Assembly (NCBI RefSeq): GCF_030811475.1
Contig: NZ_JAUSQV010000001.1
Location: forward strand, 2,987,001-3,051,000
DNA from: Nakamurella flavida
GTDB taxonomy: Bacteria; Actinomycetota; Actinomycetes; Mycobacteriales; Nakamurellaceae
Direction: 5' to 3'
DNA length: 64,000 nucleotides
Positions 1 to 64,000 of this stretch are shown in pieces. Below the pieces are notes generated by a model. The model worked only from the letters and a program-made list of their open reading frames with translations. It was not told where the DNA came from and did no database searches. The translations under genes and the position numbers were made by a program. Each line of letters begins with the position of its first letter. Within the stretch, counting starts at the first letter, position 1.

Positions 1-861
1 CAGGGTGAGCCCGACCAGCAGGCCCGCCCCGATCGCGATCAGGGTGAGGGTGGCGAAGGCCAACCGGGCGATGCCCAGCGGGATGCGCAGGCGGGCCAGG
101 TCGAACGATCCGTTCAGCAGGTGCGGGCCGGGGACCAGGACCATGCACGGGCAGACCGCGGCCAGCCGCAGCGGTGAGCTGAGGTCGAGCTGCACCGCGG
201 CCGCGCCGATCAGCCCGGCGAGCAGCGCCGCCGCACCGACCTGGGTGAAGTTCGACCCGCCCCTCCGGGCGATGGCCCGGCGCAGCAGTCCGGCGCCGCC
301 GGCGGCGACCGCGATGAGGCCGACGGCCTGCCAGTGGTCGACACCGAAGATCACCGCCAGGCAGACCGCCCCGACCGCGCAGGCCGCGGCGAACAGTGCG
401 GTGTTGGCCGGCGGCAGGGCACGGGCGCGGGAGACGGCGGTCAGCGTCTGTGCCGCGGTCCGCCGGCCCGCGGCGAAGTCCTCGACCGCCCGATCGACGG
501 CCATGACCCGGTTCATGCCCACCGTGGTGGGGGCGGCGGCGAACTCCCGGCGGGCGACCCGGCCGGACCGATCGGTGTACTGCACGGTGCAGGTGGTCCA
601 GTCCAGCCGCAGCTCGACCCGGCCACCCGCGGCCCGGGCGATCTGTCCGGCCCGCTCGACGACCTTGTCGGTCTCGGCGCCGTCGGCCAGCAGGGCGGCC
701 GCCACCGCGGCCACCAGATCGGCCCCGGTGTCCGCCGTGGTGCCGGTGATGTCCGCCCCGGGGCTCGTGGCCCCCGCAGCGACCGCAGCGACCGGATCGA
801 CCGGGGCGACCGGGGGGTCGGAGGGCGGCGCGGCCCGCCCGGTACCGCGCCGCACCTCCAT
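1..861 (-). CDS. ThrE-family threonine/serine exporter, partial (cut by window start)
   Basis: The reading frame is open from ATG 861 to the window edge, giving 287 residues with no stop, so the C-terminus is missing. Residues ~45-145 form a soluble domain with the run TTADTGADLVAAVAAALL and a DRAVEDF-type helix, as in the cytoplasmic part of ThrE (DUF1212) proteins. From ~150 onward there are hydrophobic segments (ALFAAACAVGAVCLAVIFGV, AVGLIAVAAGGAGLL, AALLAGLIGAAAV), and a VPGPHLLNG motif typical of the ThrE membrane domain. Family members export threonine and serine or related small amino acids across the inner membrane. The start codon overlaps the fumarase stop (TGATG), so it is probably translationally coupled as the last gene of the malic enzyme-fumarase operon. 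Substrate is inferred from the family only. Confidence 0.75.
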   Translation of the reverse strand, partial: MEVRRGTGRAAPPSDPPVAPVDPVAAVAAGATSPGADITGTTADTGADLVAAVAAALLADGAETDKVVERAGQIARAAGGRVELRLDWTTCTVQYTDRSGRVARREFAAAPTTVGMNRVMAVDRAVEDFAAGRRTAAQTLTAVSRARALPPANTALFAAACAVGAVCLAVIFGVDHWQAVGLIAVAAGGAGLLRRAIARRGGSNFTQVGAAALLAGLIGAAAVQLDLSSPLRLAAVCPCMVLVPGPHLLNGSFDLARLRIPLGIARLAFATLTLIAIGAGLLVGLTL

Positions 862-2360
862 CAGGCGCCCTGGACGCCGTGCCCGACGAGCGAGGCCGGG
901 ACGACGATGGAGTCGAACTGCTGCTCGGTGACGTGGCCGGAGGCCAGGGCCGCCTCCTTCAGGGTCTGGCCGGCGGCCAGCGCGTTCTCCGCGATGTGCG
1001 CGGCGTTCTGGTAGCCGATGACGGGGCTGAGCGCGGTGACCAGCATGAGGCTCTCGCCCACGTAGCTGGAGATCTTGGGCTTGTTCAGCTCGGTCCCGCT
1101 GACGGAGAACTTCAGGAACTTCTCCATCCCGTCGCCCAGGATGCGGGCCGAGTGCAGGAAGTTGTTGATGATCACCGGGCGCATCGCGTTGAGCTGGAAG
1201 TTGCCCTGCGAGCCGGAGAAGGCGATGGCCGCGTCGTCGCCGAGCACCTGGATGGCGATCATGACGATGGCCTCGCACTGGGTCGGGTTGACCTTGCCCG
1301 GCATGATCGAGCTGCCCGGTTCGTTCTGCGGCAGCAGGAGTTCGGCGAACCCGGTGCGCGGACCCGAGGCGAGCCAGCGCATGTCGTTCGCGATCTTCAT
1401 CAGGGCCACGGCCAGACCGCGCAGCGCGGCGGCGGCCCGCACCATGGCGTCCAGCGACCCCTGGGCCATGAACTTGTTCGGGGCGGTGACGAACTTCCGG
1501 CCGGTCAGCTCGGCGATGGTCAGCGCGATGTCCTCGCTGAAGCCCTCCGGGGCGTTCAGGCCGGTGCCGACGGCGGTGCCGCCGGCGGCCAGCTCCAGCA
1601 GACCTCCGCGGCTGTGCTCGATCTCGTCGATGCAGGCGCGGATCTGCGCGGCCCAGCCGGACCACTCCTGGCCGACGGTGAGCGGCACCGCGTCCTCGAG
1701 GTGGGTGCGGCCGATCTTGACCACGTCCATCCAGCCGATGGCCTTGCGCTCCAGCTCGTCGGCCAGTGCCGTGGCCCGCGGCAGCAGCTTCTCGTCGATC
1801 TCCAGGATTGCGGCGATGTGCATCGCGGTGGGGAAGGTGTCGTTGCTGGACTGCCCCATGTTGACGTCGTCGTTGGGGCCCACCGGGTGCTGGGTGCCCA
1901 GCTCCCCGCCGAGCAGCTGGATGGCCCGGTTGGACAGCACCTCGTTGACGTTCATGTTGCTCTGCGTCCCGGACCCGGTCTGCCATACGAACAGCGGGAA
2001 GTTGTCGTCGAGCTTGCCGGCGATGGTCTCCTCGGCGGCCTGGATGATCGCGTCGGTCTTCCAGTCCGGCAGCCGGCCCGCGGCGTGGTTGACGATCGCG
2101 GCGGCCTTCTTCACGTAGCCGTAGGCGCGGTAGACCTCGACCGGCATGTGGTCGTTGCCGATGGAGAAGTGGATCAGCGACCGCTGGGTCTGCGCCCCCC
2201 AGTAGTGGTCGGCCGGCACCTCCACGGTGCCCATGGAGTCGAACTCGCTGCGGGAGCCGGTGGCACTCAGGCCGATCGGGACGTCGCGCAGGGTCGGGCT
2301 GGCGGCGGTCGGGGTGGCGGCGGCGGCCGGGGCCGTCTGCGGATCGGCGTGGGTGGTCAT
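861..2360 (-). CDS. fumC: Class II fumarate hydratase (fumarase C)
   Basis: 499 residues. This enzyme interconverts fumarate and L-malate in the TCA cycle in the cytoplasm. Family signatures are plain: GTVEVPADHYWGAQTQRS near the N-terminus, SSNDTFPTAMH, GRTHLEDAVPLTVGQE, and the lyase-family loop GSSIMPGKVNPTQCE carrying the catalytic serine. About 40 residues, rich in Ala, Thr and Pro, precede the conserved core. The start is still supported by AGGAG about 8 bases upstream of ATG 2360. The protein is slightly longer than the usual ~460-470 because of this N-terminal extension. It lies 46 bp downstream of malic enzyme, so the two probably share a transcript linking fumarate, malate and pyruvate. 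Confidence 0.96.
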   Translation of the reverse strand: MTTHADPQTAPAAAATPTAASPTLRDVPIGLSATGSRSEFDSMGTVEVPADHYWGAQTQRSLIHFSIGNDHMPVEVYRAYGYVKKAAAIVNHAAGRLPDWKTDAIIQAAEETIAGKLDDNFPLFVWQTGSGTQSNMNVNEVLSNRAIQLLGGELGTQHPVGPNDDVNMGQSSNDTFPTAMHIAAILEIDEKLLPRATALADELERKAIGWMDVVKIGRTHLEDAVPLTVGQEWSGWAAQIRACIDEIEHSRGGLLELAAGGTAVGTGLNAPEGFSEDIALTIAELTGRKFVTAPNKFMAQGSLDAMVRAAAALRGLAVALMKIANDMRWLASGPRTGFAELLLPQNEPGSSIMPGKVNPTQCEAIVMIAIQVLGDDAAIAFSGSQGNFQLNAMRPVIINNFLHSARILGDGMEKFLKFSVSGTELNKPKISSYVGESLMLVTALSPVIGYQNAAHIAENALAAGQTLKEAALASGHVTEQQFDSIVVPASLVGHGVQGA

Positions 2361-2406
2361 GGGTTCTCCTGGGTCTGGGTTGCGGGGCGGTCGTTCAGGG
2401 AGTGGG

Positions 2407-4062
2407 TCAGGCCTGAGCCGGATGGGGGGTGTAGACCGGCTGCCACATGGCGTCCTGCACGGCCTGGACCAGGTCGTCGTGGGTGCGGGTGGCGACGCCG
2501 TCGGCGGCGGCGGCCTTCGCGACGGCCAGGGCCACCGTCGCCGAGGAGGCCCGCAGGTTCTCCACGTCGGGCAGCAGGGAGGCGCCCAGGGGAGTCGGAT
2601 CGACCTGGCCGGCGACGGCCTCGGCCGCGGCGAGCAGCATCCCGTCGGTGACGTGTCGGGCGCCGGAGACGATCGTGCCCAACCCCAGGCCGGGGTAGAG
2701 CAGGGCGTTGTTGGCCTGCCCGATGACGTACCGGACGCCGTCGTACTCGACGGGCGGGACCGGGATGCCGGTGGCCACCAGGGCCTGGCCCTTCGACTGG
2801 GGGATGACGTCCGCCGGCATGGCCTCGATGCGCTCGGTCGGGTTGGACAGCGGCAGGATGATGGGCCGTTCGACCCCGGCGCACATGGCCTCGACCACGT
2901 CCCGGGTGAAGGCGTTGTGGTCGGTGGACGTGCCGATGAGCACCGTGGGGGCGACCTGTCGGATGGCGGTGACCAGGTCGATCTTCCCGCCGGTCCGCGG
3001 CCAGTCCGCGACCTCGGCGGCCGGGCGGGCGTAGGCCTGCTGGTAGTTCGGCAGGTCGGGCATGTCGTCGGTGACCAGGCCGTCCACGTCGACCAGCCAC
3101 ACCCGCGCCTTCGCCTCGTCCGGGGTCGCCCCGGACCGGATCATCGCGGCGTGGATCTGATCGGCCATGCCGGTGCCGGCGGTGCCCGCTCCGTAGACCA
3201 GCAGCCGCTGCTCGGCGAAGGTCTGCCCGGTGATCTTGAGCCCGGAGATGACGCAGGACATCACGATGGCGCCCGTGCCCTGCATGTCGTCGTTGAAGAT
3301 GCGGTAGGTGTCCCGGTACTCCTCCAGGATCCGGCGGGCGTTGCTCGGGCCGAAGTCCTCGAAGTGCAGCAGGGCGTTCGGGAAGAGCTCGGTGGCGACC
3401 TCCAGGTAGGTCCGGATCAGGTCGTCGTACCGCTGACCGGACACGCGGGCGTGCCGGTTGCCGAGATAGGCGGGATCGTTCAGCAGGATCTCGTTGTCGG
3501 TCCCGACGTCCAGGTTCACCGCGATCACCCGGTTCGGGTCGATGCCGGCGGCGGCGGTGTAGACGGCGAGCTTGCCGATGGAGATGTCGGTGCCGTTCAC
3601 GCCCCAGTCGCCGATGCCGAGGATCTCCTGCGCATCGGAGACCACCAGCAGGTCGACGTCGTCCGGGCCCAGGCCGAGGGTCTGGAACGAGGCGCGCACG
3701 TCCTCGGGGCGGTCGATGGACAGGTACACGGCGCGCGAGTGGCGGTAGTCGCGGCTCCACAGCTTGATGGCCTCGCCGACGGTGGGGTCGTAGACGACCG
3801 GGAGCAGTTCGGCGAGGTGCTCGGCGACGACCTTGTAGAACAGCACCTCGTTGCGATCGTGCAGGGAGTCCAGGAAGACGTACTTCTCCAGATCGGTGGA
3901 GTACCGCTGCAGTTGCGCGTAGCTGCGGGACGCCTGTTCGTCGAGCGTCTCCACCGCGGCCGGCAGCCGTCCGGTGAGGCCGAGCTCCGCGCGCTCGGCC
4001 AGGGTGAAGGCGGTGCCGCGATTGCGCAGGGGGTCGGTCAGGGCGGTGGGGCGGAGACTCAT
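2407..4062 (-). CDS. NAD-type malic enzyme (malate dehydrogenase, oxaloacetate-decarboxylating)
   Basis: 551 residues, the normal length for the large bacterial malic enzymes. It oxidatively decarboxylates L-malate to pyruvate with NAD(P). The N-terminal domain shows RNRGTAFTLAERAELGLTG and LPVVYDPTVGEA. The catalytic region shows SDAQEILGIGDWGVNGTDIS, the metal/substrate segment HFEDFGPSNA, and FNDDMQGTGAIVMS. The NAD domain follows with VYGAGTAGTGMADQI and later IILPLSNPTERIEA. ATG 4062 has GGGAGCG just upstream. It is the first gene of a set with fumC and the ThrE-type exporter. The cofactor preference (NAD over NADP) is inferred from the long form and not proven. Confidence 0.94.
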   Translation of the reverse strand: MSLRPTALTDPLRNRGTAFTLAERAELGLTGRLPAAVETLDEQASRSYAQLQRYSTDLEKYVFLDSLHDRNEVLFYKVVAEHLAELLPVVYDPTVGEAIKLWSRDYRHSRAVYLSIDRPEDVRASFQTLGLGPDDVDLLVVSDAQEILGIGDWGVNGTDISIGKLAVYTAAAGIDPNRVIAVNLDVGTDNEILLNDPAYLGNRHARVSGQRYDDLIRTYLEVATELFPNALLHFEDFGPSNARRILEEYRDTYRIFNDDMQGTGAIVMSCVISGLKITGQTFAEQRLLVYGAGTAGTGMADQIHAAMIRSGATPDEAKARVWLVDVDGLVTDDMPDLPNYQQAYARPAAEVADWPRTGGKIDLVTAIRQVAPTVLIGTSTDHNAFTRDVVEAMCAGVERPIILPLSNPTERIEAMPADVIPQSKGQALVATGIPVPPVEYDGVRYVIGQANNALLYPGLGLGTIVSGARHVTDGMLLAAAEAVAGQVDPTPLGASLLPDVENLRASSATVALAVAKAAAADGVATRTHDDLVQAVQDAMWQPVYTPHPAQA

Positions 4063-4370
4063 GGGCGCTCCCGGTTCGTCGTCAGGGCAGGGGTGGGCGG
4101 ACCTGAGCTGCGGTCGGGGCGGCGGCGGTCATCCGGCGGTGGTCATCCGGCTGGGTCGTCCGGCTGGGTGGTCCGACAGGGTTCGTCCGGCCGGACGGGA
4201 CGGCCGGGCGGGGGCGGCGGCACCGGGTGGCGGCTCGTGCGGGCCGACCCGGAGCCGGGCTCACACGCCGGCCTGCGGTAGCAACTCTGCGCTTAATGTC
4301 GGCTACACGTAGTGAGATCAGTGTGAACAAGCGGGAGGGTCGGGGAGTCGGCGACGTCCGTCGCAGCAGG
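4063..4370. other. Intergenic region upstream of malic enzyme
   Basis: This 308-bp gap separates the alpha/beta hydrolase stop from the malic enzyme start. It has short CCGGCTGGGTCGTCCGG-like direct repeats around 4135-4175. There is a less GC-rich patch at about 4290-4325, where the malic enzyme promoter most likely lies. No convincing -35/-10 pair or gene was found. An open frame on the minus strand here has arginine- and proline-rich composition and looks non-coding. Confidence 0.4.
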
Positions 4371-5249
4371 TCAGCGGGTCGAGCGGTGGGCGAGCGCGGC
4401 GAGGGCAGCGACCAGCTCGGGCCACACCGCGGGCGGGGGAGCCTGGTGCCCGACGCCGTCCAGGACGAGCAGCGGGGCGTCCAGGGCCCTGGCCAGGGCT
4501 TCCCCGTGCGCCAGGGGGAACAGCGGGTCGGCCGAGCCGTGGACGACCAGGGCCGGCACTCCCCGCAGGGCGCTGAGATCGACCGACGGAGCCGACTCGG
4601 CCACCAGGAAGTGGTTGGCGGCTCCGGCCATGGACGGCGTGCGGGCCCACACGGCCGCGACGAGGCGGCGCATCCCGTCCTCGTCGAACAGCCCGGGACC
4701 GGCGTACGGGCGCTCGGCCTCGATCACCCAGTCCGTGACGCTGTCCACGTCCGACCAGTCCGGTGCGGGCGGTTCGACGTCGAAGGTGGCCAGGATCGCC
4801 GCCGACGGTCCCGGGAGATCACCGACGGCGCCCGCGGGACTGGTGGACAGCAGGGCCAGCGCGGCCACCCGGTCCCGGTGGACCGCGGCGATCTGCTGGG
4901 CCAGCCCGCCGCCCATCGACAGGCCGGCGATCGTGGCGGTGGCGATGCCGAACGCGTCGAGGACGTGGACCGCGTCCTCGGCCAGGTCCCGCGCGGCGTA
5001 GTCCGGCTCCCCGGGCGGGGAGAGCGTCGACTCCCCGGTGTCCCGGGTGTCGTACCGCAGGACGAGCAGGTGCTCGGCGGCGAGTGCCTGGCAGAAGGCG
5101 TCGTCCCACCAGTCCCGCGACCACGTCGCGCCGCCGAGCAGCAGCAGGGCGGGGTCGGTGGGATCGCCCAGGGCCTGCGCGGCGACGATGCCGCCGCGGA
5201 CGTCGACCGTTCTCGATCGCCACCCGGCGGCAGCGTCGGGGGCGGTCAC
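4371..5249 (-). CDS. Alpha/beta-fold hydrolase
   Basis: 292 residues with a complete alpha/beta-hydrolase signature. The nucleophile elbow is AGLSMGGGLAQQ at about residue 115-125 (catalytic Ser), the acid is in VVHGSADPLFP, and the histidine is in GVGHQAPPP near the C-terminus. The strand LLLLGGATWSRDWW carries the oxyanion-hole region. It is related to the DhaA/carboxylesterase-type single-domain hydrolases that act on esters or lactones; the substrate cannot be read from sequence. The GTG 5249 start has only a weak ribosome-binding site. It lies 63 bp behind the FucU-like gene on the same strand, so it may be the last gene of the sugar-related minus-strand set (6810 to 4371), where an esterase or lactonase role would fit. 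Confidence 0.8.
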   Translation of the reverse strand: MTAPDAAAGWRSRTVDVRGGIVAAQALGDPTDPALLLLGGATWSRDWWDDAFCQALAAEHLLVLRYDTRDTGESTLSPPGEPDYAARDLAEDAVHVLDAFGIATATIAGLSMGGGLAQQIAAVHRDRVAALALLSTSPAGAVGDLPGPSAAILATFDVEPPAPDWSDVDSVTDWVIEAERPYAGPGLFDEDGMRRLVAAVWARTPSMAGAANHFLVAESAPSVDLSALRGVPALVVHGSADPLFPLAHGEALARALDAPLLVLDGVGHQAPPPAVWPELVAALAALAHRSTR

Positions 5250-5312
5250 GGCTCGACCACGGTCATGGCGTCATCGTCGCTGTTCCCCCCGGAACTGGCC
5301 ACCGGACGGTAC

Positions 5313-5753
5313 TCAGTCCGCGGGCGGGAAGACCACGCCCTTGGTGATGAGGAAGCAGGAGAACGGCCGCGACTCCGAGGTGAGGATCGCGCCGTAGGCC
5401 TGCCGGGCCGCGGCGTAGAACGCGGTGCGGGCCAGCGGGGTCACGGTCACGTCGCGGCCCTCCGCGTCGGTGAGGATCCGGGTGATCTCGCCGTGGGTGG
5501 GGATGACGGCGTCAGCTTCGTCATCGGGCACCATGCCCCACACCGACGGGTCCACGAAGGTGTCGACGGGCAGCAGCTCGGCGATGGCCGCGATCGCCGT
5601 CGGGGCGTCGGCGCCGGCCAGGGTGGCCACCCGGGCGTGGTTGGCTGCGGCCGGGTAGTTCCGGTCGACCACGGCGAGCACGTCGCCGTGCCCCATCGCG
5701 GACAGCATCGTGAGCGCCTCGGTGGTGAGCAGGGCGGGGATTCCCTTGAGCAT
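5313..5753 (-). CDS. RbsD/FucU-family sugar mutarotase (L-fucose mutarotase-like)
   Basis: 146 residues, the usual size of the family. The opening MLKGIPALLTTEALTMLSAM followed by GHGDVLAVVDRNYPAA matches the FucU/RbsD fold, with the active-site His in MGHGD and the Asp-Asn pair that follows. The C-terminal segment SCFLITKGVVFP is also typical. The family interconverts anomers or ring forms of ribose, fucose and related sugars. GGAGACGAGA precedes ATG 5753. It sits between a 2-hydroxyacid dehydrogenase and a hydrolase, and opposite an SDR-lactonase pair. A mutarotase supplying the correct anomer to a lactol-oxidising dehydrogenase would make sense. The actual sugar is unknown. Confidence 0.85.
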   Translation of the reverse strand: MLKGIPALLTTEALTMLSAMGHGDVLAVVDRNYPAAANHARVATLAGADAPTAIAAIAELLPVDTFVDPSVWGMVPDDEADAVIPTHGEITRILTDAEGRDVTVTPLARTAFYAAARQAYGAILTSESRPFSCFLITKGVVFPPAD

Positions 5754-5787
5754 TCTCGTCTCCGGATCGGTGGCGGGGCGGGTGGTC

Positions 5788-6810
5788 TCAGCCGACGGGG
5801 CGGTTGCGGTACCGGCCGACCAGCTCCGGTGCCGCAGCCTGCAGCCGTACCGGTGGCAGGCCGGCCTTCATGAGCTCCAGGTCGTCGCAGACCATCTCGC
5901 CGATGGTGTGGAACGCCTGCTCGATGCCGCCGGCCCGGTGCCCGGAGAGGATCACGGTGTCCAGGGCGCGGAACGGGCTGTCGGCGGGGATCGGCTCGAC
6001 CGGCCAGACGTCGATCCCGGCGACGATCCGGCCGGCGGTGAGCTCGGCCAGCAGGGCGTCGTAGTCGACCACCGCGGCCCGGCTGACCAGGATCAGGCGG
6101 GCCCCGTCGGGCAGCAGGGCGAGCTTGGCCGCGTCCAGCAGGTGGGCGCTCTCCGGGGTCGCCGTGGCGAAGACGAAGACGAACGTGCTGCGGGACAACG
6201 TCTCCTCGAGCGAGGAGGGGAGGACTCCGGCGTCGGTCAGCACCGCGGGCGGCAGCCAGGGGTCGTACACGCGGACGTTGGTGTGGAACGGGGCGAGCAG
6301 CGCGTGCAGACTGCGCCCGAGGTTGCCGAAACCGATCACGCCGACATCGGCCCCGCGCAGCAGGATGGCACCGACGTTGCTCTCCGAGACGTACTTCTCC
6401 CGCCCGGAGCGGGCCGCGTGGTCCTCCCGGCTGATGCCCCGGGCCGCGTCCAGGGCAAGGCCCAGTGCGTACTCGGCCACGGCCTGGCTGTACGCGCTCC
6501 CGCAGCCCAGCACCCGGATCCCCTGCGCGAAGGCAGTCGGGTAGTCGATGTTGGGGAAGAAGTTGCCCTCCACGTTGACGATGGCCCGCAGCGCGGGGGC
6601 GGCGGCCAATCGGTCGGCGGGCAGGTCCGGCTGACCGACCACGGCGAACGCCCGCGGCAGTGCGGCCAGGAGTGCGGCGTCGGAGAGGTCGGTGTCGAGA
6701 TCCACCACCTCGAACTCCCGGTGCAGCCGGGCCAGCGTGTCCGGCGCGAAGATCCGGTCGCGCTCCTGCGGTGCCGGTCGCAGGATGATCAGCGGCCTGT
6801 CGTCGGGCAT
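5788..6810 (-). CDS. D-isomer-specific 2-hydroxyacid dehydrogenase
   Basis: 340 residues. The C-terminal NAD-binding domain carries GVIGFGNLGRSLHALL (GxGxxG Rossmann loop). The catalytic trio of the family is visible as the Arg in LVSRAAVVDYDAL, a Glu in the DVWPVEPIP segment, and the His in LSGHRAGG. Family members reduce or oxidise 2-hydroxy/2-keto acids, for example phosphoglycerate, glyoxylate or sugar-acid intermediates. The start at ATG 6810 is chosen over an upstream in-frame ATG because GGAGA precedes it and MPDDRPLIILRP begins the first beta strand. It is followed 34 bp later by the FucU-like gene, suggesting one sugar-acid transcription unit. Substrate not assignable. Confidence 0.88.
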   Translation of the reverse strand: MPDDRPLIILRPAPQERDRIFAPDTLARLHREFEVVDLDTDLSDAALLAALPRAFAVVGQPDLPADRLAAAPALRAIVNVEGNFFPNIDYPTAFAQGIRVLGCGSAYSQAVAEYALGLALDAARGISREDHAARSGREKYVSESNVGAILLRGADVGVIGFGNLGRSLHALLAPFHTNVRVYDPWLPPAVLTDAGVLPSSLEETLSRSTFVFVFATATPESAHLLDAAKLALLPDGARLILVSRAAVVDYDALLAELTAGRIVAGIDVWPVEPIPADSPFRALDTVILSGHRAGGIEQAFHTIGEMVCDDLELMKAGLPPVRLQAAAPELVGRYRNRPVG

Positions 6811-6886
6811 CGGGTCTCCAGAACGGTCGGGTGGGACACGGCAGGACCGGCGTGCCCCCGGATCGTAGGGGCGCACCCGGGCCTGC

Positions 6887-7402
6887 TCACGCGTGCACGT
6901 CGAGGCGGATCACCCCGGCGTGGGCCAGGGACAGCAGGTAGGCCTCGGCATCGGACACCCGCAGCCACAGCACCGTCGCCTCCCGGACGTCCCCGTCCCC
7001 ATCGGCCACCGGGGCGGGCCGGTCGGTGTGCGGGCGGAACCGGGTGTCCAGCAGGACCAGCGGGACGCGGGCGTCCCAGCGCTCGACGTCGGGCATGTCG
7101 TCCGGCTCGGCCAGTAGCACCTGCCGCTGCTCCTCGGTCAGGTCGGTGGCCTCGGCGGCGAGCTTGCCGACCAGGGCGCGTCGCACGTGCAGGGCGTGCC
7201 GGGTCCGGGCGTCCAGGCGCCCCGCCTCGTCCCGGTCCAGGTAGCCGGGCATCCACTCGGCGAGCAGGTCGTCCGCGGTGGCCGCGTACACCTGTTCGTC
7301 GCTGCGGGGGTCGAACCAGCAGAACCGGGGAGGCTGCCCGTCCGGGCCGATCGAGAGGTCGACCGGCGGTCCGGGGTCGTTGCCGTGCTCGTCCGTGGTC
7401 AT
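6887..7402 (-). CDS. Hypothetical protein
   Basis: 171 residues from ATG 7402. I do not recognise the family. The protein is acidic and soluble, has no membrane segment or signal peptide, and contains the phrases PPRFCWFDPRSDEQVYAAT and LTEEQRQVLLAEPDDMPDVE. Third-position GC is high throughout, so it is a real gene. The start is the first ATG after the divergent SDR promoter region; a longer frame upstream would overlap that SDR. It is the leftmost-transcribed gene of the minus arm, with the dehydrogenase 76 bp downstream. Confidence 0.6.
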   Translation of the reverse strand: MTTDEHGNDPGPPVDLSIGPDGQPPRFCWFDPRSDEQVYAATADDLLAEWMPGYLDRDEAGRLDARTRHALHVRRALVGKLAAEATDLTEEQRQVLLAEPDDMPDVERWDARVPLVLLDTRFRPHTDRPAPVADGDGDVREATVLWLRVSDAEAYLLSLAHAGVIRLDVHA

Positions 7403-7466
7403 CGGGCAAAAGTACCGGCGGGCTACCGTGACCCCGCCCGCACCCGCTGGATCTCGAGGAGGACAC

Positions 7467-8234
7467 ATGACCGGTCGACTGTCCGGCAGGACGGCCCTGA
7501 TCACCGGGGCCGGATCGGGGATCGGGGAACGGGTCGCGCAGCGGTTCGCCGCCGAGGGCGCGACCGTGGTGCTCACCGACCGGGACCAGCAGGCGGCCGA
7601 ACGGGCCGCCGGGGCCTGCCCCGGTGCGGTGGCGATCCGGCTCGACATCTCCGACGAGGACAGCGTGGCCGCGGGCTACGCCGCCGCGGCGGAGCGGGGG
7701 CTGGAGATCGACGTCGTGGTGGCCAACGCCGGGGTACAGCTGTTCGGCCAGGACGCGCCCATCGCCGATCTCGACCTCGAGGTGTGGAACCGCACGGTCG
7801 GGGTCAATCTCACCGGCACCTTCCTGACCGTCAAGCACGCCGTGCGCGCCATGCTGACACCCGGCCGGTCCCGGCCCGGCGGGTCGATCATCCTCACCGG
7901 CAGCCCCACCGGGTTGAACGGCGAGGGTGCCGCGTTTACCGCGTACAGCAGTTCCAAGGCCGGCATCCACGGGCTCGCCCGCACCGTGGCCGCGGCCTAC
8001 GCGGCCGACGGGATCCGGGTGAACACCGTGGTCCCCGGATACACCGAGACCCCGCTGGTCACCGCCATCTCCGGCAACGCGGAGGACCGGGCGGCGATCG
8101 TCTCCCGCATCCCGCTCGGCCGGCCGGGTCGCCCCGAGGACGTCGAGGGGATCATGGTCTACCTGGCCGCCGACGAGTCGGCCTACGCCACCGGCAGCCT
8201 GTTCCGGGTGGACGGCGGGATGACCACCCTGTGA
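7467..8234 (+). CDS. SDR-family oxidoreductase (candidate sugar/lactol dehydrogenase)
   Basis: 255 residues, a classical short-chain dehydrogenase. The Rossmann motif TGAGSGIG covers residues 13-20, Asp41-type acidic residue in LTDRDQ suggests NAD preference, the NAG motif is VANAG, and the catalytic YxxxK is Tyr160-Lys164 in AYSSSKAG. GAGGAGGAC lies 4 bases before ATG 7467, which fixes the start. The next gene, a D-apionate-lactonase-like protein, starts inside its stop codon (GTGA). Such coupling suggests the SDR makes the lactone that the next protein opens. In described apiose pathways that step is done by a Gfo/Idh-type dehydrogenase, so this would be a replacement. Role inferred; the SDR fold is certain. 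Confidence 0.85.
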   Translation: MTGRLSGRTALITGAGSGIGERVAQRFAAEGATVVLTDRDQQAAERAAGACPGAVAIRLDISDEDSVAAGYAAAAERGLEIDVVVANAGVQLFGQDAPIADLDLEVWNRTVGVNLTGTFLTVKHAVRAMLTPGRSRPGGSIILTGSPTGLNGEGAAFTAYSSSKAGIHGLARTVAAAYAADGIRVNTVVPGYTETPLVTAISGNAEDRAAIVSRIPLGRPGRPEDVEGIMVYLAADESAYATGSLFRVDGGMTTL

Positions 8235-10078
8235 CCCCCGCCGACCCCTGGCTCGACGATGAGCAGGCCCCGCGGACGGTGCGGCACGGCGCGTGGTCGG
8301 TGCAGCTCACCGACGACTCCGTCGACGAGATCCGGTACGGCGGAACGCTCGTGCTGCGCGCGGTGCGCTGGGTCGTCCGGGACGAGAACTGGCGGACCGT
8401 GGACCTCGTCGTGACCCACCGGCCTCTCCCGGACGGCGGGGAGGACGAGCTGATCCTGGCCGTCGAGGGCCGTTCCGTCGACCCCGCCGTGGGGGTGGTA
8501 CTGACCGGCCAGTTGGTCCTCCGACCCGGCGTGCTCCGGTACGAGATCACCGGGTCGGTGCGACACCCGTTCCGCCGCAACCGATTCGGGCTGGTCGCCC
8601 TGCATTCGCCGGAGTGGGCCGGCACGCCGGTGACCGTCACGCACCCCGACGGGACCGGTTCCGACATCGTCGTGCCGGAGGAGATCGCCCCGCATCAGCC
8701 GGCCCGGGACATCGCGGCCCTTCGCTGGCGGGTCGGGACGCTCGCCGTCGAGATGGACGTGGTGGGCGACGTCTTCGAGATCGAGGACCAGCGCAACTGG
8801 ACCGACGCCTCGTTCAAGACCTACAGCACCCCGCTCAGCCGGCCGTTCCCGGTGGAGCTCGGCCCGGACGACGCGGTCACCCAGGCCATCGAGGTGCGCT
8901 GTGCGCCGTCCGGGGCCGGACCCGGCCGGCCCGCATCGGCCGCGCCCGTGCCGGCCGGCGCCTCGCAGCACGAGCAGTCCTGGGTCTTCCCCGAGATCGC
9001 CCTGGGGGCGTCCACCGCCCCCGACAGCGCCGCCCTGGACAGCACCGGCCCCGACCGGCGCTGGCCCGGCACTGTGCTCGTCGAGCTGGATCTGGCCGCG
9101 GCGAACTGGCGTGCGGCCCTGGCCCGCGCCGCGGGTGAGGGGGAGCGCCTGGACGTCCGGTTCGTCTGCCCGGGTCCCGCCCCGATCGCCGACGCCGTCC
9201 GGAGCCTCGCCGGGCACCCCGTGGCCCGCGTCGGCGTGGTCGACGGCGCCACCCACGTCAGCGAGCCGCCGCTGGTGGCCGCGCTGCTGGACGCGCTGGC
9301 CGGGATGCAGCCCGGCCCGGAGCCGGTGCTGGGCACCCGCGCCCACTTCACCGAGCTCAACCGCACGATCCAGCGCCTGGATCTGCCCGACGGCGCGGGC
9401 GTGGCGTTCAGCCTGACCCCGCAGATGCACGACCGCTCCCGACGCCAGGTCATCGAGTCGGTGCCGGTACAGCGGCGGGTGGCCGAGCAGGCAGTGGCCC
9501 TCGCCGCGGGGGCGCGGGTGCACATCGGCCCGGTCACCCTGCGGCCCCGGTTCAACGCGGTGGCCACCGCGCCGGCGCCGCCGGACCCGGCCATCGAGGT
9601 GAGCGCCGGGTACGGCGCCGAGTTCGTCCCGGAGGCGACCGACCCCCGACAGGTCTCCGACGGCGTCGCGGCCTGGGCCGTGGCGAGTGCGATCGCGCTG
9701 GCCGTGCCGGGCGTCGTGTCGCTGGCGTACTTCGAGACCTGCGGACCGCGCGGGGTGGTCACCGCCGCAGGGGAGCTGCTCCCCATGGGCCGCGCCGTCG
9801 AGTGGCTCGCCGAGCTGTCCGGAGGTCGGGTGCTGGCGTCCTCGCCGGCCACCACGGCGGACCCGGTCACGCACGTCGCGGTCCGCACGTCCGACACCCT
9901 GACGGTGCTGGCTGCCAACCTCTCCGCCGGTGCACGCGAGATCGAGATCACCGTCGGGGCCGGTTCTCCCGGAGAACTCACACACTCCGCCGGTACGGTC
10001 GGCCGCGTCGCCGACCGGGACGGGGTGCTGACGCTCACCGTTCCGGCGGCCGGGGCGGTGCGCTGGGTCCGGTCGTAG
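8231..10078 (+). CDS. D-apionate lactonase-like protein (three-domain)
   Basis: 615 residues from GTG 8231, which overlaps the SDR stop. The N-terminal ~190 residues are beta-rich and open with EIRYGGTLVLRAVRWVVRDE. The middle forms a probable TIM barrel with AHFTELNR (~372), VAFSLTPQMHD, QRRVAEQA, VHIGPVTLRPRFNAVAT and DPRQVSDGVAAWAVASA. The C-terminal ~90 residues are a beta domain (TLTVLAANLSAGAREIEI). This order and these phrases match what I recall of ApnL, the enzyme that hydrolyses D-apionolactone to D-apionate. No signal peptide. It could be a lactonase of a related branched or deoxy aldonolactone. Family call is moderately firm, substrate is inferred. Confidence 0.68.
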   Translation: MTPADPWLDDEQAPRTVRHGAWSVQLTDDSVDEIRYGGTLVLRAVRWVVRDENWRTVDLVVTHRPLPDGGEDELILAVEGRSVDPAVGVVLTGQLVLRPGVLRYEITGSVRHPFRRNRFGLVALHSPEWAGTPVTVTHPDGTGSDIVVPEEIAPHQPARDIAALRWRVGTLAVEMDVVGDVFEIEDQRNWTDASFKTYSTPLSRPFPVELGPDDAVTQAIEVRCAPSGAGPGRPASAAPVPAGASQHEQSWVFPEIALGASTAPDSAALDSTGPDRRWPGTVLVELDLAAANWRAALARAAGEGERLDVRFVCPGPAPIADAVRSLAGHPVARVGVVDGATHVSEPPLVAALLDALAGMQPGPEPVLGTRAHFTELNRTIQRLDLPDGAGVAFSLTPQMHDRSRRQVIESVPVQRRVAEQAVALAAGARVHIGPVTLRPRFNAVATAPAPPDPAIEVSAGYGAEFVPEATDPRQVSDGVAAWAVASAIALAVPGVVSLAYFETCGPRGVVTAAGELLPMGRAVEWLAELSGGRVLASSPATTADPVTHVAVRTSDTLTVLAANLSAGAREIEITVGAGSPGELTHSAGTVGRVADRDGVLTLTVPAAGAVRWVRS

Positions 10079-10124
10079 GGTGCCGCCGTCCGACGTCCTG
10101 TGATCCCCGGGAGGGAACCCCACC

Positions 10125-11306
10125 ATGACCGAGGCCTTCATGCCGTTGCAGCGCAACCGGTTCGACCCGGTGCCTGAGCTGGGGCAGCGGCGCAGCGAGC
10201 AGCCGGTGAGCAAACTCGAGTTCCCGTTCGGCATCTCGGCCTGGCTGGTCACCCGGTACGCCGACGTCAAGCAGGTGCTCGGGTCGGTCGACGGGTTCAG
10301 CAACGACTTCCGGCGGTTGACCGCGGCCGCCGGGGCGGGCGACGACGACACCACCGTGGATCCCGGCGGCCTCGGATTCGCCGACCCGCCCGACCACACC
10401 CGCCTGCGCAGGCTGCTCACGCCCCAGTTCACCGTGCGGCGCCTGGCCCAGCTCGGCCCCGGGATCGAGAAGATCATCACCGGGCGTTTGGACGCCATGG
10501 AGCAGGCCGGGCCGCCGGTGGACCTGGTGGCCGAGTTCGCCATGCCCATCCCGTCCCTGGTGATCTGCGAACTGCTGGGGGTGCCGTACGAGGACCGGGA
10601 GACGTTCCAGTCGCTGTCGGAGTCGCGGTTCGACCTGTTCGGCAACCTGGGCGATCCGATGGGGGCGATCACCGCCTCGCTGCAGTACCTCACCGGCCTG
10701 GTCGAGCAGCAGCGCCGCGACCCGGGGGACGGGTTGCTGGGCATGCTGATCCGGGAGCACGGCGACGAGATCACCGACGCCGAACTGGCCGGTCTGGCCG
10801 ACGGGCTGCTCACCGGCGGGCACGAGACCACGGCCAGCAGCCTGGCCCTGGGCGCCCTCGTGCTGATGGAACGGCCGGATCTGGCCGCGTCGCTGCGGGA
10901 TTCCGACACCGACACCGCCGCGGTGGTGGAGGAGCTGCTGCGCTACCTGACCGTGGTGCAGGTGGCGTTCCCCCGGTTCGCGCGGACCGATCTGGAGATC
11001 GGTGGTCAACGGATCGCCGCGGGGGACATGGTGCTGTGTTCGCTGTCCGCCGCCGACCGGGACTCCGAGCTGGTCGGCCGGCCCGACGAGGTCGCCCCCG
11101 ATCAGGCGGTCACCGCGCATCTGGCCTTCGGCTACGGCATCCACCGCTGCGTCGGGGCCGAACTGGCCCGCATCGAGCTGCGGGCGGCGTTCCCGGCCCT
11201 GGTGCGGCGGTTCCCCGGGCTGGCCGTGGCCGGGTCGGCGGCCGATCTGACCTTCCGCGAGTACTCCCTGGTGCACGGCATGGACGCGCTGCCCGTCACC
11301 TGGTGA
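10125..11306 (+). CDS. Cytochrome P450
   Basis: 393 residues, typical of soluble bacterial class I P450s. The oxygen-activating I-helix is LLTGGHETTASS (~230-240), the K-helix ExxR is in VEELLRYLTV, and the haem loop is FGYGIHRCVGAELAR with the proximal Cys at ~342. An upstream GGGAGGG supports ATG 10125. It belongs to the CYP105/107-like group of actinobacterial P450s, which hydroxylate varied small molecules and need ferredoxin and reductase. Neither partner is encoded in the window. It follows the lactonase by 46 bp and may be co-transcribed, but no link with sugar metabolism can be shown. Confidence 0.94.
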   Translation: MTEAFMPLQRNRFDPVPELGQRRSEQPVSKLEFPFGISAWLVTRYADVKQVLGSVDGFSNDFRRLTAAAGAGDDDTTVDPGGLGFADPPDHTRLRRLLTPQFTVRRLAQLGPGIEKIITGRLDAMEQAGPPVDLVAEFAMPIPSLVICELLGVPYEDRETFQSLSESRFDLFGNLGDPMGAITASLQYLTGLVEQQRRDPGDGLLGMLIREHGDEITDAELAGLADGLLTGGHETTASSLALGALVLMERPDLAASLRDSDTDTAAVVEELLRYLTVVQVAFPRFARTDLEIGGQRIAAGDMVLCSLSAADRDSELVGRPDEVAPDQAVTAHLAFGYGIHRCVGAELARIELRAAFPALVRRFPGLAVAGSAADLTFREYSLVHGMDALPVTW

Positions 11307-11318
11307 CGCGCGGCCGGG

Positions 11319-12860
11319 TCAGCGCAGGACGGCCCGGCAGGCCAGGTGCAGGGCCAGCCGCACGCCGGGGTCGTGCATGTCGACGCCGAGGATCTCCTGG
11401 ATCCGCTGGACCCGGCCGGTCACCGTGTTGCGGTGCACACCCAGGGCCTGCGCGGTGGCGGCGATGCCGGACTCGTGGTCGAGATAGCTGGTCAGGGTGA
11501 CGAGCAGGACGTCCGCCTCCCCGCGGCTGCCCGCCGCGTCCGCCCCGCGCAGCGGAGCCAGCAGGGAGCGGGCGGCCGGCAGGAACGTGTCGTTCTCGGT
11601 GCGGGCGAGCAGCAGCTGTTCCAGGCCGAGTCCGTCGACGCGGACGAACCAGTTGTTCCCCGACCGTTCCGCGGCGATGCGTGCGGCGTCGGCGGCCTCC
11701 CCGAGGGTGGCGGCGAGCCCGGCCCGATCGGCCTGCAGGGAGCCGACCCCGCCCGCCACGTTGAAGGACCGACGCAGGCTGTCGTGGACGGCCCGCAGTT
11801 GGTGCACGTGCCGCTCCAGGTCCCGCGGGCTGGGGGCGGGGACGAAGCGCAACCAGGCGGTGATGCCCCGGCCCTGGACGGCGGCGTGCGACTCGACGCC
11901 CAGCCCGGACAGCGCGGTGCCGACCGCCCGCAGCAGGGCGAAGGTGTCCAGCCGGGTGCGCCCGATGACCCGGTACCCCAGGTGGTAGCCGGTGGTCCGC
12001 CAGCCCCGCTCGGTCATCCGCCGCTCGACCTCCTGGTCGTGGCCCTCGCCCAGGTCCAGGAAGTCGCGCAGCAGGTCCGAGGTCACCGACGCGTCGGTGA
12101 CGGTGGCGACCTCGTCGATGAGGATGCGGGCGGCGACCGCGGGCATCGCGATCTCCGCGGCGACGGCCAGGGCGTCGAGCTGGCTGTCCCCGATGCCGGG
12201 GGCGAAGAACGCCAACCGCAGACCGGGGCGGGACGGGCTGTCCACCTGGACGGTGGCCACCGACACCTCGGGGGTGTGCACGATGCTGGTCCACCGGTCG
12301 TGCTGCACCAGATCGGGCCGGTCGGTGAGCCATCCGGCCAGCTCGCCCCCGTGCTCGTCGATCACCCCGGCGGCGTCCAGCAGGGCGACCCCGCTGCCGG
12401 TCACCGCGGCCAGGTGGCCGAGCAGATCGCCGAGGTCCTGCGCCGAGTAGCGGAACGCCGCGGTCAGTCGGCGGACCAGGTCCAGCACGATGGCGTCGCG
12501 GGCCAGGGCGAGTCGCCAGCAGGTCTCGGCCAGTTCGACCGGCCGGGCCACCGTCAGCACCGCCAGGTGCAGCCGGTCGGCCAGCCGTCGGGTCCCGGTG
12601 TCGAGCCGGTCGGCGTCCGGGACGGCCAGCGCGGTGTATCCGCGGTCGCGCACCCGCCGCAGCATCGCGTCCACCCGCCACGGCTCGCCCGGCAGCGGGG
12701 TGGCCACGATGGCCAGTCGACCTGCGCCGTCGGTGTCCAGGAGATCCTCGGTCAGCGCGAGCAGCGCGGTCGGCCACGCGCCGCCGACGGGCCCGGCGAC
12801 CTGCCGCAGACCGCCGTCGGCCGGTTCGGCGGCCAGGGCGGGCAGATCGATGCCGCTCAC
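11319..12860 (-). CDS. PucR-family transcriptional regulator
   Basis: 513 residues. The C-terminus carries the PucR-type helix-turn-helix (SGIAATAQALGVHRNTVTGRVQRIQEILG), preceded by LLVTLTSYLDH, the standard junction. The N-terminal ~120 residues resemble the PucR purine-catabolism domain, and the middle is a GGDEF-like/GAF-like sensor region. GTG 12860 overlaps the stop of the third DUF917 gene (GTGA). PucR proteins usually activate nitrogen-compound catabolic operons in response to a pathway metabolite. Here the gene is the last of the permease-hydantoinase A-DUF917 operon, so it is likely the specific regulator, made in step with the enzymes. Candidate operator: palindrome at 19241-19255. 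Confidence 0.88.
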   Translation of the reverse strand: MSGIDLPALAAEPADGGLRQVAGPVGGAWPTALLALTEDLLDTDGAGRLAIVATPLPGEPWRVDAMLRRVRDRGYTALAVPDADRLDTGTRRLADRLHLAVLTVARPVELAETCWRLALARDAIVLDLVRRLTAAFRYSAQDLGDLLGHLAAVTGSGVALLDAAGVIDEHGGELAGWLTDRPDLVQHDRWTSIVHTPEVSVATVQVDSPSRPGLRLAFFAPGIGDSQLDALAVAAEIAMPAVAARILIDEVATVTDASVTSDLLRDFLDLGEGHDQEVERRMTERGWRTTGYHLGYRVIGRTRLDTFALLRAVGTALSGLGVESHAAVQGRGITAWLRFVPAPSPRDLERHVHQLRAVHDSLRRSFNVAGGVGSLQADRAGLAATLGEAADAARIAAERSGNNWFVRVDGLGLEQLLLARTENDTFLPAARSLLAPLRGADAAGSRGEADVLLVTLTSYLDHESGIAATAQALGVHRNTVTGRVQRIQEILGVDMHDPGVRLALHLACRAVLR

Positions 12861-13894
12861 CCGGACGCGCCCGGTTCCAGGTCGGTGACCCCGTAGGCGG
12901 CCGGGGTGACGCGGCGGAGGCGTTCGGGCCGATCGGTCCACCAGGTCGGTGCGGCGAGCTCGATCACCGCGATGTGGTGGGCGGGGGACAGATCGGTGAT
13001 CTGCAGGACGGCGCGGGTGCGCACGTCGAGCACGGCCAGGATCGTCGGTGCGGCACTGATCAGCACCCCGTCGGTCATGAGGGCCAGTGTCTCCGTCCGG
13101 GTGATCAGCCGGTGCACGGCCCCACCCGGGCCCAAGAGGTGGAAGGACTGCACCTGGGGGTCGACCGGGTCGGTGAGCACGGCCTGGATGCGGCCCTGGG
13201 CCAGCAGCCGGCCACCGATCGCGGCGGCGAGATTGCCGATGGACGCCTCCCGCGCGGCCACGAACGCGCGGCCGAGGGTGAGGGCGCGGGTGGTCGACCC
13301 GGTCACGGCGTGCTCGACCAGGTCGCCGGCGGTGAAGCCCCCGACGACCACCGCCCCGGTGCCCCCGGACAGCCGCAGCGCCGCGCGGACCATCGCCTCG
13401 GCGTCCATCGGCCGGGGCCGGTCGACCAGCCCGACGCCGTCACCGGTGGTGGTCGCCACCACCAGCCCGGGGACCCCGTCGACGAGCAGGCTGACCTGGT
13501 CGATGCCGGGCAGGGCCCGGCCCATGCAGTCCGCGTCCAGCAGGGTGCGGCCCTGCGCGACGACGAAGCCGGTGAGCCCGTTCAGGCCGCCGATCTCCAG
13601 GGTGCACAGGGCCGGGGCGGTGGTCCCCGTCCACCGCTGCACCGCGGCGACGGCCGCGGTCAGCAGTTCCGGGCCGGGCAGCCGCTCGGTCATCACCATC
13701 GTCGACCCGGCCAGGGCGACGGCCAGGCAGGGTGTGGCCGGGTCCACGGCATCGGCCGGCACCACCTCGATCGGCCACGGGGCGCCGAGGGCCAGCAGCT
13801 CGAGCTGGGTGGTGGCGCCGCCGCCGCCCGATCCGAGCAGGGCGCACCCGTGCGCGAGGGCGTCGACGTCACGGCGTTCGACGCGGAGGCTCAC
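12857..13894 (-). CDS. DUF917 family protein, divergent third paralogue
   Basis: 345 residues from GTG 13894. It aligns by eye with the two preceding DUF917 proteins over most of its length: CALLGSGGGGATTQLELL at the start, DADCMGRALPGIDQ (compare DADGMGRAFPEL), GGFTAGDLVEHAVTGSTTRAL and a C-terminal ILAVLDVRTRAVLQITDL. The GGGGDPYIG motif of its siblings is changed to GGGGATTQL, so a conserved Asp-Pro-Tyr is lost. It may be a non-catalytic or altered-specificity subunit. It is 11 bp behind the second copy and overlaps pucR. DUF917 is, as I recall, now linked to S-methyl-thiohydantoin desulfurases. Confidence 0.75.
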   Translation of the reverse strand: MSLRVERRDVDALAHGCALLGSGGGGATTQLELLALGAPWPIEVVPADAVDPATPCLAVALAGSTMVMTERLPGPELLTAAVAAVQRWTGTTAPALCTLEIGGLNGLTGFVVAQGRTLLDADCMGRALPGIDQVSLLVDGVPGLVVATTTGDGVGLVDRPRPMDAEAMVRAALRLSGGTGAVVVGGFTAGDLVEHAVTGSTTRALTLGRAFVAAREASIGNLAAAIGGRLLAQGRIQAVLTDPVDPQVQSFHLLGPGGAVHRLITRTETLALMTDGVLISAAPTILAVLDVRTRAVLQITDLSPAHHIAVIELAAPTWWTDRPERLRRVTPAAYGVTDLEPGASG

Positions 13895-13905
13895 GGGCGG
13901 CCAGC

Positions 13906-15027
13906 CTAGAGCGCGGCGCCCGCGGTCCGCGCGATCCGTTCCACCGGGACGAAGTCCTCGGACAGTCCGAAGGCCACCGGCCCGAAGGTGACCAGGGCCT
14001 CGGGTGTGCGCATCAGGTCCGGGGTGGAGATGCCCAGCACCCGCACCCGCTGGCCGTACCGCAGCCGTTCGGTGGTGATCGGCTCGGCGGTCTCGTGGTC
14101 CAGCACGCAGATCAGGTCGGGCACGATCGCCAGCAGCTCCCCGTCCCGGTGGGCGGTGAGATTCTCGTTCTGGAAGGAGATCTCGAGCTCCGCGCCGGAC
14201 CCGGTCGGCGCGATGCGGACCCGACCCCGGGCGAAGCCCTCGGTGGTCCGCCGTTCTACGTCCACGATCTTGCCCTCGAACAGGTCGACCACGTGGTGGT
14301 AGAGGGTGGGGGCGAGCACCTTCTGGATAGCGTCGAACGGAGAGCGCTTGTCCTCCCGGGCGATCCGGATGGCCCGGCCGAGGGACAGGGCCATCGAGAT
14401 GGTCCGCGGGACGGCGGTGCGCCGGACGTCGGCGCCGCTCATCGCGTACTCGGCGATGTGCCCGACGCCGCCGAGGCGGATGGTGACCGCGCGGGCGAGC
14501 CACTCCAGCTGGCGGTCGTCGTCACCGGTGTCGATGACGATCTTCTCGCCCCGCTCGCCGGCCAGGGCCAGCGGCGACCCGTGCACGCCGTAGACCGCGA
14601 AGGTCTCCATGGACAGCTCCGGGAAGGCCCGGCCCATCCCGTCGGCGTCGACCACCGGCAGGCCGGTCTCCGCCGCGACCACGAACGGGATCATCGAGTT
14701 GATCCCGCCGCACTCGATGGGCATGGTGGCGTCCGCCGTACGCCCGAGGTGCTCCTCGAGGGTGCGCAGCGCGAGCGTCGGCTCGGTGCCGGCCGGGATC
14801 TTCTCGATCATCACCGTGGGCGCGCCCATCTGGGCGGTCGGGATGACGAACGCGTCGTCGGGCAGATCGGCCGGGTCACCGGGGTCGAGCACGGTGATCG
14901 AGCCGGCGCCCAGCGCCTGCTCGACCAGCTTGGAGCCGATGTACGGGTCCCCTCCGCCGCCGGTGCCGAGCAGGGTGGCGCCGCGGGCGAGATCGGGCAG
15001 ATCGGCGGCGGTCAGCTGCCAGCTCAT
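13906..15027 (-). CDS. DUF917 family protein (S-methyl-thiohydantoin desulfurase-like), second copy
   Basis: 373 residues. It starts with MSWQLTAADLPDLARGATLL then GTGGGGDPYIGSKLVEQAL, the family's hallmark glycine loop. Further landmarks are MGAPTVMIEKIPAG, ECGGINSMIPFVVAAETGLP, VDADGMGRAFPEL and a C-terminal LICVLDHETAEPITTERLRYG. ATG 15027 overlaps the stop of the first copy (ATGA), which fixes the start against a longer upstream frame. It is clearly a tandem-duplication product of the neighbouring DUF917 gene, sharing long stretches of identity. The pairing suggests a hetero-oligomer. The reaction is not established here; cyclic amide or thiohydantoin chemistry is inferred from the family and from the hydantoinase neighbour. 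Confidence 0.85.
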   Translation of the reverse strand: MSWQLTAADLPDLARGATLLGTGGGGDPYIGSKLVEQALGAGSITVLDPGDPADLPDDAFVIPTAQMGAPTVMIEKIPAGTEPTLALRTLEEHLGRTADATMPIECGGINSMIPFVVAAETGLPVVDADGMGRAFPELSMETFAVYGVHGSPLALAGERGEKIVIDTGDDDRQLEWLARAVTIRLGGVGHIAEYAMSGADVRRTAVPRTISMALSLGRAIRIAREDKRSPFDAIQKVLAPTLYHHVVDLFEGKIVDVERRTTEGFARGRVRIAPTGSGAELEISFQNENLTAHRDGELLAIVPDLICVLDHETAEPITTERLRYGQRVRVLGISTPDLMRTPEALVTFGPVAFGLSEDFVPVERIARTAGAAL

Positions 15028-16160
15028 GCTGTGACCGCGGGGACGCCGGTGACCGACACGCCTTCGGCGGTGGTGCCGTCGAAGCGGCGGGCCGGCACGT
15101 CGTACCCGAAGTAGCCCGGTCCGACCATCGCCAGGGCCGCCGGCGAGTGCCACCGAGGATCGCTGGGCGCGGCGACGACGCGGACCCGCTGGCCGTACCG
15201 CAGGCCCTCGGTGGTGATCGGCTCACCGGTGTCGTGCTCGAGCACGACGATGAGATCCGGTGTGGTGACGAGGACCTCGTCACCGGACACGCCGTCGCCG
15301 AGGGAGGCGATGAGGTGCTCGTTCTGGAAGGCCAGGGTGAGATCCCGGTCGTCGCCGGCCCCGACCGCCTGCAGCGTGGCCGTGCCGCGGGCGAAACCGG
15401 CGGTGGTGGCCCGCTGCACGTCGACCACCTTGCCGGTGAACAGCTCCCGACCGCCGAGCAGCTCGACCACCCGGGTGACCGGGTCGAGCTTGTCGGTCCG
15501 GGCGCGGGCGATCCCGGACCCCAGACCGATGCAGCGGCGCAGGGAGTCCCGTACGAGCGATTCCCGGGCCTGGGCGCCGCTCATCGCGAAACCGCAGATC
15601 ATCACCGAGCAGCCCATCTCGACGGCGGCGACGCGGGCGATGCGTTCGACCCAGGAGTTGTCGATCGTCTGCAGCACCCCGACATTGCCCTTCTCGTCGG
15701 CGAAGCCGAGCGGGGAGGCGCTGATCCCGGACAGGGTGGGCAGCACCATCTGCAGCTCGGGGAAGGCGCGCCCCATCCCGTCGGCGTCCAGCAGCGGAAG
15801 GCCCAGCACCGCCGCGGCGGCGATCGGGATGGTCGAGTTGACCCCGCCGATCTCCGCGCAGGCCAGGTGGGTGACCGGCCGCCCCAGGTAGGCACCGATC
15901 GCCCGGACCGGGTCGATGATCGATTCCAGGGTGGGCAGCTTCTCGACCATCACCGTGGGCGCGCCCATCATGGCTACGGTGATCACCAGCGCGTCGTCCG
16001 GCAGTTCGTCGAGGCCGACGGCGGTGACCTCGCCGTGCTCGGCGATGGCCCGGCGGGCCAGCAGGGCGCCGATGTACGGATCCCCGCCCCCTCCGGTGCC
16101 CAGCACGGCCGCACCGCGGGCCAGGTCGTCGATGGCGTCGGGTCCGATCGACCAGGTCAT
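15024..16160 (-). CDS. DUF917 family protein (S-methyl-thiohydantoin desulfurase-like), first copy
   Basis: 378 residues. Landmarks are GTGGGGDPYIGALLARRAI (residues ~20-38), MMGAPTVMVEKLPTLES, AEIGGVNSTIPIAAAAVLG, DADGMGRAFPELQMV and LIVVLEHDTGEPITTEGLRYG. ATG 16160 overlaps the hydantoinase A stop (ATGA), showing tight translational coupling. The protein is probably cytoplasmic, with no membrane segment. DUF917 genes commonly lie beside hydantoinase A genes, PucR regulators and NCS1 permeases, as here. The likely role is in opening or desulfurising a cyclic nitrogen compound. Family call is firm, function is inferred. Confidence 0.87.
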   Translation of the reverse strand: MTWSIGPDAIDDLARGAAVLGTGGGGDPYIGALLARRAIAEHGEVTAVGLDELPDDALVITVAMMGAPTVMVEKLPTLESIIDPVRAIGAYLGRPVTHLACAEIGGVNSTIPIAAAAVLGLPLLDADGMGRAFPELQMVLPTLSGISASPLGFADEKGNVGVLQTIDNSWVERIARVAAVEMGCSVMICGFAMSGAQARESLVRDSLRRCIGLGSGIARARTDKLDPVTRVVELLGGRELFTGKVVDVQRATTAGFARGTATLQAVGAGDDRDLTLAFQNEHLIASLGDGVSGDEVLVTTPDLIVVLEHDTGEPITTEGLRYGQRVRVVAAPSDPRWHSPAALAMVGPGYFGYDVPARRFDGTTAEGVSVTGVPAVTA

Positions 16161-17728
16161 CGTGCGTCCATCTCGAGATCGCCGACGGCCTTGACCCGGA
16201 TGCGGGTGGCGTTGCCGGGCAGGTAGGGGATGGGCACCTCGTCGAAGTCGACGATGTCGACGGTTTCCGCCCGGGCGCCGGCCGCCACGGCCTTCTCCAC
16301 CGCCTCCTGCTTCACCGCGGCGATGGTCTCCTGCCGCCGGCTCGGCTCGATGGCGATGATCTTGTCGATCTCGCCGCCGACCTGGGCGATGGAGGCGCCG
16401 ATGGCGTTGGCCACGGAGTAGTTCTCCGGACGGTGCACCCGGCCGAAGATCGGGAGCTCGTCGGGCAGCAGGATGGAGCCGCCGCCCACGGCGACCACCG
16501 GGATGGGGTCGGGGGAGGTCCGCATGCGGTCCACCGCCTCGGCCACCCGTTCGGCGATGCGGGCCAGCACCTTCTGCACGAACACCGGGTCCAGGTGCGC
16601 GACCTTCGTCGCGTCGCCGATGTCGGCCCGGCCGGCGGCCACCGCGATGTCGGTGGCGGTCAGCGTGGAGCCGCCGAAGACCAGGGCCTCGGTGGTCAAC
16701 CGGTAGCCGACGGATTCCGGGCCGACCTCGCCGGTGTCCAGGTCGACCAGGCTGCCGCCGCCGATGCCGATGGACAGCACGTCGGGCATGCGGAAGTTCG
16801 TCCGCACCCCGGCCACCTTGACCTCGCCGGCCGTCTCCCGTGGGAAGCCGCCGACCAGCAGCCCGACATCCGCGGTGGTGCCGCCGACGTCGACCACCGC
16901 GCAGGTGGTCAGCCCGCTGGTGACCGCCGCCCCGCGCATGGAGTTCGTGGGGCCGGAGGCGAAGGTGGCCACCGGGTAGCTGCGGACGAAGCCCTCGTCC
17001 ATCAGCGTGCCGTCGTTCTGGCTGAGGTAGATCGGCGCGGTGATGCCCTGGGCGCGGGCGGCCGCGGTCAACCCGTCGACGATCTCCCCGGCCAGCTCGC
17101 TGAGCGCGGCGTTGATGATCGTGGCGTTCTCCCGCTCGAGCAGGCCGATGCGGCCGATCTCGTGGCTGAGCGAGACGGCCACGTCGGTCGGTCCGTCCGG
17201 CCCGCCCTCGGCGAACACGGCGCGGACGATCTCCGCTGCGCGCACCTCCAGGTCGTGGTTGACCGGGCTGAAGACGCTGGAGATGGCGACCGACCGGATC
17301 CCGTGGGCGAGCATGTCGCGGGCGTGCGTCCGCAGCTCCTCGGGGTCCAGGGGGGAGATCGGCCGACCGTCGAACTCGTACCCACCGTGGGCCAGGTACG
17401 TCCGCGCCGACAGCGCCTCCACCAGGGGCTGCGGCCAGTCGATCATCGGCGGCAGCGACCGGGTGGCCGGCAGCCCCAACCGCAGGGCGGCGGTGGGGGC
17501 GAGCCGCTTGGCCTGCACCAGGGCGTTGATGAAGTGCGTGGTGCCGATCATCACCGCCCGGATCTCCGGGCCGGTGAAGGCGTGCTGGGCCCGCAGCGCC
17601 TCGATGGCCTGCACGATGCCGGTGGTGACGTCCGGGGTCGTGGAGTGCTTGACCCCGGCCAGCGTGGTGGCGCCCTCCATGAGGACGGCGTCGGTGTTGG
17701 TGCCGCCGACATCGATGCCGATGTGCAT
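16157..17728 (-). CDS. Hydantoinase/oxoprolinase A-subunit family protein
   Basis: 523 residues. The N-terminal domain has the ASKHA-like nucleotide-binding loop MHIGIDVGGTNTDAVLM. The core shows SHEIGRIGLLERENATIINA, LSQNDGTLMDEGF, FASGPTNSMRGAA, VVDVGGTTADVGLL and a C-terminal VAVGGGSILLPDELP. These are the HyuA features of ATP-dependent hydantoinases and 5-oxoprolinases. At ~520 residues it is the short form. No B-subunit gene follows; the partner position is taken by DUF917 genes. ATG 17728 has AGGAG 7 bases upstream and excludes a longer frame. It is second in an operon behind an NCS1 permease, which fits uptake and ATP-driven opening of a hydantoin-like ring. Confidence 0.9.
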   Translation of the reverse strand: MHIGIDVGGTNTDAVLMEGATTLAGVKHSTTPDVTTGIVQAIEALRAQHAFTGPEIRAVMIGTTHFINALVQAKRLAPTAALRLGLPATRSLPPMIDWPQPLVEALSARTYLAHGGYEFDGRPISPLDPEELRTHARDMLAHGIRSVAISSVFSPVNHDLEVRAAEIVRAVFAEGGPDGPTDVAVSLSHEIGRIGLLERENATIINAALSELAGEIVDGLTAAARAQGITAPIYLSQNDGTLMDEGFVRSYPVATFASGPTNSMRGAAVTSGLTTCAVVDVGGTTADVGLLVGGFPRETAGEVKVAGVRTNFRMPDVLSIGIGGGSLVDLDTGEVGPESVGYRLTTEALVFGGSTLTATDIAVAAGRADIGDATKVAHLDPVFVQKVLARIAERVAEAVDRMRTSPDPIPVVAVGGGSILLPDELPIFGRVHRPENYSVANAIGASIAQVGGEIDKIIAIEPSRRQETIAAVKQEAVEKAVAAGARAETVDIVDFDEVPIPYLPGNATRIRVKAVGDLEMDAR

Positions 17729-17801
17729 TTCGGTGCTCCTGGATCGCGGTGGTTCGGCCACCGGGACGTGCGGCGGCACAGGACGTTCGGGGTGGGACGG
17801 C

Positions 17802-19145
17802 TCAGACGGTGGTGCGCTCCGCGGCCTTCTCCGGCGTCCGGGTCTCCCCCATACCGGTCACCAGGCCGAGCCGGCCGGCGACGATGTACAGCACCATCGA
17901 CAGCACCAGGCTCAGCACCGACGGGATGCCCCAGGTGACGAAGTAGCCGATGACCGACGACAGCGCCCAGATGATCAGGGTGGCCGGGACCAGCCGCGGT
18001 GCGGTGGCGGGCAGCGCCCCGCTCTGCCGGCTCGACTCCAGGTCCGGCCGCCAACGGCGGACCACGAAGTACTCGGCGACCATGATCCCGGCGATGGGCG
18101 GGAAGACGACCGACAGCACGATCAGGAACTGCATGAAGTTCTCGAGGATGCCGGCCGCGGCCAGCACGGTGCCGGCCACACCCAGGATGACGGTGGCCGG
18201 GACGCGATGCAGCTGGCGGCGGAAGGCCACCGACACGAAGTTGAGCAGGCCCAGCGACGCGGAGTAGAGGTTCCAGTCGTTGATCTTGAGCGTGCCGGTG
18301 ATGACGATGAGCAGCCCGATGAAACCGATGGACGACGTCACGATGGCGACGATGTCGCCGCTGCGGGCGGCGTGGGCCAGCAGGACGCCGGACAGCCCGA
18401 TGACGAACTCGCCCAGGCTCACCCCGACCACGGTCTGCTTGACGACATCGGCCGGGGTGCGGTTGAACCGGGTCATGTCGCCGGTGATGATCGCGCCGAC
18501 GATGACGCCGCCGGCCACGATGCCCGATCCGGTGAGGATGGAGATCTGCGGCCCGGCCGGTGCGCTGGACAGCAGGTCACCCAGGTCGTGCCGGGACAGC
18601 TCGGCGATGACGGACCAGGCGACCAGGACGAGGAACAGCGGCACGGTGATGTTGGCGAGCACCTGCATGCCCTTGAACCCGAACGCCACGATGGCGGTGA
18701 CGGCCAGGCCGCAGATCAGGCTCCAGGCCCACCCGGGCATCGCGCCGGGCATCAGCGAGCCGAGCGAGTCGGCGGCGATGGCCGACTGGATGCCGAACCA
18801 GCCGATCAGGCTGATGCCGACGGCCAGACCCACGATGGACGCGCCGACCTCGCCGAAGCCGGTCCAGCGGGCCAGCAGTGCGGTGTTCAGCCCCTCGCGC
18901 TGGGCGATGATGCCGACCAGGCACATGATCACCTCGACGATGATCGAGCCGAGCAGGATGGCCAGGAAGGCGTTGCTGAAGCTCATGCCGTAGCCGAGGG
19001 TGGCGCCCAGCAGGAACTGCGACAGGGCCGAGATCTGCCCGAACCGCTGGACGGCGATGGGGAACCAGTGCCTCCGGTCGGTCGTCGGCACCCGTGACAG
19101 GGTGTAGTCGTCGATGTGGGCACTGCTCGTGGCGCCTGCCGCCAT
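17802..19145 (-). CDS. NCS1-family cytosine/purine/hydantoin permease
   Basis: 447 residues with about 12 hydrophobic segments. The start region (DYTLSRVPTTDRRHWFPIAVQRFGQ), the early helix LGATLGYGMSFSNAFLAILLGS and GDMTRFNRTPADVV are typical of the CodB/NCS1 group. NCS1 carriers take up cytosine, allantoin, hydantoins and related nucleobase-like compounds with sodium or protons. ATG 19145 follows CCGAGGAGCAGTC, a good ribosome-binding site. It is the first gene of the hydantoinase A-DUF917-PucR operon, so the most probable cargo is a hydantoin-like ring compound. Exact substrate unknown. Confidence 0.9.
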   Translation of the reverse strand: MAAGATSSAHIDDYTLSRVPTTDRRHWFPIAVQRFGQISALSQFLLGATLGYGMSFSNAFLAILLGSIIVEVIMCLVGIIAQREGLNTALLARWTGFGEVGASIVGLAVGISLIGWFGIQSAIAADSLGSLMPGAMPGWAWSLICGLAVTAIVAFGFKGMQVLANITVPLFLVLVAWSVIAELSRHDLGDLLSSAPAGPQISILTGSGIVAGGVIVGAIITGDMTRFNRTPADVVKQTVVGVSLGEFVIGLSGVLLAHAARSGDIVAIVTSSIGFIGLLIVITGTLKINDWNLYSASLGLLNFVSVAFRRQLHRVPATVILGVAGTVLAAAGILENFMQFLIVLSVVFPPIAGIMVAEYFVVRRWRPDLESSRQSGALPATAPRLVPATLIIWALSSVIGYFVTWGIPSVLSLVLSMVLYIVAGRLGLVTGMGETRTPEKAAERTTV

Positions 19146-19240
19146 GACTGCTCCTCGGGGTGATCGCAACAAGTGCTGATCACGCTAGGTCGTCACACTC
19201 CGGTGGGCCATGTGCAGGGCGTCGATCGGTTCGGCCTGGA

Positions 19241-19255
19241 TGTGCGGACTGCACA
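19241..19255. promoter_or_regulatory. Candidate operator upstream of the permease operon
   Basis: An inverted repeat TGTGC-N5-GCACA lies 96-110 bp before the permease start in the 148-bp gap behind the DUF1684 gene. A second TGTGC occurs at 19211. A possible minus-strand -10 TAGCGT lies closer to the gene, near 19180. The position fits an activator such as the operon's own PucR, but the binding site of this PucR is unknown. Confidence 0.3.
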
Positions 19256-19293
19256 CGGGCATGTGACGGCCCGATGACCGGGTGCTCAGGTGC

Positions 19294-20166
19294 TCAGTGC
19301 GAACTCTGCTCGCCGGATCGCCGGGCTCGGAGCTCACCGGCCACGACGGCGGCCGCGATGCGGTTCTCCGCCGGCGGGATCGGGCACGAGTAGAAGTCGC
19401 TGAACCCGCAGGGCGGCACGATCGCCCGGTTGAAGTCCAGGGTGAGGGCGGCGCCGTCGGGCACGGCCGGGAAGCGCAGGAAACGGCCGGGGGCGTAGCT
19501 GCTCCGCCCGGTGGTGGCGTCCGCGAACACCAGCACCAGGTGGTTCCCGTCGGCGAAGACGGTAAAGACGGAGGGGACTCCCTCGATGGTCGCCTCGACG
19601 GTGCCGGGCACGGCCTTGGTGTGGCCGTCGTCCGACGCGCGGGTGAACCCCCAGGGCACGCGCTGGATCTCGCCGGACGAACGGAACACCGCGTCGACCG
19701 CCCAGCGCGGGTCGTACTCGGCGACCTCGATCCCGGCGAAGGCGAGCCGGGTGGGGGCGGCGGCGTCGTAGATGCGCAGTTCGACGGCGGTGGCGTCGAG
19801 CCCGAAGACGTCCACGGTGATCCCGCCCGAGCTCAACAGCGGGAGGCCCTCGACGCCCAGCCGGTTTACCAGGGTCTCCCCGGTCAGCGGGGTGACGCCG
19901 GCGGCCGTGTGCAGCCGGACCGGCCCGGTGGGGGTGACGCGGACGCCGTTCTCACCGGGGACCCGCCGCACCGTGGCCGGGAGTCCGCGCACCGCCGCCG
20001 GTTCGGCCCCGACGGGCTGGTAGTCGATCAGCGCGGTGTTGCCGACCGGACCGGACACCTGCTGCAGGCGCTCCTGCTGCCAGGCGAGATGCGCGGCTGC
20101 GGCTGCGGCTGTGGCTGTGGCTGTGGCGGTGTCTGTGGAGGGCGAGGACGGGTGCGGGTCGGCCAT
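19294..20166 (-). CDS. DUF1684 domain-containing protein
   Basis: 290 residues from ATG 20166. The family signature is at the C-terminus: LTLDFNRAIVPPCGFSDFY then SCPIPPAENRIAAAV, with conserved Asn-Pro-Pro-Cys-like and Cys-Pro residues. GRSSYAPGRFLRFP just before it is also typical. The biochemical role of DUF1684 is unknown to me. Near the N-terminus a hexanucleotide microsatellite (20093-20127) encodes a Thr-Ala/poly-Ala stretch of ~13 residues, likely a flexible linker. It lies between the permease operon and the FadR-type regulator and faces the same way as both, without evident co-transcription. Confidence 0.82.
   Translation of the reverse strand: MADPHPSSPSTDTATATATAAAAAAHLAWQQERLQQVSGPVGNTALIDYQPVGAEPAAVRGLPATVRRVPGENGVRVTPTGPVRLHTAAGVTPLTGETLVNRLGVEGLPLLSSGGITVDVFGLDATAVELRIYDAAAPTRLAFAGIEVAEYDPRWAVDAVFRSSGEIQRVPWGFTRASDDGHTKAVPGTVEATIEGVPSVFTVFADGNHLVLVFADATTGRSSYAPGRFLRFPAVPDGAALTLDFNRAIVPPCGFSDFYSCPIPPAENRIAAAVVAGELRARRSGEQSSH
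20093..20127. repeat. Hexanucleotide microsatellite in the DUF1684 gene
   Basis: On the coding (minus) strand the run consists of CCACAG units followed by CCGCAG units, encoding alternating Thr-Ala then poly-Ala. The unit length of 6 keeps the frame, so copy-number change would only alter linker length. The same unit order occurs at 33731-33793 in an unrelated gene. Confidence 0.8.
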
Positions 20167-20236
20167 GCGCCCATCCTGGATCACCATCGGCCGGGGCCGT
20201 CCGACGGGGTGATCGGTGTCGGCACTCCTGATGGGC

Positions 20237-20974
20237 TCAGTCCAGGTCGGCCATGGAGGCGGTCAACCGCCGGTCGGCCGCGTCCATCAGGGCCTTCATC
20301 CGCTCCTCGGCGAGTTCGGGGGAGCGGCTGCCGATCGCCTGGAACACCGCCTCGTGCTCGAGCAGGGTCTCCTCCAGGGTGCCGGGGACGCGCAGGGTGC
20401 GGTCGAACCAGACCTGCAGGAGCGATCGGACGCTGTGCAGGATGTCCTGCAGCACGGTGTTCCCGGCCAGGTGCGCGGCCTCGAGATGGAAGGCGATGTC
20501 GGCCCGGACGAACGCCTCGACATCCCCGCCGGCCGAACGCATCCCGTCCATGTGCACGCCGAGTCGGGCGATGCCCTCCTCGGTGGCCCGGGCGGCGGCC
20601 AGCCGGGCGGTGATCACCTCGAGGTACTCCCGCACCTCGATGAGGTCCCGGGTCCGGGGCTGGCCGAGCAGCAGGCTCCACTTCAGCGCCTGCGGCAGCA
20701 TCTCCGAGCTGTCCGACGTCAGGTAGGAGCCGGACCCGGGGCGCACCTCGACGATGCCCAGGACGTCCAGGGCGGCCATCGCCTCCCGCAGCGTGGACCG
20801 GGCCACGCCCAGCGAGGCGGCCAGGGTGCGTTCGGCGGGGAGTCGGGTGCCGGGCGCGAAGTGGCCGGTGGTCAGGTGGGTCAGCAGCTGTTTGGCCACG
20901 GCGCCCACCGTGGAGTAGCGCTCCACCGGCGACGGCTGGAACGCCTCGGCCGCGGGTGGCGTCACCGCGGTCAC
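20237..20974 (-). CDS. FadR-subfamily GntR transcriptional regulator (FCD domain)
   Basis: 245 residues. The N-terminal winged helix is PGTRLPAERTLAASLGVARSTLREAMAALDVLGIVEVRPGSGSYL (standard GntR). The C-terminal FCD domain has RADIAFHLEAAHLAGN and LEEHEAV-type histidines, the metal- or ligand-binding set of this subfamily, which usually senses organic acids or sugar acids. GTG 20974 is preceded by GGAAGCGAG. The gene diverges from the transporter operon at 21257, and a perfect palindrome of FadR type sits between them. It is very probably the local repressor of the ACS transporter-TIM barrel-dehydrogenase operon and of itself, released by a sugar-acid ligand. Confidence 0.9.
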   Translation of the reverse strand: MTAVTPPAAEAFQPSPVERYSTVGAVAKQLLTHLTTGHFAPGTRLPAERTLAASLGVARSTLREAMAALDVLGIVEVRPGSGSYLTSDSSEMLPQALKWSLLLGQPRTRDLIEVREYLEVITARLAAARATEEGIARLGVHMDGMRSAGGDVEAFVRADIAFHLEAAHLAGNTVLQDILHSVRSLLQVWFDRTLRVPGTLEETLLEHEAVFQAIGSRSPELAEERMKALMDAADRRLTASMADLD

Positions 20975-21078
20975 CTCGCTTCCGGCCTGGGCACGCCCGA
21001 CGGCCCGGCTTCGGGGTCGGTGGGCGGGTTCGCCGCAGTGTAGCCACGGCAGCGGCCGACGCGGGCTGGGCCGAACGA

Positions 21079-21106
21079 GTGGTCAATTGGTCGACCAATT
21101 GACCAC
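21079..21106. promoter_or_regulatory. 28-bp perfect palindrome, probable operator of the FadR-type regulator
   Basis: The half GTGGTCAATTGGTC is followed directly by its exact reverse complement. The centre, TTGGTCGACCAA, matches the TGGTC/GACCA core bound by FadR-type GntR proteins, and outer TGGTC/GACCA arms repeat it. The right arm overlaps the -35 box of the divergent operon. Confidence 0.75.
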
Positions 21107-21127
21107 CTGACGGTCTGGCCCTACCGT
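21099..21127 (+). promoter_or_regulatory. Predicted promoter of the transporter operon
   Basis: The -35 box TTGACC (21099-21104) is separated by 17 bp from the -10 box TACCGT (21122-21127). The -35 lies inside the right arm of the palindrome, so bound regulator should block RNA polymerase. About 125 bp of leader remains before GTG 21257. Confidence 0.55.
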
Positions 21128-21256
21128 TTTCGCAGACGACAGACCTGCGCCGCGGCGGTCTCCAGGTCCCGTCCCGCCGGTTCCTCGACCGGCGGCATCG
21201 GCCCGTCGGTTCCCGTGAGCAGCGCCGCGGGAGCCGCGTACATCCCTGGAGTCATC

Positions 21257-22606
21257 GTGGACCTGGCAGCGAAGACCTCGGTCGAGAGATCGACCATCAA
21301 GAAGGTGTCGACCCGGCTGGTGCCGTTCGTCGCCCTGATGTTCTTCATCAACTATCTCGACCGGACCGCGATCTCCTTCGCCGGCCCGAACGGGATGAAC
21401 ACCGATCTGGGGCTGACCGCCGCGCAGTTCGGCTTCGCCTCCGGCGTCTTCTTCATCGGGTACATCTTCCTCGAGGTCCCCAGCAACATGGCCCTGCACC
21501 GCTTCGGTGCCCGCCGCTGGTTGGCCCGCATCATGGTCAGCTGGGGCATCGTGGCAGCGCTCTTCGCCTGGGTGCAGAACGTCGAGCAGCTCTACATCCT
21601 GCGGTTCGTGCTGGGTGTGGCCGAGGCCGGCTTCTTCCCCGGCGCCATCCTGTTCCTGAGCCTGTGGGTGCCCGCCGCGCACCGCAGCAAGATCCTCGCG
21701 CTGTTCTACCTGGCCCAGCCGCTGACCACGGTGATCGGTGCCCCGCTGGCCGGCGCCCTGCTCGGCGTGGACGGCGTGTTCGGCCTCGAGGGTTGGCGCT
21801 TCATGTTCCTGGTCGTCGCGATCCCGGCGATCATCGTCGGCGTCATCGCGTGGTTCTACCTGCCCGACCGGCCGGGCGACGCGAAGTGGCTCAACCGTGA
21901 CGAGCAGCAGTGGCTGACCGTCGCGCTCGAGAAGGAGGCCAGCACCAAGACCAGCGGCGCCAAGCACGGCGGCGGTCTGAAGGCGGCCTTCACCAACGGT
22001 CGCGTGTGGACCCTGTGCTTCATCTACTTCGGGTTCATCTACGGCCTGTACGCCCTGGCCTTCTTCCTGCCCACCATCATCAGTGGGTTCGAGGCGCAGT
22101 TCGGGACGAAGTTCGGGTTCCTGGAGCGCGGCCTGATCACCGCCATCCCGTACCTCCCGGCCGCGGTGTTCCTCTACTTCTGGTCGCGGGACGCGCAGCG
22201 CCGCGGTGTGCGCACCTGGCACATCGCCGCCCCCGCCGTCGTCGGCGGCGTCAGCATCCCCGTCGCCCTGTACATGGGTTCGCCGGCGGCCACGGTCGCC
22301 GTCATCACCGTCACCGCGTGCGCCATCTTCGGTGCGCTGCCGAACTTCTGGACCGTACCGACCCGTTTCCTCACCGGTGCGGCCGCCGCGGCCGGCATCG
22401 CCCTGATCAACTCGTTCGGCAACATCGCCGGCTTCGCGGCCGGGTACGTGACCGGCTGGCTCAAGGACGCCTCGGGTTCCTACAACCTGCCCATGTTCGT
22501 GGTCGGCGGGCTGCTGCTGGTCTCCGCGGGGTTGATGGTCGCGTTGTCCCGGCGGGCACCGGCCCCCACGGCCGACACGGCCGACCAGCTGCCCCAGGTG
22601 CACTGA
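21257..22606 (+). CDS. MFS transporter, anion:cation symporter (ACS) type, probable sugar-acid importer
   Basis: 449 residues, 12 predicted membrane helices. MFFINYLDRTAISFAGPNG in helix 1 and SNMALHRFGARRWLARIM in the loop after helix 2 are typical of ACS symporters such as the glucarate and phthalate carriers, which import organic anions with protons. GTG 21257 is preferred to an upstream in-frame ATG (21215) because TGGAG lies ~5 bases before it and residues before it are not conserved-looking. The next gene starts 5 bp after its stop. With the two downstream enzymes and the FadR-type operator, the likely cargo is a branched or C5 sugar acid such as D-apionate. The cargo is an inference. 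Confidence 0.85.
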   Translation: MDLAAKTSVERSTIKKVSTRLVPFVALMFFINYLDRTAISFAGPNGMNTDLGLTAAQFGFASGVFFIGYIFLEVPSNMALHRFGARRWLARIMVSWGIVAALFAWVQNVEQLYILRFVLGVAEAGFFPGAILFLSLWVPAAHRSKILALFYLAQPLTTVIGAPLAGALLGVDGVFGLEGWRFMFLVVAIPAIIVGVIAWFYLPDRPGDAKWLNRDEQQWLTVALEKEASTKTSGAKHGGGLKAAFTNGRVWTLCFIYFGFIYGLYALAFFLPTIISGFEAQFGTKFGFLERGLITAIPYLPAAVFLYFWSRDAQRRGVRTWHIAAPAVVGGVSIPVALYMGSPAATVAVITVTACAIFGALPNFWTVPTRFLTGAAAAAGIALINSFGNIAGFAAGYVTGWLKDASGSYNLPMFVVGGLLLVSAGLMVALSRRAPAPTADTADQLPQVH

Positions 22607-22611
22607 TCCCG

Positions 22612-23409
22612 GTGACGATCGGACTGGGCACCTACGCCTACTTCTGGCGCGCCTCGGATCAGGCGGAGACGCCGATGAGCCTCGGGCAGATGATCGCGGA
22701 CACCGCCGAGCAGGGCGTCGGCGTCTTCCAGATCTGCGACTACCCGGCTGTCGCCGCGCTCGACGACGAGGCCCTGGAGGCGTTGCGCCGGCAGGCCGAG
22801 CGTGGGGGAGTACGGCTGGAGCTGGGGACGAGAGGGGTCGTCCCGCAGCACCTGTCGCGCTACCTGGAGTTGGCCCGACGGCTGGACGCGGTGATCGTGC
22901 GGTCGATGCTGAACACCGCCGACCACCGGCCGGGCATCACCGAGGCGGTCGATCTGCTCGGCGAGGTGCTGCCGGCGTACGAACGGGCCGGGGTCCGCAT
23001 CGCCCTGGAGACCTACGAGCAGGTGTCGTCCACCGATCTGGTCGACCTGGTCCGCACCGTGGACAGCCCGGCCCTGGGCATCTGCTCCGACCCGGCGAAC
23101 TGCGTGGCGGCGCTCGAACTGCCGGCCGACGTGATCGACCGGGTGGCTCCGTACGTGGTGAACATGCACATCAAGGACTTTCGCTTCACCCGCCAGGACG
23201 GTTGGGTCGGCTTCACGCTGGTCGGCGCGCCGCTCGGTGAGGGCCTGCTGGACTACCGCGCGATGATCGAGCGGATCGACCCGGCGGCCCGCGGGCTGAG
23301 CCAGATCATCGAGCACTGGTTGCCGTGGCAGGGCACCCCCGGGGCGACCTGCGCCCTGGAACAGCAGTGGACCGACCACAACCTTTCCTACCTGAGGAGC
23401 GCGTCATGA
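22612..23409 (+). CDS. Xylose isomerase-like TIM-barrel enzyme, candidate 3-oxo-isoapionate decarboxylase
   Basis: 265 residues from GTG 22612. It is an AP-endonuclease-2/xylose isomerase-like TIM barrel: FQICDY early, IALETYEQVSS (metal-binding Glu), LGICSDPANCVA, VVNMHIKDFRF (His-x-Lys-Asp metal site) and IIEHWLPWQ near the C-terminus. Such proteins are usually annotated sugar phosphate isomerase/epimerase. Its stop overlaps the start of the ApnO-like dehydrogenase (ATGA). As I recall, OiaC, which decarboxylates 3-oxo-isoapionate to L-erythrulose, belongs to this fold and sits beside ApnO. A plain isomerase or 3-keto acid epimerase is the alternative. Fold is firm, reaction is inferred from context. 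Confidence 0.6.
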   Translation: MTIGLGTYAYFWRASDQAETPMSLGQMIADTAEQGVGVFQICDYPAVAALDDEALEALRRQAERGGVRLELGTRGVVPQHLSRYLELARRLDAVIVRSMLNTADHRPGITEAVDLLGEVLPAYERAGVRIALETYEQVSSTDLVDLVRTVDSPALGICSDPANCVAALELPADVIDRVAPYVVNMHIKDFRFTRQDGWVGFTLVGAPLGEGLLDYRAMIERIDPAARGLSQIIEHWLPWQGTPGATCALEQQWTDHNLSYLRSAS

Positions 23410-24293
23410 CCGTTGCACCCGACACCCGCACCGATTCCCTGACCATCGCCGTCATCGGCGCCGGCGGCAAGATGGGCATGCGGGTCTCCAACAACCTGCA
23501 GCGCACCGGGCACACCGTGCACTACAGCGAGAACTCGCCGGCCGGTCGCGACCGGGTCAGCGAGCAGGGTCGGGAGATCACCGACTCCGACACCGCCGTC
23601 GCCCAGGCCGATGTGGTCATCCTGGCCGTGCCCGACCGCATCCTCGGCGCGGTGTCGGCCGACCTCGTCCCGAAGATGCGATCCGGCAGCATCGTGCTCA
23701 CCCTGGACCCGGCCGCGGCCTACGCCGGTCTGCTGGCCGAGCGGGAGGACATCTGCTTCGCCGTCGCCCACCCCTGCCACCCGTCGGTGTTCTACCAGCG
23801 GACCACGGCCGAGCAGTGGGCCGACACCTTCGGTGGCATCGCCGCGCCGCAGGAGGTCGTGGCCGCCCTCGAGGCCGGCACCGACGAGCAGCGCGCCGCC
23901 GCCGAGACCGTCATCCGGGCCATGTACGCGCCGGTGGTCGACGTGCACTGGGTGACGGTCAAGCAGCTCGCCGTCCTCGAGCCCACCCTGGTCGAGACGG
24001 TCGCCTGCATGATCGGCGCCCTGCTCAACGAGGCCCTGCAGGAGACAGTGCACACCGTCGGCGTCCCCGAGCCCGCCGCCAAGGCGATGCTCTTCGGACA
24101 CATCCAGGTGGCCCTGGCCAACGGCCTGCGCGGCGACAACCCCTTCTCCGAGGCCTGTCTCATCGCCATGGACTACGGCCGCGACACCCTGATCAAGCCG
24201 GACTGGAAGAAGATCTTCGACGACAGCGAGCTCAACGGGAACATCGCCCGCATGCTCAAGCTCGACGTGGACGCGGTCACGCCCAAGGCGTGA
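23406..24293 (+). CDS. Phosphogluconate dehydrogenase C-terminal-type dehydrogenase, candidate D-apionate oxidoisomerase
   Basis: 295 residues. The Rossmann domain starts with IAVIGAGGKMGMRVSNNLQRTGHTVHY. The following AHPCHPSVF motif, VHWVTVKQLAVLEPTLVETV and the C-terminal DYGRDTLIKPDWKKIFDDSELN match the PGDH-C family to which D-apionate oxidoisomerase (ApnO) belongs. ApnO oxidises D-apionate and migrates its hydroxymethyl group to give 3-oxo-isoapionate. GAGGAGC lies just before ATG 23406, which overlaps the preceding stop. The neighbouring TIM barrel and transporter fit the pathway. Other members of this family act on related hydroxy acids, so the substrate remains an inference. Confidence 0.65.
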   Translation: MTVAPDTRTDSLTIAVIGAGGKMGMRVSNNLQRTGHTVHYSENSPAGRDRVSEQGREITDSDTAVAQADVVILAVPDRILGAVSADLVPKMRSGSIVLTLDPAAAYAGLLAEREDICFAVAHPCHPSVFYQRTTAEQWADTFGGIAAPQEVVAALEAGTDEQRAAAETVIRAMYAPVVDVHWVTVKQLAVLEPTLVETVACMIGALLNEALQETVHTVGVPEPAAKAMLFGHIQVALANGLRGDNPFSEACLIAMDYGRDTLIKPDWKKIFDDSELNGNIARMLKLDVDAVTPKA

Positions 24294-24300
24294 GCCCGGG

Positions 24301-24328
24301 CCGGGCGGGGGTGCCGGCCCCCGCTCGG
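24301..24328 (+). terminator. Rho-independent-like hairpin after the sugar-acid operon
   Basis: An 11-bp stem (CCGGGCGGGGG with CCCCCGCTCGG, one G-T wobble) encloses a 6-base loop, 8 bp after the ApnO-like stop. There is no U tract, as is common in high-GC actinobacteria. It marks the end of the three-gene operon and separates it from the SDR at 24396. Confidence 0.6.
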
Positions 24329-24395
24329 TGATTGGGGGCGGTCGACGGCGCGCAGACTGGGGCCGTCATCACCCGTCACTCGAAGAAGAGGGCCC

Positions 24396-25226
24396 ATGTC
24401 CACCTGGCTCATCACCGGTTGCTCCACCGGCCTCGGTCGCGCGTTCGCCGACGCCGTCCTGGCCCGCGGTGACAACGCGGTCGTCACCGCCCGCGACGTC
24501 ACCGCCGTGCAGGATCTCGCCGACGCCCACCCGGAGACCGCGCTGGCGGTGGCCCTCGACGTCACCGACGACGCGCAGGTCCACGCGGCGGTGCAGGCTG
24601 CGCAGGACCGCTTCGGCGGGATCGACGTGCTCGTCAACAACGCCGGTTACGGCTATCGCGCCGCGGTGGAGGAGGGGGAGGACGGCCCCGTCCGGGAGCT
24701 GTTCGACACCCACGTGTTCGGCACCGTGCGCACCATCAAGGCCGTCCTGCCGGGCATGCGCGAGCGCGGCTCGGGCACCATCGTCAACCTGTCGTCGATC
24801 GGCGCCCGCATCTCCCCGGAGGGATCGGGGTACTACGCCGCGGTCAAGGCCGCGATCGAGGCGCTGACCCTCTCGCTGCGCAAGGAGCTGGCGCCCCTGG
24901 GCATCACCGCCATGGTGGTCGAGCCCGGTGGGTTCCGGACGGACTTCGCCGGGCGTTCGCTGCGGCAGTCGGCCGAGGCGATCCCGGCCTACGCGGACAC
25001 CGCCGGCAAGCGCCGCAAGGAGAACGACACGGTGCACGGCACCCAGAAGGGCGACCCGACCAAGGCCGCCGCGGCGCTCATCGAGGCGGTGGAGTGCGCG
25101 GAGCCGCCGTTCATGCTGCTGCTCGGCAACGACGCCTCCGACGGGTTCCGCGCCGCGCTCGACGCGCTGCGCAGTGAGGTCGACACTTGGGAGACCCTGT
25201 CCCGCAGCACCGATTTCGACGACTGA
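24396..25226 (+). CDS. SDR-family oxidoreductase
   Basis: 276 residues. The cofactor loop TGCSTGLG covers residues 7-14, followed by DVLVNNAGYGYRAAVEE, the serine in VNLSSIGARIS, and Tyr147-Lys151 in YAAVK. RELFDTHVFG and VVEPGGFRTDF are characteristic of the large group of 'oxidoreductase, SDR family' proteins related to human retinol/17-beta-hydroxysteroid dehydrogenases. GAAGAGGG precedes ATG 24396. It is separated from the sugar-acid operon by a hairpin, so it probably has its own transcript. Reduction of a ketose such as L-erythrulose is conceivable but unsupported. Confidence 0.85.
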   Translation: MSTWLITGCSTGLGRAFADAVLARGDNAVVTARDVTAVQDLADAHPETALAVALDVTDDAQVHAAVQAAQDRFGGIDVLVNNAGYGYRAAVEEGEDGPVRELFDTHVFGTVRTIKAVLPGMRERGSGTIVNLSSIGARISPEGSGYYAAVKAAIEALTLSLRKELAPLGITAMVVEPGGFRTDFAGRSLRQSAEAIPAYADTAGKRRKENDTVHGTQKGDPTKAAAALIEAVECAEPPFMLLLGNDASDGFRAALDALRSEVDTWETLSRSTDFDD

Positions 25227-25240
25227 TCCGGCGGCCGGTT

Positions 25241-25265
25241 CGACGATCGGGGGCCCCGGTCGTCG
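25241..25265. terminator. Bidirectional hairpin between convergent genes
   Basis: A near-perfect 25-base palindrome beginning CGACGATCGGGG, with one T-G wobble, lies in the 54-bp space between the SDR (plus) and DUF899 gene (minus) stops. It can serve both strands. No U tract. Confidence 0.55.
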
Positions 25266-25280
25266 GATCGGGGCTCCCGC

Positions 25281-25955
25281 TCAGCCGTAGGTGGGTTCCT
25301 GCGGCCAGCCGTCGGGGCTGTCCTCCCAGTCCTGACGGCGGCCGTAGACGGTCCGGTCCATGATGTGCGGGACCGGCAGGATCGCCTCCGTACCGCGGGC
25401 CTTCGTCATGTACGTCAGGTACGGCGGGCCGTCCTTGAGCAGGTAGTAGGAGTACCCGGGCTGCTGTCCCTCGCGGCCCTCCGCGTCGGTCGCGGTCCAC
25501 CCCCAGTCGTGGTGGTAGCTGGTGTCGAACGAGGACACCCAGCGGTGGTCCCAGCCCCGCCGGGTCCGCCAGTCCTCCAGCTTGTCGATGGGCGCCTGGG
25601 ACACCATCGCGAAGGCGATCCCCTCGTCGGTGAGCCGGGACATGTTCGCCGGCAGGTTGTCCACCGCCCACGTGCAGCTCGGGCATCCGGCGTCCCAGTC
25701 CGGCCCGAACATCACGTTCTGGATCAGCAGCACGTGCTGGTCGCCGAAGAGGTCGGTCAGCCGGACGGGTCCGTCCGGGCCGGTGAAGACGTAGTCCTGC
25801 ACCTCCACCATGGGCAGGCGGCGGCGGCTCGCCGAGACCCGGTCGTCGTGGCGCGTCACCTCCTTCTCGGCCTCGATCTGCGCGGCGAGGGCCGCGTCGA
25901 ACCGGTCACGGTCGACCACCGGCGGGGCGGCGCTGGGCTGGGCGGGTCCGGACAT
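25281..25955 (-). CDS. DUF899 family thioredoxin-like protein
   Basis: 224 residues. RRRLPMVEVQDYVFTGPDG, LTDLFGDQHVLLIQNVMFG, GCPSCTWAVDNLP (the CxxC-like Cys pair), SSFDTSYHHDWGW and YSYYLLKDGPPYLTYMT are the standard landmarks of DUF899, a thioredoxin-fold family of unproven function. GGAGA is just before ATG 25955. The protein is cytoplasmic, with no signal sequence. It stands alone between convergent and divergent neighbours. Redox function is suggested only by the Cys pair. Confidence 0.87.
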   Translation of the reverse strand: MSGPAQPSAAPPVVDRDRFDAALAAQIEAEKEVTRHDDRVSASRRRLPMVEVQDYVFTGPDGPVRLTDLFGDQHVLLIQNVMFGPDWDAGCPSCTWAVDNLPANMSRLTDEGIAFAMVSQAPIDKLEDWRTRRGWDHRWVSSFDTSYHHDWGWTATDAEGREGQQPGYSYYLLKDGPPYLTYMTKARGTEAILPVPHIMDRTVYGRRQDWEDSPDGWPQEPTYG

Positions 25956-26180
25956 CTGTGTCTCCCGTCGTCGCGACCGGGCGCGCGTGTCACGCCCGTT
26001 CTCCGGTGTTCGACCGTCGCCGGACCCGGATCTCATCGCACCGAGCAGGCCAGCGATGCGCAAGTGGCCGTATCGCGGGAGGGCACGCAGGGGCCACCAT
26101 CGCTGCGGGCCGTCCCGCGGCCCCGCTCCGCCGGCCCTCGAGCCCGGCCGGGGCGGCTGCCGATCAGCGAGGACAGGGCC

Positions 26181-27494
26181 GTGCGCAGAGTGCATCCCGC
26201 ATGGGTGATGGCCGGGGTGGCGTTCGTCGCGCTCCTGGGCGCGGCGTCGTTCCGGGCTGCCCCCGGTCCGCTCATCGTCTCGCTGCACGAGGAACGCGGC
26301 TGGTCGACGACGACCATGTCCGCCGCCATCAGCGTCAACCTCGTGCTGTACGGGCTGACCGCTCCCTTCGCGGCGGCGCTGATGCAGCGGTTCGGTCTGC
26401 GCCGGGTCACCGGGGTGGCCCTGCTGCTCACCGCGGCCGGCGCGGGTCTGTCCGTGTTCGCGCAGCAGGCCTGGCAGCTGGTGCTGACCTGGGGGCTGCT
26501 CATCGGGCTGGGCACCGGGTCGATGGCCCTGGTCTTCGCGGCGACCGTGGCCAACGCCTGGTTCGTGAGGCGGCGGGGCCTGGTGCTGGGCATCCTGACC
26601 GCCGGCGGGGCGGCCGGGCAGTTGGTCTTCCTGCCGGTGGTCGCCGCCCTCGCCGAGTCGACCGGGTGGCAGGTCGCCTCGCTGGTCGTGGCGGGCGCGG
26701 CGCTGGCCGTGCTGCCCGTCGTGGTGCTGGTGCTGCGCGATCGGCCCGCCGATCTCGGCCTCCGGCCCTACGGCGCCGATCCGGGCACGCCGATCGAGGT
26801 CGATCCGCCGCCGCCGGCGGGCGGCGCGGCGAGGGTCGCGCTGGGCGCCCTGCGCACGGCGATGCGCAACCGGTCGTTCTGGGCCCTGGCCGGTGCCTTC
26901 GCGATCTGCGGGGCCACCACCAACGGGCTCATCGGCATCCACTTCATCCCCTCTGCGCACGACCACGGGATGGCCACGACGACGGCGGCGGGTCTGCTGG
27001 CCGTGGTCGGCGTGTTCGACATCGCCGGGACGATCGCGTCGGGCTGGCTCACCGACCGGTTCGATCCCCGGTATCTGCTGCTCGGGTACTACGTGTTCCG
27101 GGGAGTCGGTCTCGCCCTGCTCCCGCTGCTGCTGGCCGAGTCCGTGCACCCGAGCATGCTGGCGTTCATCGTCGTCTACGGCCTGGACTGGGTGGCCACG
27201 GTGCCGCCGACGGTGGTGCTGTGTCGTCGCATCTTCGGCGACCGGGGGACCATCGTCTTCGGCTGGGTGTTCGCCGCCCACCAGCTCGGGGCCGCTGCGG
27301 CGGCGCTCGGTGCCGGTGTGATCCGCGAGCAGTTCGGCACCTACACCTGGGCCTTCCTGGGCGGGGCGGGCCTCTGCGTGGTCGCCGCGGTGCTGTCGAT
27401 CGGACTGCGCCGGTCGGTGCCCCCCGTACCCCCGCCCGGCGGGACGCCCGCCGCGCCGGTGACCGGGGCGGCCGCAGCGGACCTCACGCCCTGA
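26181..27494 (+). CDS. MFS transporter (oxalate/formate-antiporter or MCT-like)
   Basis: 437 residues, 12 membrane helices. The start VHPAWVMAGVAFVALLGAASF, SLHEERGWSTTTMSAAISVN and TAGGAAGQLVFLPVVAAL are typical of the actinobacterial MFS group near OxlT/monocarboxylate carriers. GTG 26181 is chosen because GAGGAC lies 6 bases upstream and the first helix begins 8 residues later; the long frame upstream lacks hydrophobic character. The gene ends 9 bp from the convergent ANTAR gene. Cargo cannot be predicted; a carboxylate is plausible. Confidence 0.85.
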   Translation: MRRVHPAWVMAGVAFVALLGAASFRAAPGPLIVSLHEERGWSTTTMSAAISVNLVLYGLTAPFAAALMQRFGLRRVTGVALLLTAAGAGLSVFAQQAWQLVLTWGLLIGLGTGSMALVFAATVANAWFVRRRGLVLGILTAGGAAGQLVFLPVVAALAESTGWQVASLVVAGAALAVLPVVVLVLRDRPADLGLRPYGADPGTPIEVDPPPPAGGAARVALGALRTAMRNRSFWALAGAFAICGATTNGLIGIHFIPSAHDHGMATTTAAGLLAVVGVFDIAGTIASGWLTDRFDPRYLLLGYYVFRGVGLALLPLLLAESVHPSMLAFIVVYGLDWVATVPPTVVLCRRIFGDRGTIVFGWVFAAHQLGAAAAALGAGVIREQFGTYTWAFLGGAGLCVVAAVLSIGLRRSVPPVPPPGGTPAAPVTGAAAADLTP

Positions 27495-27503
27495 TCGGTG
27501 CCG

Positions 27504-28157
27504 TCATGGCTGGGCGGTCGGCGGACCCAGGCTGTCGACCAGGTCCTGCGCCACCCGCACCAGCGGGATGCCCTCGAGCGCCGCCAGTCGGCGCAGATGG
27601 GCCCGGGCCTCCCGGGCGGTGCAGCCGCGTCGGCCCATGACCAACCCGACGGCCTGGCCGACGACGGAGCGCCCGACCAGGGCGGTCTGCAGGTCGACGA
27701 CACTCGCCACCCGGTCCGGTTCGGTCGGGGTCGCGGTGATCGCGTCCCGGACCGCCGCCAGCAGAGCGGGGAGATCACCGCGCCCCCGGCCGTCCTCGAA
27801 GGCGCGCGGCAGGTCGGAGTAGAGGGCCAGGGCGGCACGGGTGCCGCGACCGTCGGGCGGGAGCTCGACCGGAACCGCGAGCAGGGAACGAACCCCGGCG
27901 TCGCGCATCTCCCCGGGGAGCTGACCCCAGCGGGGCTCGGTGGCGGTATCGGCGACGACGACCGTCTCGCCGCGGTTCCGCACGTCGCAGGTCGGGCCCT
28001 GGGCGAACTCCGCCTCCAGGTGGTTCAGCCAACGACCGAGGGGGTTGGCCCCCTCGGAGAGCGTGATCCGCCCGTCCCGGCTCGCGGTGATGCCGACGGT
28101 GCAGGCGGCCGGCACCCATCGGACGGCCAGGTCGGCGACCTCAGGTGCCAGGGTCAT
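27504..28157 (-). CDS. GAF and ANTAR domain protein (RNA-binding antiterminator type)
   Basis: 217 residues from ATG 28157, which follows GAAGGGG. Residues ~10-140 form a GAF-like sensor (CTVGITASRDGRITLSEG, GVRSLLAVPVELP). The C-terminal ~60 residues, LQTALVGRSVVGQAVGLVMG then TAREARAHLRRLAALEG, form the three-helix ANTAR fold with the conserved Ala/Gly pattern. ANTAR proteins bind paired hairpins in leader RNA and prevent termination. Target RNAs are not apparent in this window. It is transcribed away from dnaK. Confidence 0.85.
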   Translation of the reverse strand: MTLAPEVADLAVRWVPAACTVGITASRDGRITLSEGANPLGRWLNHLEAEFAQGPTCDVRNRGETVVVADTATEPRWGQLPGEMRDAGVRSLLAVPVELPPDGRGTRAALALYSDLPRAFEDGRGRGDLPALLAAVRDAITATPTEPDRVASVVDLQTALVGRSVVGQAVGLVMGRRGCTAREARAHLRRLAALEGIPLVRVAQDLVDSLGPPTAQP

Positions 28158-28297
28158 CGACACCCCTTCGTCGTCGTTCGGGACTCCCGGAGAACGCCGT
28201 AAGGCTGCCACCGCTCCGCTCGCGGAACCAGGGGTGCGCCCCAGGAAATCTCGGGAATATCCATGCAGGACGACCGTTGAATCCGGACAGCAGCAAA

Positions 28298-28318
28298 GTT
28301 GAGCCGGGTCGACGCAAG
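28298..28318. promoter_or_regulatory. HAIR-like HspR operator 1
   Basis: GTTGAGC-N7-ACGCAAG. The left arm keeps TTGAG and the right arm matches six of seven bases of the HAIR consensus CTTGAGT-N7-ACTCAAG. HspR is encoded at the end of the same operon. Confidence 0.65.
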
Positions 28319-28356
28319 TCACATTGCGGACGATCGCGGGATCTGGTTCACTGGAA

Positions 28357-28377
28357 GTTGAGCCGGTCGGACTCAGG
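28357..28377. promoter_or_regulatory. HAIR-like HspR operator 2
   Basis: GTTGAGC-N7-ACTCAGG, with the same left arm as operator 1 and six of seven matches in the right arm. Centre-to-centre spacing of 59 bp from operator 1 is close to whole helical turns, so cooperative binding is possible. Confidence 0.7.
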
Positions 28378-28533
28378 TCCGGGCCGGTCTGCCGGACTCG
28401 GTCGCGCCGGGCTCGGTCAGGTCAGTTCCCTCAGTTCACCAGTCACAGGTCTTGATCGCAGCAGTCGGCGCGGATCCGCCCCGGACCGTGCCCACCACCC
28501 CCGCCGCACGGCGGGTCGTCACAGGAGGAACGC

Positions 28534-30386
<1,853 letters not shown>

Positions 30387-30390
<4 letters not shown>

Positions 30391-31007
30391 CGGCCCGTTC
30401 CGAGAACGACCCCACCGCAGCCGATCCCACCGGCCCGTCGGCCCAGGCCGGCGGGTCCGGGTCCGGCCCGTTCCCCGGGCAGGACGTCCCGGGTGACCCG
30501 GCCGGTGCCGAGCAGGATCTGACGGTGTTCCCGTCCGAGGCCTTCGAGCTCGACCTGGCCCGCCAGGAGGCAGCCGAACGAACGGCGGATCTGCAGCGGG
30601 TGTCGGCGGAGTACGCCAACTACCGCCGCCGGGTCGACCGCGACCGGGAGCAGACGGTGACGCAGGCCAAGGCCTCCGTCATCACCGATCTGATGCCGAT
30701 CCTGGACGACATCGAGCGGGCCGGCGCCCACGGCGATCTGACCGGATCGTTCAAGGCGGTGGCCGACAAGCTGACGGCCGGGCTGACCAAGCTCGGCCTG
30801 CAGCAGGTCGGGGCCGAGGGCGATGCCTTCGACCCGGCGCAGCACGAGGCCGTGCAGTTCGAGACCTCCGCCGAGGTCTCCGAGCCGACCGTCACCTCGG
30901 TGTTCCGTCGCGGCTACCGGTTGGGGGACCGCCTGGTCCGCCCCGCCGTCGTCGTCGTCACCGGTCCGGCCGGCGACGTCGCCGCCGATCCGGCGCCGTC
31001 CGCCTGA
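30387..31007 (+). CDS. grpE: GrpE, nucleotide exchange factor of DnaK
   Basis: 206 residues. A variable Gly/Pro-rich N-terminus (~50 residues) is followed by a long helix ([27 protein letters not shown]) and the beta domain with [11 protein letters not shown] and [17 protein letters not shown]. It releases ADP from DnaK. GTG 30387 overlaps the dnaK stop (GTGA), so translation is coupled. A large hairpin follows before dnaJ. Confidence 0.95.
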
Positions 31008-31027
31008 TCGACCGCACCAGCACCGCC

Positions 31028-31066
31028 CGGCCCCCGTCCCCGACCCTCGTGTCGGGACGGGGGCCG
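31028..31066 (+). terminator. Strong hairpin between grpE and dnaJ (attenuator-like)
   Basis: The 5' arm (31028-31044) pairs with the 3' arm (31051-31066) over 16 bp with one bulged C and a 6-base loop. Both arms are dominated by runs of C or G. No U tract follows, and the gene order continues with dnaJ 107 bp on, so it may lower dnaJ-hspR expression rather than end the operon, or act as an RNA processing or stability element. Confidence 0.55.
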
Positions 31067-31172
31067 ACCCGGTCGCCCCGACCGGAGCCCGGCGGCCCCG
31101 CCGGCACAGCACAGCACCACCCCGCACGACCGGACACGACCGGGCGCGGGCCACGGCACGGGAAGGAGCCGC

Positions 31173-32411
31173 GTGAGCGCGAAGGACTACTACGAGAAGG
31201 ACTTCTACACCGAACTCGGGGTGTCCAAGACCGCCACCGCTCCGGAGATCAAGAAGGCGTACCGCAAGCTCGCCCGTGATCTGCACCCGGACAAGAACCC
31301 CGGGAACAAGCAGGCCGAGGAGAAGTTCAAGGCCGCGTCCGAGGCGTACGACGTGCTCTCCGACGACACCAAGCGCAAGGAGTACGACGAGGCCCGGGAC
31401 CTGATGGCCTCGGGTGCGTTCCGGGGTTTCGGCGGCGCGGGTGGTCCCGGTCCCGGCGCCGGCCCGATGGGCGGCGCCGGCGGCTTCGACATCAACGACC
31501 TGCTGCGCAACGCCGGCGCCGGCGGTGGCGCGGGTGGTGGTGGTGCGGGCGGGTTCTCGGACATCTTCTCCGGGCTGTTCAATCGCGGGGCCGGCGGCGC
31601 GGCCGGCGGCGCGGCCGGTGGCCAGCGGGCCCAGCGGGGCCGCCCGGGCGCCGACCTCGAGACCGAGGTGCGCATCTCCTTCGACCAGTCGGTGACCGGG
31701 GTGACCGTGCCGCTGCGGTTGACCGAACGCGGCACCTGCGACACCTGCCACGGCATCGGCGCCCGGCCCGGCACCACCCCGCGGGAGTGCCCGGTGTGCC
31801 ACGGGTCCGGGATGACCAACCGCAACCAGGGGTCGTTCGCCTTCTCCGAGCCGTGCAACAACTGCCACGGCACCGGGTCGATCATCGACGACCCGTGCCC
31901 CACCTGCCACGGCGAGCGCACCGTGACGAAGACCCGCACGCTGACCACCCGCATCCCCGCCGGCGTGGCCGACGGGCAGCGCATCAAGCTGGCCGGCAAG
32001 GGTGAACCCGGACTGGCCGGCGGCCCGCCCGGTGACCTCTTCGTCGTCGTGCACGTCTCGGCCCACGAGCTGTTCGGCCGCTCCGAGGACAACCTGACGC
32101 TGACCGTGCCGGTCACCTTCCCCGAGCTGGCCCTGGGGACGACCCTGCGGGTGCCCACGCTGGACGGTGCGGTCAGCCTGCGGGTCGTGCCGGGGACGGC
32201 GTCGGGCCGCAAGTTCCGCGTCAAGGGCGCCGGGGTCAAGCGCAAGGACCGCACCGGCGATCTCATCGTCACGGTCGAGGTGGCTGTCCCGCAACGGCTC
32301 TCGTCGGCCGCGCAGGAGGCGCTGACCACCTTCGCCGAGGAGCAGACCGACGACCCGCGGGAGGCGATCACCCGGGCGCTGGCTTCCCGGGATGCCGGTG
32401 GCGGGTCGTGA
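31173..32411 (+). CDS. dnaJ: Chaperone DnaJ (Hsp40, type I)
   Basis: 412 residues. The J domain (residues ~8-75) has [19 protein letters not shown] with the HPD motif. A long Gly/Ala-rich region (~85-160) follows. Four zinc-finger repeats are [24 protein letters not shown] and CPTCHGER, the last lacking the usual final Gly. The C-terminal substrate domains end the protein. It delivers clients to DnaK and triggers ATP hydrolysis. GTG 31173 follows GGAAGGAG. The [14 protein letters not shown]-type N-terminus is common to actinobacterial DnaJ1. Confidence 0.96.
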
Positions 32412-32902
32412 TGACCGGCCCGCTGAACTCCGGCGACCCCGGTGACCGGCCGCGGCCGGACCACCCGCACGGGTTCGAGGTGGACGCACCGCTGTTCGTG
32501 ATCTCGGTGGCGGCCCAGCTGGCCGGCATGCACGCGCAGACCCTGCGGTCCTACGACCGGGAGGGCCTGGTCTCGCCCGGGCGCACCTCCGGTGGCGGGC
32601 GGCGGTACTCGCGGCGCGACATCGAGCTGCTCCGCGAGGTGCAGAAGCTCAGCCAGGACGACGGCGTCAACCGGGCCGGCATCCGCCGGATCATCGAGCT
32701 CGAGGCCCAGGTCGACGCGCTGCGCGAGCGCCTCGGCGAGTTGACCGCCGAGATGAACCAGCTGCGCGACGATCTCGTCGAGTCGCGGATGGACGCGGCC
32801 AACGCCGCCGCCAACGCCATCGCCGGTCTCCGGCGCGACGTCGTCCCGTGGAGTTCCGTGGGGACGGCCCTGGTCAGTTGGCAGCGCCCACCGCGGCGCT
32901 GA
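32411..32902 (+). CDS. hspR: Heat-shock repressor HspR (MerR family)
   Basis: 163 residues. The MerR helix-turn-helix is VISVAAQLAGMHAQTLRSYDREGLVSPGRTSGGGRRYSRRDIE. A coiled-coil (IIELEAQVDALRERLGELTAEMNQLRDDL) follows for dimerisation. HspR binds HAIR sites with DnaK as co-repressor and shuts the operon off after stress. ATG 32411 overlaps the dnaJ stop (TGATG). The C-terminus is shorter in basic residues than some homologues. Two HAIR-like targets stand upstream of dnaK. Confidence 0.95.
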   Translation: MTGPLNSGDPGDRPRPDHPHGFEVDAPLFVISVAAQLAGMHAQTLRSYDREGLVSPGRTSGGGRRYSRRDIELLREVQKLSQDDGVNRAGIRRIIELEAQVDALRERLGELTAEMNQLRDDLVESRMDAANAAANAIAGLRRDVVPWSSVGTALVSWQRPPRR

Positions 32903-32967
32903 GCCCCGCCGGCCGGGTCCGGCCGCGGGTGCATGATGCGGGACGACGGGCGAACGAGGGGACGGAC

Positions 32968-35900
32968 GTGGACCTCGCAGACGGCGCCGGCCTGAGGGTC
33001 GGCATTCTCGGCCCGCTCGAGGTCGTCCTCGACGGCCGCCCGGTACCCGTCACCGGGGGCCGGGTCCGCGCCCTGCTCGCCCGCCTCGCGGTCGCCGCCC
33101 CGGACGCCGTCACCGCGGCCGCACTCGTCGAGGCGGTGTGGCCGGCCGGGCCCGGCGTGGATCCCACGAACGCCCTGCAGTCCCTGGTCTCCCGGGTCCG
33201 CCGTGCCCTCGGTGATCCCGCCCTGCTGCCCGCCGCACCCGGGGGTTACCGCCTCGCCGTGGGTGCCGCCGACGTCGATGCCGGGCGTTTCGACGACCTG
33301 GTCACCGCGGGCCGCCGTGCCTTGGCCGGCGGTCGGGCCCAGGACGCGGCCGACACGCTGACCGAGGCACTCGCCCTCTGGCGCGGCACGCCACTGCCCG
33401 ATGCCGGGGATGCGCTCTGGGCGCTCGCCCCCGTCCGGCGTCTGGCCGAGCTCCACGACGAGGCCGCCGCGGACCGGGGCGAGGCGCTGCTGCAGATCGG
33501 TCGGAGCGCCGACGCCCTGGTGGAGCTGGCCGTCCTGGTCGAGCAGGACCCCACCCGGGAACGGCCGGTGGCCCTGCTCATGCGCGCACTGGCGGGGGCG
33601 GGGCGCACCGCCGAGGCGCTCGCCCTCTACGAACGACTCCGGACCGCACTGGCCGATCAGCTGGGGGTGGACCCCGGGGCGGCGACCCGGGCCGTGCACC
33701 TGGCCGTCCTACGCGGTGAGATCCCGCTCGCCACAGCCACAGCCACAACCACAACCACAACCACAACCACAGCCGCAGCCGCAGCCGCAGCAGCTCCGGT
33801 CGCCGACCCGACGCCGCCCCCCGCTCCGGCCACCGGGCGGCACAATCTGCGCGCCGGCCTGACCAGCTTCCTGGGCCGACAGGACGAGGTCGACCGGGTC
33901 GCCGGGCTGTTGACCACCAGCCGCCTGGTCAGCGTCATCGGACCGGGTGGCGCCGGCAAGACCCGGCTGGCCACCGAGGTGGCCCGCCACGTCCTGCCCG
34001 CCGCCCCGGACGGCGTGTGGATGGTGGAGCTCGCGCCGGTCACCGACGGCACCGCCCTGGGTCAGGCGTTCCTGGACGCCCTCGGCGCGCTGGACGCCCG
34101 GGCCGTCGATCGCCGGCCGGACCGCGCCGTCCGGGACTCCGGCGACCAGCTGGTCGATCTGCTCGCCGAGTCGCACTGCCTGCTGGTGGTGGACAACTGC
34201 GAGCACCTGGTCGGTCCGGTCGCTGCGCTCGTCGACCGGCTGCTCGCGCAGTGCCCGGACGTCCGGGTGCTGGCCACCAGTCGGGAGCCCCTCGGCATCC
34301 TCGGCGAGACCCTCTGCGTGGTCCCGCCGCTGGGCGTGCCGCCCGAGGGCGTCTCGGCCGCGGACGCCACGGGGTATCCGGCGGTGCAGCTGCTGGCCGA
34401 ACGGGCGCGGGCGGTCGCGGCCGACTTCACCGTCGACGGGGGCACGGTCGGCGGGGTCGTCGAGATCGTGCGGCGGCTGGACGGGCTCCCGCTGGCCATC
34501 GAGCTGGCGGCGGCCCGGCTGCGCGTGCTCTCGGTGGACGAGATCGCCGCGCGCCTGTCGGACCGGTTCCGGCTGCTCACCGGCGGGAGCCGGACCGCGA
34601 TGCCGCGCCACCGCACGCTGCGGGCCGTGGTCGCCTGGAGCTGGGACCTGCTCGACCCCGACGAGGCCCTGCTGGCCGAACGTCTCGCGGTGTTCCCGGC
34701 CGGGGCCACCGTGGACGCCGCGGTCGCCGTCTGCGCGGGAGGCCGCCTGTCGGCCGCGGACATCGGTGACCTGCTGGTGTCCCTGGCCGACAAGTCCCTG
34801 CTGGAGACGACGAACGGCGGCGGGGCGGGGCAGGTCCGCCACCGGATGCTGGAGACCATCCGCGAGTACGGCATGGAGCGGCTGGGGGAGCGGGGCGAGG
34901 CGGACGCGGCCCGCGCCGCCCATGCCCGGTACTACGCCCAGCTGGCCCGGACGCTGGACCCCGTGCTGCGGACCCGGGAGCAACTGGGGGCATTGCGCAC
35001 CCTGGCCGAGGAGCGGGGCAACATCCTGGCCGCGCTGCGCTCGCTGATCGAGTCACCCGACCTCGACACCCGCCTCGCCAGCCAGGATCTCGTGCTCGCC
35101 CTGGCCTGGTACTGGACGATGGTCGGCGCGAACACCGATCTGGGGGCCTGGGCCGGGTTGGTGCTCGACGCCACCGCCGACGCCCCCGACCACCCGAACC
35201 GGGTGTGGGTGCGGGCCGCCCGGGCCACCGCCGTGCTCGCGTACGAGGAGTCCGCGTCCGATCTCAGCTGGGTCGAGATGCGGGTGCACCTGGCGGCTCT
35301 GGGTCGCGAGCTCGCCGCGGCGCCGGATCCGCCGACCCCGGGCCTGACCGTGTTGCGGCCCATGCTCGCCTACTTCGGCGGTGACCGGGACGCCGGCGAT
35401 GCGCAGATGTCCACCATCCTGGCCGGTTCGGACGGCTGGCTCCGGGCGGCCACCCGGATCGGGCGGGCCGGTCACGCCGAGAACGAGGGCGACGTCTCGC
35501 TCATCCGCGCCGACGCGGACGCCGCCCTGGCGGACTTCGAACGGATCGGCGACCGGTGGGGGATCTCGTCGGCCCTCATCGCCCGGGCCTCGGTCCGTTC
35601 GTTGGACGGCGACCTCGCGGGGGCCATCGCCGATTTCGAGCAGGTGTCGCGGTACTCGGCCGAGCTGGGCTCGTTCGAGGACGACACCCTGGCCCGGACC
35701 CGGTTGGCCACCCTGCGTCTGACGGGCGGGGACCTGCCGGGGGCCCGGGAGGACATCGAGGCGGTGCGGGCCGAGATCGGCCGGCTCTCCCAGGGCGTGG
35801 AGCGATCGCTCTTCGCCGACGCCGTGCTCGCCGCGATCCTCCTGGAGGAGGGCGACCTGCCCGGCGCCGGTGCGATGGCCGACGACCTGCGCCGGCGGGT

Positions 35901-36306
35901 CGCGCAGCACTCCGGGACCCTGATGCACGGCCATGCCGTGGCGGTCGTCGGGGCGGCCGTGGCGCGGATCGCCGTCGCACTCGGCGACCTGGACGTGGCC
36001 CGGGCCGACCTCACCCGCGCGTACGACGCCGCCCTGACCACCTCCGACCTGCCCATCCTCGCCCACGTGGGTGTCGGTGTCGCCGGTCTGGCCGAGGTCC
36101 TCGGGATGCCGGAGACCGCCGCGGGGATGGTGGGGGTCGCCCACCTCCTGCAGGGCGGGGAGGACCGCAGCGACCTGGCCCTGGTGCGGCTGGTCGACTC
36201 GCTGCGCGCCCGTCTGGGTCCCCTCCACGACGAGATCGTGGTGCGGGCAATGGGTCTGGACCGGGCGACGGCCATGGCCCGGCTGGACCCGCGCTCGCTG
36301 ACATGA
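32968..36306 (+). CDS. AfsR/SARP-family large transcriptional regulator with NTPase and TPR domains
   Basis: 1112 residues from GTG 32968 (GAGGGGAC upstream). Order: OmpR-like winged helix (~10-90), bacterial transcriptional activation domain (~95-250), a repeat-encoded Thr/Ala linker (~254-276), then an NB-ARC/STAND-like ATPase with the P-loop IGPGGAGKTRLATE (~325) and Walker B CLLVVDNCEHL, and a helical repeat (TPR-like) C-terminal half. Such proteins activate secondary-metabolite or stress genes, with ATPase-controlled oligomerisation. It follows hspR by 65 bp on the same strand but is unlikely to belong to the heat-shock operon functionally. The targets are unknown; the divergent ABC genes nearby are candidates. 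Confidence 0.88.
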   Translation: MDLADGAGLRVGILGPLEVVLDGRPVPVTGGRVRALLARLAVAAPDAVTAAALVEAVWPAGPGVDPTNALQSLVSRVRRALGDPALLPAAPGGYRLAVGAADVDAGRFDDLVTAGRRALAGGRAQDAADTLTEALALWRGTPLPDAGDALWALAPVRRLAELHDEAAADRGEALLQIGRSADALVELAVLVEQDPTRERPVALLMRALAGAGRTAEALALYERLRTALADQLGVDPGAATRAVHLAVLRGEIPLATATATTTTTTTTTAAAAAAAAPVADPTPPPAPATGRHNLRAGLTSFLGRQDEVDRVAGLLTTSRLVSVIGPGGAGKTRLATEVARHVLPAAPDGVWMVELAPVTDGTALGQAFLDALGALDARAVDRRPDRAVRDSGDQLVDLLAESHCLLVVDNCEHLVGPVAALVDRLLAQCPDVRVLATSREPLGILGETLCVVPPLGVPPEGVSAADATGYPAVQLLAERARAVAADFTVDGGTVGGVVEIVRRLDGLPLAIELAAARLRVLSVDEIAARLSDRFRLLTGGSRTAMPRHRTLRAVVAWSWDLLDPDEALLAERLAVFPAGATVDAAVAVCAGGRLSAADIGDLLVSLADKSLLETTNGGGAGQVRHRMLETIREYGMERLGERGEADAARAAHARYYAQLARTLDPVLRTREQLGALRTLAEERGNILAALRSLIESPDLDTRLASQDLVLALAWYWTMVGANTDLGAWAGLVLDATADAPDHPNRVWVRAARATAVLAYEESASDLSWVEMRVHLAALGRELAAAPDPPTPGLTVLRPMLAYFGGDRDAGDAQMSTILAGSDGWLRAATRIGRAGHAENEGDVSLIRADADAALADFERIGDRWGISSALIARASVRSLDGDLAGAIADFEQVSRYSAELGSFEDDTLARTRLATLRLTGGDLPGAREDIEAVRAEIGRLSQGVERSLFADAVLAAILLEEGDLPGAGAMADDLRRRVAQHSGTLMHGHAVAVVGAAVARIAVALGDLDVARADLTRAYDAALTTSDLPILAHVGVGVAGLAEVLGMPETAAGMVGVAHLLQGGEDRSDLALVRLVDSLRARLGPLHDEIVVRAMGLDRATAMARLDPRSLT
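33731..33793. repeat. Hexanucleotide microsatellite in the AfsR-like gene
   Basis: About ten units run CCACAG, then CCACAA (four times or more), CCACAG and CCGCAG, encoding a Thr-Ala, poly-Thr and poly-Ala linker between the activation and ATPase domains. The 6-bp unit preserves the frame. Compare the same units at 20093-20127. Confidence 0.85.
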
Positions 36307-36308
36307 CG

Positions 36309-36342
36309 GCGCCCCGGCCCACCGAGGGGTGGACCGGGGCGC
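36309..36342. terminator. Bidirectional hairpin between the AfsR-like gene and the ABC permease
   Basis: Arms GCGCCCCGG and CCGGGGCGC pair perfectly. After one C-A mismatch, CCACC pairs with GGTGG around a GAGG loop. It lies in the 49-bp gap between convergent stops, so it can end both transcripts. Confidence 0.65.
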
Positions 36343-36355
36343 GGTGGTCGCGTCC

Positions 36356-37177
36356 TCAGGTACGGCGGCGGTAGCCGCGCAGGGCCAGCGGAACGAAGAC
36401 GAGCAGCAGCCCGCCCATCCAGACCAGGGTCCAGAGGAGGCTGCTCGCGACGGGGCCGCCGATCATCAGGCCCCGGACGGTGGTGACGAGCTGGGAGAGC
36501 GGGTTGACGTTCACGAACGCCTGGAGCCAGCCCGGCATCGTCGACGGATCCACGAAGGTGTTGCTGCCGAAGGACAACGGCAGCACGACCAGGAACATGA
36601 TGCCCTGCACCGATCCCGAGGTGCGGGCCTTCATCCCGACGAACACCGAGATCCAGCAGAAGCAGAGCGCGAACGCGATCGAGAGGCCGACGGCGGCGAC
36701 CACCGCCACCGGGTTCGTCTCGAACCGGAAGCCCATGACGACGCCGAACGCCAGCGTCACCACGCACAGGATGAGATAGCGGACGAAGTCGGCCATGACC
36801 GCGCCGACCAGGGGGACGGACCGTCCGATGGGCAGCGACCGGAACCGGTCGAAGACGCCCTTCTCGATGTCGGCGTTCAGGTTCTGGCCGAGCGCGACAC
36901 CGGCGGTGGCGATGGTCTGGCCGAGCAGCCCGGGCAGCAGGAACTGCAGGTAGTCGGCCTGGGAACCGCCGATGGCGCCGCCGAACACGTAGGTGAACAG
37001 CAGCAGGAAGATGATCGGCTGGACGGTGACGTCGATCAGCGCCTCCGGGGTGTGCCGGAGCTTGATCAGGCTGCGGCGGGCCAGGATCAGCACGTGCCGG
37101 AGGTAACCGCCGCTCGTGGGGGCGGTGGCCGGAGCGGGCGCGGAGTGGGCGGGGGGCAGTTGGGTGGCGACGCTCAT
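36356..37177 (-). CDS. ABC-2 type transporter permease (DrrB-like)
   Basis: 273 residues, about six membrane helices. The opening after a Pro/Ala-rich N-terminus is LRHVLILARRSLIKLRHTPE, then PIIFLLLFTYVFGGAIGG, ADIEKGVFDRFRSLPIGR and FVDPSTMPGWLQAFVNVNPLSQLV. This is the DrrB pattern of drug-export permeases in actinobacteria. ATG 37177 overlaps the ATPase stop (ATGA). Together with the upstream ATPase it forms a two-component exporter for a lipophilic compound. Cargo unknown. Confidence 0.9.
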   Translation of the reverse strand: MSVATQLPPAHSAPAPATAPTSGGYLRHVLILARRSLIKLRHTPEALIDVTVQPIIFLLLFTYVFGGAIGGSQADYLQFLLPGLLGQTIATAGVALGQNLNADIEKGVFDRFRSLPIGRSVPLVGAVMADFVRYLILCVVTLAFGVVMGFRFETNPVAVVAAVGLSIAFALCFCWISVFVGMKARTSGSVQGIMFLVVLPLSFGSNTFVDPSTMPGWLQAFVNVNPLSQLVTTVRGLMIGGPVASSLLWTLVWMGGLLLVFVPLALRGYRRRT

Positions 37178-38166
37178 GCGGCCACCTCCTTGTCGGTCGT
37201 GTCGGTCTTGTCGGTGGTGTGGGTCGCGGTGCCGGCGCGGTGGTCGCCGGTGAGGGTCAGGAAGACCTCGTCCAGCGAGGGCAGGTGCAGCGACAGTTCG
37301 GTGACGGCGATGCGCTCGTCGGCCAGCCGTCCGACGACGGCGGTCAGCGCGGAGTCGTCGTCGACCGCCACGGTCATCTCGTCCCGGCCGGTGGGCTCCG
37401 GCTGATGACCGGAGACGTCGCCGAGCACCCGGTGCACGTCGGCCAGCCGGGTTCGGTCGGTGGGCCGGACCCGGATGCGCTGGCCGCCCAGGGTCCGCTT
37501 GAGGCCGTCCGGGGTGTCGTGGGCGATGACCCGCCCGCGGTCGATGACGCTGATCTCGTCGGCGAGCGCGTCCGCCTCCTCCAGGTACTGGGTGGTCAGC
37601 AGGACGGTGGATCCGTCGGTGACCAGGCTGCGCACCACGTCCCACATGTCCTCCCGCTTGGCCGGGTCCAGCCCGGTGGTGGGCTCGTCCAGGAAGATCA
37701 CCCGCGGGCGACCGACCAGACTCGCGGCCAGGTCGAGTCGGCGACGCATGCCGCCGGAGAACGTCTTGGCCCGGCGGCCCGCCGCCTCGGAGAGGTCGAA
37801 CCATTCGAGCAGTTCCGCGGCGCGGGCCTTCGCGTCGCGGCTGCTCAGATTGAGCAGACTGCCGATCATCACCAGGTTCTGCGTGCCGGTGAGGTCCTCG
37901 TCGACCGACGCGTACTGCCCGGTCAGGCCGATGGTGCGGCGGACGGCCGCGGCGTCGCGGACGACGTCGAACCCGTCGATGGTGGCGGTGCCCGCGTCGG
38001 GCTGCAGCAGGGTGGCCAGCACCCGCACCGCGGTGGTCTTGCCGGCGCCGTTGGGACCGAGCACGCCGAGGACGGTGCCCTCCCGGGCGACCAGGTCGAC
38101 CCCGTCCAGGGCCTGGGTGGTGCCGAACCGCTTCTTCAGGCCGTGGGCCTCGATGATCGCTGTCAT
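37174..38166 (-). CDS. ABC transporter ATP-binding protein (DrrA-like)
   Basis: 330 residues. Walker A is GPNGAGKTT, the signature is FSGGMRRRLDLAASLVG, Walker B is RVIFLDEPTTGLD, and the H-loop His is absent or replaced in TTQYLEEAD, as normal for DrrA-type proteins. The C-terminal ~80 residues include the DrrA extension and end in a short Thr-Asp-Lys repeat (TTDKTDTTDK). CGAAGGAGC precedes ATG 38166. It energises the downstream permease, and the pair is divergent from a second ABC exporter across 175 bp. Confidence 0.93.
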   Translation of the reverse strand: MTAIIEAHGLKKRFGTTQALDGVDLVAREGTVLGVLGPNGAGKTTAVRVLATLLQPDAGTATIDGFDVVRDAAAVRRTIGLTGQYASVDEDLTGTQNLVMIGSLLNLSSRDAKARAAELLEWFDLSEAAGRRAKTFSGGMRRRLDLAASLVGRPRVIFLDEPTTGLDPAKREDMWDVVRSLVTDGSTVLLTTQYLEEADALADEISVIDRGRVIAHDTPDGLKRTLGGQRIRVRPTDRTRLADVHRVLGDVSGHQPEPTGRDEMTVAVDDDSALTAVVGRLADERIAVTELSLHLPSLDEVFLTLTGDHRAGTATHTTDKTDTTDKEVAA

Positions 38167-38206
38167 GTGCTGCTCCTTCGCTCGGGATCGAGCGTGCGCC
38201 GCGCCG

Positions 38207-38299
38207 CTGACATCCGGCGCACACGGCGCTGACACGCACCTGACCCGGGCAGGGGTCGGGGTCGGGGTCTGACAGATGTCATGTCGGGCCGACGACATC
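38207..38299. promoter_or_regulatory. Shared divergent control region of two ABC exporter operons
   Basis: CTGAC occurs at 38207, 38229, 38240 and 38269; the first three are 22 and 11 bp apart. An inverted pair GATGTC-N13-GACATC spans 38275-38299 with an inner GTCGG/CCGAC symmetry, and GACATCCGGC occurs at both 38209 and 38294. The region probably holds both promoters and an operator, though no good -10/-35 pair was identified. Confidence 0.4.
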
Positions 38300-38341
38300 C
38301 GGCACTGCCGCGCTCCGGGCCGTCCCGGCCAGGCTGGGTCC

Positions 38342-39262
38342 ATGCCAGCCGAGGACGCCACCGACCGCTCCGCACCCGTCATCGACATCGCCGGGTTGAC
38401 CGTCCGCTACCGCGACACCCTCGCCGTCGACGGCCTGGACCTGACCATCCACCGCGGGGAGACCGTCGCCCTGCTCGGTCCGAACGGCGCGGGCAAGTCG
38501 TCCGTCGTCAACGCCGCGCTCGGCCTGTTCCGGCCGAGCGCCGGTCGGGTGTCGCTGCTGGGCCGGGAACCCGCCGCCGCGGTCGCCGCGGGTGGGGTGG
38601 GGGCGATGCTCCAGCACGGCGGGCTGCCCAGCGAGTCCCGCGTCGGAGAGGTGCTGCGCCTCATCGGGTCCCGATACGCGACGCCGTGGCCGCTCGCCGA
38701 GCTGGCCGCCGCCACCGGCATCGGCGACCTGCTGGGACGACGGACCGACGCGCTGTCCGGGGGACAGCGTCAGCGGGTGCTGCTGGCCATGGCCCTGGTG
38801 GGCACGCCGCCGCTGCTCATCCTGGACGAACCGACCTCGGCGATGGACGTCGAGGCCCGACAGGCGTTCTGGCGCACCATGTCCGGGCTCGCCGAGCGGG
38901 GGCACACCGTCGTCTTCGCCACCCACCACCTGGACGAGGCCGACGCCGTCGCCGACCGGGTCGTCGTGGTCGACCACGGCCGGGTGGTGGCCGACGGGTC
39001 CGCCGCACGGATCAAGGCCCGCATCGCGGGGCGGACGGTGCGCTTCCGCTGCCCGGAGCCGCCGCCGGAAGGCTGGGTCGCGGTGCCGGGGGTCACCGGG
39101 GTGGGGCGGGACGGCGACACCGTCGAGCTGGCCACCACCGACGTCGAGAGCACACTGCGCGCGTTGCTGGCCCGCCACGAGCGCCTACCCGATCTGCAGG
39201 TGCACGGCGCCAGCCTGGAGCAGGCCTTCCTCACCCTCACCAGCACGGGAGCCCAGCGATGA
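38342..39262 (+). CDS. ABC transporter ATP-binding protein (CcmA/DrrA type)
   Basis: 306 residues. Walker A is GPNGAGKSSVVNAALGLFRP, the signature is LSGGQRQRVLLAMALVG, Walker B is LLILDEPTSAMD, and the H-loop is ATHHLDEAD. The C-terminal part resembles the extension of antibiotic-export ATPases. ATG 38342 is the first Met before the conserved core; the ribosome-binding site is weak, and an earlier ATG at 38276 would lie in the operator-like region. Its stop overlaps the start of the permease. Together with the kinase and response regulator it forms a likely signal-responsive export operon. Confidence 0.92.
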   Translation: MPAEDATDRSAPVIDIAGLTVRYRDTLAVDGLDLTIHRGETVALLGPNGAGKSSVVNAALGLFRPSAGRVSLLGREPAAAVAAGGVGAMLQHGGLPSESRVGEVLRLIGSRYATPWPLAELAAATGIGDLLGRRTDALSGGQRQRVLLAMALVGTPPLLILDEPTSAMDVEARQAFWRTMSGLAERGHTVVFATHHLDEADAVADRVVVVDHGRVVADGSAARIKARIAGRTVRFRCPEPPPEGWVAVPGVTGVGRDGDTVELATTDVESTLRALLARHERLPDLQVHGASLEQAFLTLTSTGAQR

Positions 39263-40002
39263 CCGATCTCTTCCTCTTCCAGCTCCGCCGCATCGCCCGG
39301 TCCTGGCAGTACCTGGTCTTCACCGTGCTGCTGCCCGCGCTCTTCACCGTCTTCTTCACCAAGATCTTCGGCGGACAGGCCGGGGGCCCCGCGGAGTACC
39401 AGGCCTACGCCGCGGACTACATGGTCTCGATGATGGCGTACGGCGCCCTCGGCGCAGCTCTGGGCGCCACCATCCGGTTGGCCTTCGACCGGGCGTCCGG
39501 CTGGCTCCGGCAGCTCCGGGTCACCCCGATGACGACCGGCGCCGTCCTCGGCGCGGACATCGCGGTCGGCGCGGTGCTGGTGCTGCCCAGCCTGCTCGTG
39601 GTCGCGCTGGTCGGCCGGTTCGTCAACGGGGTGCAGCTCGGGGCGCTGACCTGGCTGACGCTGATCGCCGTGCTGTGGGCGGGGTCGGCCGCCTTCGTCG
39701 CGCTCGGTCTGCTCCTCGGCCTGGCCCTGGACGAACGGGCCGCGGGCGGGGCCATCGGCATCCTGTCGATCATCCTCGCGGCCCTGGGCGGTCTGTGGAT
39801 CCCGGTGAGCCTCTTCCCGTCCGGGCTGGCCGCGGTGTCCCGGGTGATGCCCTCGTCCTGGTACGGGCAGCTCGGTCGGGACGTCCTCGCCGGGAAGCCC
39901 CCGGTGGTCTCCGGGCTGGTCGTGCTCGGCTTCACCGTGCTCTTCACGGCCGGCGCGCTGGCCGTCGCCCGGCGTCGTCCGCTGCATGCCGTCGCCGGCT
40001 GA
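39259..40002 (+). CDS. ABC-2 type transporter permease
   Basis: 247 residues, about six membrane helices: FQLRRIARSWQYLVFTVLLPALFTVFFTKI at the start, LRQLRVTPMTTGAVLGADIA in the cytoplasmic loop, and a C-terminal RDVLAGKPPVVSGLVVLGFTV. This is the small ABC-2 permease type that works with the preceding ATPase in bacteriocin, antibiotic or lipid export. ATG 39259 overlaps the ATPase stop. The histidine kinase gene follows closely. Confidence 0.9.
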   Translation: MTDLFLFQLRRIARSWQYLVFTVLLPALFTVFFTKIFGGQAGGPAEYQAYAADYMVSMMAYGALGAALGATIRLAFDRASGWLRQLRVTPMTTGAVLGADIAVGAVLVLPSLLVVALVGRFVNGVQLGALTWLTLIAVLWAGSAAFVALGLLLGLALDERAAGGAIGILSIILAALGGLWIPVSLFPSGLAAVSRVMPSSWYGQLGRDVLAGKPPVVSGLVVLGFTVLFTAGALAVARRRPLHAVAG

Positions 40003-40104
40003 ACCGGGCAGACTCCGACCGTGACACCGACAGGCCGGACACAGGCGGGCGGGGTGCCGGCGGGTGGGGCTGCGACCGCCGTGACGAGGGAGGGGTGGAC
40101 CGGC

Positions 40105-41409
40105 ATGACTCCGTCCGGCACGACTCCGTCCGGCACCGGATCGTTCCTGGGGGCGCCGAAGCCGGCCCGTGCCGGCTCCCCGTACCGGCCGGCCCGCCGG
40201 CTGCGGATCGGCTGGTCGCTGCCGTGGTTGACGTTCCTGGTCTTCCCGGTGCTCGACCTGATCTCGGTGGATCGGCCGGTGTGGGTCCGGGTGCTGGTCG
40301 GTGCCGTTCTCGTCGTCTTCGCGATCGCGTACCTGGGGGTGCTCGACCGCTTCACCGCCGTCGGGGCGCTGCGCCCGCCGTTCGTCGTGGTCGCGGTGCT
40401 CGCCGTCGTGCTGCCGGTGCTGTTCGGTCCGAACTGGGCCGGTCTGCTGATCTACGTGTGCGCGGGGGCGGCCTCCAGCCTGCCGGCGCGGTGGGTCTGG
40501 CCGGTGACCGGCGTCGCGACGCTGCTCTGCCTGGGCGTGGTGGTCCTCGACCGCGCCTGGCTGCTGACGTTCCTGCCGGCACTGTGTCTGCTGACCGCAT
40601 TCGCCCTGCGCGGCACCCGCGCGCTCATCGTCGCCAACGCCGAGCTGTCCGCCGCCCGGGCCGAGCTGGCCCGGCTCGCCGTCGACGAGGAACGGCAACG
40701 ATTCGCCCGCGATCTGCACGACCTGCTCGGCCACTCCCTCTCGCTGATCGCGCTGAAGAGTGAGTTGGCCCGCCGGTTGGCCACCGCCGACCCCGAACGG
40801 GCCGGGCGGGAGATGGCCGACGTGGAAGCCACCGCACGCCGCGCGCTGGCCGAGGTGCGGGAGGCGGTGAGCGGCTACCGGCAGGTCACCCTGGCGCAGG
40901 CGGTATCCGAGGCGCGGGCTGCGCTGGGCGGGTCCGGAATCACCGTGCACACCGACGCGAAGCTCCCCGTGTTGGCCGAGCCGGTGGACACCGCCCTGGG
41001 CTGGGTGGTGCGGGAGGCCACCACGAACGTGCTGCGGCACAGCGACGCCCGCACGGTCCGCATCGCGGTGCGCGGTGCGGTCGGCGCTGCGGGGTCGCGT
41101 TCTCCGGGGTCGACTTCTCCGGGGGCGAGTGCGGCGCTGACCGTGGATGACGACGGGCGGGGCCCGGGGGCCGGGGCCGCGGCGGGATCCGGACTGACCG
41201 GCCTGACCGAGCGGGTGGCCGCCCTGGGCGGGACGCTGACCGCCGGGGCCGGCCCGCGCGGGGGGTATCGGCTGCGGGTCGAGGTGCCCCTGCCGGTCGG
41301 TGCTGGGGGTGCTGGGGGTGCTGGGGGTGCTGGGGGTGCTGGGGGTGCTGGGGGAACTGTCGGAGGCGCTGGTGCCGCCGGTGCTACCGCGGACGGGGTG
41401 AGGGCATGA
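40105..41409 (+). CDS. Sensor histidine kinase (NarL/DesK type)
   Basis: 434 residues from ATG 40105. The N-terminus has about five membrane helices (LPWLTFLVFPVLDLI to LPALCLLTAFAL). The dimerisation/phosphoacceptor helix is DEERQRFARDLHDLLGHSLS with the conserved His. The HATPase part shows WVVREATTNVLRHSDA and a glycine loop GSGLTGLTERVAALGG. ATG 40105 is favoured by GAGGGAGG upstream; a GTG at 40021 in the same frame is an alternative. The C-terminal tail is encoded by six 9-bp repeats (41299-41352). It overlaps the response regulator and follows an ABC exporter, a layout used to sense membrane-active compounds or lipid state. Confidence 0.88.
   Translation: MTPSGTTPSGTGSFLGAPKPARAGSPYRPARRLRIGWSLPWLTFLVFPVLDLISVDRPVWVRVLVGAVLVVFAIAYLGVLDRFTAVGALRPPFVVVAVLAVVLPVLFGPNWAGLLIYVCAGAASSLPARWVWPVTGVATLLCLGVVVLDRAWLLTFLPALCLLTAFALRGTRALIVANAELSAARAELARLAVDEERQRFARDLHDLLGHSLSLIALKSELARRLATADPERAGREMADVEATARRALAEVREAVSGYRQVTLAQAVSEARAALGGSGITVHTDAKLPVLAEPVDTALGWVVREATTNVLRHSDARTVRIAVRGAVGAAGSRSPGSTSPGASAALTVDDDGRGPGAGAAAGSGLTGLTERVAALGGTLTAGAGPRGGYRLRVEVPLPVGAGGAGGAGGAGGAGGAGGTVGGAGAAGATADGVRA
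41299..41352. repeat. Six tandem copies of a 9-bp unit (GGTGCTGGG)
   Basis: Six perfect consecutive copies encode a Gly-Ala-Gly repeat at the C-terminus of the histidine kinase, beyond the catalytic domain. The unit is a multiple of 3, so copy-number change would not shift frame. Confidence 0.9.
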
Positions 41410-42011
41410 TCCGGGTCCTGCTCGCCGAGGACCAGGCGATGGTGCGGGGCGCGTTGCGGGCGCTGCTCGACCTGGAGCCCGACATCGAGGTCGTCGTCGA
41501 GGTGGGCCGCGGTGACGAGGTGCCCGGGGCCGCCCTCGCGCACCGTCCCGACGTCGCGCTGCTGGACATCGAGATGCCCGGCCAGGACGGCATCGAAGCG
41601 GCTCGCGCCCTGGCCACGGCACTGCCGAGCTGCCGCTGCGTCGTGCTGACCACGTTCGGCCGTCCCGGTTTCCTGCGGCGGGCCATGGAGGCCGGGGCGG
41701 CGGGGTTCCTGGTCAAGGACGCGCCGGTGGCCGAGTTGGCCGCCGCCATCCGTGCGGTGATGGCCGGCGAGCGGGTCATCGATCGTGCCCTGGCCGCGTC
41801 CGCCCTCACCCTGGGGGCCACGCCGCTCAGCGACCGCGAGGCCGATGTGCTCCGTGCCGCGTCCGACGGTGCCACCGTCGCCGGCATCGCCGCCCGGCTC
41901 TTCCTGTCCGAGGGGACCGTCCGCAACTACCTGTCCCAGGCCATCGGCAAGACCGGCGCCCGGACCCGCGTGGAGGCGGCCCGGGTCGCGCAGGATCGCG
42001 GCTGGCTCTGA
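41406..42011 (+). CDS. LuxR/NarL-family response regulator
   Basis: 201 residues. The receiver domain has LLAEDQAMVRGALRALL (acidic pair), the phospho-Asp in VALLDIEMPG, Thr in VVLTTFG and Lys in FLVKDAP. The C-terminal HTH is LSDREADVLRAASDGATVAGIAARLFLSEGTVRNYLS. Its ATG overlaps the kinase stop, so it is the partner. It probably controls the ABC exporter operon(s) through the 38167-38341 region, as DesR-type regulators control their neighbours. Confidence 0.94.
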   Translation: MIRVLLAEDQAMVRGALRALLDLEPDIEVVVEVGRGDEVPGAALAHRPDVALLDIEMPGQDGIEAARALATALPSCRCVVLTTFGRPGFLRRAMEAGAAGFLVKDAPVAELAAAIRAVMAGERVIDRALAASALTLGATPLSDREADVLRAASDGATVAGIAARLFLSEGTVRNYLSQAIGKTGARTRVEAARVAQDRGWL

Positions 42012-42111
42012 ACGAAGCCGGCCGTCTGCTCCGGTCTTCTGTGCGGTCGACCTGCCCGGACGCCGGGACGTGGACCATGGTGGGAGAGCGACGACCGGTG
42101 GCGGGGGTGAC

Positions 42112-42588
42112 GTGGACGATCAGGGCGCTGCGGAGCGGACCCTCGGCCGCTATCGGGCGTCCGGGACGATGCTGGTCATCAGCACCTTCCTCTGGGGGTT
42201 GCTGCTCGTGACCGGACTGGTCGACGTGCAGCGGGACGGCACCTTCGCATGGGGATGGGTGTTCATCGTCGTCTCGTCGATCGCCCTGGTGGGGACCGTG
42301 CTGGTGCCGGCCACGGTGATCGGGCGGCACGGGGTCCGCGTGCGGGTCGCACCGTTGCGGTGGCGGACGATCCTCTGGTCGCAGGTCGAGGCGGTCTATC
42401 CGCCGGGGAGTGGCGAGTCCAGCGTCCTGGTCAAGGTGCGGGGCCGGTCGTCGCTGGTGAGCCTGGACGGGGTCGGTCGCGACCGGTTGGTGGGCGTGGT
42501 GCTGCTGGCCCGGCGGTCCGCTCGTCAGGCGGAGCAGGTCACTCCGCGGCGATCTCCCGGACCGCGGGAACCAGGTCCGCGGCTTTGA
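42112..42588 (+). CDS. Small membrane protein with PH-like domain
   Basis: 158 residues from GTG 42112. Two membrane helices (MLVISTFLWGLLLVTGLV and WVFIVVSSIALVGTVLV) precede a short beta-rich region (GRHGVRVRVAPLRWRTILWSQVEAVYPP), as in bacterial PH-domain membrane proteins. The last ~16 residues overlap the 3' end of the convergent thioredoxin gene by 50 bp. Function is unknown. Coding is supported by membrane composition and codon bias up to the overlap. Confidence 0.65.
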   Translation: MDDQGAAERTLGRYRASGTMLVISTFLWGLLLVTGLVDVQRDGTFAWGWVFIVVSSIALVGTVLVPATVIGRHGVRVRVAPLRWRTILWSQVEAVYPPGSGESSVLVKVRGRSSLVSLDGVGRDRLVGVVLLARRSARQAEQVTPRRSPGPREPGPRL

Positions 42589-43240
42589 CCGCACCCAGCC
42601 AGATCCGGGCGACCCGGTGCTCCTCGTCCAGCACGATCGTCGAGGGGATCGAACCGGTGGGGAAGCCCCGCAGGGAGAGCAGCGTGGTCATCCCCGGGTC
42701 GTAGATCGACGCGTACGGAGTCTGCTTACCGGCCGTGAAGTCTGCTGCGCCGCTCCGGGTGTCCCGGACGTTGAGGCCGAGGAACCGGACGCCGTCCGCC
42801 GCCAGGTCGTCCGATGCGGCGTTCAGGTCGTCGGCCTCGGCGCGGCACGGCGAACACCACGAGCCCCAGAAGTTCAGCACGACGACCTCGCCGGCGTAGT
42901 CGTCCAGGCTCACCGTGTGGCTCTCGTCGGTCACGTCGGTCCCGCTCAGGTTGCCGACGGTGCCCCGTTCCTCCGGCGGATACGCCAGGTCCCGCGCGCC
43001 GTCCGGGGACACGAAGGTGAACGTCCCCCCGAAGACGGCCGCATCGTCGCCGGTGCTGCACGCACCGGCCAGCAGGAGCAGGCCGACACCGGCCGTCAGG
43101 CCCGCGCGGCGCACCACGGTGCGGGATCGGGTGACGCGGCCGCCCGGGGAGCGAACGGGGGCGGCGGCCGGGTTCGACGGGGTCACCGGGACCCGGAGCT
43201 CGGCGTCGCGGTGGTGGTCCACGGCTTCACCGTGCCGCAT
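42539..43240 (-). CDS. TlpA/ResA-like thiol-disulfide protein, secreted or lipoprotein
   Basis: 233 residues. A basic stretch and hydrophobic segment (RRAGLTAGVGLLLLAGACS, ~44-62) form a signal sequence with a near-lipobox Cys. The redoxin domain has VVVLNFWGSWCSPCRAEADDL with the WCxxC active site, GVRFLGLNVRDTRS, a cis-Pro region GSIPSTIVLD and RIWLGAVKAADL. It acts outside the membrane in cytochrome c maturation or thiol exchange. The start is placed at ATG 43240, although no good ribosome-binding site is seen and the signal sequence could start at GTG 43186. The 5' end overlaps the helicase-fragment stop by 14 bp. Confidence 0.85.
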   Translation of the reverse strand: MRHGEAVDHHRDAELRVPVTPSNPAAAPVRSPGGRVTRSRTVVRRAGLTAGVGLLLLAGACSTGDDAAVFGGTFTFVSPDGARDLAYPPEERGTVGNLSGTDVTDESHTVSLDDYAGEVVVLNFWGSWCSPCRAEADDLNAASDDLAADGVRFLGLNVRDTRSGAADFTAGKQTPYASIYDPGMTTLLSLRGFPTGSIPSTIVLDEEHRVARIWLGAVKAADLVPAVREIAAE

Positions 43241-44045
43241 AGCGGAGGCACTCGTCCAGGTACAGCTCGGCAGGCCCGGTGAGTCGCCCGAAACCCCACT
43301 CGTGCAGGACGGCCCGCTTGAGCTGGGCCGGGCTCATCCCCGGGTCGAGGCGATCCAGGACGGCACGGACCTCTCCCCGCGGGATCTCGGAAAGGCTGCG
43401 GGGGCCGCGTTCCCGGACCTGCACACTCGGTGCGCCCGGGAGGAACAGGGTGGCCTCCGAGGTGCGGGTGTACGCGTCCTGCACCCGGTCGACAGCCCCC
43501 TGCCGGACGGCCTCGTCGACCGCGCCGTCCAGGATGCGCCGGATCTCCCGACCGACCCGGTGCCCGCCGGAGGCCTGCACGTAGAGCTGGTAGGCGCGCC
43601 CCGCGTGCAACGGCCCCTCCGCGGCGACGATGGCGGCCAGCCCCTGCACGACCGCGGGCAGCGCGACGTCGCTCACCGGCGGCACGGGCTCCGGCGTCCA
43701 CGTCCGGTACGGCGCCTTGCCGATGGTGCTGGTGGCGGGGATGGCGCCGGGAGCGGGAGCGGGGGCGGTTGCGGTGCTGGCGAGGTGCGGCTTGTCCTGT
43801 TCGTTCAACAGGCCATCACCGTCCGGCCGGGTCGGCTCTTCCAGCTGGTTCGGCGCGTTCAGCCCGATCGGTTCGTCCGGCCGGGTCTGCCCGTCCGACG
43901 CGGCAGGCCACCCCGCTGCCGCGTGCTCGTGGCCGGGAAGATCAACGTCCGCCCTGATTCCAGCCGAAGTGCAGCACCCGGTCCCGGGGTACCCGGTGTC
44001 GGTGCCGCGGGTGGCGTCGGTGGACGCTGTTCGGCCCGTGCGGCC
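43227..44045 (-). pseudogene. Displaced C-terminal domain of the helicase-nuclease (DUF3320-like), shifted by one frame
   Basis: From about 44045 to 43227 the high-GC3 coding frame is not that of the upstream helicase but the next one. It encodes an Asp/Pro/Thr linker (DGQTRPDEPIGLNAPNQ), IGKAPYRTWTPEP, then ALPAVVQGLAAIVAAEGPLH, GRAYQLYVQASGGHRVGREI and GRLTGPAELYLDECLRYAAR. This resembles the DUF3320-type module normally fused to the end of such helicases. There is no plausible start codon with a ribosome-binding site in the region, so it is best read as the severed C-terminus of the gene ending at 43859. A one-base loss near 44035-44050 would explain it. Confidence 0.65.
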
Positions 44046-47000
44046 GCGGGCGGATCGTCGGCGGACAACGCCCGATACCAAGCCGGAGGTTGCCAGGCAG
44101 GCTCGGCGGCGGCGGCCGGCGGCTCGGATGGGTCCGGGGTCGGGCCGTCGTGCTCCAGGTCGTGCTCCGGCCGGTCGGGGCTCGGTTCGGTGTGGTCCGG
44201 TTCGGCGTGGTCCGGTTCGCCGTGTTCCGGCCCGACATGGTCCGGCCCGTGGTGGTCCCCGGTGGGTCCGGGCTGCCCCCCGGCCGGTGGTGGCGCGGTC
44301 GCCCGGGGCGAGGTCGTGGCCACGGCCGACGGAGCGGCTCCGGGTCGGGTACCGGTCCGATGGTCCCCGGTCGGGATGCCCAGCGAGTCGAGCCGCTCCC
44401 ACACGGGCTCCATCGCGAGTGCGGGATCCCGGAAGAAGGAGGAGCCCCGGATCCGCTCGAAGGTCCACCCGGCCCGTTCCAGGACCTCCTGCCGGGCGCG
44501 GTCACGGTCCCAGGCGTCGTCCCCGTGCCAGCGGTCGCCGTCGCACTCGATGGCGAGTCGGGCGTCGGGACCGGAGACCACGATGTCCAGCCGGTAGCGA
44601 CCCACCTTGTGCTGCACCGTGACGTCCCGGTACCCGCGTTCGAGCAGGGCCCGCACCACCCGCTTCTCGAACTCGGATTCGCATCGCTCGAGGAGGTCGG
44701 TGCGGGCCTCCTCGACCTCGGCCGGGTCGCTGCAGTGTCGGATGAGCGCCGCGCGCAGGTCGCCGTTCGGCAGCATCGAACTGTCCACGGAGGTGACGAC
44801 CCACATCTGGTGGCGGGCCCGGGAAGCGGCGACGTTGATCCGCCGCAGGTCCGCCTCCTTGGTCATGGCGCCGAACCGGGTGTCCGGTCGGGTGGGATCG
44901 ACGGCCACGACGGTGCTGATCACCATCACGTCCCGCTCGTCACCCTGGAAGTTCGCCGCCTCGCCGACCCGGATCTGGCGCTGCAGCAACACCTCCGGCC
45001 CGAGCCGGTCGTACAGCCGGTCGCGGACGAGGGTCGACTGGGCGGTGCCCAGCAGGCACACCACCCCGAAGGTCATGCCGTCGTGGTCGGGGCTGCCGTG
45101 CAGTCGTTCGAGCAGGTCGACGACGGCGTCGGCCTCCGGTTCGTTGACGAACCCGCGTCGGAATCCGTCGGGTACCCGGACCAGCTGCAACGGCTGCCAG
45201 CCCGGTCGGGGCGGCCGGTCGCGCAGCGGGATGATCTGCCCGTCGTAGGCATGCCGGTTCGAGAACTCGATGATGGCGGGAAGGCAGCGGAAATGCTCGG
45301 TCAGCATCACCGGGCGGGAGAACCGCAGCATGGCCAGGTCGTACAGGCTCTTGTCGGGATCGAAGACCGTTCGGTAGCGCGGGATGTCGCGGAGGAAGTC
45401 GTCCATCAGGTCGAAGATCCGGGCGCGGTCCAGGCCGACGTGCTCCGGGCTGGTCTGCTTGTCGTCGCCGACGATGATCGTGGAGGACGCCAGGGACAGC
45501 AGCGGGAGCGCCTCGAAGCCGATCTGGGAGGCTTCGTCGACGATGAGCACGTCGAACGGGGGGACGGCCGCCGGGCGGAAGCTGGACAGTGCCCGGGATG
45601 TCGGCATGATCCACACGGGCACCGCCGTGGTCGCGTCCTCCAGGGCGGACCGCATCTCGGTGATCCACCGTTGGGCGAACTTCCCCCCTGTCCTGCCGTA
45701 TCGGTTGACCGCGGCGACGTACGCCTGCAGGGCCTGTCGCTCCTGATGGCCGAGATTGTCGACGAGGCGCCGCCACGCCTTCTCGCTGACCAGTTCGGTC
45801 ACGGCGCGGCGACGGTCCTGGGCGACCTGCTCCAGGTCGGCCTGCAACTCCGCCGGGGTGTGTCCGGCCGCCACCTGCCCGAGCCAGGTCTCCAGTTGCC
45901 GCCACTGCCACATCGCCAGGAACTCGTCGGGTGGGCCGGCCGCGTCGGCGTCCTGCAGGATCGCCGACGCCCACACCGGGGCCGCGGCGGACAGCCGCCG
46001 CTGGAGCACCGTCAGCCGGGCTGAGGGGAGGGCGATCCGTTCGAGACCGGCGAGATCCTCGAGGGATTCGTCCCAGCCACGCACGTCCCGATGCACTGCG
46101 GCATCGGCGAACCGGAGCCAGAGCGAGGACGCTGCCGGCGCGGTGGCACCGGTCCGCAGTTCGCCCGCGAGAGCGGTGAGCTGCTCGTCGACCGCCCGCT
46201 GTCGGGCGAGGGCGGCCACGGCCCGGGTGAGGTGGGCGGCGTCGTCGAGGGCGTCGGCGGTCGGGTCGGTGGGCGCCGCAAGTCCCACCGCGGTCAGCCG
46301 ATGGCGCAACTCGTCCCAGCGCTGGTGGGCATCCCGGCACTCCCGGATCTGGTCCAGCCGGGCGCCCAGGCTCTCCTCCGGGTACCCGGCCAGCGGTTCT
46401 GCGCCCAGGGGACCGGCCTGGTTCATCCAGAGCGTGGCCATCTGATGGCGCAACACCTCCAGGGAGAGAGCATCGAGGCACAGCTGGGCGCCCTCCGCCG
46501 TGGCCGGTGGCCGGCCGTCCACGGTGCACGCCTCCAGGGCGCGTCTGGCGTCGCGGGCGAACAGGCCGATCTTCCCGCTGCCCCGCAGGCGGGTCACCGC
46601 GTCCTGCAGGTCGCGTTCCAGGTCGGGCGGTGTGGTCTCCGGTAGCCGAACCGCATGCGCACGCAGCCGTGCCCGCAGGGTGAAGGCGCGGTCCCGGAGC
46701 GCGGCGAGCGTCCCTGCGGCCGAGGCCCACTCGTCGACCAGACGGGTGTCGGTGTGCTGGGCGAGCAGGCGGGCCCGCCAGCCTCCGTCGATCGTCCGGC
46801 GCCACTCGGCCTCGGTGTTCAGGGCGCCGGCGAGTTCGGTGAGGTGCGGGAGGTCGGTGCCGCGGACGCCGTCCCGGCGCAGTGCCGTCCGTCCCCGATC
46901 GGCCTGCGCACCGAGCTGGACGTGCTCGTCGATCATGCGGCGGAAGTCGGCCCCCGACAGTAACCGGGACCGGTCGGGCAGGGCTCGGCCGGCCTCACGG

Positions 47001-48682
47001 GCGGCGTCGGCGCCGACCGTGCGGACGAGTTCCACGAGCTCGACGAATTCGGCCGTGGTCAGCGGGGCGGGCGTGGCGGGGGTGAGGGGATCCGGAACGG
47101 CCCCGAACTCCTCGTGTTCGGACACCCACTGCGCCGCCGCCTGGGGGGTGAGCGGTCCGCCGGCCAGCCAGTCACCCGGCAGCTCGGTGATCTCCGCGCG
47201 CCGTGTCTCGCGGAGCTGAGTGGTCAGCGAAGCCGCGCGTCGGTCGAGATCGTCGATGCCGCCCTCCAGCTGGCTGATGCGCGCGTCGGCGACCACGGGA
47301 TCGACCTGACCGACGCGCGACTGGATCTGCCGGATGGAACCACCGAGTCGACGGCGGCCGTCCTCGTCGGCGCCCAGCACCGACACGGTCAGGTCGCGGA
47401 TCTCCTCCGGCACCTTGTCCGCCAGGACGGCGAGCGCCTGCTCCTTCTCGGCGACGACCAGCACCCTCTTCCCGTCGGCGACGAAATGGCTGATGAGGTT
47501 GGCGATGGTGTGCGACTTGCCCGTCCCGGGCGGCCCCTGGACGACCACTCCCGGGTGGGAACGGGCGAGCCTGAGGATCTGCTGCTGTTGCTCGTTGGCC
47601 GGCAACGGGAGGAGCAGGAGCCCCTCCGTCACGGGTCGGGCGGCCGTGCCGTCGGCCGTCGCGGCGGTCGGGTCCTCGGTGGTGAGGATGGCCCGCAGGG
47701 GTGGGGGGATGACACCGTCGTCCTCCCGGTAGAGCTCCCGCATCGCGAGCAGGAACCCCTCGGACTCGGGAAGTCGACGCCGCAGGAAGACCGTCCAGGA
47801 GGTGTCGACGACGGCGGAGCCGGACGGGGCACCCTCCGCCAGCAGTCCGTGATCGTCGACGGCGCGAACGAGGCGCTGCAGCAACGGATCCCGCTCGCTC
47901 GGGTCCCAGGGGTCGATCGGCTGGTCCAGCACCCCCTGCCGCACCGCGGTGTATCCGGAGCGGTCGAACGGGGCGAGCCCGAGGAGCATGCGGCTCTCCA
48001 CGTCCACCGCCCCGGCCGGTGCGACGGTGATGCGCTGGGTGCGATGGTCCAGGCCGATCTCCACCGGAACGGTGAGCACCGGATGGTCGACGACCACCGG
48101 CGGTTCCTGCTCTGCATCGGTCCACCGGAGCCGCCCGAAACCCCAGATCAGCTCGACGGACTCCCGGTCGAGGGCCAGTCGTTCCCGCTGCTCGAACAGA
48201 CTGCGGTGCAGGTGCTTCACCGCCTGTGCCAGGGCGGTCGCCACGGCCCAGGGCCGCCACACCTCCTGGATCCATTCGTGTGCCGGGGCGATCGTCCGTT
48301 CCCACTCCTGCTGGCCGGGAGTCGGCAGCTCGTCGACGAGCTCGGCTGTCGCACCCTCGGCCGGCGCCGGTGGGGTGAGGACGACCGGCTCGGTCAGCGC
48401 GGTGAGCGCGTCCCCGTCGACCAAGAGTTCCACGACCTCCGCCGGTACGACGGGAGCCGGGGGGAGGTCCACGAAATCGACGGCCAGCCAGCAGCTCTCG
48501 TCCGGCGTGACCTGGACGGCGGGATGCTCCGGCAGCCCGGAGGAGACCAGGGCGAACATCGCGTGGTCGGCCACGCGGCGGACCGGTGGGTGACGCTGGG
48601 CCTCGTACGCCGCCAGGAAATCGATCAGGTTGAGGGCTTGGTCGCGCGCCGACGGCCGCCCGGCCCCCACTGTCGATGTCAC
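43859..48682 (-). CDS. Giant SF1 helicase-nuclease (MTES_1575-type), C-terminus frameshifted
   Basis: 1607 residues as encoded. An N-terminal domain of unknown type (~1-350) leads to Walker A in VVQGPPGTGKSHTIANLI (~380), a long helical insert (~480-960), Walker B/DEAx in LIVDEASQIG (~1044), and the SF1 C-terminal motifs VVCLLGTAQSTLVRDRLYD and NFQGDERDVMVIST. A Vsr/DUF559-like nuclease follows (~1330-1430): DIVVSGPDARLAIECDGDRWHGDD with the Asp and Glu-x-Asp metal ligands. Such helicase-nuclease fusions are linked to anti-invader defence (compare Hhe-type systems, though a DUF4011 N-terminus is not evident). The final ~60 residues are low-GC3 out-of-frame sequence; the DUF3320-like domain lies in the next frame. 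Confidence 0.85.
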   Translation of the reverse strand: MTSTVGAGRPSARDQALNLIDFLAAYEAQRHPPVRRVADHAMFALVSSGLPEHPAVQVTPDESCWLAVDFVDLPPAPVVPAEVVELLVDGDALTALTEPVVLTPPAPAEGATAELVDELPTPGQQEWERTIAPAHEWIQEVWRPWAVATALAQAVKHLHRSLFEQRERLALDRESVELIWGFGRLRWTDAEQEPPVVVDHPVLTVPVEIGLDHRTQRITVAPAGAVDVESRMLLGLAPFDRSGYTAVRQGVLDQPIDPWDPSERDPLLQRLVRAVDDHGLLAEGAPSGSAVVDTSWTVFLRRRLPESEGFLLAMRELYREDDGVIPPPLRAILTTEDPTAATADGTAARPVTEGLLLLPLPANEQQQQILRLARSHPGVVVQGPPGTGKSHTIANLISHFVADGKRVLVVAEKEQALAVLADKVPEEIRDLTVSVLGADEDGRRRLGGSIRQIQSRVGQVDPVVADARISQLEGGIDDLDRRAASLTTQLRETRRAEITELPGDWLAGGPLTPQAAAQWVSEHEEFGAVPDPLTPATPAPLTTAEFVELVELVRTVGADAAREAGRALPDRSRLLSGADFRRMIDEHVQLGAQADRGRTALRRDGVRGTDLPHLTELAGALNTEAEWRRTIDGGWRARLLAQHTDTRLVDEWASAAGTLAALRDRAFTLRARLRAHAVRLPETTPPDLERDLQDAVTRLRGSGKIGLFARDARRALEACTVDGRPPATAEGAQLCLDALSLEVLRHQMATLWMNQAGPLGAEPLAGYPEESLGARLDQIRECRDAHQRWDELRHRLTAVGLAAPTDPTADALDDAAHLTRAVAALARQRAVDEQLTALAGELRTGATAPAASSLWLRFADAAVHRDVRGWDESLEDLAGLERIALPSARLTVLQRRLSAAAPVWASAILQDADAAGPPDEFLAMWQWRQLETWLGQVAAGHTPAELQADLEQVAQDRRRAVTELVSEKAWRRLVDNLGHQERQALQAYVAAVNRYGRTGGKFAQRWITEMRSALEDATTAVPVWIMPTSRALSSFRPAAVPPFDVLIVDEASQIGFEALPLLSLASSTIIVGDDKQTSPEHVGLDRARIFDLMDDFLRDIPRYRTVFDPDKSLYDLAMLRFSRPVMLTEHFRCLPAIIEFSNRHAYDGQIIPLRDRPPRPGWQPLQLVRVPDGFRRGFVNEPEADAVVDLLERLHGSPDHDGMTFGVVCLLGTAQSTLVRDRLYDRLGPEVLLQRQIRVGEAANFQGDERDVMVISTVVAVDPTRPDTRFGAMTKEADLRRINVAASRARHQMWVVTSVDSSMLPNGDLRAALIRHCSDPAEVEEARTDLLERCESEFEKRVVRALLERGYRDVTVQHKVGRYRLDIVVSGPDARLAIECDGDRWHGDDAWDRDRARQEVLERAGWTFERIRGSSFFRDPALAMEPVWERLDSLGIPTGDHRTGTRPGAAPSAVATTSPRATAPPPAGGQPGPTGDHHGPDHVGPEHGEPDHAEPDHTEPSPDRPEHDLEHDGPTPDPSEPPAAAAEPAWQPPAWYRALSADDPPAAARAEQRPPTPPAAPTPGTPGPGAALRLESGRTLIFPATSTRQRGGLPRRTGRPGRTNRSG

Positions 48683-49391
48683 ACGGTCCCCCAGATGTCG
48701 GCGCCAGGATCCTTGCGCCCGACGGGGGTCAGTGTAGGAGTGAGGTCCGACAGGCCGGTCGGTCGCGGGTCCTGCACCTGATTCGAGCGGGGAGCGTCGG
48801 GGTCGCGCCCGGCCACCGCGGCTGATCTCCTGATGTCAAGGTGGCTCCTCCGGCGGACGGGAGGGGCTCGGGATCCGGATCGTGTGCTGCAGCGGGCGCT
48901 CGGCCAGGACCCACCCCGTCATGACTCACCCCAGGTGAGATGCAGCTGACAGCAGAAGATTTCGCTGATGGACCAGAGGTGACGAGTCAGGTGCCCGCCC
49001 CGGGCGCCGAGGCTCGGACGGGTACGGACGTTCCTCTCCTGGTGACCAGGTGTCCCGTCCGGCGGAAGCCTCCACTGCGGTCCTCGACTGCGCGAACCTT
49101 CCGCACCCTGAATACCTCCAGCGTGATGTCGGCACTGCCGAGGTCAGCAGGTGTCGGCACGGGCTGGTGAGTGTCACCGGTGTGTTCGAGCCGCGGTGAC
49201 GTCGGGCCAGCGGCCCACGATCGAGGCTCGGCTGTGCCGGAAAGTCTGTTGCACAGACGATCTCACCCGTGGTTCTCGGGTTGCGAGGCTGCTCGGTCTT
49301 CGGACCGTTGATCGTGCCCATGTTTGCCTCTGGCGCCGATCACCCGGTGGGGGAGTGTTGAAGTGGTGCTGATCGGCCTAGAATCGAACAC
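48683..49391. other. Gene-free region with lower GC between helicase-nuclease and DUF222 gene
   Basis: 709 bp hold no open frame with the third-position bias of the neighbours. Base composition is more balanced than elsewhere in the window, particularly around 48930-49400. It must carry the divergent promoters of the two flanking genes, but no clear boxes, repeats or hairpins stood out. It may be remnant sequence. Confidence 0.45.
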
Positions 49392-51443
49392 GTGTACGAG
49401 TCCGGCAGTGGAGCGAGCAGCGGGGTGAGGTCGGTGTTGTCGGCTGCCCCGCTGCCGCCGCTGCCGCCGCTGCCGCCGCTGCTGGACCGTGACTCGGGTG
49501 CGATGTCCGGTGCTGACCTGGTCGATGCGATCGCGGAGTCCGAGCGGTTGATGTCCGCGGTGGCCGCGTGGCAGATGCGCGCTCTGGCGGCGTTCGCCGT
49601 CCCGGGTGTGGCGGGCGATCCGCATGCGTTGGCCGGCCGTCTGGCCGGGAGTCTCTCGTCGGCCGGTGACCCTGACCCGGATGTGCTGGGGTCTTTCGTG
49701 CTGGATGCGGCGCAGTCGATGGCCGCCGGTGAGGTCGCCGCGGCGCTGCGGATCTCCCCGGTGACCGTCGGGGTCAAGGTCCGGGACGCTATCCGGATGT
49801 GCACCGAGTTGCCCGCTACCTTGGCGGCGTTGTCGTCCGGGGTGATCGACCGGGGCAAGGCCCGGGTCATCGCGGAGTACACCGCGCCGCTGCCCGCTCA
49901 CCTCGCCGGTGTGGTGGAGGGCCGGGTGCTGCCGATCGCCTCTGCGCAGTCCACCGCGGCGACCCGCAAGGCCACCGCAGCCGCCGTCATCACGGTCGAC
50001 CCCCGCGGAGCCCAGGAACGGCACGAGCAGGCGCGCAAGGAGCGGGGGCTGTCGGTGCAGCCCGGCACCGACGGCATGTCCACCCTGAAGGCGTACCTGG
50101 CCGCGGACGGCGCGGTGAGCATCTTCCAGTTGGCCGACCTTCTCGCGACGCACACCGTCGGCTTCGCTGACGACGACCGGTCCATCGGGGCCCGTCGAGT
50201 CGACGCGCTCACCGACCTCGCCGGGCAGATCCTCACCCACGGGCAGGTCGACCTCGCCGACTACCTCACCCCCGACGCCCTGGACGCCGCAGAGGCGGCG
50301 GTCACCGTCGATACGGCCGGGATGGCGGGCGCCCCCACCGCCCCGAGAGTCGATGCCGACGGCCCTGTCGAGACCACTGCCGGTGGCTCGAATAGCTCCA
50401 GCCTCGACGACACCGCCGGTGCAGCATCACTTCTGAAGCATGACACTGCAACCGGCGATGCCGACTCCACGGCCGCCCCGGCGCCCGCCCCGCCTACCAC
50501 CATCCCTCGGGCCGGTGAATCTTCCGCCGGATCCATCAGCGTCACCCCTGCCCCTGCCCCTGCCTCTACCGGGGGCGGGGGCCACCGCGCCGATCAGCGC
50601 GCCACCCGGCGCCTGTCCCGGCAGGGCCGCCGCCCCCACCTGCAAGTCACCCTCGGCCTGCACACCCTCGCCGGCCTGGACGACCTGCCCGCCGACCTCG
50701 CCGGGTACGGCGCCATCACCGCCGGCATGGCCCGCACCATCGCCGCCTCCGCCGCATCCCTGTGCACCCTGCTCGCCGACCCCACCACCGGCGCCGTCAC
50801 CCACGCCGGCACCCACCACTACCGGCCACGCCAAGACCTGCGAGACCACCTCACCGCCCTGACCGACTCCTGCCGCTTCCCTTCCTGCCGCCAACCCGCC
50901 TGGCGCTGCGACATCGACCACCGCAACCCCTTCGACCACCACCGACCATCAGCCGGCGGACACACCACCACCAGCAACCTCGACCCGCTCTGCCGCAGAC
51001 ACCACCTGTTCAAACACCACACCGACTGGACCCTGCGACGAGACCAGCCCTCACCCACCGACCCCGCCGGCCTCGGCGTCACCTGGACCAGCCCCACCGG
51101 ACACACCTACCCCGACCCACCCCGACAGGTCGCCATCCCCGAGACATGGACGGTCCGTCTGGGCGGCGGCCCCGCCGACGAGTCCGCCGAACAGGCCGGT
51201 GCGGTCACCGGTCCGGCCGGCCCGCCCGGTGCGGTCGGCGTTCCCCCGATGTCCCTGCACCGCATGGCAGCCGAACTCGACATCGACCCGGCGGACCTCG
51301 TCTCCATGCTGGTCCGAGCGCGCCTCCGTGAACGGATCCCCCGCGCACACCAGCCGGGAGCCGACCCAGCAAAGGTCGAGAACGATGACCCGTCCCACAG
51401 GACAGGAGAGCGACAGGATGACGACGACCCGCCGCCGTTCTGA
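49392..51443 (+). CDS. DUF222 domain protein with C-terminal HNH endonuclease (13E12-repeat type)
   Basis: 683 residues from GTG 49392. The DUF222 domain (~30-290) shows AAWQMRALAAFAV, LDAAQSMAAGEVAAALRIS and LSSGVIDRGKARVIAEYT. A Pro/Ala/Thr-rich linker (~300-390) follows. The HNH domain has CRFPSCRQPAWRCDIDHRNPF then TTTSNLDPLCRRHHLFKH, with the Cys pair and HNH histidines. Actinobacteria carry many such genes; they resemble mobile or selfish elements, but their role is unsettled. The N-terminus has a 9-bp tandem repeat encoding Leu-Pro-Pro units. The tail (~620-683) is acidic. No inverted repeats were found at its ends. Confidence 0.9.
   Translation: MYESGSGASSGVRSVLSAAPLPPLPPLPPLLDRDSGAMSGADLVDAIAESERLMSAVAAWQMRALAAFAVPGVAGDPHALAGRLAGSLSSAGDPDPDVLGSFVLDAAQSMAAGEVAAALRISPVTVGVKVRDAIRMCTELPATLAALSSGVIDRGKARVIAEYTAPLPAHLAGVVEGRVLPIASAQSTAATRKATAAAVITVDPRGAQERHEQARKERGLSVQPGTDGMSTLKAYLAADGAVSIFQLADLLATHTVGFADDDRSIGARRVDALTDLAGQILTHGQVDLADYLTPDALDAAEAAVTVDTAGMAGAPTAPRVDADGPVETTAGGSNSSSLDDTAGAASLLKHDTATGDADSTAAPAPAPPTTIPRAGESSAGSISVTPAPAPASTGGGGHRADQRATRRLSRQGRRPHLQVTLGLHTLAGLDDLPADLAGYGAITAGMARTIAASAASLCTLLADPTTGAVTHAGTHHYRPRQDLRDHLTALTDSCRFPSCRQPAWRCDIDHRNPFDHHRPSAGGHTTTSNLDPLCRRHHLFKHHTDWTLRRDQPSPTDPAGLGVTWTSPTGHTYPDPPRQVAIPETWTVRLGGGPADESAEQAGAVTGPAGPPGAVGVPPMSLHRMAAELDIDPADLVSMLVRARLRERIPRAHQPGADPAKVENDDPSHRTGERQDDDDPPPF
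49451..49480. repeat. 9-bp tandem repeat in the DUF222/HNH gene
   Basis: Three perfect copies plus a partial copy of GCTGCCGCC encode Leu-Pro-Pro units near the N-terminus, ahead of the DUF222 domain. Confidence 0.8.
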
Positions 51444-51486
51444 CGCCGGTTCGACCCACCGTCGCCAGGGGTGGATGGGGTCCGGC

Positions 51487-51807
51487 TCAGGTCTCCACGA
51501 TCGTCTGGACGACCAGCACGGTCATCGGCTCGTCGGCCCATGTCGTGTGGTCATCGCCCTCCACCCACCGGACGGCCTGCCCCGCCGAGACGGATGCGGC
51601 GACATCGTCGGCGCCGGCCACCCGCCCCCGACCCGAGATGACGTACAGGGTCTGGTCGGTGCCTGCGCGGTGCCGCGGCAGGGAGCTCCCGGCGGGCAGG
51701 TCGATGACGTCGATCCGGGAGCGACCGGTGTGACCCCACGCGAGGATGTTCCGCAGGGTCACACCGTCGTCGGTGAGGGGCTCGGCCGAGACCGCGACAA
51801 TGTCCAC
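51487..51807 (-). CDS. Single-domain cupin protein
   Basis: 106 residues from GTG 51807. It has the cupin core: IDLPAGSSLPRHRAGTDQTLYVISGRGRV (motif 1 with one clear metal His), AGQAVRWVEGDDHTTWA (motif 2 His) and MTVLVVQTI. Small cupins of this type often bind a metal and act on or sense small molecules; activity unknown. The start codon lies inside a degenerate copy of the 16-bp tandem repeat that fills the space up to the next gene, so translation start is poorly defined and no clear ribosome-binding site is present. Confidence 0.78.
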   Translation of the reverse strand: MDIVAVSAEPLTDDGVTLRNILAWGHTGRSRIDVIDLPAGSSLPRHRAGTDQTLYVISGRGRVAGADDVAASVSAGQAVRWVEGDDHTTWADEPMTVLVVQTIVET

Positions 51808-51941
51808 CCGGTCAGGCTCCCACCCGGCCGGACTCCCAGCCGGCCGGGCTCCCACCCGGTCGGGCTCCCACCCGGTCGGGCTCCCACCCGGCCGGGCTCC
51901 CACCCGGCCGGACTACCACCCGGCCGGACTCCCACCCGGCC
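51801..51941. repeat. 16-bp tandem repeat array (about 8.8 copies)
   Basis: Eight full copies of GGGCTCCCACCCGGTC-like units run from 51814 to 51941, with a partial copy at 51801-51813. Variation is mostly at position 15 (T or C) and position 3. Where a unit ends in CC, the junction forms the palindrome CCCGGCCGGG. The array fills the whole gap between the secreted-protein stop (51945) and the cupin start. The unit is not a multiple of 3 and is outside the conserved coding region. Confidence 0.9.
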
Positions 51942-51944
51942 CGA

Positions 51945-54059
51945 TCAGCCCGCCGGGACGCCGACCGACGGCGTGGACGGCGGTGCTGACGAAACTGACG
52001 ACGCTGACGCAGACGGGGCAGCGGGAGCGGTGGACGTCGGCGCCGGAGTGGTGGGCACTGCAGTGGTCGGCGCCGCCGTGGTCAGGACAGGACCGGTCGG
52101 GACCGCGGCGGTCGGCGCGGGGGCCGTCGGGACCGCGTTGGTCGGCGCAGGAACGGTCGGCGCAGGAACGGTCGGGACCGGTCGCACCTCGGACGGTGCC
52201 TCCGTGGTCGCCACGGACTGCGGTTCGACCACCTGCGACCGGGCTGCGGCCACCCGGACCGTGCGGCATCCGAGGAGGGTGTTGTCCCCGCCGCTGGTGC
52301 TGATCCCGTAGGCGCACACCGTGCTCTCGCCCGCAGGCAGGGACACGGTGCGGTTGTAGCCGTGGTTGCCGGCCACTCCCGTCACCCGGTTCACGTCCGT
52401 CCGGACGTCGTCGGCGGTGAAGGCGGTCCCCACCTGCCCGCCGGCACCGCGCACGTAGATGTGCACGGGGATCGAGGCGCTCGCGTTCTGCGGGTCGTAG
52501 GTCCACCCGGCGACCCTGGCCGTGTTCCCCGAGACCTGGACGTCGTCCAGCGCGCCGACGGTCGGCGCGGGTTGCACGGTCAACGTGCGGCAGCCGATCA
52601 GCTCGTTCGGCGTCCACGGGTTGACTCCGATGCCGTACGCGCACACCGTCGTCGGTCCCGCCCCGGCCGTCGGCACCGTCCCGGAGAAGCCGCGGTCACC
52701 GCCGGCCCAGGGGAACGCCGCCGACACATCGGCCCGCGCCCCGCCCGTGGTCAGCGGGGTGCCCCGGGTCCCGGCCGGGCCCGTCACGTAGACGTGCACC
52801 TGCTGACGCGCGCCCGGGGCGCTGCCGTCGGCGGCCCAGCCGGCCACCGAGATACCGGACGGGGTCTGCCCGACGCCGTCGAGCGACCCCACCGGTCCGA
52901 GCGTCAGCGTCCTGCAGCCCAGCGCCGTGTTCCCGGTGCCGCGCCCGATGTTCAACGCGAACGCGCAGTAGGTGTGCACCCCGTTGCCGTTCTGCGGGAC
53001 GGTCGCCGTGAAGCCGAAACGACCCACCGTCCCGTAGACCCGGTTGACGTCGTCGCGGGTCTGATCGGCGAAGAATCCCGGGTACCCGACGGTGCCCTTC
53101 GGGCCGGAGTCGTACACGTGCACCTCGGTGCGACCGTTGATCGCGTCCGGATCCAGCGCCCACCCGGCCACCACGACCGAGCGCGACGACACGGAAGCCG
53201 CGTCCGCCGACCCCGCCGGGTTGCGCCCTGCCTCGCCGGCCGCCGGATCGGTCGGCACGCTCGTGCAGGCCAGGGCACCGGCACCGCCGCCGGGCACCCA
53301 CGGCAGATCCACCGCCGGGGCGTCCGCGTTGCTGTCCACGTACGTGGTGGCCTGGGCCTCCCACTTCGCGTAGTACTCCGGGTAGTTGCTGCGCTGCACG
53401 GCATTCGCCGCGTACGTCGGCGACATGGTCTGCCAGCCCGCGATGTCCAGCAGGCCGGACGTCGGAGCTGCGCTGCGGGAACCGCCGAAGAACGCCATCG
53501 CCTCCCACCGCGGATCCAGCAAGCGCTGCACCACACCCTCGGGATCCGTCACCCCGGTGCTCTGCCCGTAGTTGCCCCACCCCGACGACGGGCGCTGCTG
53601 GTACAGGCCGATCGAATCGGTGTCGGAAGCGCCGTCGCGGGATCCGAACCGGTCGTGCGGGTACTTCAGCGACAGCTTCGTCACCCCCAGCCAGTACGCC
53701 CGACCCGGGGAGGACCACGACGCGCCCTGCGTGCTGGACCCGTCGTTGGCCAGGTTGCGGATGGAGGACTCCTGGAACATCACCATCACCGCCACGATCT
53801 GGCCCAGGCGCGGCACGCCCATCGTCTTCGCCACCCCGATGGTCGTGCGGACGGCAGCCCGCCCCGAGGACTGCACGGGTTCGCCGGCGCCGCTCTGGCC
53901 CACCGAACAGGCGGCCGCCGCGGCAGCACGGACGGGCACGGGCGCGGGTGCGGCCGCGGCCGGGGAGGCCACCGACAGGAGACCGGCGACCAGCACGAGG
54001 CCGGTCAGCATGCTCGTCACGGCAGGGGGGCGGCGCAGGGGGCGGAGCGCGAGATGCAC
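51945..54059 (-). CDS. Secreted protein with lysozyme-like N-domain, three extracellular repeats and Pro/Thr tail
   Basis: 704 residues. The signal peptide is clear: basic start, hydrophobic LTGLVLVAGLLSVASPAAA and a cleavage-like Ala-Ala-Ala. Residues ~60-270 contain MVMFQESSIRNLANDGSS and DSIGLYQQRPSSGWGNYGQ, a pattern common in actinobacterial lysozyme/transglycosylase-like secreted proteins. Three ~105-residue repeats follow (~290-610), each with VAGWALDPDA-, VHVYDSG-, DVNRVYG- and GCRTLTL-like segments. The last ~95 residues are Pro/Thr/Ala-rich with PTVPAPTVPAP-type repeats, suiting a cell-wall spacer. No sortase motif or C-terminal helix was seen. Role in cell-wall remodelling or attachment is inferred. 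Confidence 0.78.
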   Translation of the reverse strand: MHLALRPLRRPPAVTSMLTGLVLVAGLLSVASPAAAAPAPVPVRAAAAAACSVGQSGAGEPVQSSGRAAVRTTIGVAKTMGVPRLGQIVAVMVMFQESSIRNLANDGSSTQGASWSSPGRAYWLGVTKLSLKYPHDRFGSRDGASDTDSIGLYQQRPSSGWGNYGQSTGVTDPEGVVQRLLDPRWEAMAFFGGSRSAAPTSGLLDIAGWQTMSPTYAANAVQRSNYPEYYAKWEAQATTYVDSNADAPAVDLPWVPGGGAGALACTSVPTDPAAGEAGRNPAGSADAASVSSRSVVVAGWALDPDAINGRTEVHVYDSGPKGTVGYPGFFADQTRDDVNRVYGTVGRFGFTATVPQNGNGVHTYCAFALNIGRGTGNTALGCRTLTLGPVGSLDGVGQTPSGISVAGWAADGSAPGARQQVHVYVTGPAGTRGTPLTTGGARADVSAAFPWAGGDRGFSGTVPTAGAGPTTVCAYGIGVNPWTPNELIGCRTLTVQPAPTVGALDDVQVSGNTARVAGWTYDPQNASASIPVHIYVRGAGGQVGTAFTADDVRTDVNRVTGVAGNHGYNRTVSLPAGESTVCAYGISTSGGDNTLLGCRTVRVAAARSQVVEPQSVATTEAPSEVRPVPTVPAPTVPAPTNAVPTAPAPTAAVPTGPVLTTAAPTTAVPTTPAPTSTAPAAPSASASSVSSAPPSTPSVGVPAG

Positions 54060-54533
54060 GGGAACTCCCGATGGGGTCGACGGCAGGGACGCGCGGCGTG
54101 CCCCGACGGCGGACTGCGCACCGTCACCCTGTGCTGCGAAGCGTCACAGCAGCGTGAGTGATCGACAGCAGCAGGGAGTTCGGCACACGAGGCCGAGGGA
54201 CCGGACGGGGAGCCGCCGGCGGCGGTGGGCGGCTGCGCTGGACGGTGGGCGGCCGCTCCGCCGGTGAGGGGCAGGACGCGGGCGACGACGTCGGGCCCGG
54301 ATGCGCGCCGGTCGGTCGCCCTTGACCGGCCGGCCGCCCCAGCCTGGCAGGAGGACGGCGCCACGAGACGCTTCTCCAGGTCACCATCTGGTGACGACTG
54401 CGCGCGAGGGACGACCGGACCCGACCCTACGGCCCGTTCCCGCCGTGGGAGGGTGAGCGGGTCGTGCCGTCGCACCACCCCAGGAGGCGCCCGTGTCGAT
54501 CCGCCGAGCACACCGGCCACGAGGACCACGGCG
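54060..54533. other. Divergent intergenic region between the secreted protein and SDR genes
   Basis: This 474-bp gap must hold both promoters. Features seen: TCAC-AGCAGC-GTGA (inverted half-sites) near 54150 and scattered CAGCAG repeats. None matches a known operator well. No gene with proper codon bias is visible. Confidence 0.35.
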
Positions 54534-55307
54534 ATGACCGCGCTGCCGCGGTTCGACATCGCGGGCCGGGTCGCCCTGGTCACCGGGTCCAGCCAGGGCA
54601 TCGGGCTCGCCCTCGCCCAGGGTCTGGCCGAGGCGGGCTGCCGCGTCGTGCTGAACGGGCGGGACGAGGCCAAGCTGCAGCGGGCCCGGGACACCCTGGC
54701 CGAACGCACCGGCGGTGACCTCGTCACCTGTGCGTTCGACGTCACCGACGCCGCGCAGGTCGCCGACGGCATCGCCACCGTGGAGCGTGACGTCGGCCCG
54801 CTGGACATCCTGGTCAACAACACCGGTGCACAGCACCGGGCGCCGCTCGTCGACTTCCCCGACGCCGACTGGTACCGCCTGCTGGAGACCAACCTGACCA
54901 GCGCCTTCCTCGTCGGGCGCGAGGCCGCCCGGGTGATGTCGCCGCGGGGCCACGGCAAGATCGTCAACATCTGCTCGGTGCAGAGCGAGGTGGTCAGGCC
55001 CGGTATCGCGCCGTACGCCGCGACCAAGGGCGGCATGAAGATGCTGACCAAGGGGATGTGCGCGGATCTGGCCCCGTCCGGTATCCAGGTCAACGGCCTG
55101 GGCCCCGGCTACTTCGAGACCGAGTTGACCGCGGCCCTGGTCGCCGACGAGACGTTCTCCGGGTGGGTGCGGGGACGCACCCCGGCCGGCCGGTGGGGGA
55201 AGGTCGACGATCTCGTCGGGGCGCTGGTGTTCCTGGTGTCGCCGGCCGCGGACTTCGTCAACGGCCAGATCCTGTACGTCGACGGCGGAATGCTGTCGGT
55301 CCTGTGA
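54534..55307 (+). CDS. idnO: SDR oxidoreductase, gluconate 5-dehydrogenase-like
   Basis: 257 residues. The cofactor loop TGSSQGIG is at 17-24, DILVNNTGAQHRAPLVDFP mid-protein, the Ser in NICSVQSEVVRPG, Tyr161-Lys165 in YAATKGG, and NGLGPGYFETELTAALV. These match the gluconate 5-dehydrogenase branch of SDRs, which reduce 5-keto-D-gluconate to D-gluconate. GAGGA lies upstream of ATG 54534. The next gene, an L-idonate 5-dehydrogenase-like protein, starts in its stop codon (GTGA). Together they convert L-idonate to D-gluconate via 5-ketogluconate. Symbol by analogy, not proven. Confidence 0.78.
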   Translation: MTALPRFDIAGRVALVTGSSQGIGLALAQGLAEAGCRVVLNGRDEAKLQRARDTLAERTGGDLVTCAFDVTDAAQVADGIATVERDVGPLDILVNNTGAQHRAPLVDFPDADWYRLLETNLTSAFLVGREAARVMSPRGHGKIVNICSVQSEVVRPGIAPYAATKGGMKMLTKGMCADLAPSGIQVNGLGPGYFETELTAALVADETFSGWVRGRTPAGRWGKVDDLVGALVFLVSPAADFVNGQILYVDGGMLSVL

Positions 55308-56350
55308 CGGCCACGGGGACGGGTGCGGACCGGGCCTGCGTGGTGCACGGGGCGGGAGACCTCCGGGTGGAGGGCCGGCCGGCGCGAGCACCCGGCCCGC
55401 ACGAGGTCGCGGTCCGCATCGCCTTCGGCGGCATCTGCGGGTCCGACCTGCACTACTACCACCGCGGCGCCGTCGGCGACTTCGCCGTCCGGGAACCGAT
55501 GGTGCTCGGTCACGAGGTGGTCGGCACGGTCGCCGGGTTCGGCGCGCAGGTCGAGGGCCTGACCGTGGACGACCCGGTCGCCGTCCATCCGGCCACCCCG
55601 TGCGACGACTGCCCGCAGTGCCAGGCCGATCGCCGCCACCTCTGCCCCCGGACCCGCTATCTGGGCAGCGCGGCGGCCTTCCCGCACGTACAGGGCGGCT
55701 TCGCCGAGCGGATCGTCGTGCCCGCGGCCCAGATCCGGGTGCTCCCGGCCGGTCTCGCCCTGGAACGGGCGGTGTTGGCCGAGCCGCTGTCCGTCGCCCT
55801 GCACGCGGTGGCCCGCGCCGGCGAGGTCACCGGGCGCAGTGTGCTGGTCACCGGGGCCGGACCGATCGGCTGCCTGGTCGTCGCCGCGCTGGTCGTCGCC
55901 GGTGCCCGCTCGGTGATCGTCAGCGACATGCAGGACGCCGCCCTGGCTGTCGCCACCGCCGTCGGCGCCACCGGCACCGTGCGTGCCGACCGACCGGACG
56001 ACCCCGGGTGGCCCGCCGAGGTCGACATCGCGGTCGAGGCCTCCGGAACGGCCCCGGGTCTGGACACCTGCGTGCGCCGCGTCTCGCGCGGCGGCGTCGT
56101 GGTCCAGCTCGGGCTGCTGCCCCCCGGGGACGTGCCGTTCACCGGGAACCTGCTGGTCACCCGCGAGATCGACCTGCGAGGTGCGTTCCGCTTCGACCAC
56201 GAGTTCGACCGGGCCCTCGATCTGCTGGCCGGCGACCTGCCGGTCGGCCCGGTGGTCACGCAGATCGTCCCGCTCGCCGACGCGCGGGCCGCCTTCGAGC
56301 TGGCCGGCGACCGGTCGCGGGCGTCCAAGGTGCTGCTCGACCTGCGCTGA
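55304..56350 (+). CDS. idnD: Zinc-dependent alcohol dehydrogenase, L-idonate 5-dehydrogenase-like
   Basis: 348 residues of the medium-chain family. Catalytic zinc ligands: Cys in GGICGSDLHYYHRGAVGDF and His-Glu in LGHEVVG. Structural zinc cysteines: CDDCPQCQADRRHLC. The cofactor loop is VTGAGPIGCLVVAAL. YLGSAAAFPHVQGGFAERI is characteristic of IdnD. It oxidises L-idonate to 5-ketogluconate. GTG 55304 overlaps the SDR stop. No idonate transporter or gluconate kinase lies beside it, so the supply of substrate is unclear. Confidence 0.82.
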   Translation: MTATGTGADRACVVHGAGDLRVEGRPARAPGPHEVAVRIAFGGICGSDLHYYHRGAVGDFAVREPMVLGHEVVGTVAGFGAQVEGLTVDDPVAVHPATPCDDCPQCQADRRHLCPRTRYLGSAAAFPHVQGGFAERIVVPAAQIRVLPAGLALERAVLAEPLSVALHAVARAGEVTGRSVLVTGAGPIGCLVVAALVVAGARSVIVSDMQDAALAVATAVGATGTVRADRPDDPGWPAEVDIAVEASGTAPGLDTCVRRVSRGGVVVQLGLLPPGDVPFTGNLLVTREIDLRGAFRFDHEFDRALDLLAGDLPVGPVVTQIVPLADARAAFELAGDRSRASKVLLDLR

Positions 56351-56549
56351 GCGTGTCCGGCCCGCGCCGAACGGCGTGGATCCGCCCCGAACGATGGCGG
56401 AGATGCCGGACCATGACTGTGCGTCGCAGCAGAATCGACCCGCGGGGATGATGACGTGGCGGCACCGGCGGAGTTCACTCGGGTTGTCCCCCATCGACGC
56501 GTGTCCGTCCGCGTCGAGAGGTCCGGGACCCAGCCTCCGGGGGAACACC

Positions 56550-57629
56550 ATGGTCTGTGCGACGTCACCTCCGGAACACGCCGACGACGTGTGCACCGAC
56601 GCCGCGGCGACGGAGGCCCAGCGGCTGGCCGCCGTCTACCGCTACGAGATCCTCGACTCCCCGCGCGCGGCGACCTTCGACCGCATCACCGCGTTGGCCG
56701 CCCGGGTCTTCCGGGTGCCGGTGGCCGCCATCTCCATGGTCGACGCCGACCGCGTCTGGTTCGCCTCCTGTGACGGCATGCCGGTGACGCAGACCCCCCG
56801 GGAGCCGGGGCTCTGTGCGACCACCATCCTGTCGCCCGTGCCGCGGGTGGTGCCGGATCTCCGCGTCGACGAGGACGCCCGGGACAACTCGCTGGTCACC
56901 TCCGGCGCCGTCCGTTTCTACGCCGGTGCGCCGTTGCGGACCGCGGACGGCCACAACATCGGTGCGCTGTGTCTGCTGGACACCGAGCCGCGCACACTCG
57001 ACGCCGCCGACGTGGAGAACCTCGCCGATCTCGCCGCCCTGGTGGTCACCGAGCTGGAACTGCGCCTGCGCACCCGGCAGGAGGTGGCCGCGGTCCGCCG
57101 GACCATGGCCCGCGAGCACCGCCGGCTGCGCCTGCTGTCCGTCACCGACCCGTTGACCGGCATCGCCAACCGTCGGGCGCTCACCGAGGGTCTGGCCCTG
57201 GCCCTGGCCGAGGATCTCGACGTCGAGCGGCCCATCTCCCTGGTGCTGGCCGACCTGGACCACTTCAAGTCCATCAACGACCGGTACGGGCACGGCACCG
57301 GCGACAGGGTGCTGACCGCGGTCGCCGAATGCCTGGGACGGCAGGTCCGGGACGGCGACCTGGTCGCGCGGTTCGGCGGCGAGGAGTTCATCACCCTGCT
57401 CAACGCCACCTCGCGGCAGGACGCGGTCGGCTGGGCCGAGCGAACCCGCGAGGCTCTGGCCGATCTCGTCGTGGACGGAGTCCCGGCGCGGGTGACCGCA
57501 TCGTTCGGGGTCGCCACCCATGACGGCAGCGAATCCGCCGACGACCTCATCCACCGGGCTGATCTGGCGCTCTACCAGGCCAAACGATCCGGCCGGAACC
57601 GCGTCCGCGCTGCCGATCCGGCCGCCTGA
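56550..57629 (+). CDS. GAF-GGDEF diguanylate cyclase
   Basis: 359 residues from ATG 56550 (GGGGGAA upstream). The N-terminal GAF domain (~20-190) has YRYEILDSPRAATFDRITALA and GALCLLDTEPRTL. The GGDEF domain (~205-350) has DPLTGIANRRALTEGL, ADLDHFKSINDRYGH and the active-site variant FGGEEF. An inhibitory-site RDGD stands five residues before the motif, so product inhibition is likely. It should make cyclic di-GMP in response to a GAF ligand or redox cue. No membrane segment. It stands alone, 200 bp after the idonate genes. Confidence 0.92.
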   Translation: MVCATSPPEHADDVCTDAAATEAQRLAAVYRYEILDSPRAATFDRITALAARVFRVPVAAISMVDADRVWFASCDGMPVTQTPREPGLCATTILSPVPRVVPDLRVDEDARDNSLVTSGAVRFYAGAPLRTADGHNIGALCLLDTEPRTLDAADVENLADLAALVVTELELRLRTRQEVAAVRRTMAREHRRLRLLSVTDPLTGIANRRALTEGLALALAEDLDVERPISLVLADLDHFKSINDRYGHGTGDRVLTAVAECLGRQVRDGDLVARFGGEEFITLLNATSRQDAVGWAERTREALADLVVDGVPARVTASFGVATHDGSESADDLIHRADLALYQAKRSGRNRVRAADPAA

Positions 57630-57634
57630 CCGGT

Positions 57635-57662
57635 CCGCGGCACTGCGCGCCCCGAGCCGCGG
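57635..57662. terminator. Hairpin between convergent GGDEF and DHA2 genes
   Basis: CCGCGGC and GCCGCGG pair perfectly over 7 bp with a 14-base loop in the 35-bp gap between convergent stops. No U tract; a weak bidirectional terminator at best. Confidence 0.4.
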
Positions 57663-57664
57663 GC

Positions 57665-59152
57665 TCAGCCGCCGAGCGACGCCGCGTGGGTGCCGGTCCG
57701 GCGCTTCTGGATGACGATGTCGAGGACCGCGACGGCCAGGGCGACCACCAGGAACCCGATGGCCACGAGCAGGCCGCCCTGCAGTGCCGGCGGGTAGTCG
57801 CCGCGGCTGTCGTCGAGCTGGGCGTAGAAGATCGAGCCGACCGCGGCGATGCCGACAGCAGCGCCGATGCGCTGACCGACCTGCAGCAGGCCGCCGGCCG
57901 TCCCGCCCTGCTCGACCGGCACCTGCGACAGGGTGATGGTCTGGTTGGGCGAGATGACCAGCCCCGAACCCAGCCCCGCGACGATCAGCGACGGCAGCAG
58001 GGCCCAGCCGATGCCGGTGCCCGGCACGAGGTGGACGGTCAGCAGGATGCCGAGGTACCCGACGACCACCCCGACCAGGCCGACCCCGACCAGCGGCCGA
58101 CCGAAGCGGTGGACCACCCGGCCGGCGAAGGCCGCGGCCACGCCGGAGGCGATCGCGAACGGCATGGTGACCAGGCCGGCCATCAGGGCCGAGTAGCCCT
58201 CGCCGAACTGGAGCAGCAGGGTGATCAGGAAGAACAGCGGGGTGAAGCCGGCGAAGTAGGCGGCGATCATCGAGCTGCCGAAGGAGAACGACCGCAGGCG
58301 GAACAGCTTGAGGTCGACCAGCGGCTCCTTGCCGTGGGCCAGGTACCGGCGCTCCCACAGGATGAACACCACGAGCAGCGCGGCGGCCAGCGGCAGCAGC
58401 AGCCACTTGGTCGACCCCGTCCACTGCCGTTCCTGGACGAACGGCAGCAGCAGCGCCACCACGCCGAGACCGAGCAGCAGCACGCCGACCGGGTCGTAGT
58501 CGCGGCGGCCGGCCGGGCCGCCCTCGCGGCCGGGGATCAGCTTCATGGCCAGCGGCAGGGCCGCAATGCCGATGGGCAGGTTCACCAGGAAGACCCAGCG
58601 CCAGCCGTCGGTCTCGCCGAACACCTGGATGAGCACACCGCCGATGACCGGCCCGAGCGCGGTGGAGATGCCGACGACCGCGCCGAGCAGGCCGAACGCC
58701 TTGCCGCGCTCGGCGCCGCGGAACATCTGCTGGATCAACGCGGACACCTGGGGGGTGATCATGCCGCCGGCCAGCCCCTGCACCAGGCGCGCGATGACCA
58801 GCACCGTCGCGGTCGGCGCCGCGCCGCAGGCCAGGCTGGCCAGGGTGAACGCGACGAGGCCGATCATGAACATCTTGCGGCGGCCCAGCACGTCACCCCA
58901 GCGGCCGGCCGGGACGAGCAGCAGCCCGAACGTCAGCGCGTACCCGGAGAGCACCCACTGGATCTGCGAGCCGGAGGCACCCAGCCCGTCGGTGATGGAC
59001 TTCAGCGCGACGTTCACGATGGAGACGTCCAGCAGGACCATGAAGCTGCCGATCAGGCAGACCGCGAGGGCCTTCCAGCGGCGGGGATCGGGAGCGTCGG
59101 TGTCGGCGGGGGCGCCGGCGGGGGCACCGGCGGCGGAGCGGGGGGCGGTCAC
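57665..59152 (-). CDS. MFS drug exporter, DHA2 family (14 helices)
   Basis: 495 residues. WKALAVCLIGSFMVLLDVSIVNVALKSI (helix 1), IQWVLSGYALTFGLLLVPAGRWGD with GRRKMF (motif A), and IARLVQGLAGGMITPQVSALIQQMF with GPVIGGVL (motif C) define a DHA2 drug:proton antiporter. About 14 membrane helices are visible. GTG 59152 is the first start after the last in-frame non-coding stretch, though its ribosome-binding site is distant. No TetR/MarR-type regulator lies beside it. Cargo unknown. Confidence 0.9.
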   Translation of the reverse strand: MTAPRSAAGAPAGAPADTDAPDPRRWKALAVCLIGSFMVLLDVSIVNVALKSITDGLGASGSQIQWVLSGYALTFGLLLVPAGRWGDVLGRRKMFMIGLVAFTLASLACGAAPTATVLVIARLVQGLAGGMITPQVSALIQQMFRGAERGKAFGLLGAVVGISTALGPVIGGVLIQVFGETDGWRWVFLVNLPIGIAALPLAMKLIPGREGGPAGRRDYDPVGVLLLGLGVVALLLPFVQERQWTGSTKWLLLPLAAALLVVFILWERRYLAHGKEPLVDLKLFRLRSFSFGSSMIAAYFAGFTPLFFLITLLLQFGEGYSALMAGLVTMPFAIASGVAAAFAGRVVHRFGRPLVGVGLVGVVVGYLGILLTVHLVPGTGIGWALLPSLIVAGLGSGLVISPNQTITLSQVPVEQGGTAGGLLQVGQRIGAAVGIAAVGSIFYAQLDDSRGDYPPALQGGLLVAIGFLVVALAVAVLDIVIQKRRTGTHAASLGG

Positions 59153-59324
59153 CGGACCATCTTGCCGCTCCTTCGCACGGGTAAAGGACGTACGGTCGGC
59201 CCCCGGTTTCGGGGAACGACCGGCGGGTTGCCGCGACACGCCGGGCGTTCGGCGTCCTGGGCTGGTCCGTCGGGGACGAAGATCACCCGTTCGCGCAGGG
59301 CGGGTCGGCCCCGGGCGCCGGCGG

Positions 59325-60914
59325 TCACCGCACCAGCGCCGCTACCAGATCGCCGTCCTCGACCCGGTCCCAGGCGTCGGTGAAGTCGTCCAGCGCGCCG
59401 TGGGCCAGCGCCTCCTCGAAGGCGTGCAGCCGACCGAACACGAACCCGGCGACGCCGTCCGTGCCGGGGTCCGTCGAGAGCTCGGTCAGCAGGGCGGAGG
59501 CCCGGGCCGAGGCCCGGTACTCGTCCAACGACTCCTCGACCTCCTCCAGGGAGGCGGCCAGCAGCACGGCGTCCTCGCCGAGCGACGGGGCCAGGGCCTC
59601 GATGGTCAGGCGCAGGGCCACCGTCCCCGACCGGACCACCCGGACGTTCTCCGGCCGGCCCGGATCGGCGAGCAGGGCGTCGGAGCCCTCCCGCAGCTGG
59701 TCCCAGGCCTGACCCAGCAGGACCGGCAGTTCGCCCGACGCGGGCCGGGCGGCGCGACGGCGCCGGGCCGAACCCGCGACCGCCTCGTCCAGACCGCGGA
59801 GGACCTCGAGGTACTCCGGGGTGTCGACGAGGTCGGCGACCTGCGCCGCGGCCGCCTCGGCCCGGGTGGCCAGGGTGCGGGTGAGCACGGCGCGCCCCTG
59901 GCGGGCGTAGTCCTCCGGCTCGTCGGACAGCTGGGCGATGAGCCGCCGGTGCGTGTGGTGCACGGTCTGCGCCGCGGCCAGGTCGTCGGCGACGACGGTC
60001 GCCCGCTCGAGAAGCCCGTCGACGCGGCCGAGCACCGGATGGCAGACCCCGAGCAGGGCCCGCGCGGAGGTGAGCGCGGCGGCCGCCTCCTCCGCGGCGC
60101 CGTCCACCCCCTCCCGGACCCCGCGGTCCGCGGTCAGCAGCGCGGTCCGGGTCCGGTCGAGCGCATCCGCGACCACCGCCCCGGCGGTCCGATCCGGGGC
60201 GTCCTTCTTCTTCCCCTTGGTCGTGCCGACCGTCGGCGGGTTCAGCGCCCGGCCCACCTTGGACGCCGACGACGCCGGCCGGGCCCCGGCCGACCGCAGC
60301 TCGTCGACGACGGCGGCCAGCTGCTCCCGGGTGCCGTCGACCAGTTCCACCTCGACCTCGCGCCAGTGCTGGGCGCCGGCGGACCCGTCGCGCCCGGTGA
60401 GGTCGGTGGCGGTGACCGCGTCGTCCGCCACCTCCACGAGGACCGCGCCGTCGGCGTTCAGCAGGTGGTGCACGGTGCGGCGGGTCTGCAGGCGGGCCAC
60501 CGGCCGCAGCTCGCGGCCCCGCGCCATGCCGCGGACCAGGCGGTCCAGTTCGGCCGGGACCTGCCCGGCGTCGTGGTCGGTGAGCGGGACGGCGACCTCC
60601 GTCCGGCCCCCGGCGACCCGGGGCAGCTTCAGGTGCCACCCGAAGTCGTGCCCTCCGGTCCGCCGCCGCAGGGTGAGCTTGGCGGCGAGCAGGTCGAGCC
60701 CGGCCGTGTCGTAGTAGGTGGCGTCCAGCTGGAAGGTCTCCGGTGCGGCACTGCCCGTCACCCCGGCCGCGGCCAGGGCGGGCCGGCCGTCCAGCGGGGG
60801 CAGTCCCGCACCGCCGTCGAACTCGAGCTTCGTCTCGATCTCCACGGTGCGCGTGGGGGTGCGACGCGTGGCGGGGTCGGTGGATGCGGGGAGGGACGAG
60901 TCGGAACGGGCCAT
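59325..60914 (-). CDS. CYTH-CHAD domain protein
   Basis: 529 residues. The N-terminal CYTH domain (~20-220) has VEIETKLEF (ExExK motif), YYDTAGLDLLAAKLTLRRR and WHLKLPRV. The CHAD domain (~250-529) is helical with HHTHRRLIAQL-type conserved histidines and VRVVRSGTVALRLTIEAL. CYTH proteins bind triphosphates, and CHAD domains bind polyphosphate, so a polyphosphate-granule or inorganic-triphosphate role is expected. ATG 60914 is the first Met. It lies 80 bp after the J-like gene on the same strand. Confidence 0.92.
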   Translation of the reverse strand: MARSDSSLPASTDPATRRTPTRTVEIETKLEFDGGAGLPPLDGRPALAAAGVTGSAAPETFQLDATYYDTAGLDLLAAKLTLRRRTGGHDFGWHLKLPRVAGGRTEVAVPLTDHDAGQVPAELDRLVRGMARGRELRPVARLQTRRTVHHLLNADGAVLVEVADDAVTATDLTGRDGSAGAQHWREVEVELVDGTREQLAAVVDELRSAGARPASSASKVGRALNPPTVGTTKGKKKDAPDRTAGAVVADALDRTRTALLTADRGVREGVDGAAEEAAAALTSARALLGVCHPVLGRVDGLLERATVVADDLAAAQTVHHTHRRLIAQLSDEPEDYARQGRAVLTRTLATRAEAAAAQVADLVDTPEYLEVLRGLDEAVAGSARRRRAARPASGELPVLLGQAWDQLREGSDALLADPGRPENVRVVRSGTVALRLTIEALAPSLGEDAVLLAASLEEVEESLDEYRASARASALLTELSTDPGTDGVAGFVFGRLHAFEEALAHGALDDFTDAWDRVEDGDLVAALVR

Positions 60915-60995
60915 GGGACGGTCGTACCGCGTCCGGGGGGATTCGGCCAGGGGGGCGCGCGGGTGGGTGATCCACTCGAGACCGGACGGGGCGGC

Positions 60996-62156
60996 TTAGA
61001 TGCCGGGTCGTGCCACGGCCCCTGACTTGGCGACGGTCTGCCAACGGGGGCGCCGGTACAGCTTCACGAACCCCCAGACCACCGCGGCCAAACACAGCAG
61101 TCCGAGAACGGTGCCGAGCCACTCGGCGCGGGGGAACATGCTCTGCGGTATCGCAACCGAGAACCAGGCGAGCAGGAACCAGCCGATCCGCCGCAGCCAG
61201 CGTTGTCCTCCGGTCGCCCGCGGCGGGAAGGTCCACACCGACCGGGTGGCCCGTTCCACCTCAGCGGCTTGGGCCAGCAGGCGCTCGGTGAGCGGCCCCT
61301 CCGCCCCGGGCAGTGCCAGCGCCTCAGCAAGATCCCGCTGTGCTACCTCCACCTGCCGGGCTGTGGTGGGTGTCGACGAGCCGTCGTGCAGCACGGACCA
61401 GGAGGCCTGGACCCGTTCGGACAGTACCCAGGCCAGCTGACCGGCGACCTCGGGACGGTCGGGGAAGCGCCGGCGTAGCTCTTCCAGGATCGCCACCGCC
61501 TCCGCCCGCTCGCCCTGCCGGGCCAGCACCCGGGCCGCGTTCATCGGGAAGACCGGCTGGGTCGGGGCGAGGCCGGCGGCGTCGTGCCAGGCCTCCAACG
61601 CCTCCTTGAGCCGTCCCGCCTTCTCCAGCTCACCGGCCAGGTGGACCAGGTACTCCGGCTGCCGATCCAGTCGGAGCGCCTCCCGGAACTCGAAGAGCGC
61701 CTCTCTAGTCCGGCCCATCGCCCGGCTCGCCTCACCCCGGACAGCCCAGGCCTGCGCCTCCCCTGGTCGTTGCTCGGTGGCCTCCCGGGCCGCGTAGGCC
61801 GCCGACTCCGCGTCTCCGGCCTGCAGGAAACCGCGGGCGCGCCCCAACCAGTCGACGGGCGCAGGGGTCGGTGACCCGGCCGCGGGGGGCGGCGGATGGG
61901 CCGGAGCCGCGGCCGCGGCCGCGGCCGCGGCGAGGTCGGCGTCGTGTCGCCGACGACGCAGCGGATCGAGCAATTCCTGCTGGGCCCGGTCGATCAGGCG
62001 GATCCGGTCCTCGGCCTGGCGTTGACGTTCAACCGTGGGTCCCAGCTGACGCTGTTGCCACTTCCGCTGCTGGACCTTCACCGCCCTCTCGATGTCCGCG
62101 GTTTCGGCCGCGGCGTCCAGGTCGAGGATCTCGTAGTAGTTGATCAACTCGGTCAT
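60996..62156 (-). CDS. J-like/TPR protein with C-terminal membrane anchor
   Basis: 386 residues. Residues ~5-75 look like a J domain (NYYEILDLDAAAETADIERAV, RLIDRAQQELLDPLRRRRHD) but lack the HPD motif; the spot reads QQRKWQQRQLG. A poly-Ala/Pro linker follows (~76-100). TPR-like repeats cover ~105-290 (AWAVRGEASRAMGRTREALFEFREALRLD). Two membrane helices end the protein (WFLLAWFSVAIPQSMF and LGTVLGLLCLAAVVWGFV). It starts 12 bp after the Hsp70-like stop, so the two are co-transcribed partners. Without HPD it may position, but not stimulate, the Hsp70. Location: cytoplasmic face of the membrane. Confidence 0.72.
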   Translation of the reverse strand: MTELINYYEILDLDAAAETADIERAVKVQQRKWQQRQLGPTVERQRQAEDRIRLIDRAQQELLDPLRRRRHDADLAAAAAAAAAPAHPPPPAAGSPTPAPVDWLGRARGFLQAGDAESAAYAAREATEQRPGEAQAWAVRGEASRAMGRTREALFEFREALRLDRQPEYLVHLAGELEKAGRLKEALEAWHDAAGLAPTQPVFPMNAARVLARQGERAEAVAILEELRRRFPDRPEVAGQLAWVLSERVQASWSVLHDGSSTPTTARQVEVAQRDLAEALALPGAEGPLTERLLAQAAEVERATRSVWTFPPRATGGQRWLRRIGWFLLAWFSVAIPQSMFPRAEWLGTVLGLLCLAAVVWGFVKLYRRPRWQTVAKSGAVARPGI

Positions 62157-62168
62157 CGGCGTCCCATC

Positions 62169-63662
62169 TCAGTTGACCGCCAGCCCGCGGATGGCCACAA
62201 CACCCTGCTCGACCTCGGTCCGGCTCAGGCCGCTGCGGTCGATCTGCAGATCGCCCAGCTTGGCGCCCGTGTCTCGGTGGAAGACCTCGGCGAAGATCAC
62301 CGCGTCCGCATCGAAGGAGATGACGATGCGCATCGGTGTCGGTTCGGAACGCGGCGGGAGTCGCAGGTGGGCGGAACCCACGATCTGGACGAACTCCACG
62401 TCCTCGTCGTCGCCCTCGGTGATCTGGATCAACACCTCGGTCTGGTTGCCCGAGGTGGTCACGAAGTCCTGCTCTCCGTCCGCCGGTATCGCGGTGTTGC
62501 GGGGGACCAGGACGTGGTTCCCCTCCCGACCGGTGTCCGTGTCAAGAGCGATGACCCCCAGCCCGAGTGCGGTGACGTCCTGGATCGTGATCCGGGGGGT
62601 CCGCGGGGAGGCGGTCAGGAGGTCCGCGCGAATGGCGGCCCCCAGCGCCACCAGCTCGTCGGGGTTGGCGCCGTGCAGCGGGACCAGGCCGGTCAACCCC
62701 GAGAGCATCTCGCCGACCATCGGCATTCGGGTCGACCCGCCGACCAGCAGCAGGTGGTCGATGTCCGACCAGTCGAGCCGGGCATCCTCCACGGCCAGAT
62801 CGGCGATCGACCGGGTCCGGGCCAGCAGACCCCGCGTCAGCGAGGCGAACAGTTCCCGCGTCACCGGCACCGGCACCATCCGGCCGGCGGCCCGCAGGAA
62901 CACCTTGGTCTCGGCCACCGTGGTCAACGTGCGCTTGACCGTCTCCGCCTTGTCCCGTAGCTCGGCTGCGGCCCGGTCGTCGTCCAGCAGGTCGACCCCC
63001 GTCTGCCGCTGCACCTCACCGGCCAGGTGGCCGATCAGCTCGTTGTCCCAGTTGAAGCCGCCCAGGTTGCGATCACCACGGGTGGCCAACACCTCGAACC
63101 GATCGCCCCGGACGTCCATCACCGTCACGTCGAACGTGCCGCCACCGAGGTCGTACACCAGGATCCGGCCGTTCAGCGCCGTCCGCAGACCGTGCGCCAG
63201 GGCCGCCGCCGTGGGCTCGTTGATGACCCCCAGCACCTCCAGCCCGGCCATCTCGCCGGCGTCCTGGGTCGCCCGCCGTCGGGCGTCGTCGAAGTACGCG
63301 GGCACGGTGATGACCGCCTGGGTCACCGGGGCGCCCAGGGCCAGCTCGGCGTCCTCCTTCAACCGGCGCAGGATGATCGCCGAGACCCACTCCGCGCCGT
63401 ACTCCTCGCCGCCGGAGGTCACGAAGGTCCAGTGCGGGTCGCCCATGTTGCGCTTGACGAACTGCACGACGTCCTCCGGCGCCGAGGTGGCCATCTGCTT
63501 GGCCATCGAGCCGACGACGGCCTCGTCCTCCAGGAAAAGGACCACCGACGGGGTGATCCGTTCCCCCTCCCGGTTGAGCAGGATCTCCGGGCCGTTCTCC
63601 CCGACCACGGAGACCGCGCAGAACGTGGTGCCCAGATCGATGCCGATCGCACGCGTCACCAC
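62169..63662 (-). CDS. Second Hsp70-family protein lacking the helical lid
   Basis: 497 residues, much shorter than DnaK (618). The complete ATPase domain has [49 protein letters not shown] and [14 protein letters not shown] shortened beta substrate domain follows (~365-497) with [15 protein letters not shown] and [15 protein letters not shown], and there is no C-terminal lid helix bundle. GTG 63662 has GAGGGGG upstream; a GTG one codon later is equivalent. The next gene is a J-like TPR membrane protein, and no grpE follows, so this is probably a specialised chaperone acting on particular membrane-proximal clients rather than a heat-shock protein. Confidence 0.85.
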
Positions 63663-64000
63663 AGGCCCCCTCTGACATCATCCCGACCGGTCTTCCCCGG
63701 CGACCTCGCGCGACCGGCGCGGCAACGACCTAATCGGGACACCCATTGTCACCGCAGGTGAGCTTAGGTCAGCAGAACCAGCCTCGGCGGGCTGAACGGG
63801 TGGATCTGTTGATGGTCGGCACCGCCATGATGGACAAGACGGTCACAGAATGTTTCCGATGTGGACCGAACCCGGTCGATGTCCGATTGATGGCCTACGA
63901 TCCGGCCTGGACCAGGGGAGTCGGACGAACCGTGCGGGGGTACGTGGTGATCGGTCGTGTCCGAACGGTGTTCGGGGTGGCCCCGACCGCGGGTCGAGGG
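63663..64000. other. Region upstream of the Hsp70-like gene, to the window end
   Basis: These 338 bp contain the minus-strand promoter region of the Hsp70-like gene, though no clear boxes were identified. A plus-strand frame is open from ATG 63810 to the window end, but its third-position GC is lower than that of real genes here and it lacks a ribosome-binding site. It could be the start of a gene that continues outside the window. Confidence 0.35.

Follow-up and report, generated by a model that had tools for sequence, protein, structure and literature searches.

The OiaC branch of D-apionate degradation was reportedly described by Carter in 2018, and for this reason the route discussed here is not new in itself. 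That system shares with Nakamurella flavida an MFS transporter, OiaC and ApnO orthologs and the LerK/LerI/DerI-type enzymes; it differs in that the N. flavida LerK, LerI and DerI genes lie 1.1 Mb away and in that the N. flavida entry point appears to be D-apiose, beyond apionate alone. Pectobacterium carotovorum DSM 30168 carries an OiaC-type cluster, and the regulator of Enterobacterales OiaC loci is of the SorC type, whereas that of N. flavida is FadR-type. Nine Halomonadaceae and Pseudomonas loci with ApsD, ApnL, OiaC and ApnO resemble the N. flavida set in all four steps, and eight of them also have a FadR-type regulator match. However, they encode a Gfo/Idh-type ApsD where N. flavida has a short-chain dehydrogenase (SDR), and their ApnL, split into two ORFs in eight of the nine, lacks the beta-7 glutamate in those rows that have a letter there. 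The ApsD-ApnL-ApnO-OiaK-OiaX route of Salipiger and Pararhizobium shares the ApnL and ApnO families but, unlike N. flavida, relies on a four-carbon-acid-type kinase, a RuBisCO-like decarboxylase and an ABC importer. The organisms named in the parts of the apiose literature consulted here are proteobacteria, Bacteroides and Clostridia; the present analysis places a full set of apiose genes in several families of actinobacteria.

We analysed a stretch of 64,000 nucleotides of the N. flavida genome (the window) and found in it what is probably an OiaC-type gene set for the catabolism of apiose, a branched sugar of plants; it is divided into two parts and has D-apiose as the presumed substrate (Table 1). 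Most likely the set follows the known route but starts with an unrelated enzyme, and its second enzyme is unusual. The genes themselves, their orthology groups and their recurrent clustering are established, as is the lack of orthologs of ApsD and of RuBisCO-like proteins. The SDR and ApnL-like genes occupy 7467-10078, and the MFS, OiaC-like and ApnO-like genes 21215-24293, with the FadR-type regulator gene divergent. The intervening ~11 kb holds genes unrelated to the pathway, i.e., those for a P450, a PucR-like regulator, three S-Me-THD/DUF917-type proteins, a hydantoinase, a cytosine-type permease and a DUF1684 protein (the PucR-like regulator and two of the S-Me-THD/DUF917-type proteins were identified by eye, without a family match). 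All genes named in a first-pass annotation of this DNA correspond to ORFs, and the hydantoin-type block that it placed between the halves is indeed present.

Table 1. Features of the N. flavida window; enzyme functions are predicted.
Feature	Position	Strand	Family match or sequence
RbsD/FucU-family mutarotase, possible accessory (weak)	5313..5753	-	PF05025 1.7e-26
SDR-family dehydrogenase, proposed D-apiose 1-dehydrogenase	7467..8234	+	adh_short_C2 1.5e-58
ApnL-family protein P0001, proposed D-apionolactonase, divergent actinobacterial type	8231..10078	+	NF049900
GntR/FCD (FadR-type) regulator, divergent from MFS gene	20237..20974	-	FCD 1.7e-26, GntR 9.5e-18
28-bp perfect palindrome, putative operator	21079..21106	.	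core TTGGTNNACCAA
ACS-type MFS transporter, proposed D-apionate importer	21215..22606	+	MFS_1 2.9e-44
OiaC-type TIM barrel P0003, proposed 3-oxo-isoapionate decarboxylase	22612..23409	+	AP_endonuc_2 6e-20
ApnO-type PGDH_C protein P0004, proposed D-apionate oxidoisomerase	23406..24293	+	PGDH_C 4e-61

In the proposed pathway, the SDR would convert D-apiose to D-apionolactone, and the ApnL-family protein, judged by its family and position, would open the latter to D-apionate, which the MFS protein may also import under the control of the FadR-type regulator. ApnO would then yield 3-oxo-isoapionate, and OiaC would decarboxylate this to L-erythrulose, both steps being assigned from family and clade. 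From there, LerK, LerI and DerI-type enzymes could lead to D-erythrose 4-phosphate. A RuBisCO-like protein would play no part.

The OiaC-like TIM barrel P0003 is 55% identical to its Erwinia/Pantoea counterparts and 64% to that of N. leprariae. Residues E133, D160, H186 and E234, which would form a metal site judging from the fold, are invariant in all 23 rows of an alignment, none of them a characterised OiaC, and the enzyme is probably metal-dependent. The best matches of its predicted model (pLDDT 93.4) are sugar isomerases and epimerases, e.g., Art22 and D-tagatose 3-epimerase. The P0004 ORF overlaps that of P0003 by 4 bp, and its product is 82% identical to the N. leprariae protein, 62-64% to those of Erwinia/Pantoea and just 43-44% to the OiaX-linked ApnO of Salipiger and Pararhizobium. 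In a quick tree (62 of 89 rows, 27 near-duplicates having been dropped; long branches flagged), P0004 clusters with the ApnO of loci carrying ApsD, ApnL and OiaC, away from the OiaX-linked rows, with support of 97-98; here too, none of the rows is a characterised ApnO. Among the best 80 of 377 OiaC loci, to which taxon labels were assigned by hand from record titles, ApnO is present in all 80 and directly downstream of OiaC in 77, while LerK, LerI and DerI are found in 60, 63 and 60, respectively; in N. flavida, ApnO is adjacent and LerK is encoded elsewhere in the genome. The same OiaC-ApnO pair occurs in nine proteobacterial loci of these best 80 that carry ApsD and ApnL, which ties the pair to apiose. 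Gene context argues strongly for the OiaC and ApnO assignments, and both calls of the first-pass annotation are upheld.

Since the ApnO and ApnL families also serve the RuBisCO-like apionate route (OiaK/OiaX or OiaT), we considered whether N. flavida might use the latter. This is extremely improbable: RuBisCO_large matches were absent from all four genomes searched, including the whole N. flavida genome, OiaX was found in none of the best 80 of 377 OiaC loci, and P0004 groups with OiaC-linked ApnO. The reported lack of a RuBisCO-like protein is thus confirmed for the whole genome, and that of a 3-oxo-isoapionate-type kinase for 7467-24293. A four-carbon-acid sugar kinase family gene at ~1.9 Mb of contig C1, beside an LtnD-like dehydrogenase gene, looks like a threonate/erythronate-type gene.

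An L-erythrulose kinase had been expected elsewhere in the genome, and a LerK-type gene was found together with LerI and DerI-type genes at 1.890-1.898 Mb of C1. This cluster (L016:7926-15718) encodes a probable DhaK-DhaL-type kinase, a TIM-family isomerase and an RpiB-family isomerase, with 47-55% identity to the Erwinia set. The kinase is a 569-residue Dak1 protein, 55% identical to Erwinia LerK, and its length is part of what suggests that it includes a DhaL part. The description of the route as fully non-phosphorylative holds up to L-erythrulose, but not beyond it.

The SDR is likely the first enzyme, and we propose it as a D-apiose dehydrogenase unrelated to ApsD. Its ORF overlaps the ApnL-like ORF by 4 bp, and its TGA..GIG and YxSSK motifs and D38 are kept in 10 of 10 aligned rows. 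No ortholog of ApsD (Gfo/Idh/MocA) was detected in the N. flavida genome, where the best matches reached 26-35% identity and at most 50 bits, as compared with 54-60% identity within ApsD loci. Among the best 80 of 377 OiaC loci, SDR orthologs (63-73% identity) are present in nine of the 13 actinobacterial loci with ApnL, and ApsD in nine of the 10 proteobacterial ones, with no locus containing both. In the remaining four actinobacterial loci, other genes are at the place of the SDR, which is missing from the stretch covered. Fisher tests run on the loci take no account of how closely these are related. What is new is that the SDR occupies the place that ApsD has in proteobacteria. A specific SDR family thereby becomes a candidate for an apiose dehydrogenase unrelated to ApsD, and annotation that relies on ApsD and an equivalog-level ApnL would overlook a route built on the SDR and a divergent ApnL. 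Among the matches listed from the open-licence literature, none has a title that refers to an apiose dehydrogenase of the SDR type. The SDR was absent from the first-pass annotation.

The halves belong together because N. leprariae carries OiaC, ApnO, ApnL-like and SDR genes as a single run next to a divergent regulator gene; the suggestion that one pathway had been split is thereby borne out. In Arenivirga the two halves are side by side, and the same four genes are near each other in Planosporangium, Arenivirga, Arthrobacter and genomes G273 and G332. The split order of N. flavida was seen in none of the other loci read. In scans of 396 actinobacterial genomes (6, 3 and 6 first-look candidates scored per genome), close SDR orthologs were found in three, i.e., N. 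flavida itself, G273 and G332, the latter two of one genus; strong ApnL-like matches were confined to the same three, all within the four genomes with a close ApnO. Within Nakamurella, ApnO is present in two of 17 genomes and an ApnL-like gene in three. In the third of these, G012, genes for an aldolase and a kinase accompany those for an SDR (46-48%) and an ApnL-like protein, and no ApnO match was obtained; a link of the SDR-ApnL pair to apionate therefore does not hold for every genome. G285 and G295 also have ApnL-like genes, but the reductases nearby are just 33-36% identical to the SDR and lend the pairing no support.

The MFS protein is 67% identical to the one encoded in the Erwinia OiaC cluster and also matches the HpaX and D-galactonate transporter models, each under its cut-off, while the FadR-type regulator is 70% identical to its N. 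leprariae counterpart. An importer of the ACS type and a FadR-type regulator had both been predicted, in agreement with the MFS_1 and GntR plus FCD matches. The palindrome upstream of the MFS gene is likely the operator of this regulator, and N. leprariae and Streptomyces-type loci have similar sites between the regulator gene and the one that follows. Its core occurs only once in the N. flavida genome, so the SDR-ApnL half is without it, and a search for an operator common to both halves found none. This, together with the 11 kb of unrelated genes and the kinase and aldolase in G012, would suit two unlinked systems, one for imported D-apionate only (MFS-OiaC-ApnO) and one for another sugar (SDR-ApnL-like), as would the lack of ApnL, SDR and ApsD in 33 of 46 actinobacterial and 24 of 34 proteobacterial loci among the best 80 of 377. 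We regard two systems as fairly unlikely, however, given that the genes are together or adjacent in N. leprariae, Planosporangium, Arenivirga, G332 and others, and that the SDR never occurs without ApnL in those 80 loci.

The ApnL-like protein P0001 matched a single family, NF049900 (D-apionate lactonase), with 177.7 bits where the equivalog cut-off is 750; at E 0.01 it had no Pfam match. It is 42-44% identical to the N. leprariae ortholog, itself adjoining ApnO, and shares with proteobacterial ApnL an FExEDQRxW motif in the N-terminal domain as well as E375, H400 and D471. The lactonase call of the first-pass annotation needs correction here: the protein is a divergent actinobacterial version that falls below the cut-off. 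A sequence search found no relatives among solved structures. From residue 240 onwards, the predicted model has the glycosidase fold of clan GH-A, with residues 240-615 matching arabinofuranosidases of GH51 (Z 25.5) as well as GH30 enzymes; GH97/GH36-type Foldseek matches of the whole protein were set aside (rmsd ~20). Clan GH-A enzymes have two catalytic glutamates, after beta-4 and at the end of beta-7. In the P0001 model E375 is just after beta-4 and E502 at the end of beta-7, as placed by strand order rather than superposition. All 18 actinobacterial rows have E502, and none of 11 proteobacterial rows does (two proteobacterial rows are gapped there; 31 of 40 ORFs were used, the other nine having been dropped for lack of a barrel, eight because they cover just the N-terminal half of a split gene). 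The beta-7 alignment is open to some doubt, as a glutamate occurs 3 or 4 residues later in three of the proteobacterial rows. A lactonase far under the ApnL cut-off, with a glycosidase-fold model and the beta-7 glutamate kept, is new.

These features raise the question of whether P0001 is instead a cytoplasmic glycosidase, e.g., an apiosidase freeing D-apiose from an imported glycoside, with the lactone made by the SDR opening unaided. The fold and both glutamates would fit, as would a GH2-family protein near the G332 set and ABC-transporter-like ORFs (assigned by eye) within a few kb in G273 and G332. We consider this quite unlikely, since the N-terminal domain with its motif, E375, H400 and D471 are common to proteobacterial ApnL, the genomic place is that of ApnL, no glycoside importer was noted beside the gene in the window, and the glutamates were placed by strand order. 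A lactonase is the preferred reading. It is a long shot that the actinobacterial enzyme, with both GH-A glutamates, cleaves apiosides alongside or before lactone opening and forms with the SDR an ApsD-unrelated entry for apiose; if true, sugar-releasing glycosidase and lactonase would be two states of one family. With its glycosidase-like fold and a catalytic-position glutamate that one part of the ApnL family keeps and the other lacks, the lactonase is of an origin that can be tested.

Finally, an RbsD/FucU-family protein is encoded upstream of the SDR. Besides Arenivirga, no counterpart was seen in the other loci searched; it is 39% identical to the product of the gene directly beside ApnL in Arenivirga, and this one locus weakly suggests an accessory mutarotase.

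The window (C1:2987001-3051000 of a 4.32-Mb genome on one contig) has a GC content of about 73%, ranging from 67 to 76% in 2-kb steps. As the first-pass annotation had described, unrelated hydantoin-type genes split the probable apiose gene set into two halves. The separating genes encode a P450, a PucR-like regulator, three S-Me-THD/DUF917-type proteins (one of the three covered by the family scan), a hydantoinase, a cytosine-type permease and a DUF1684 protein. A gene for an RbsD/FucU-type mutarotase lies near the SDR-ApnL pair (window:5313-5753); in Arenivirga such a gene directly adjoins ApnL (L049:5431-5871; 39% identity).

Features of the two halves and of the distant kinase cluster
Feature	Position	Strand	Remark
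SDR	7467-8234		half one
ApnL-like	8231-10078		half one; 4-bp overlap with SDR
Regulator	20237-20974	-	half two
28-bp perfect palindrome	21079-21106		between regulator and MFS
MFS	21215-22606		half two
TIM barrel (OiaC-type)	22612-23409		half two
PGDH_C protein (ApnO-type)	23406-24293		half two; 4-bp overlap with TIM barrel
569-residue Dak1 kinase, TIM-family protein, second RpiB-family protein	C1:1.890-1.898 Mb		clustered

Scanning genomes with an OiaC alignment yielded 377 relatives, of which the best 80 loci were read. ApnO was present in all of these best 80, directly downstream and on the same strand in 77, while the L-erythrulose kinase LerK and the isomerases LerI and DerI were found in 60, 63 and 60, respectively, and the RuBisCO-like decarboxylase OiaX in none. 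Residues E133, D160, H186 and E234 of the TIM barrel were kept in 23/23 aligned rows, and its predicted structure (mean pLDDT 93.4) matched Art22 and D-tagatose 3-epimerase-like enzymes. In a quick ApnO tree, for which the software warned of long branches, the window protein was sister to that of N. leprariae within an OiaC-linked group (also Pectobacterium, ApsD+ApnL loci); outside it fell three OiaX-linked rows and three Propionivibrio/Accumulibacter rows, the latter also OiaC-linked (about 40%). The gene set is real and of the nature claimed, and the reported lack of a RuBisCO-like protein extends to the whole genome, in which no RuBisCO_large protein was found. Salipiger and Pararhizobium loci with OiaX, kinase, ApsD and ApnL carry an ApnO more distant from that of the window (43-44%). 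Three Propionivibrio and Accumulibacter loci (L055, L111, L113) have an OiaC-type gene, a distant ApnO (41-43%) and a different gene order, without LerK. By tblastn against plasmids, Erwinia sp. E602 and Pantoea At-9b were matched, with adjacent OiaC and ApnO genes (54.8% and 62-64%) in a run that also encodes an MFS transporter and dihydroxyacetone-kinase-family and triose-phosphate-isomerase-family proteins, with ribose-5-phosphate isomerase B nearby; we take this content to be the OiaC route set (LerK, LerI, DerI).

Gene order elsewhere argues that the SDR and ApnL-like half belongs with the OiaC-ApnO half. N. leprariae, of the same genus, has the order regulator (divergent), OiaC, ApnO, ApnL-like, SDR, cupin (OiaC 64, ApnO 82, ApnL-like 42-44 and SDR 73% identical to the window). 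Genome G332 has LerK, DerI, LerI, OiaC, ApnO, SDR and ApnL-like in that order. In G273 the run is MFS, LerK, DerI, OiaC, ApnO, SDR, followed after two intervening genes by ApnL-like; LerI was not called within that stretch. ApnL-like and SDR genes also adjoin OiaC-ApnO in Planosporangium, Arenivirga and Arthrobacter mobilis. Of the two halves, just the lower one is present in G262. Nucleoside-hydrolase-like proteins (PF01156) are encoded near the sets of G273 and G332 (L028:2675-3565, L029:13056-14018) and possibly act on an apiose-containing compound. In another Nakamurella, G012 (L033/L128), an ApnL-like gene occurs together with an SDR of 46-48% identity (its sequence partly reading as N), a class II aldolase-like gene and a four-carbon-acid-type kinase; this genome gave no ApnO match, and the set possibly serves a different route or sugar.

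The ApnL, ApsD, ApnO, OiaK, OiaX set is named in a Rhodobacteraceae strain able to grow on D-apiose (PMC11747546), and PMC6302742 credits the RuBisCO-like enzymes to Carter et al. 2018. For E. coli lineages, PMC13001218 describes a D-apiose cluster that contains a kinase gene and transketolase genes; it also identifies Bacteroides and Clostridia of the gut as able to degrade apiose. What is new here is a putative actinobacterial variant, with an SDR in place of the Gfo/Idh dehydrogenase ApsD and a divergent, predicted glycosidase-fold lactonase. Within the best 80 of 377, the 46 actinobacterial loci included 13 with ApnL, nine of these with the SDR; the 34 proteobacterial loci included ten with ApnL, nine of these with ApsD, the tenth (L048) being cut by a contig end. 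None of the 80 had the SDR without ApnL, or SDR and ApsD together. Four Arthrobacter loci (L053, L068, L103, L105) oppose a strict rule, since they have ApnL without the SDR; 2.2-2.4 kb beyond ApnL was covered, and in three of the four another gene adjoins it. Across 396 evenly sampled actinobacterial genomes, this one among them, with only a small number of first-look candidates scored in each, close SDR orthologs occurred in three, ApnL-like matches in five (three strong, in the same genomes, and two weak) and ApnO matches in seven (four close, three at 38-40%). As G273 and G332 share a genus, the SDR/ApnL co-occurrence amounts to roughly two independent cases. A search for ApsD orthologs in N. 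flavida, N. leprariae, G273 and G332 found none (best 26-35%, at most 50 bits). On this absence and the locus distribution, we read the SDR as replacing ApsD, its putative substrate following from context.

The ApnL-like protein scored 177.7 bits, where the equivalog model requires 750, so its sequence by itself does not justify the name ApnL. The N-terminal motif FExEDQRxW was invariant in 7/7 aligned rows, and among barrel rows of the ApnL family E375 and H400 were conserved in 31/31 and D471 in 30/31. In the protein's predicted structure (mean pLDDT 78.7), residues 240-615 match GH51 arabinofuranosidases (Z 25.5, rmsd 3.2, 349 aligned, 10% identity) and also GH30 enzymes. E375 follows beta-4 and E502 ends beta-7 in the model, presumably the places of the clan GH-A catalytic pair. 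Position 502 is glutamate in 18/18 rows from actinobacteria, whereas all 11 proteobacterial rows with a letter there have alanine or serine; proteobacterial L007, L077 and L101 have a glutamate three or four residues beyond. In L042, L074, L077, L083, L087, L096, L101 and L108, ApnL is split, with one ORF for the N-terminal domain and another for the barrel; L088 has a single ORF. The split loci are from Halomonadaceae and Pseudomonas.

An L-erythrulose kinase had been expected elsewhere in the genome, and a Dak1 kinase was indeed located at a distance. It and its TIM-family and RpiB-family neighbors could serve L-erythrulose; the cluster itself probably serves another substrate. Its other products are an additional MFS transporter, a TIM barrel resembling PDB 5TNV, an SDR and a protein like 3-hydroxyacyl-CoA dehydrogenase. 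This second cluster spans G000:C1:1.889-1.902 Mb (L016:7926-19141), its MFS is of ACS type, and a four-carbon-acid sugar kinase and an LtnD-like gene lie nearby; its substrate could be a polyol or pentonate oxidised at C3, then decarboxylated. In N. leprariae, a LerK homolog (56%) lies about 66 kb from ApnO on the same contig.

The palindrome core occurs once in the genome, and so links the two halves neither to each other nor to the kinase cluster. Of 83 loci scanned, 16 have the same core, with zero mismatches, between the regulator and the gene that follows; they are N. leprariae, L030 and 14 loci labelled Streptomyces or Kitasatospora. Three more of the 83 carry it elsewhere.
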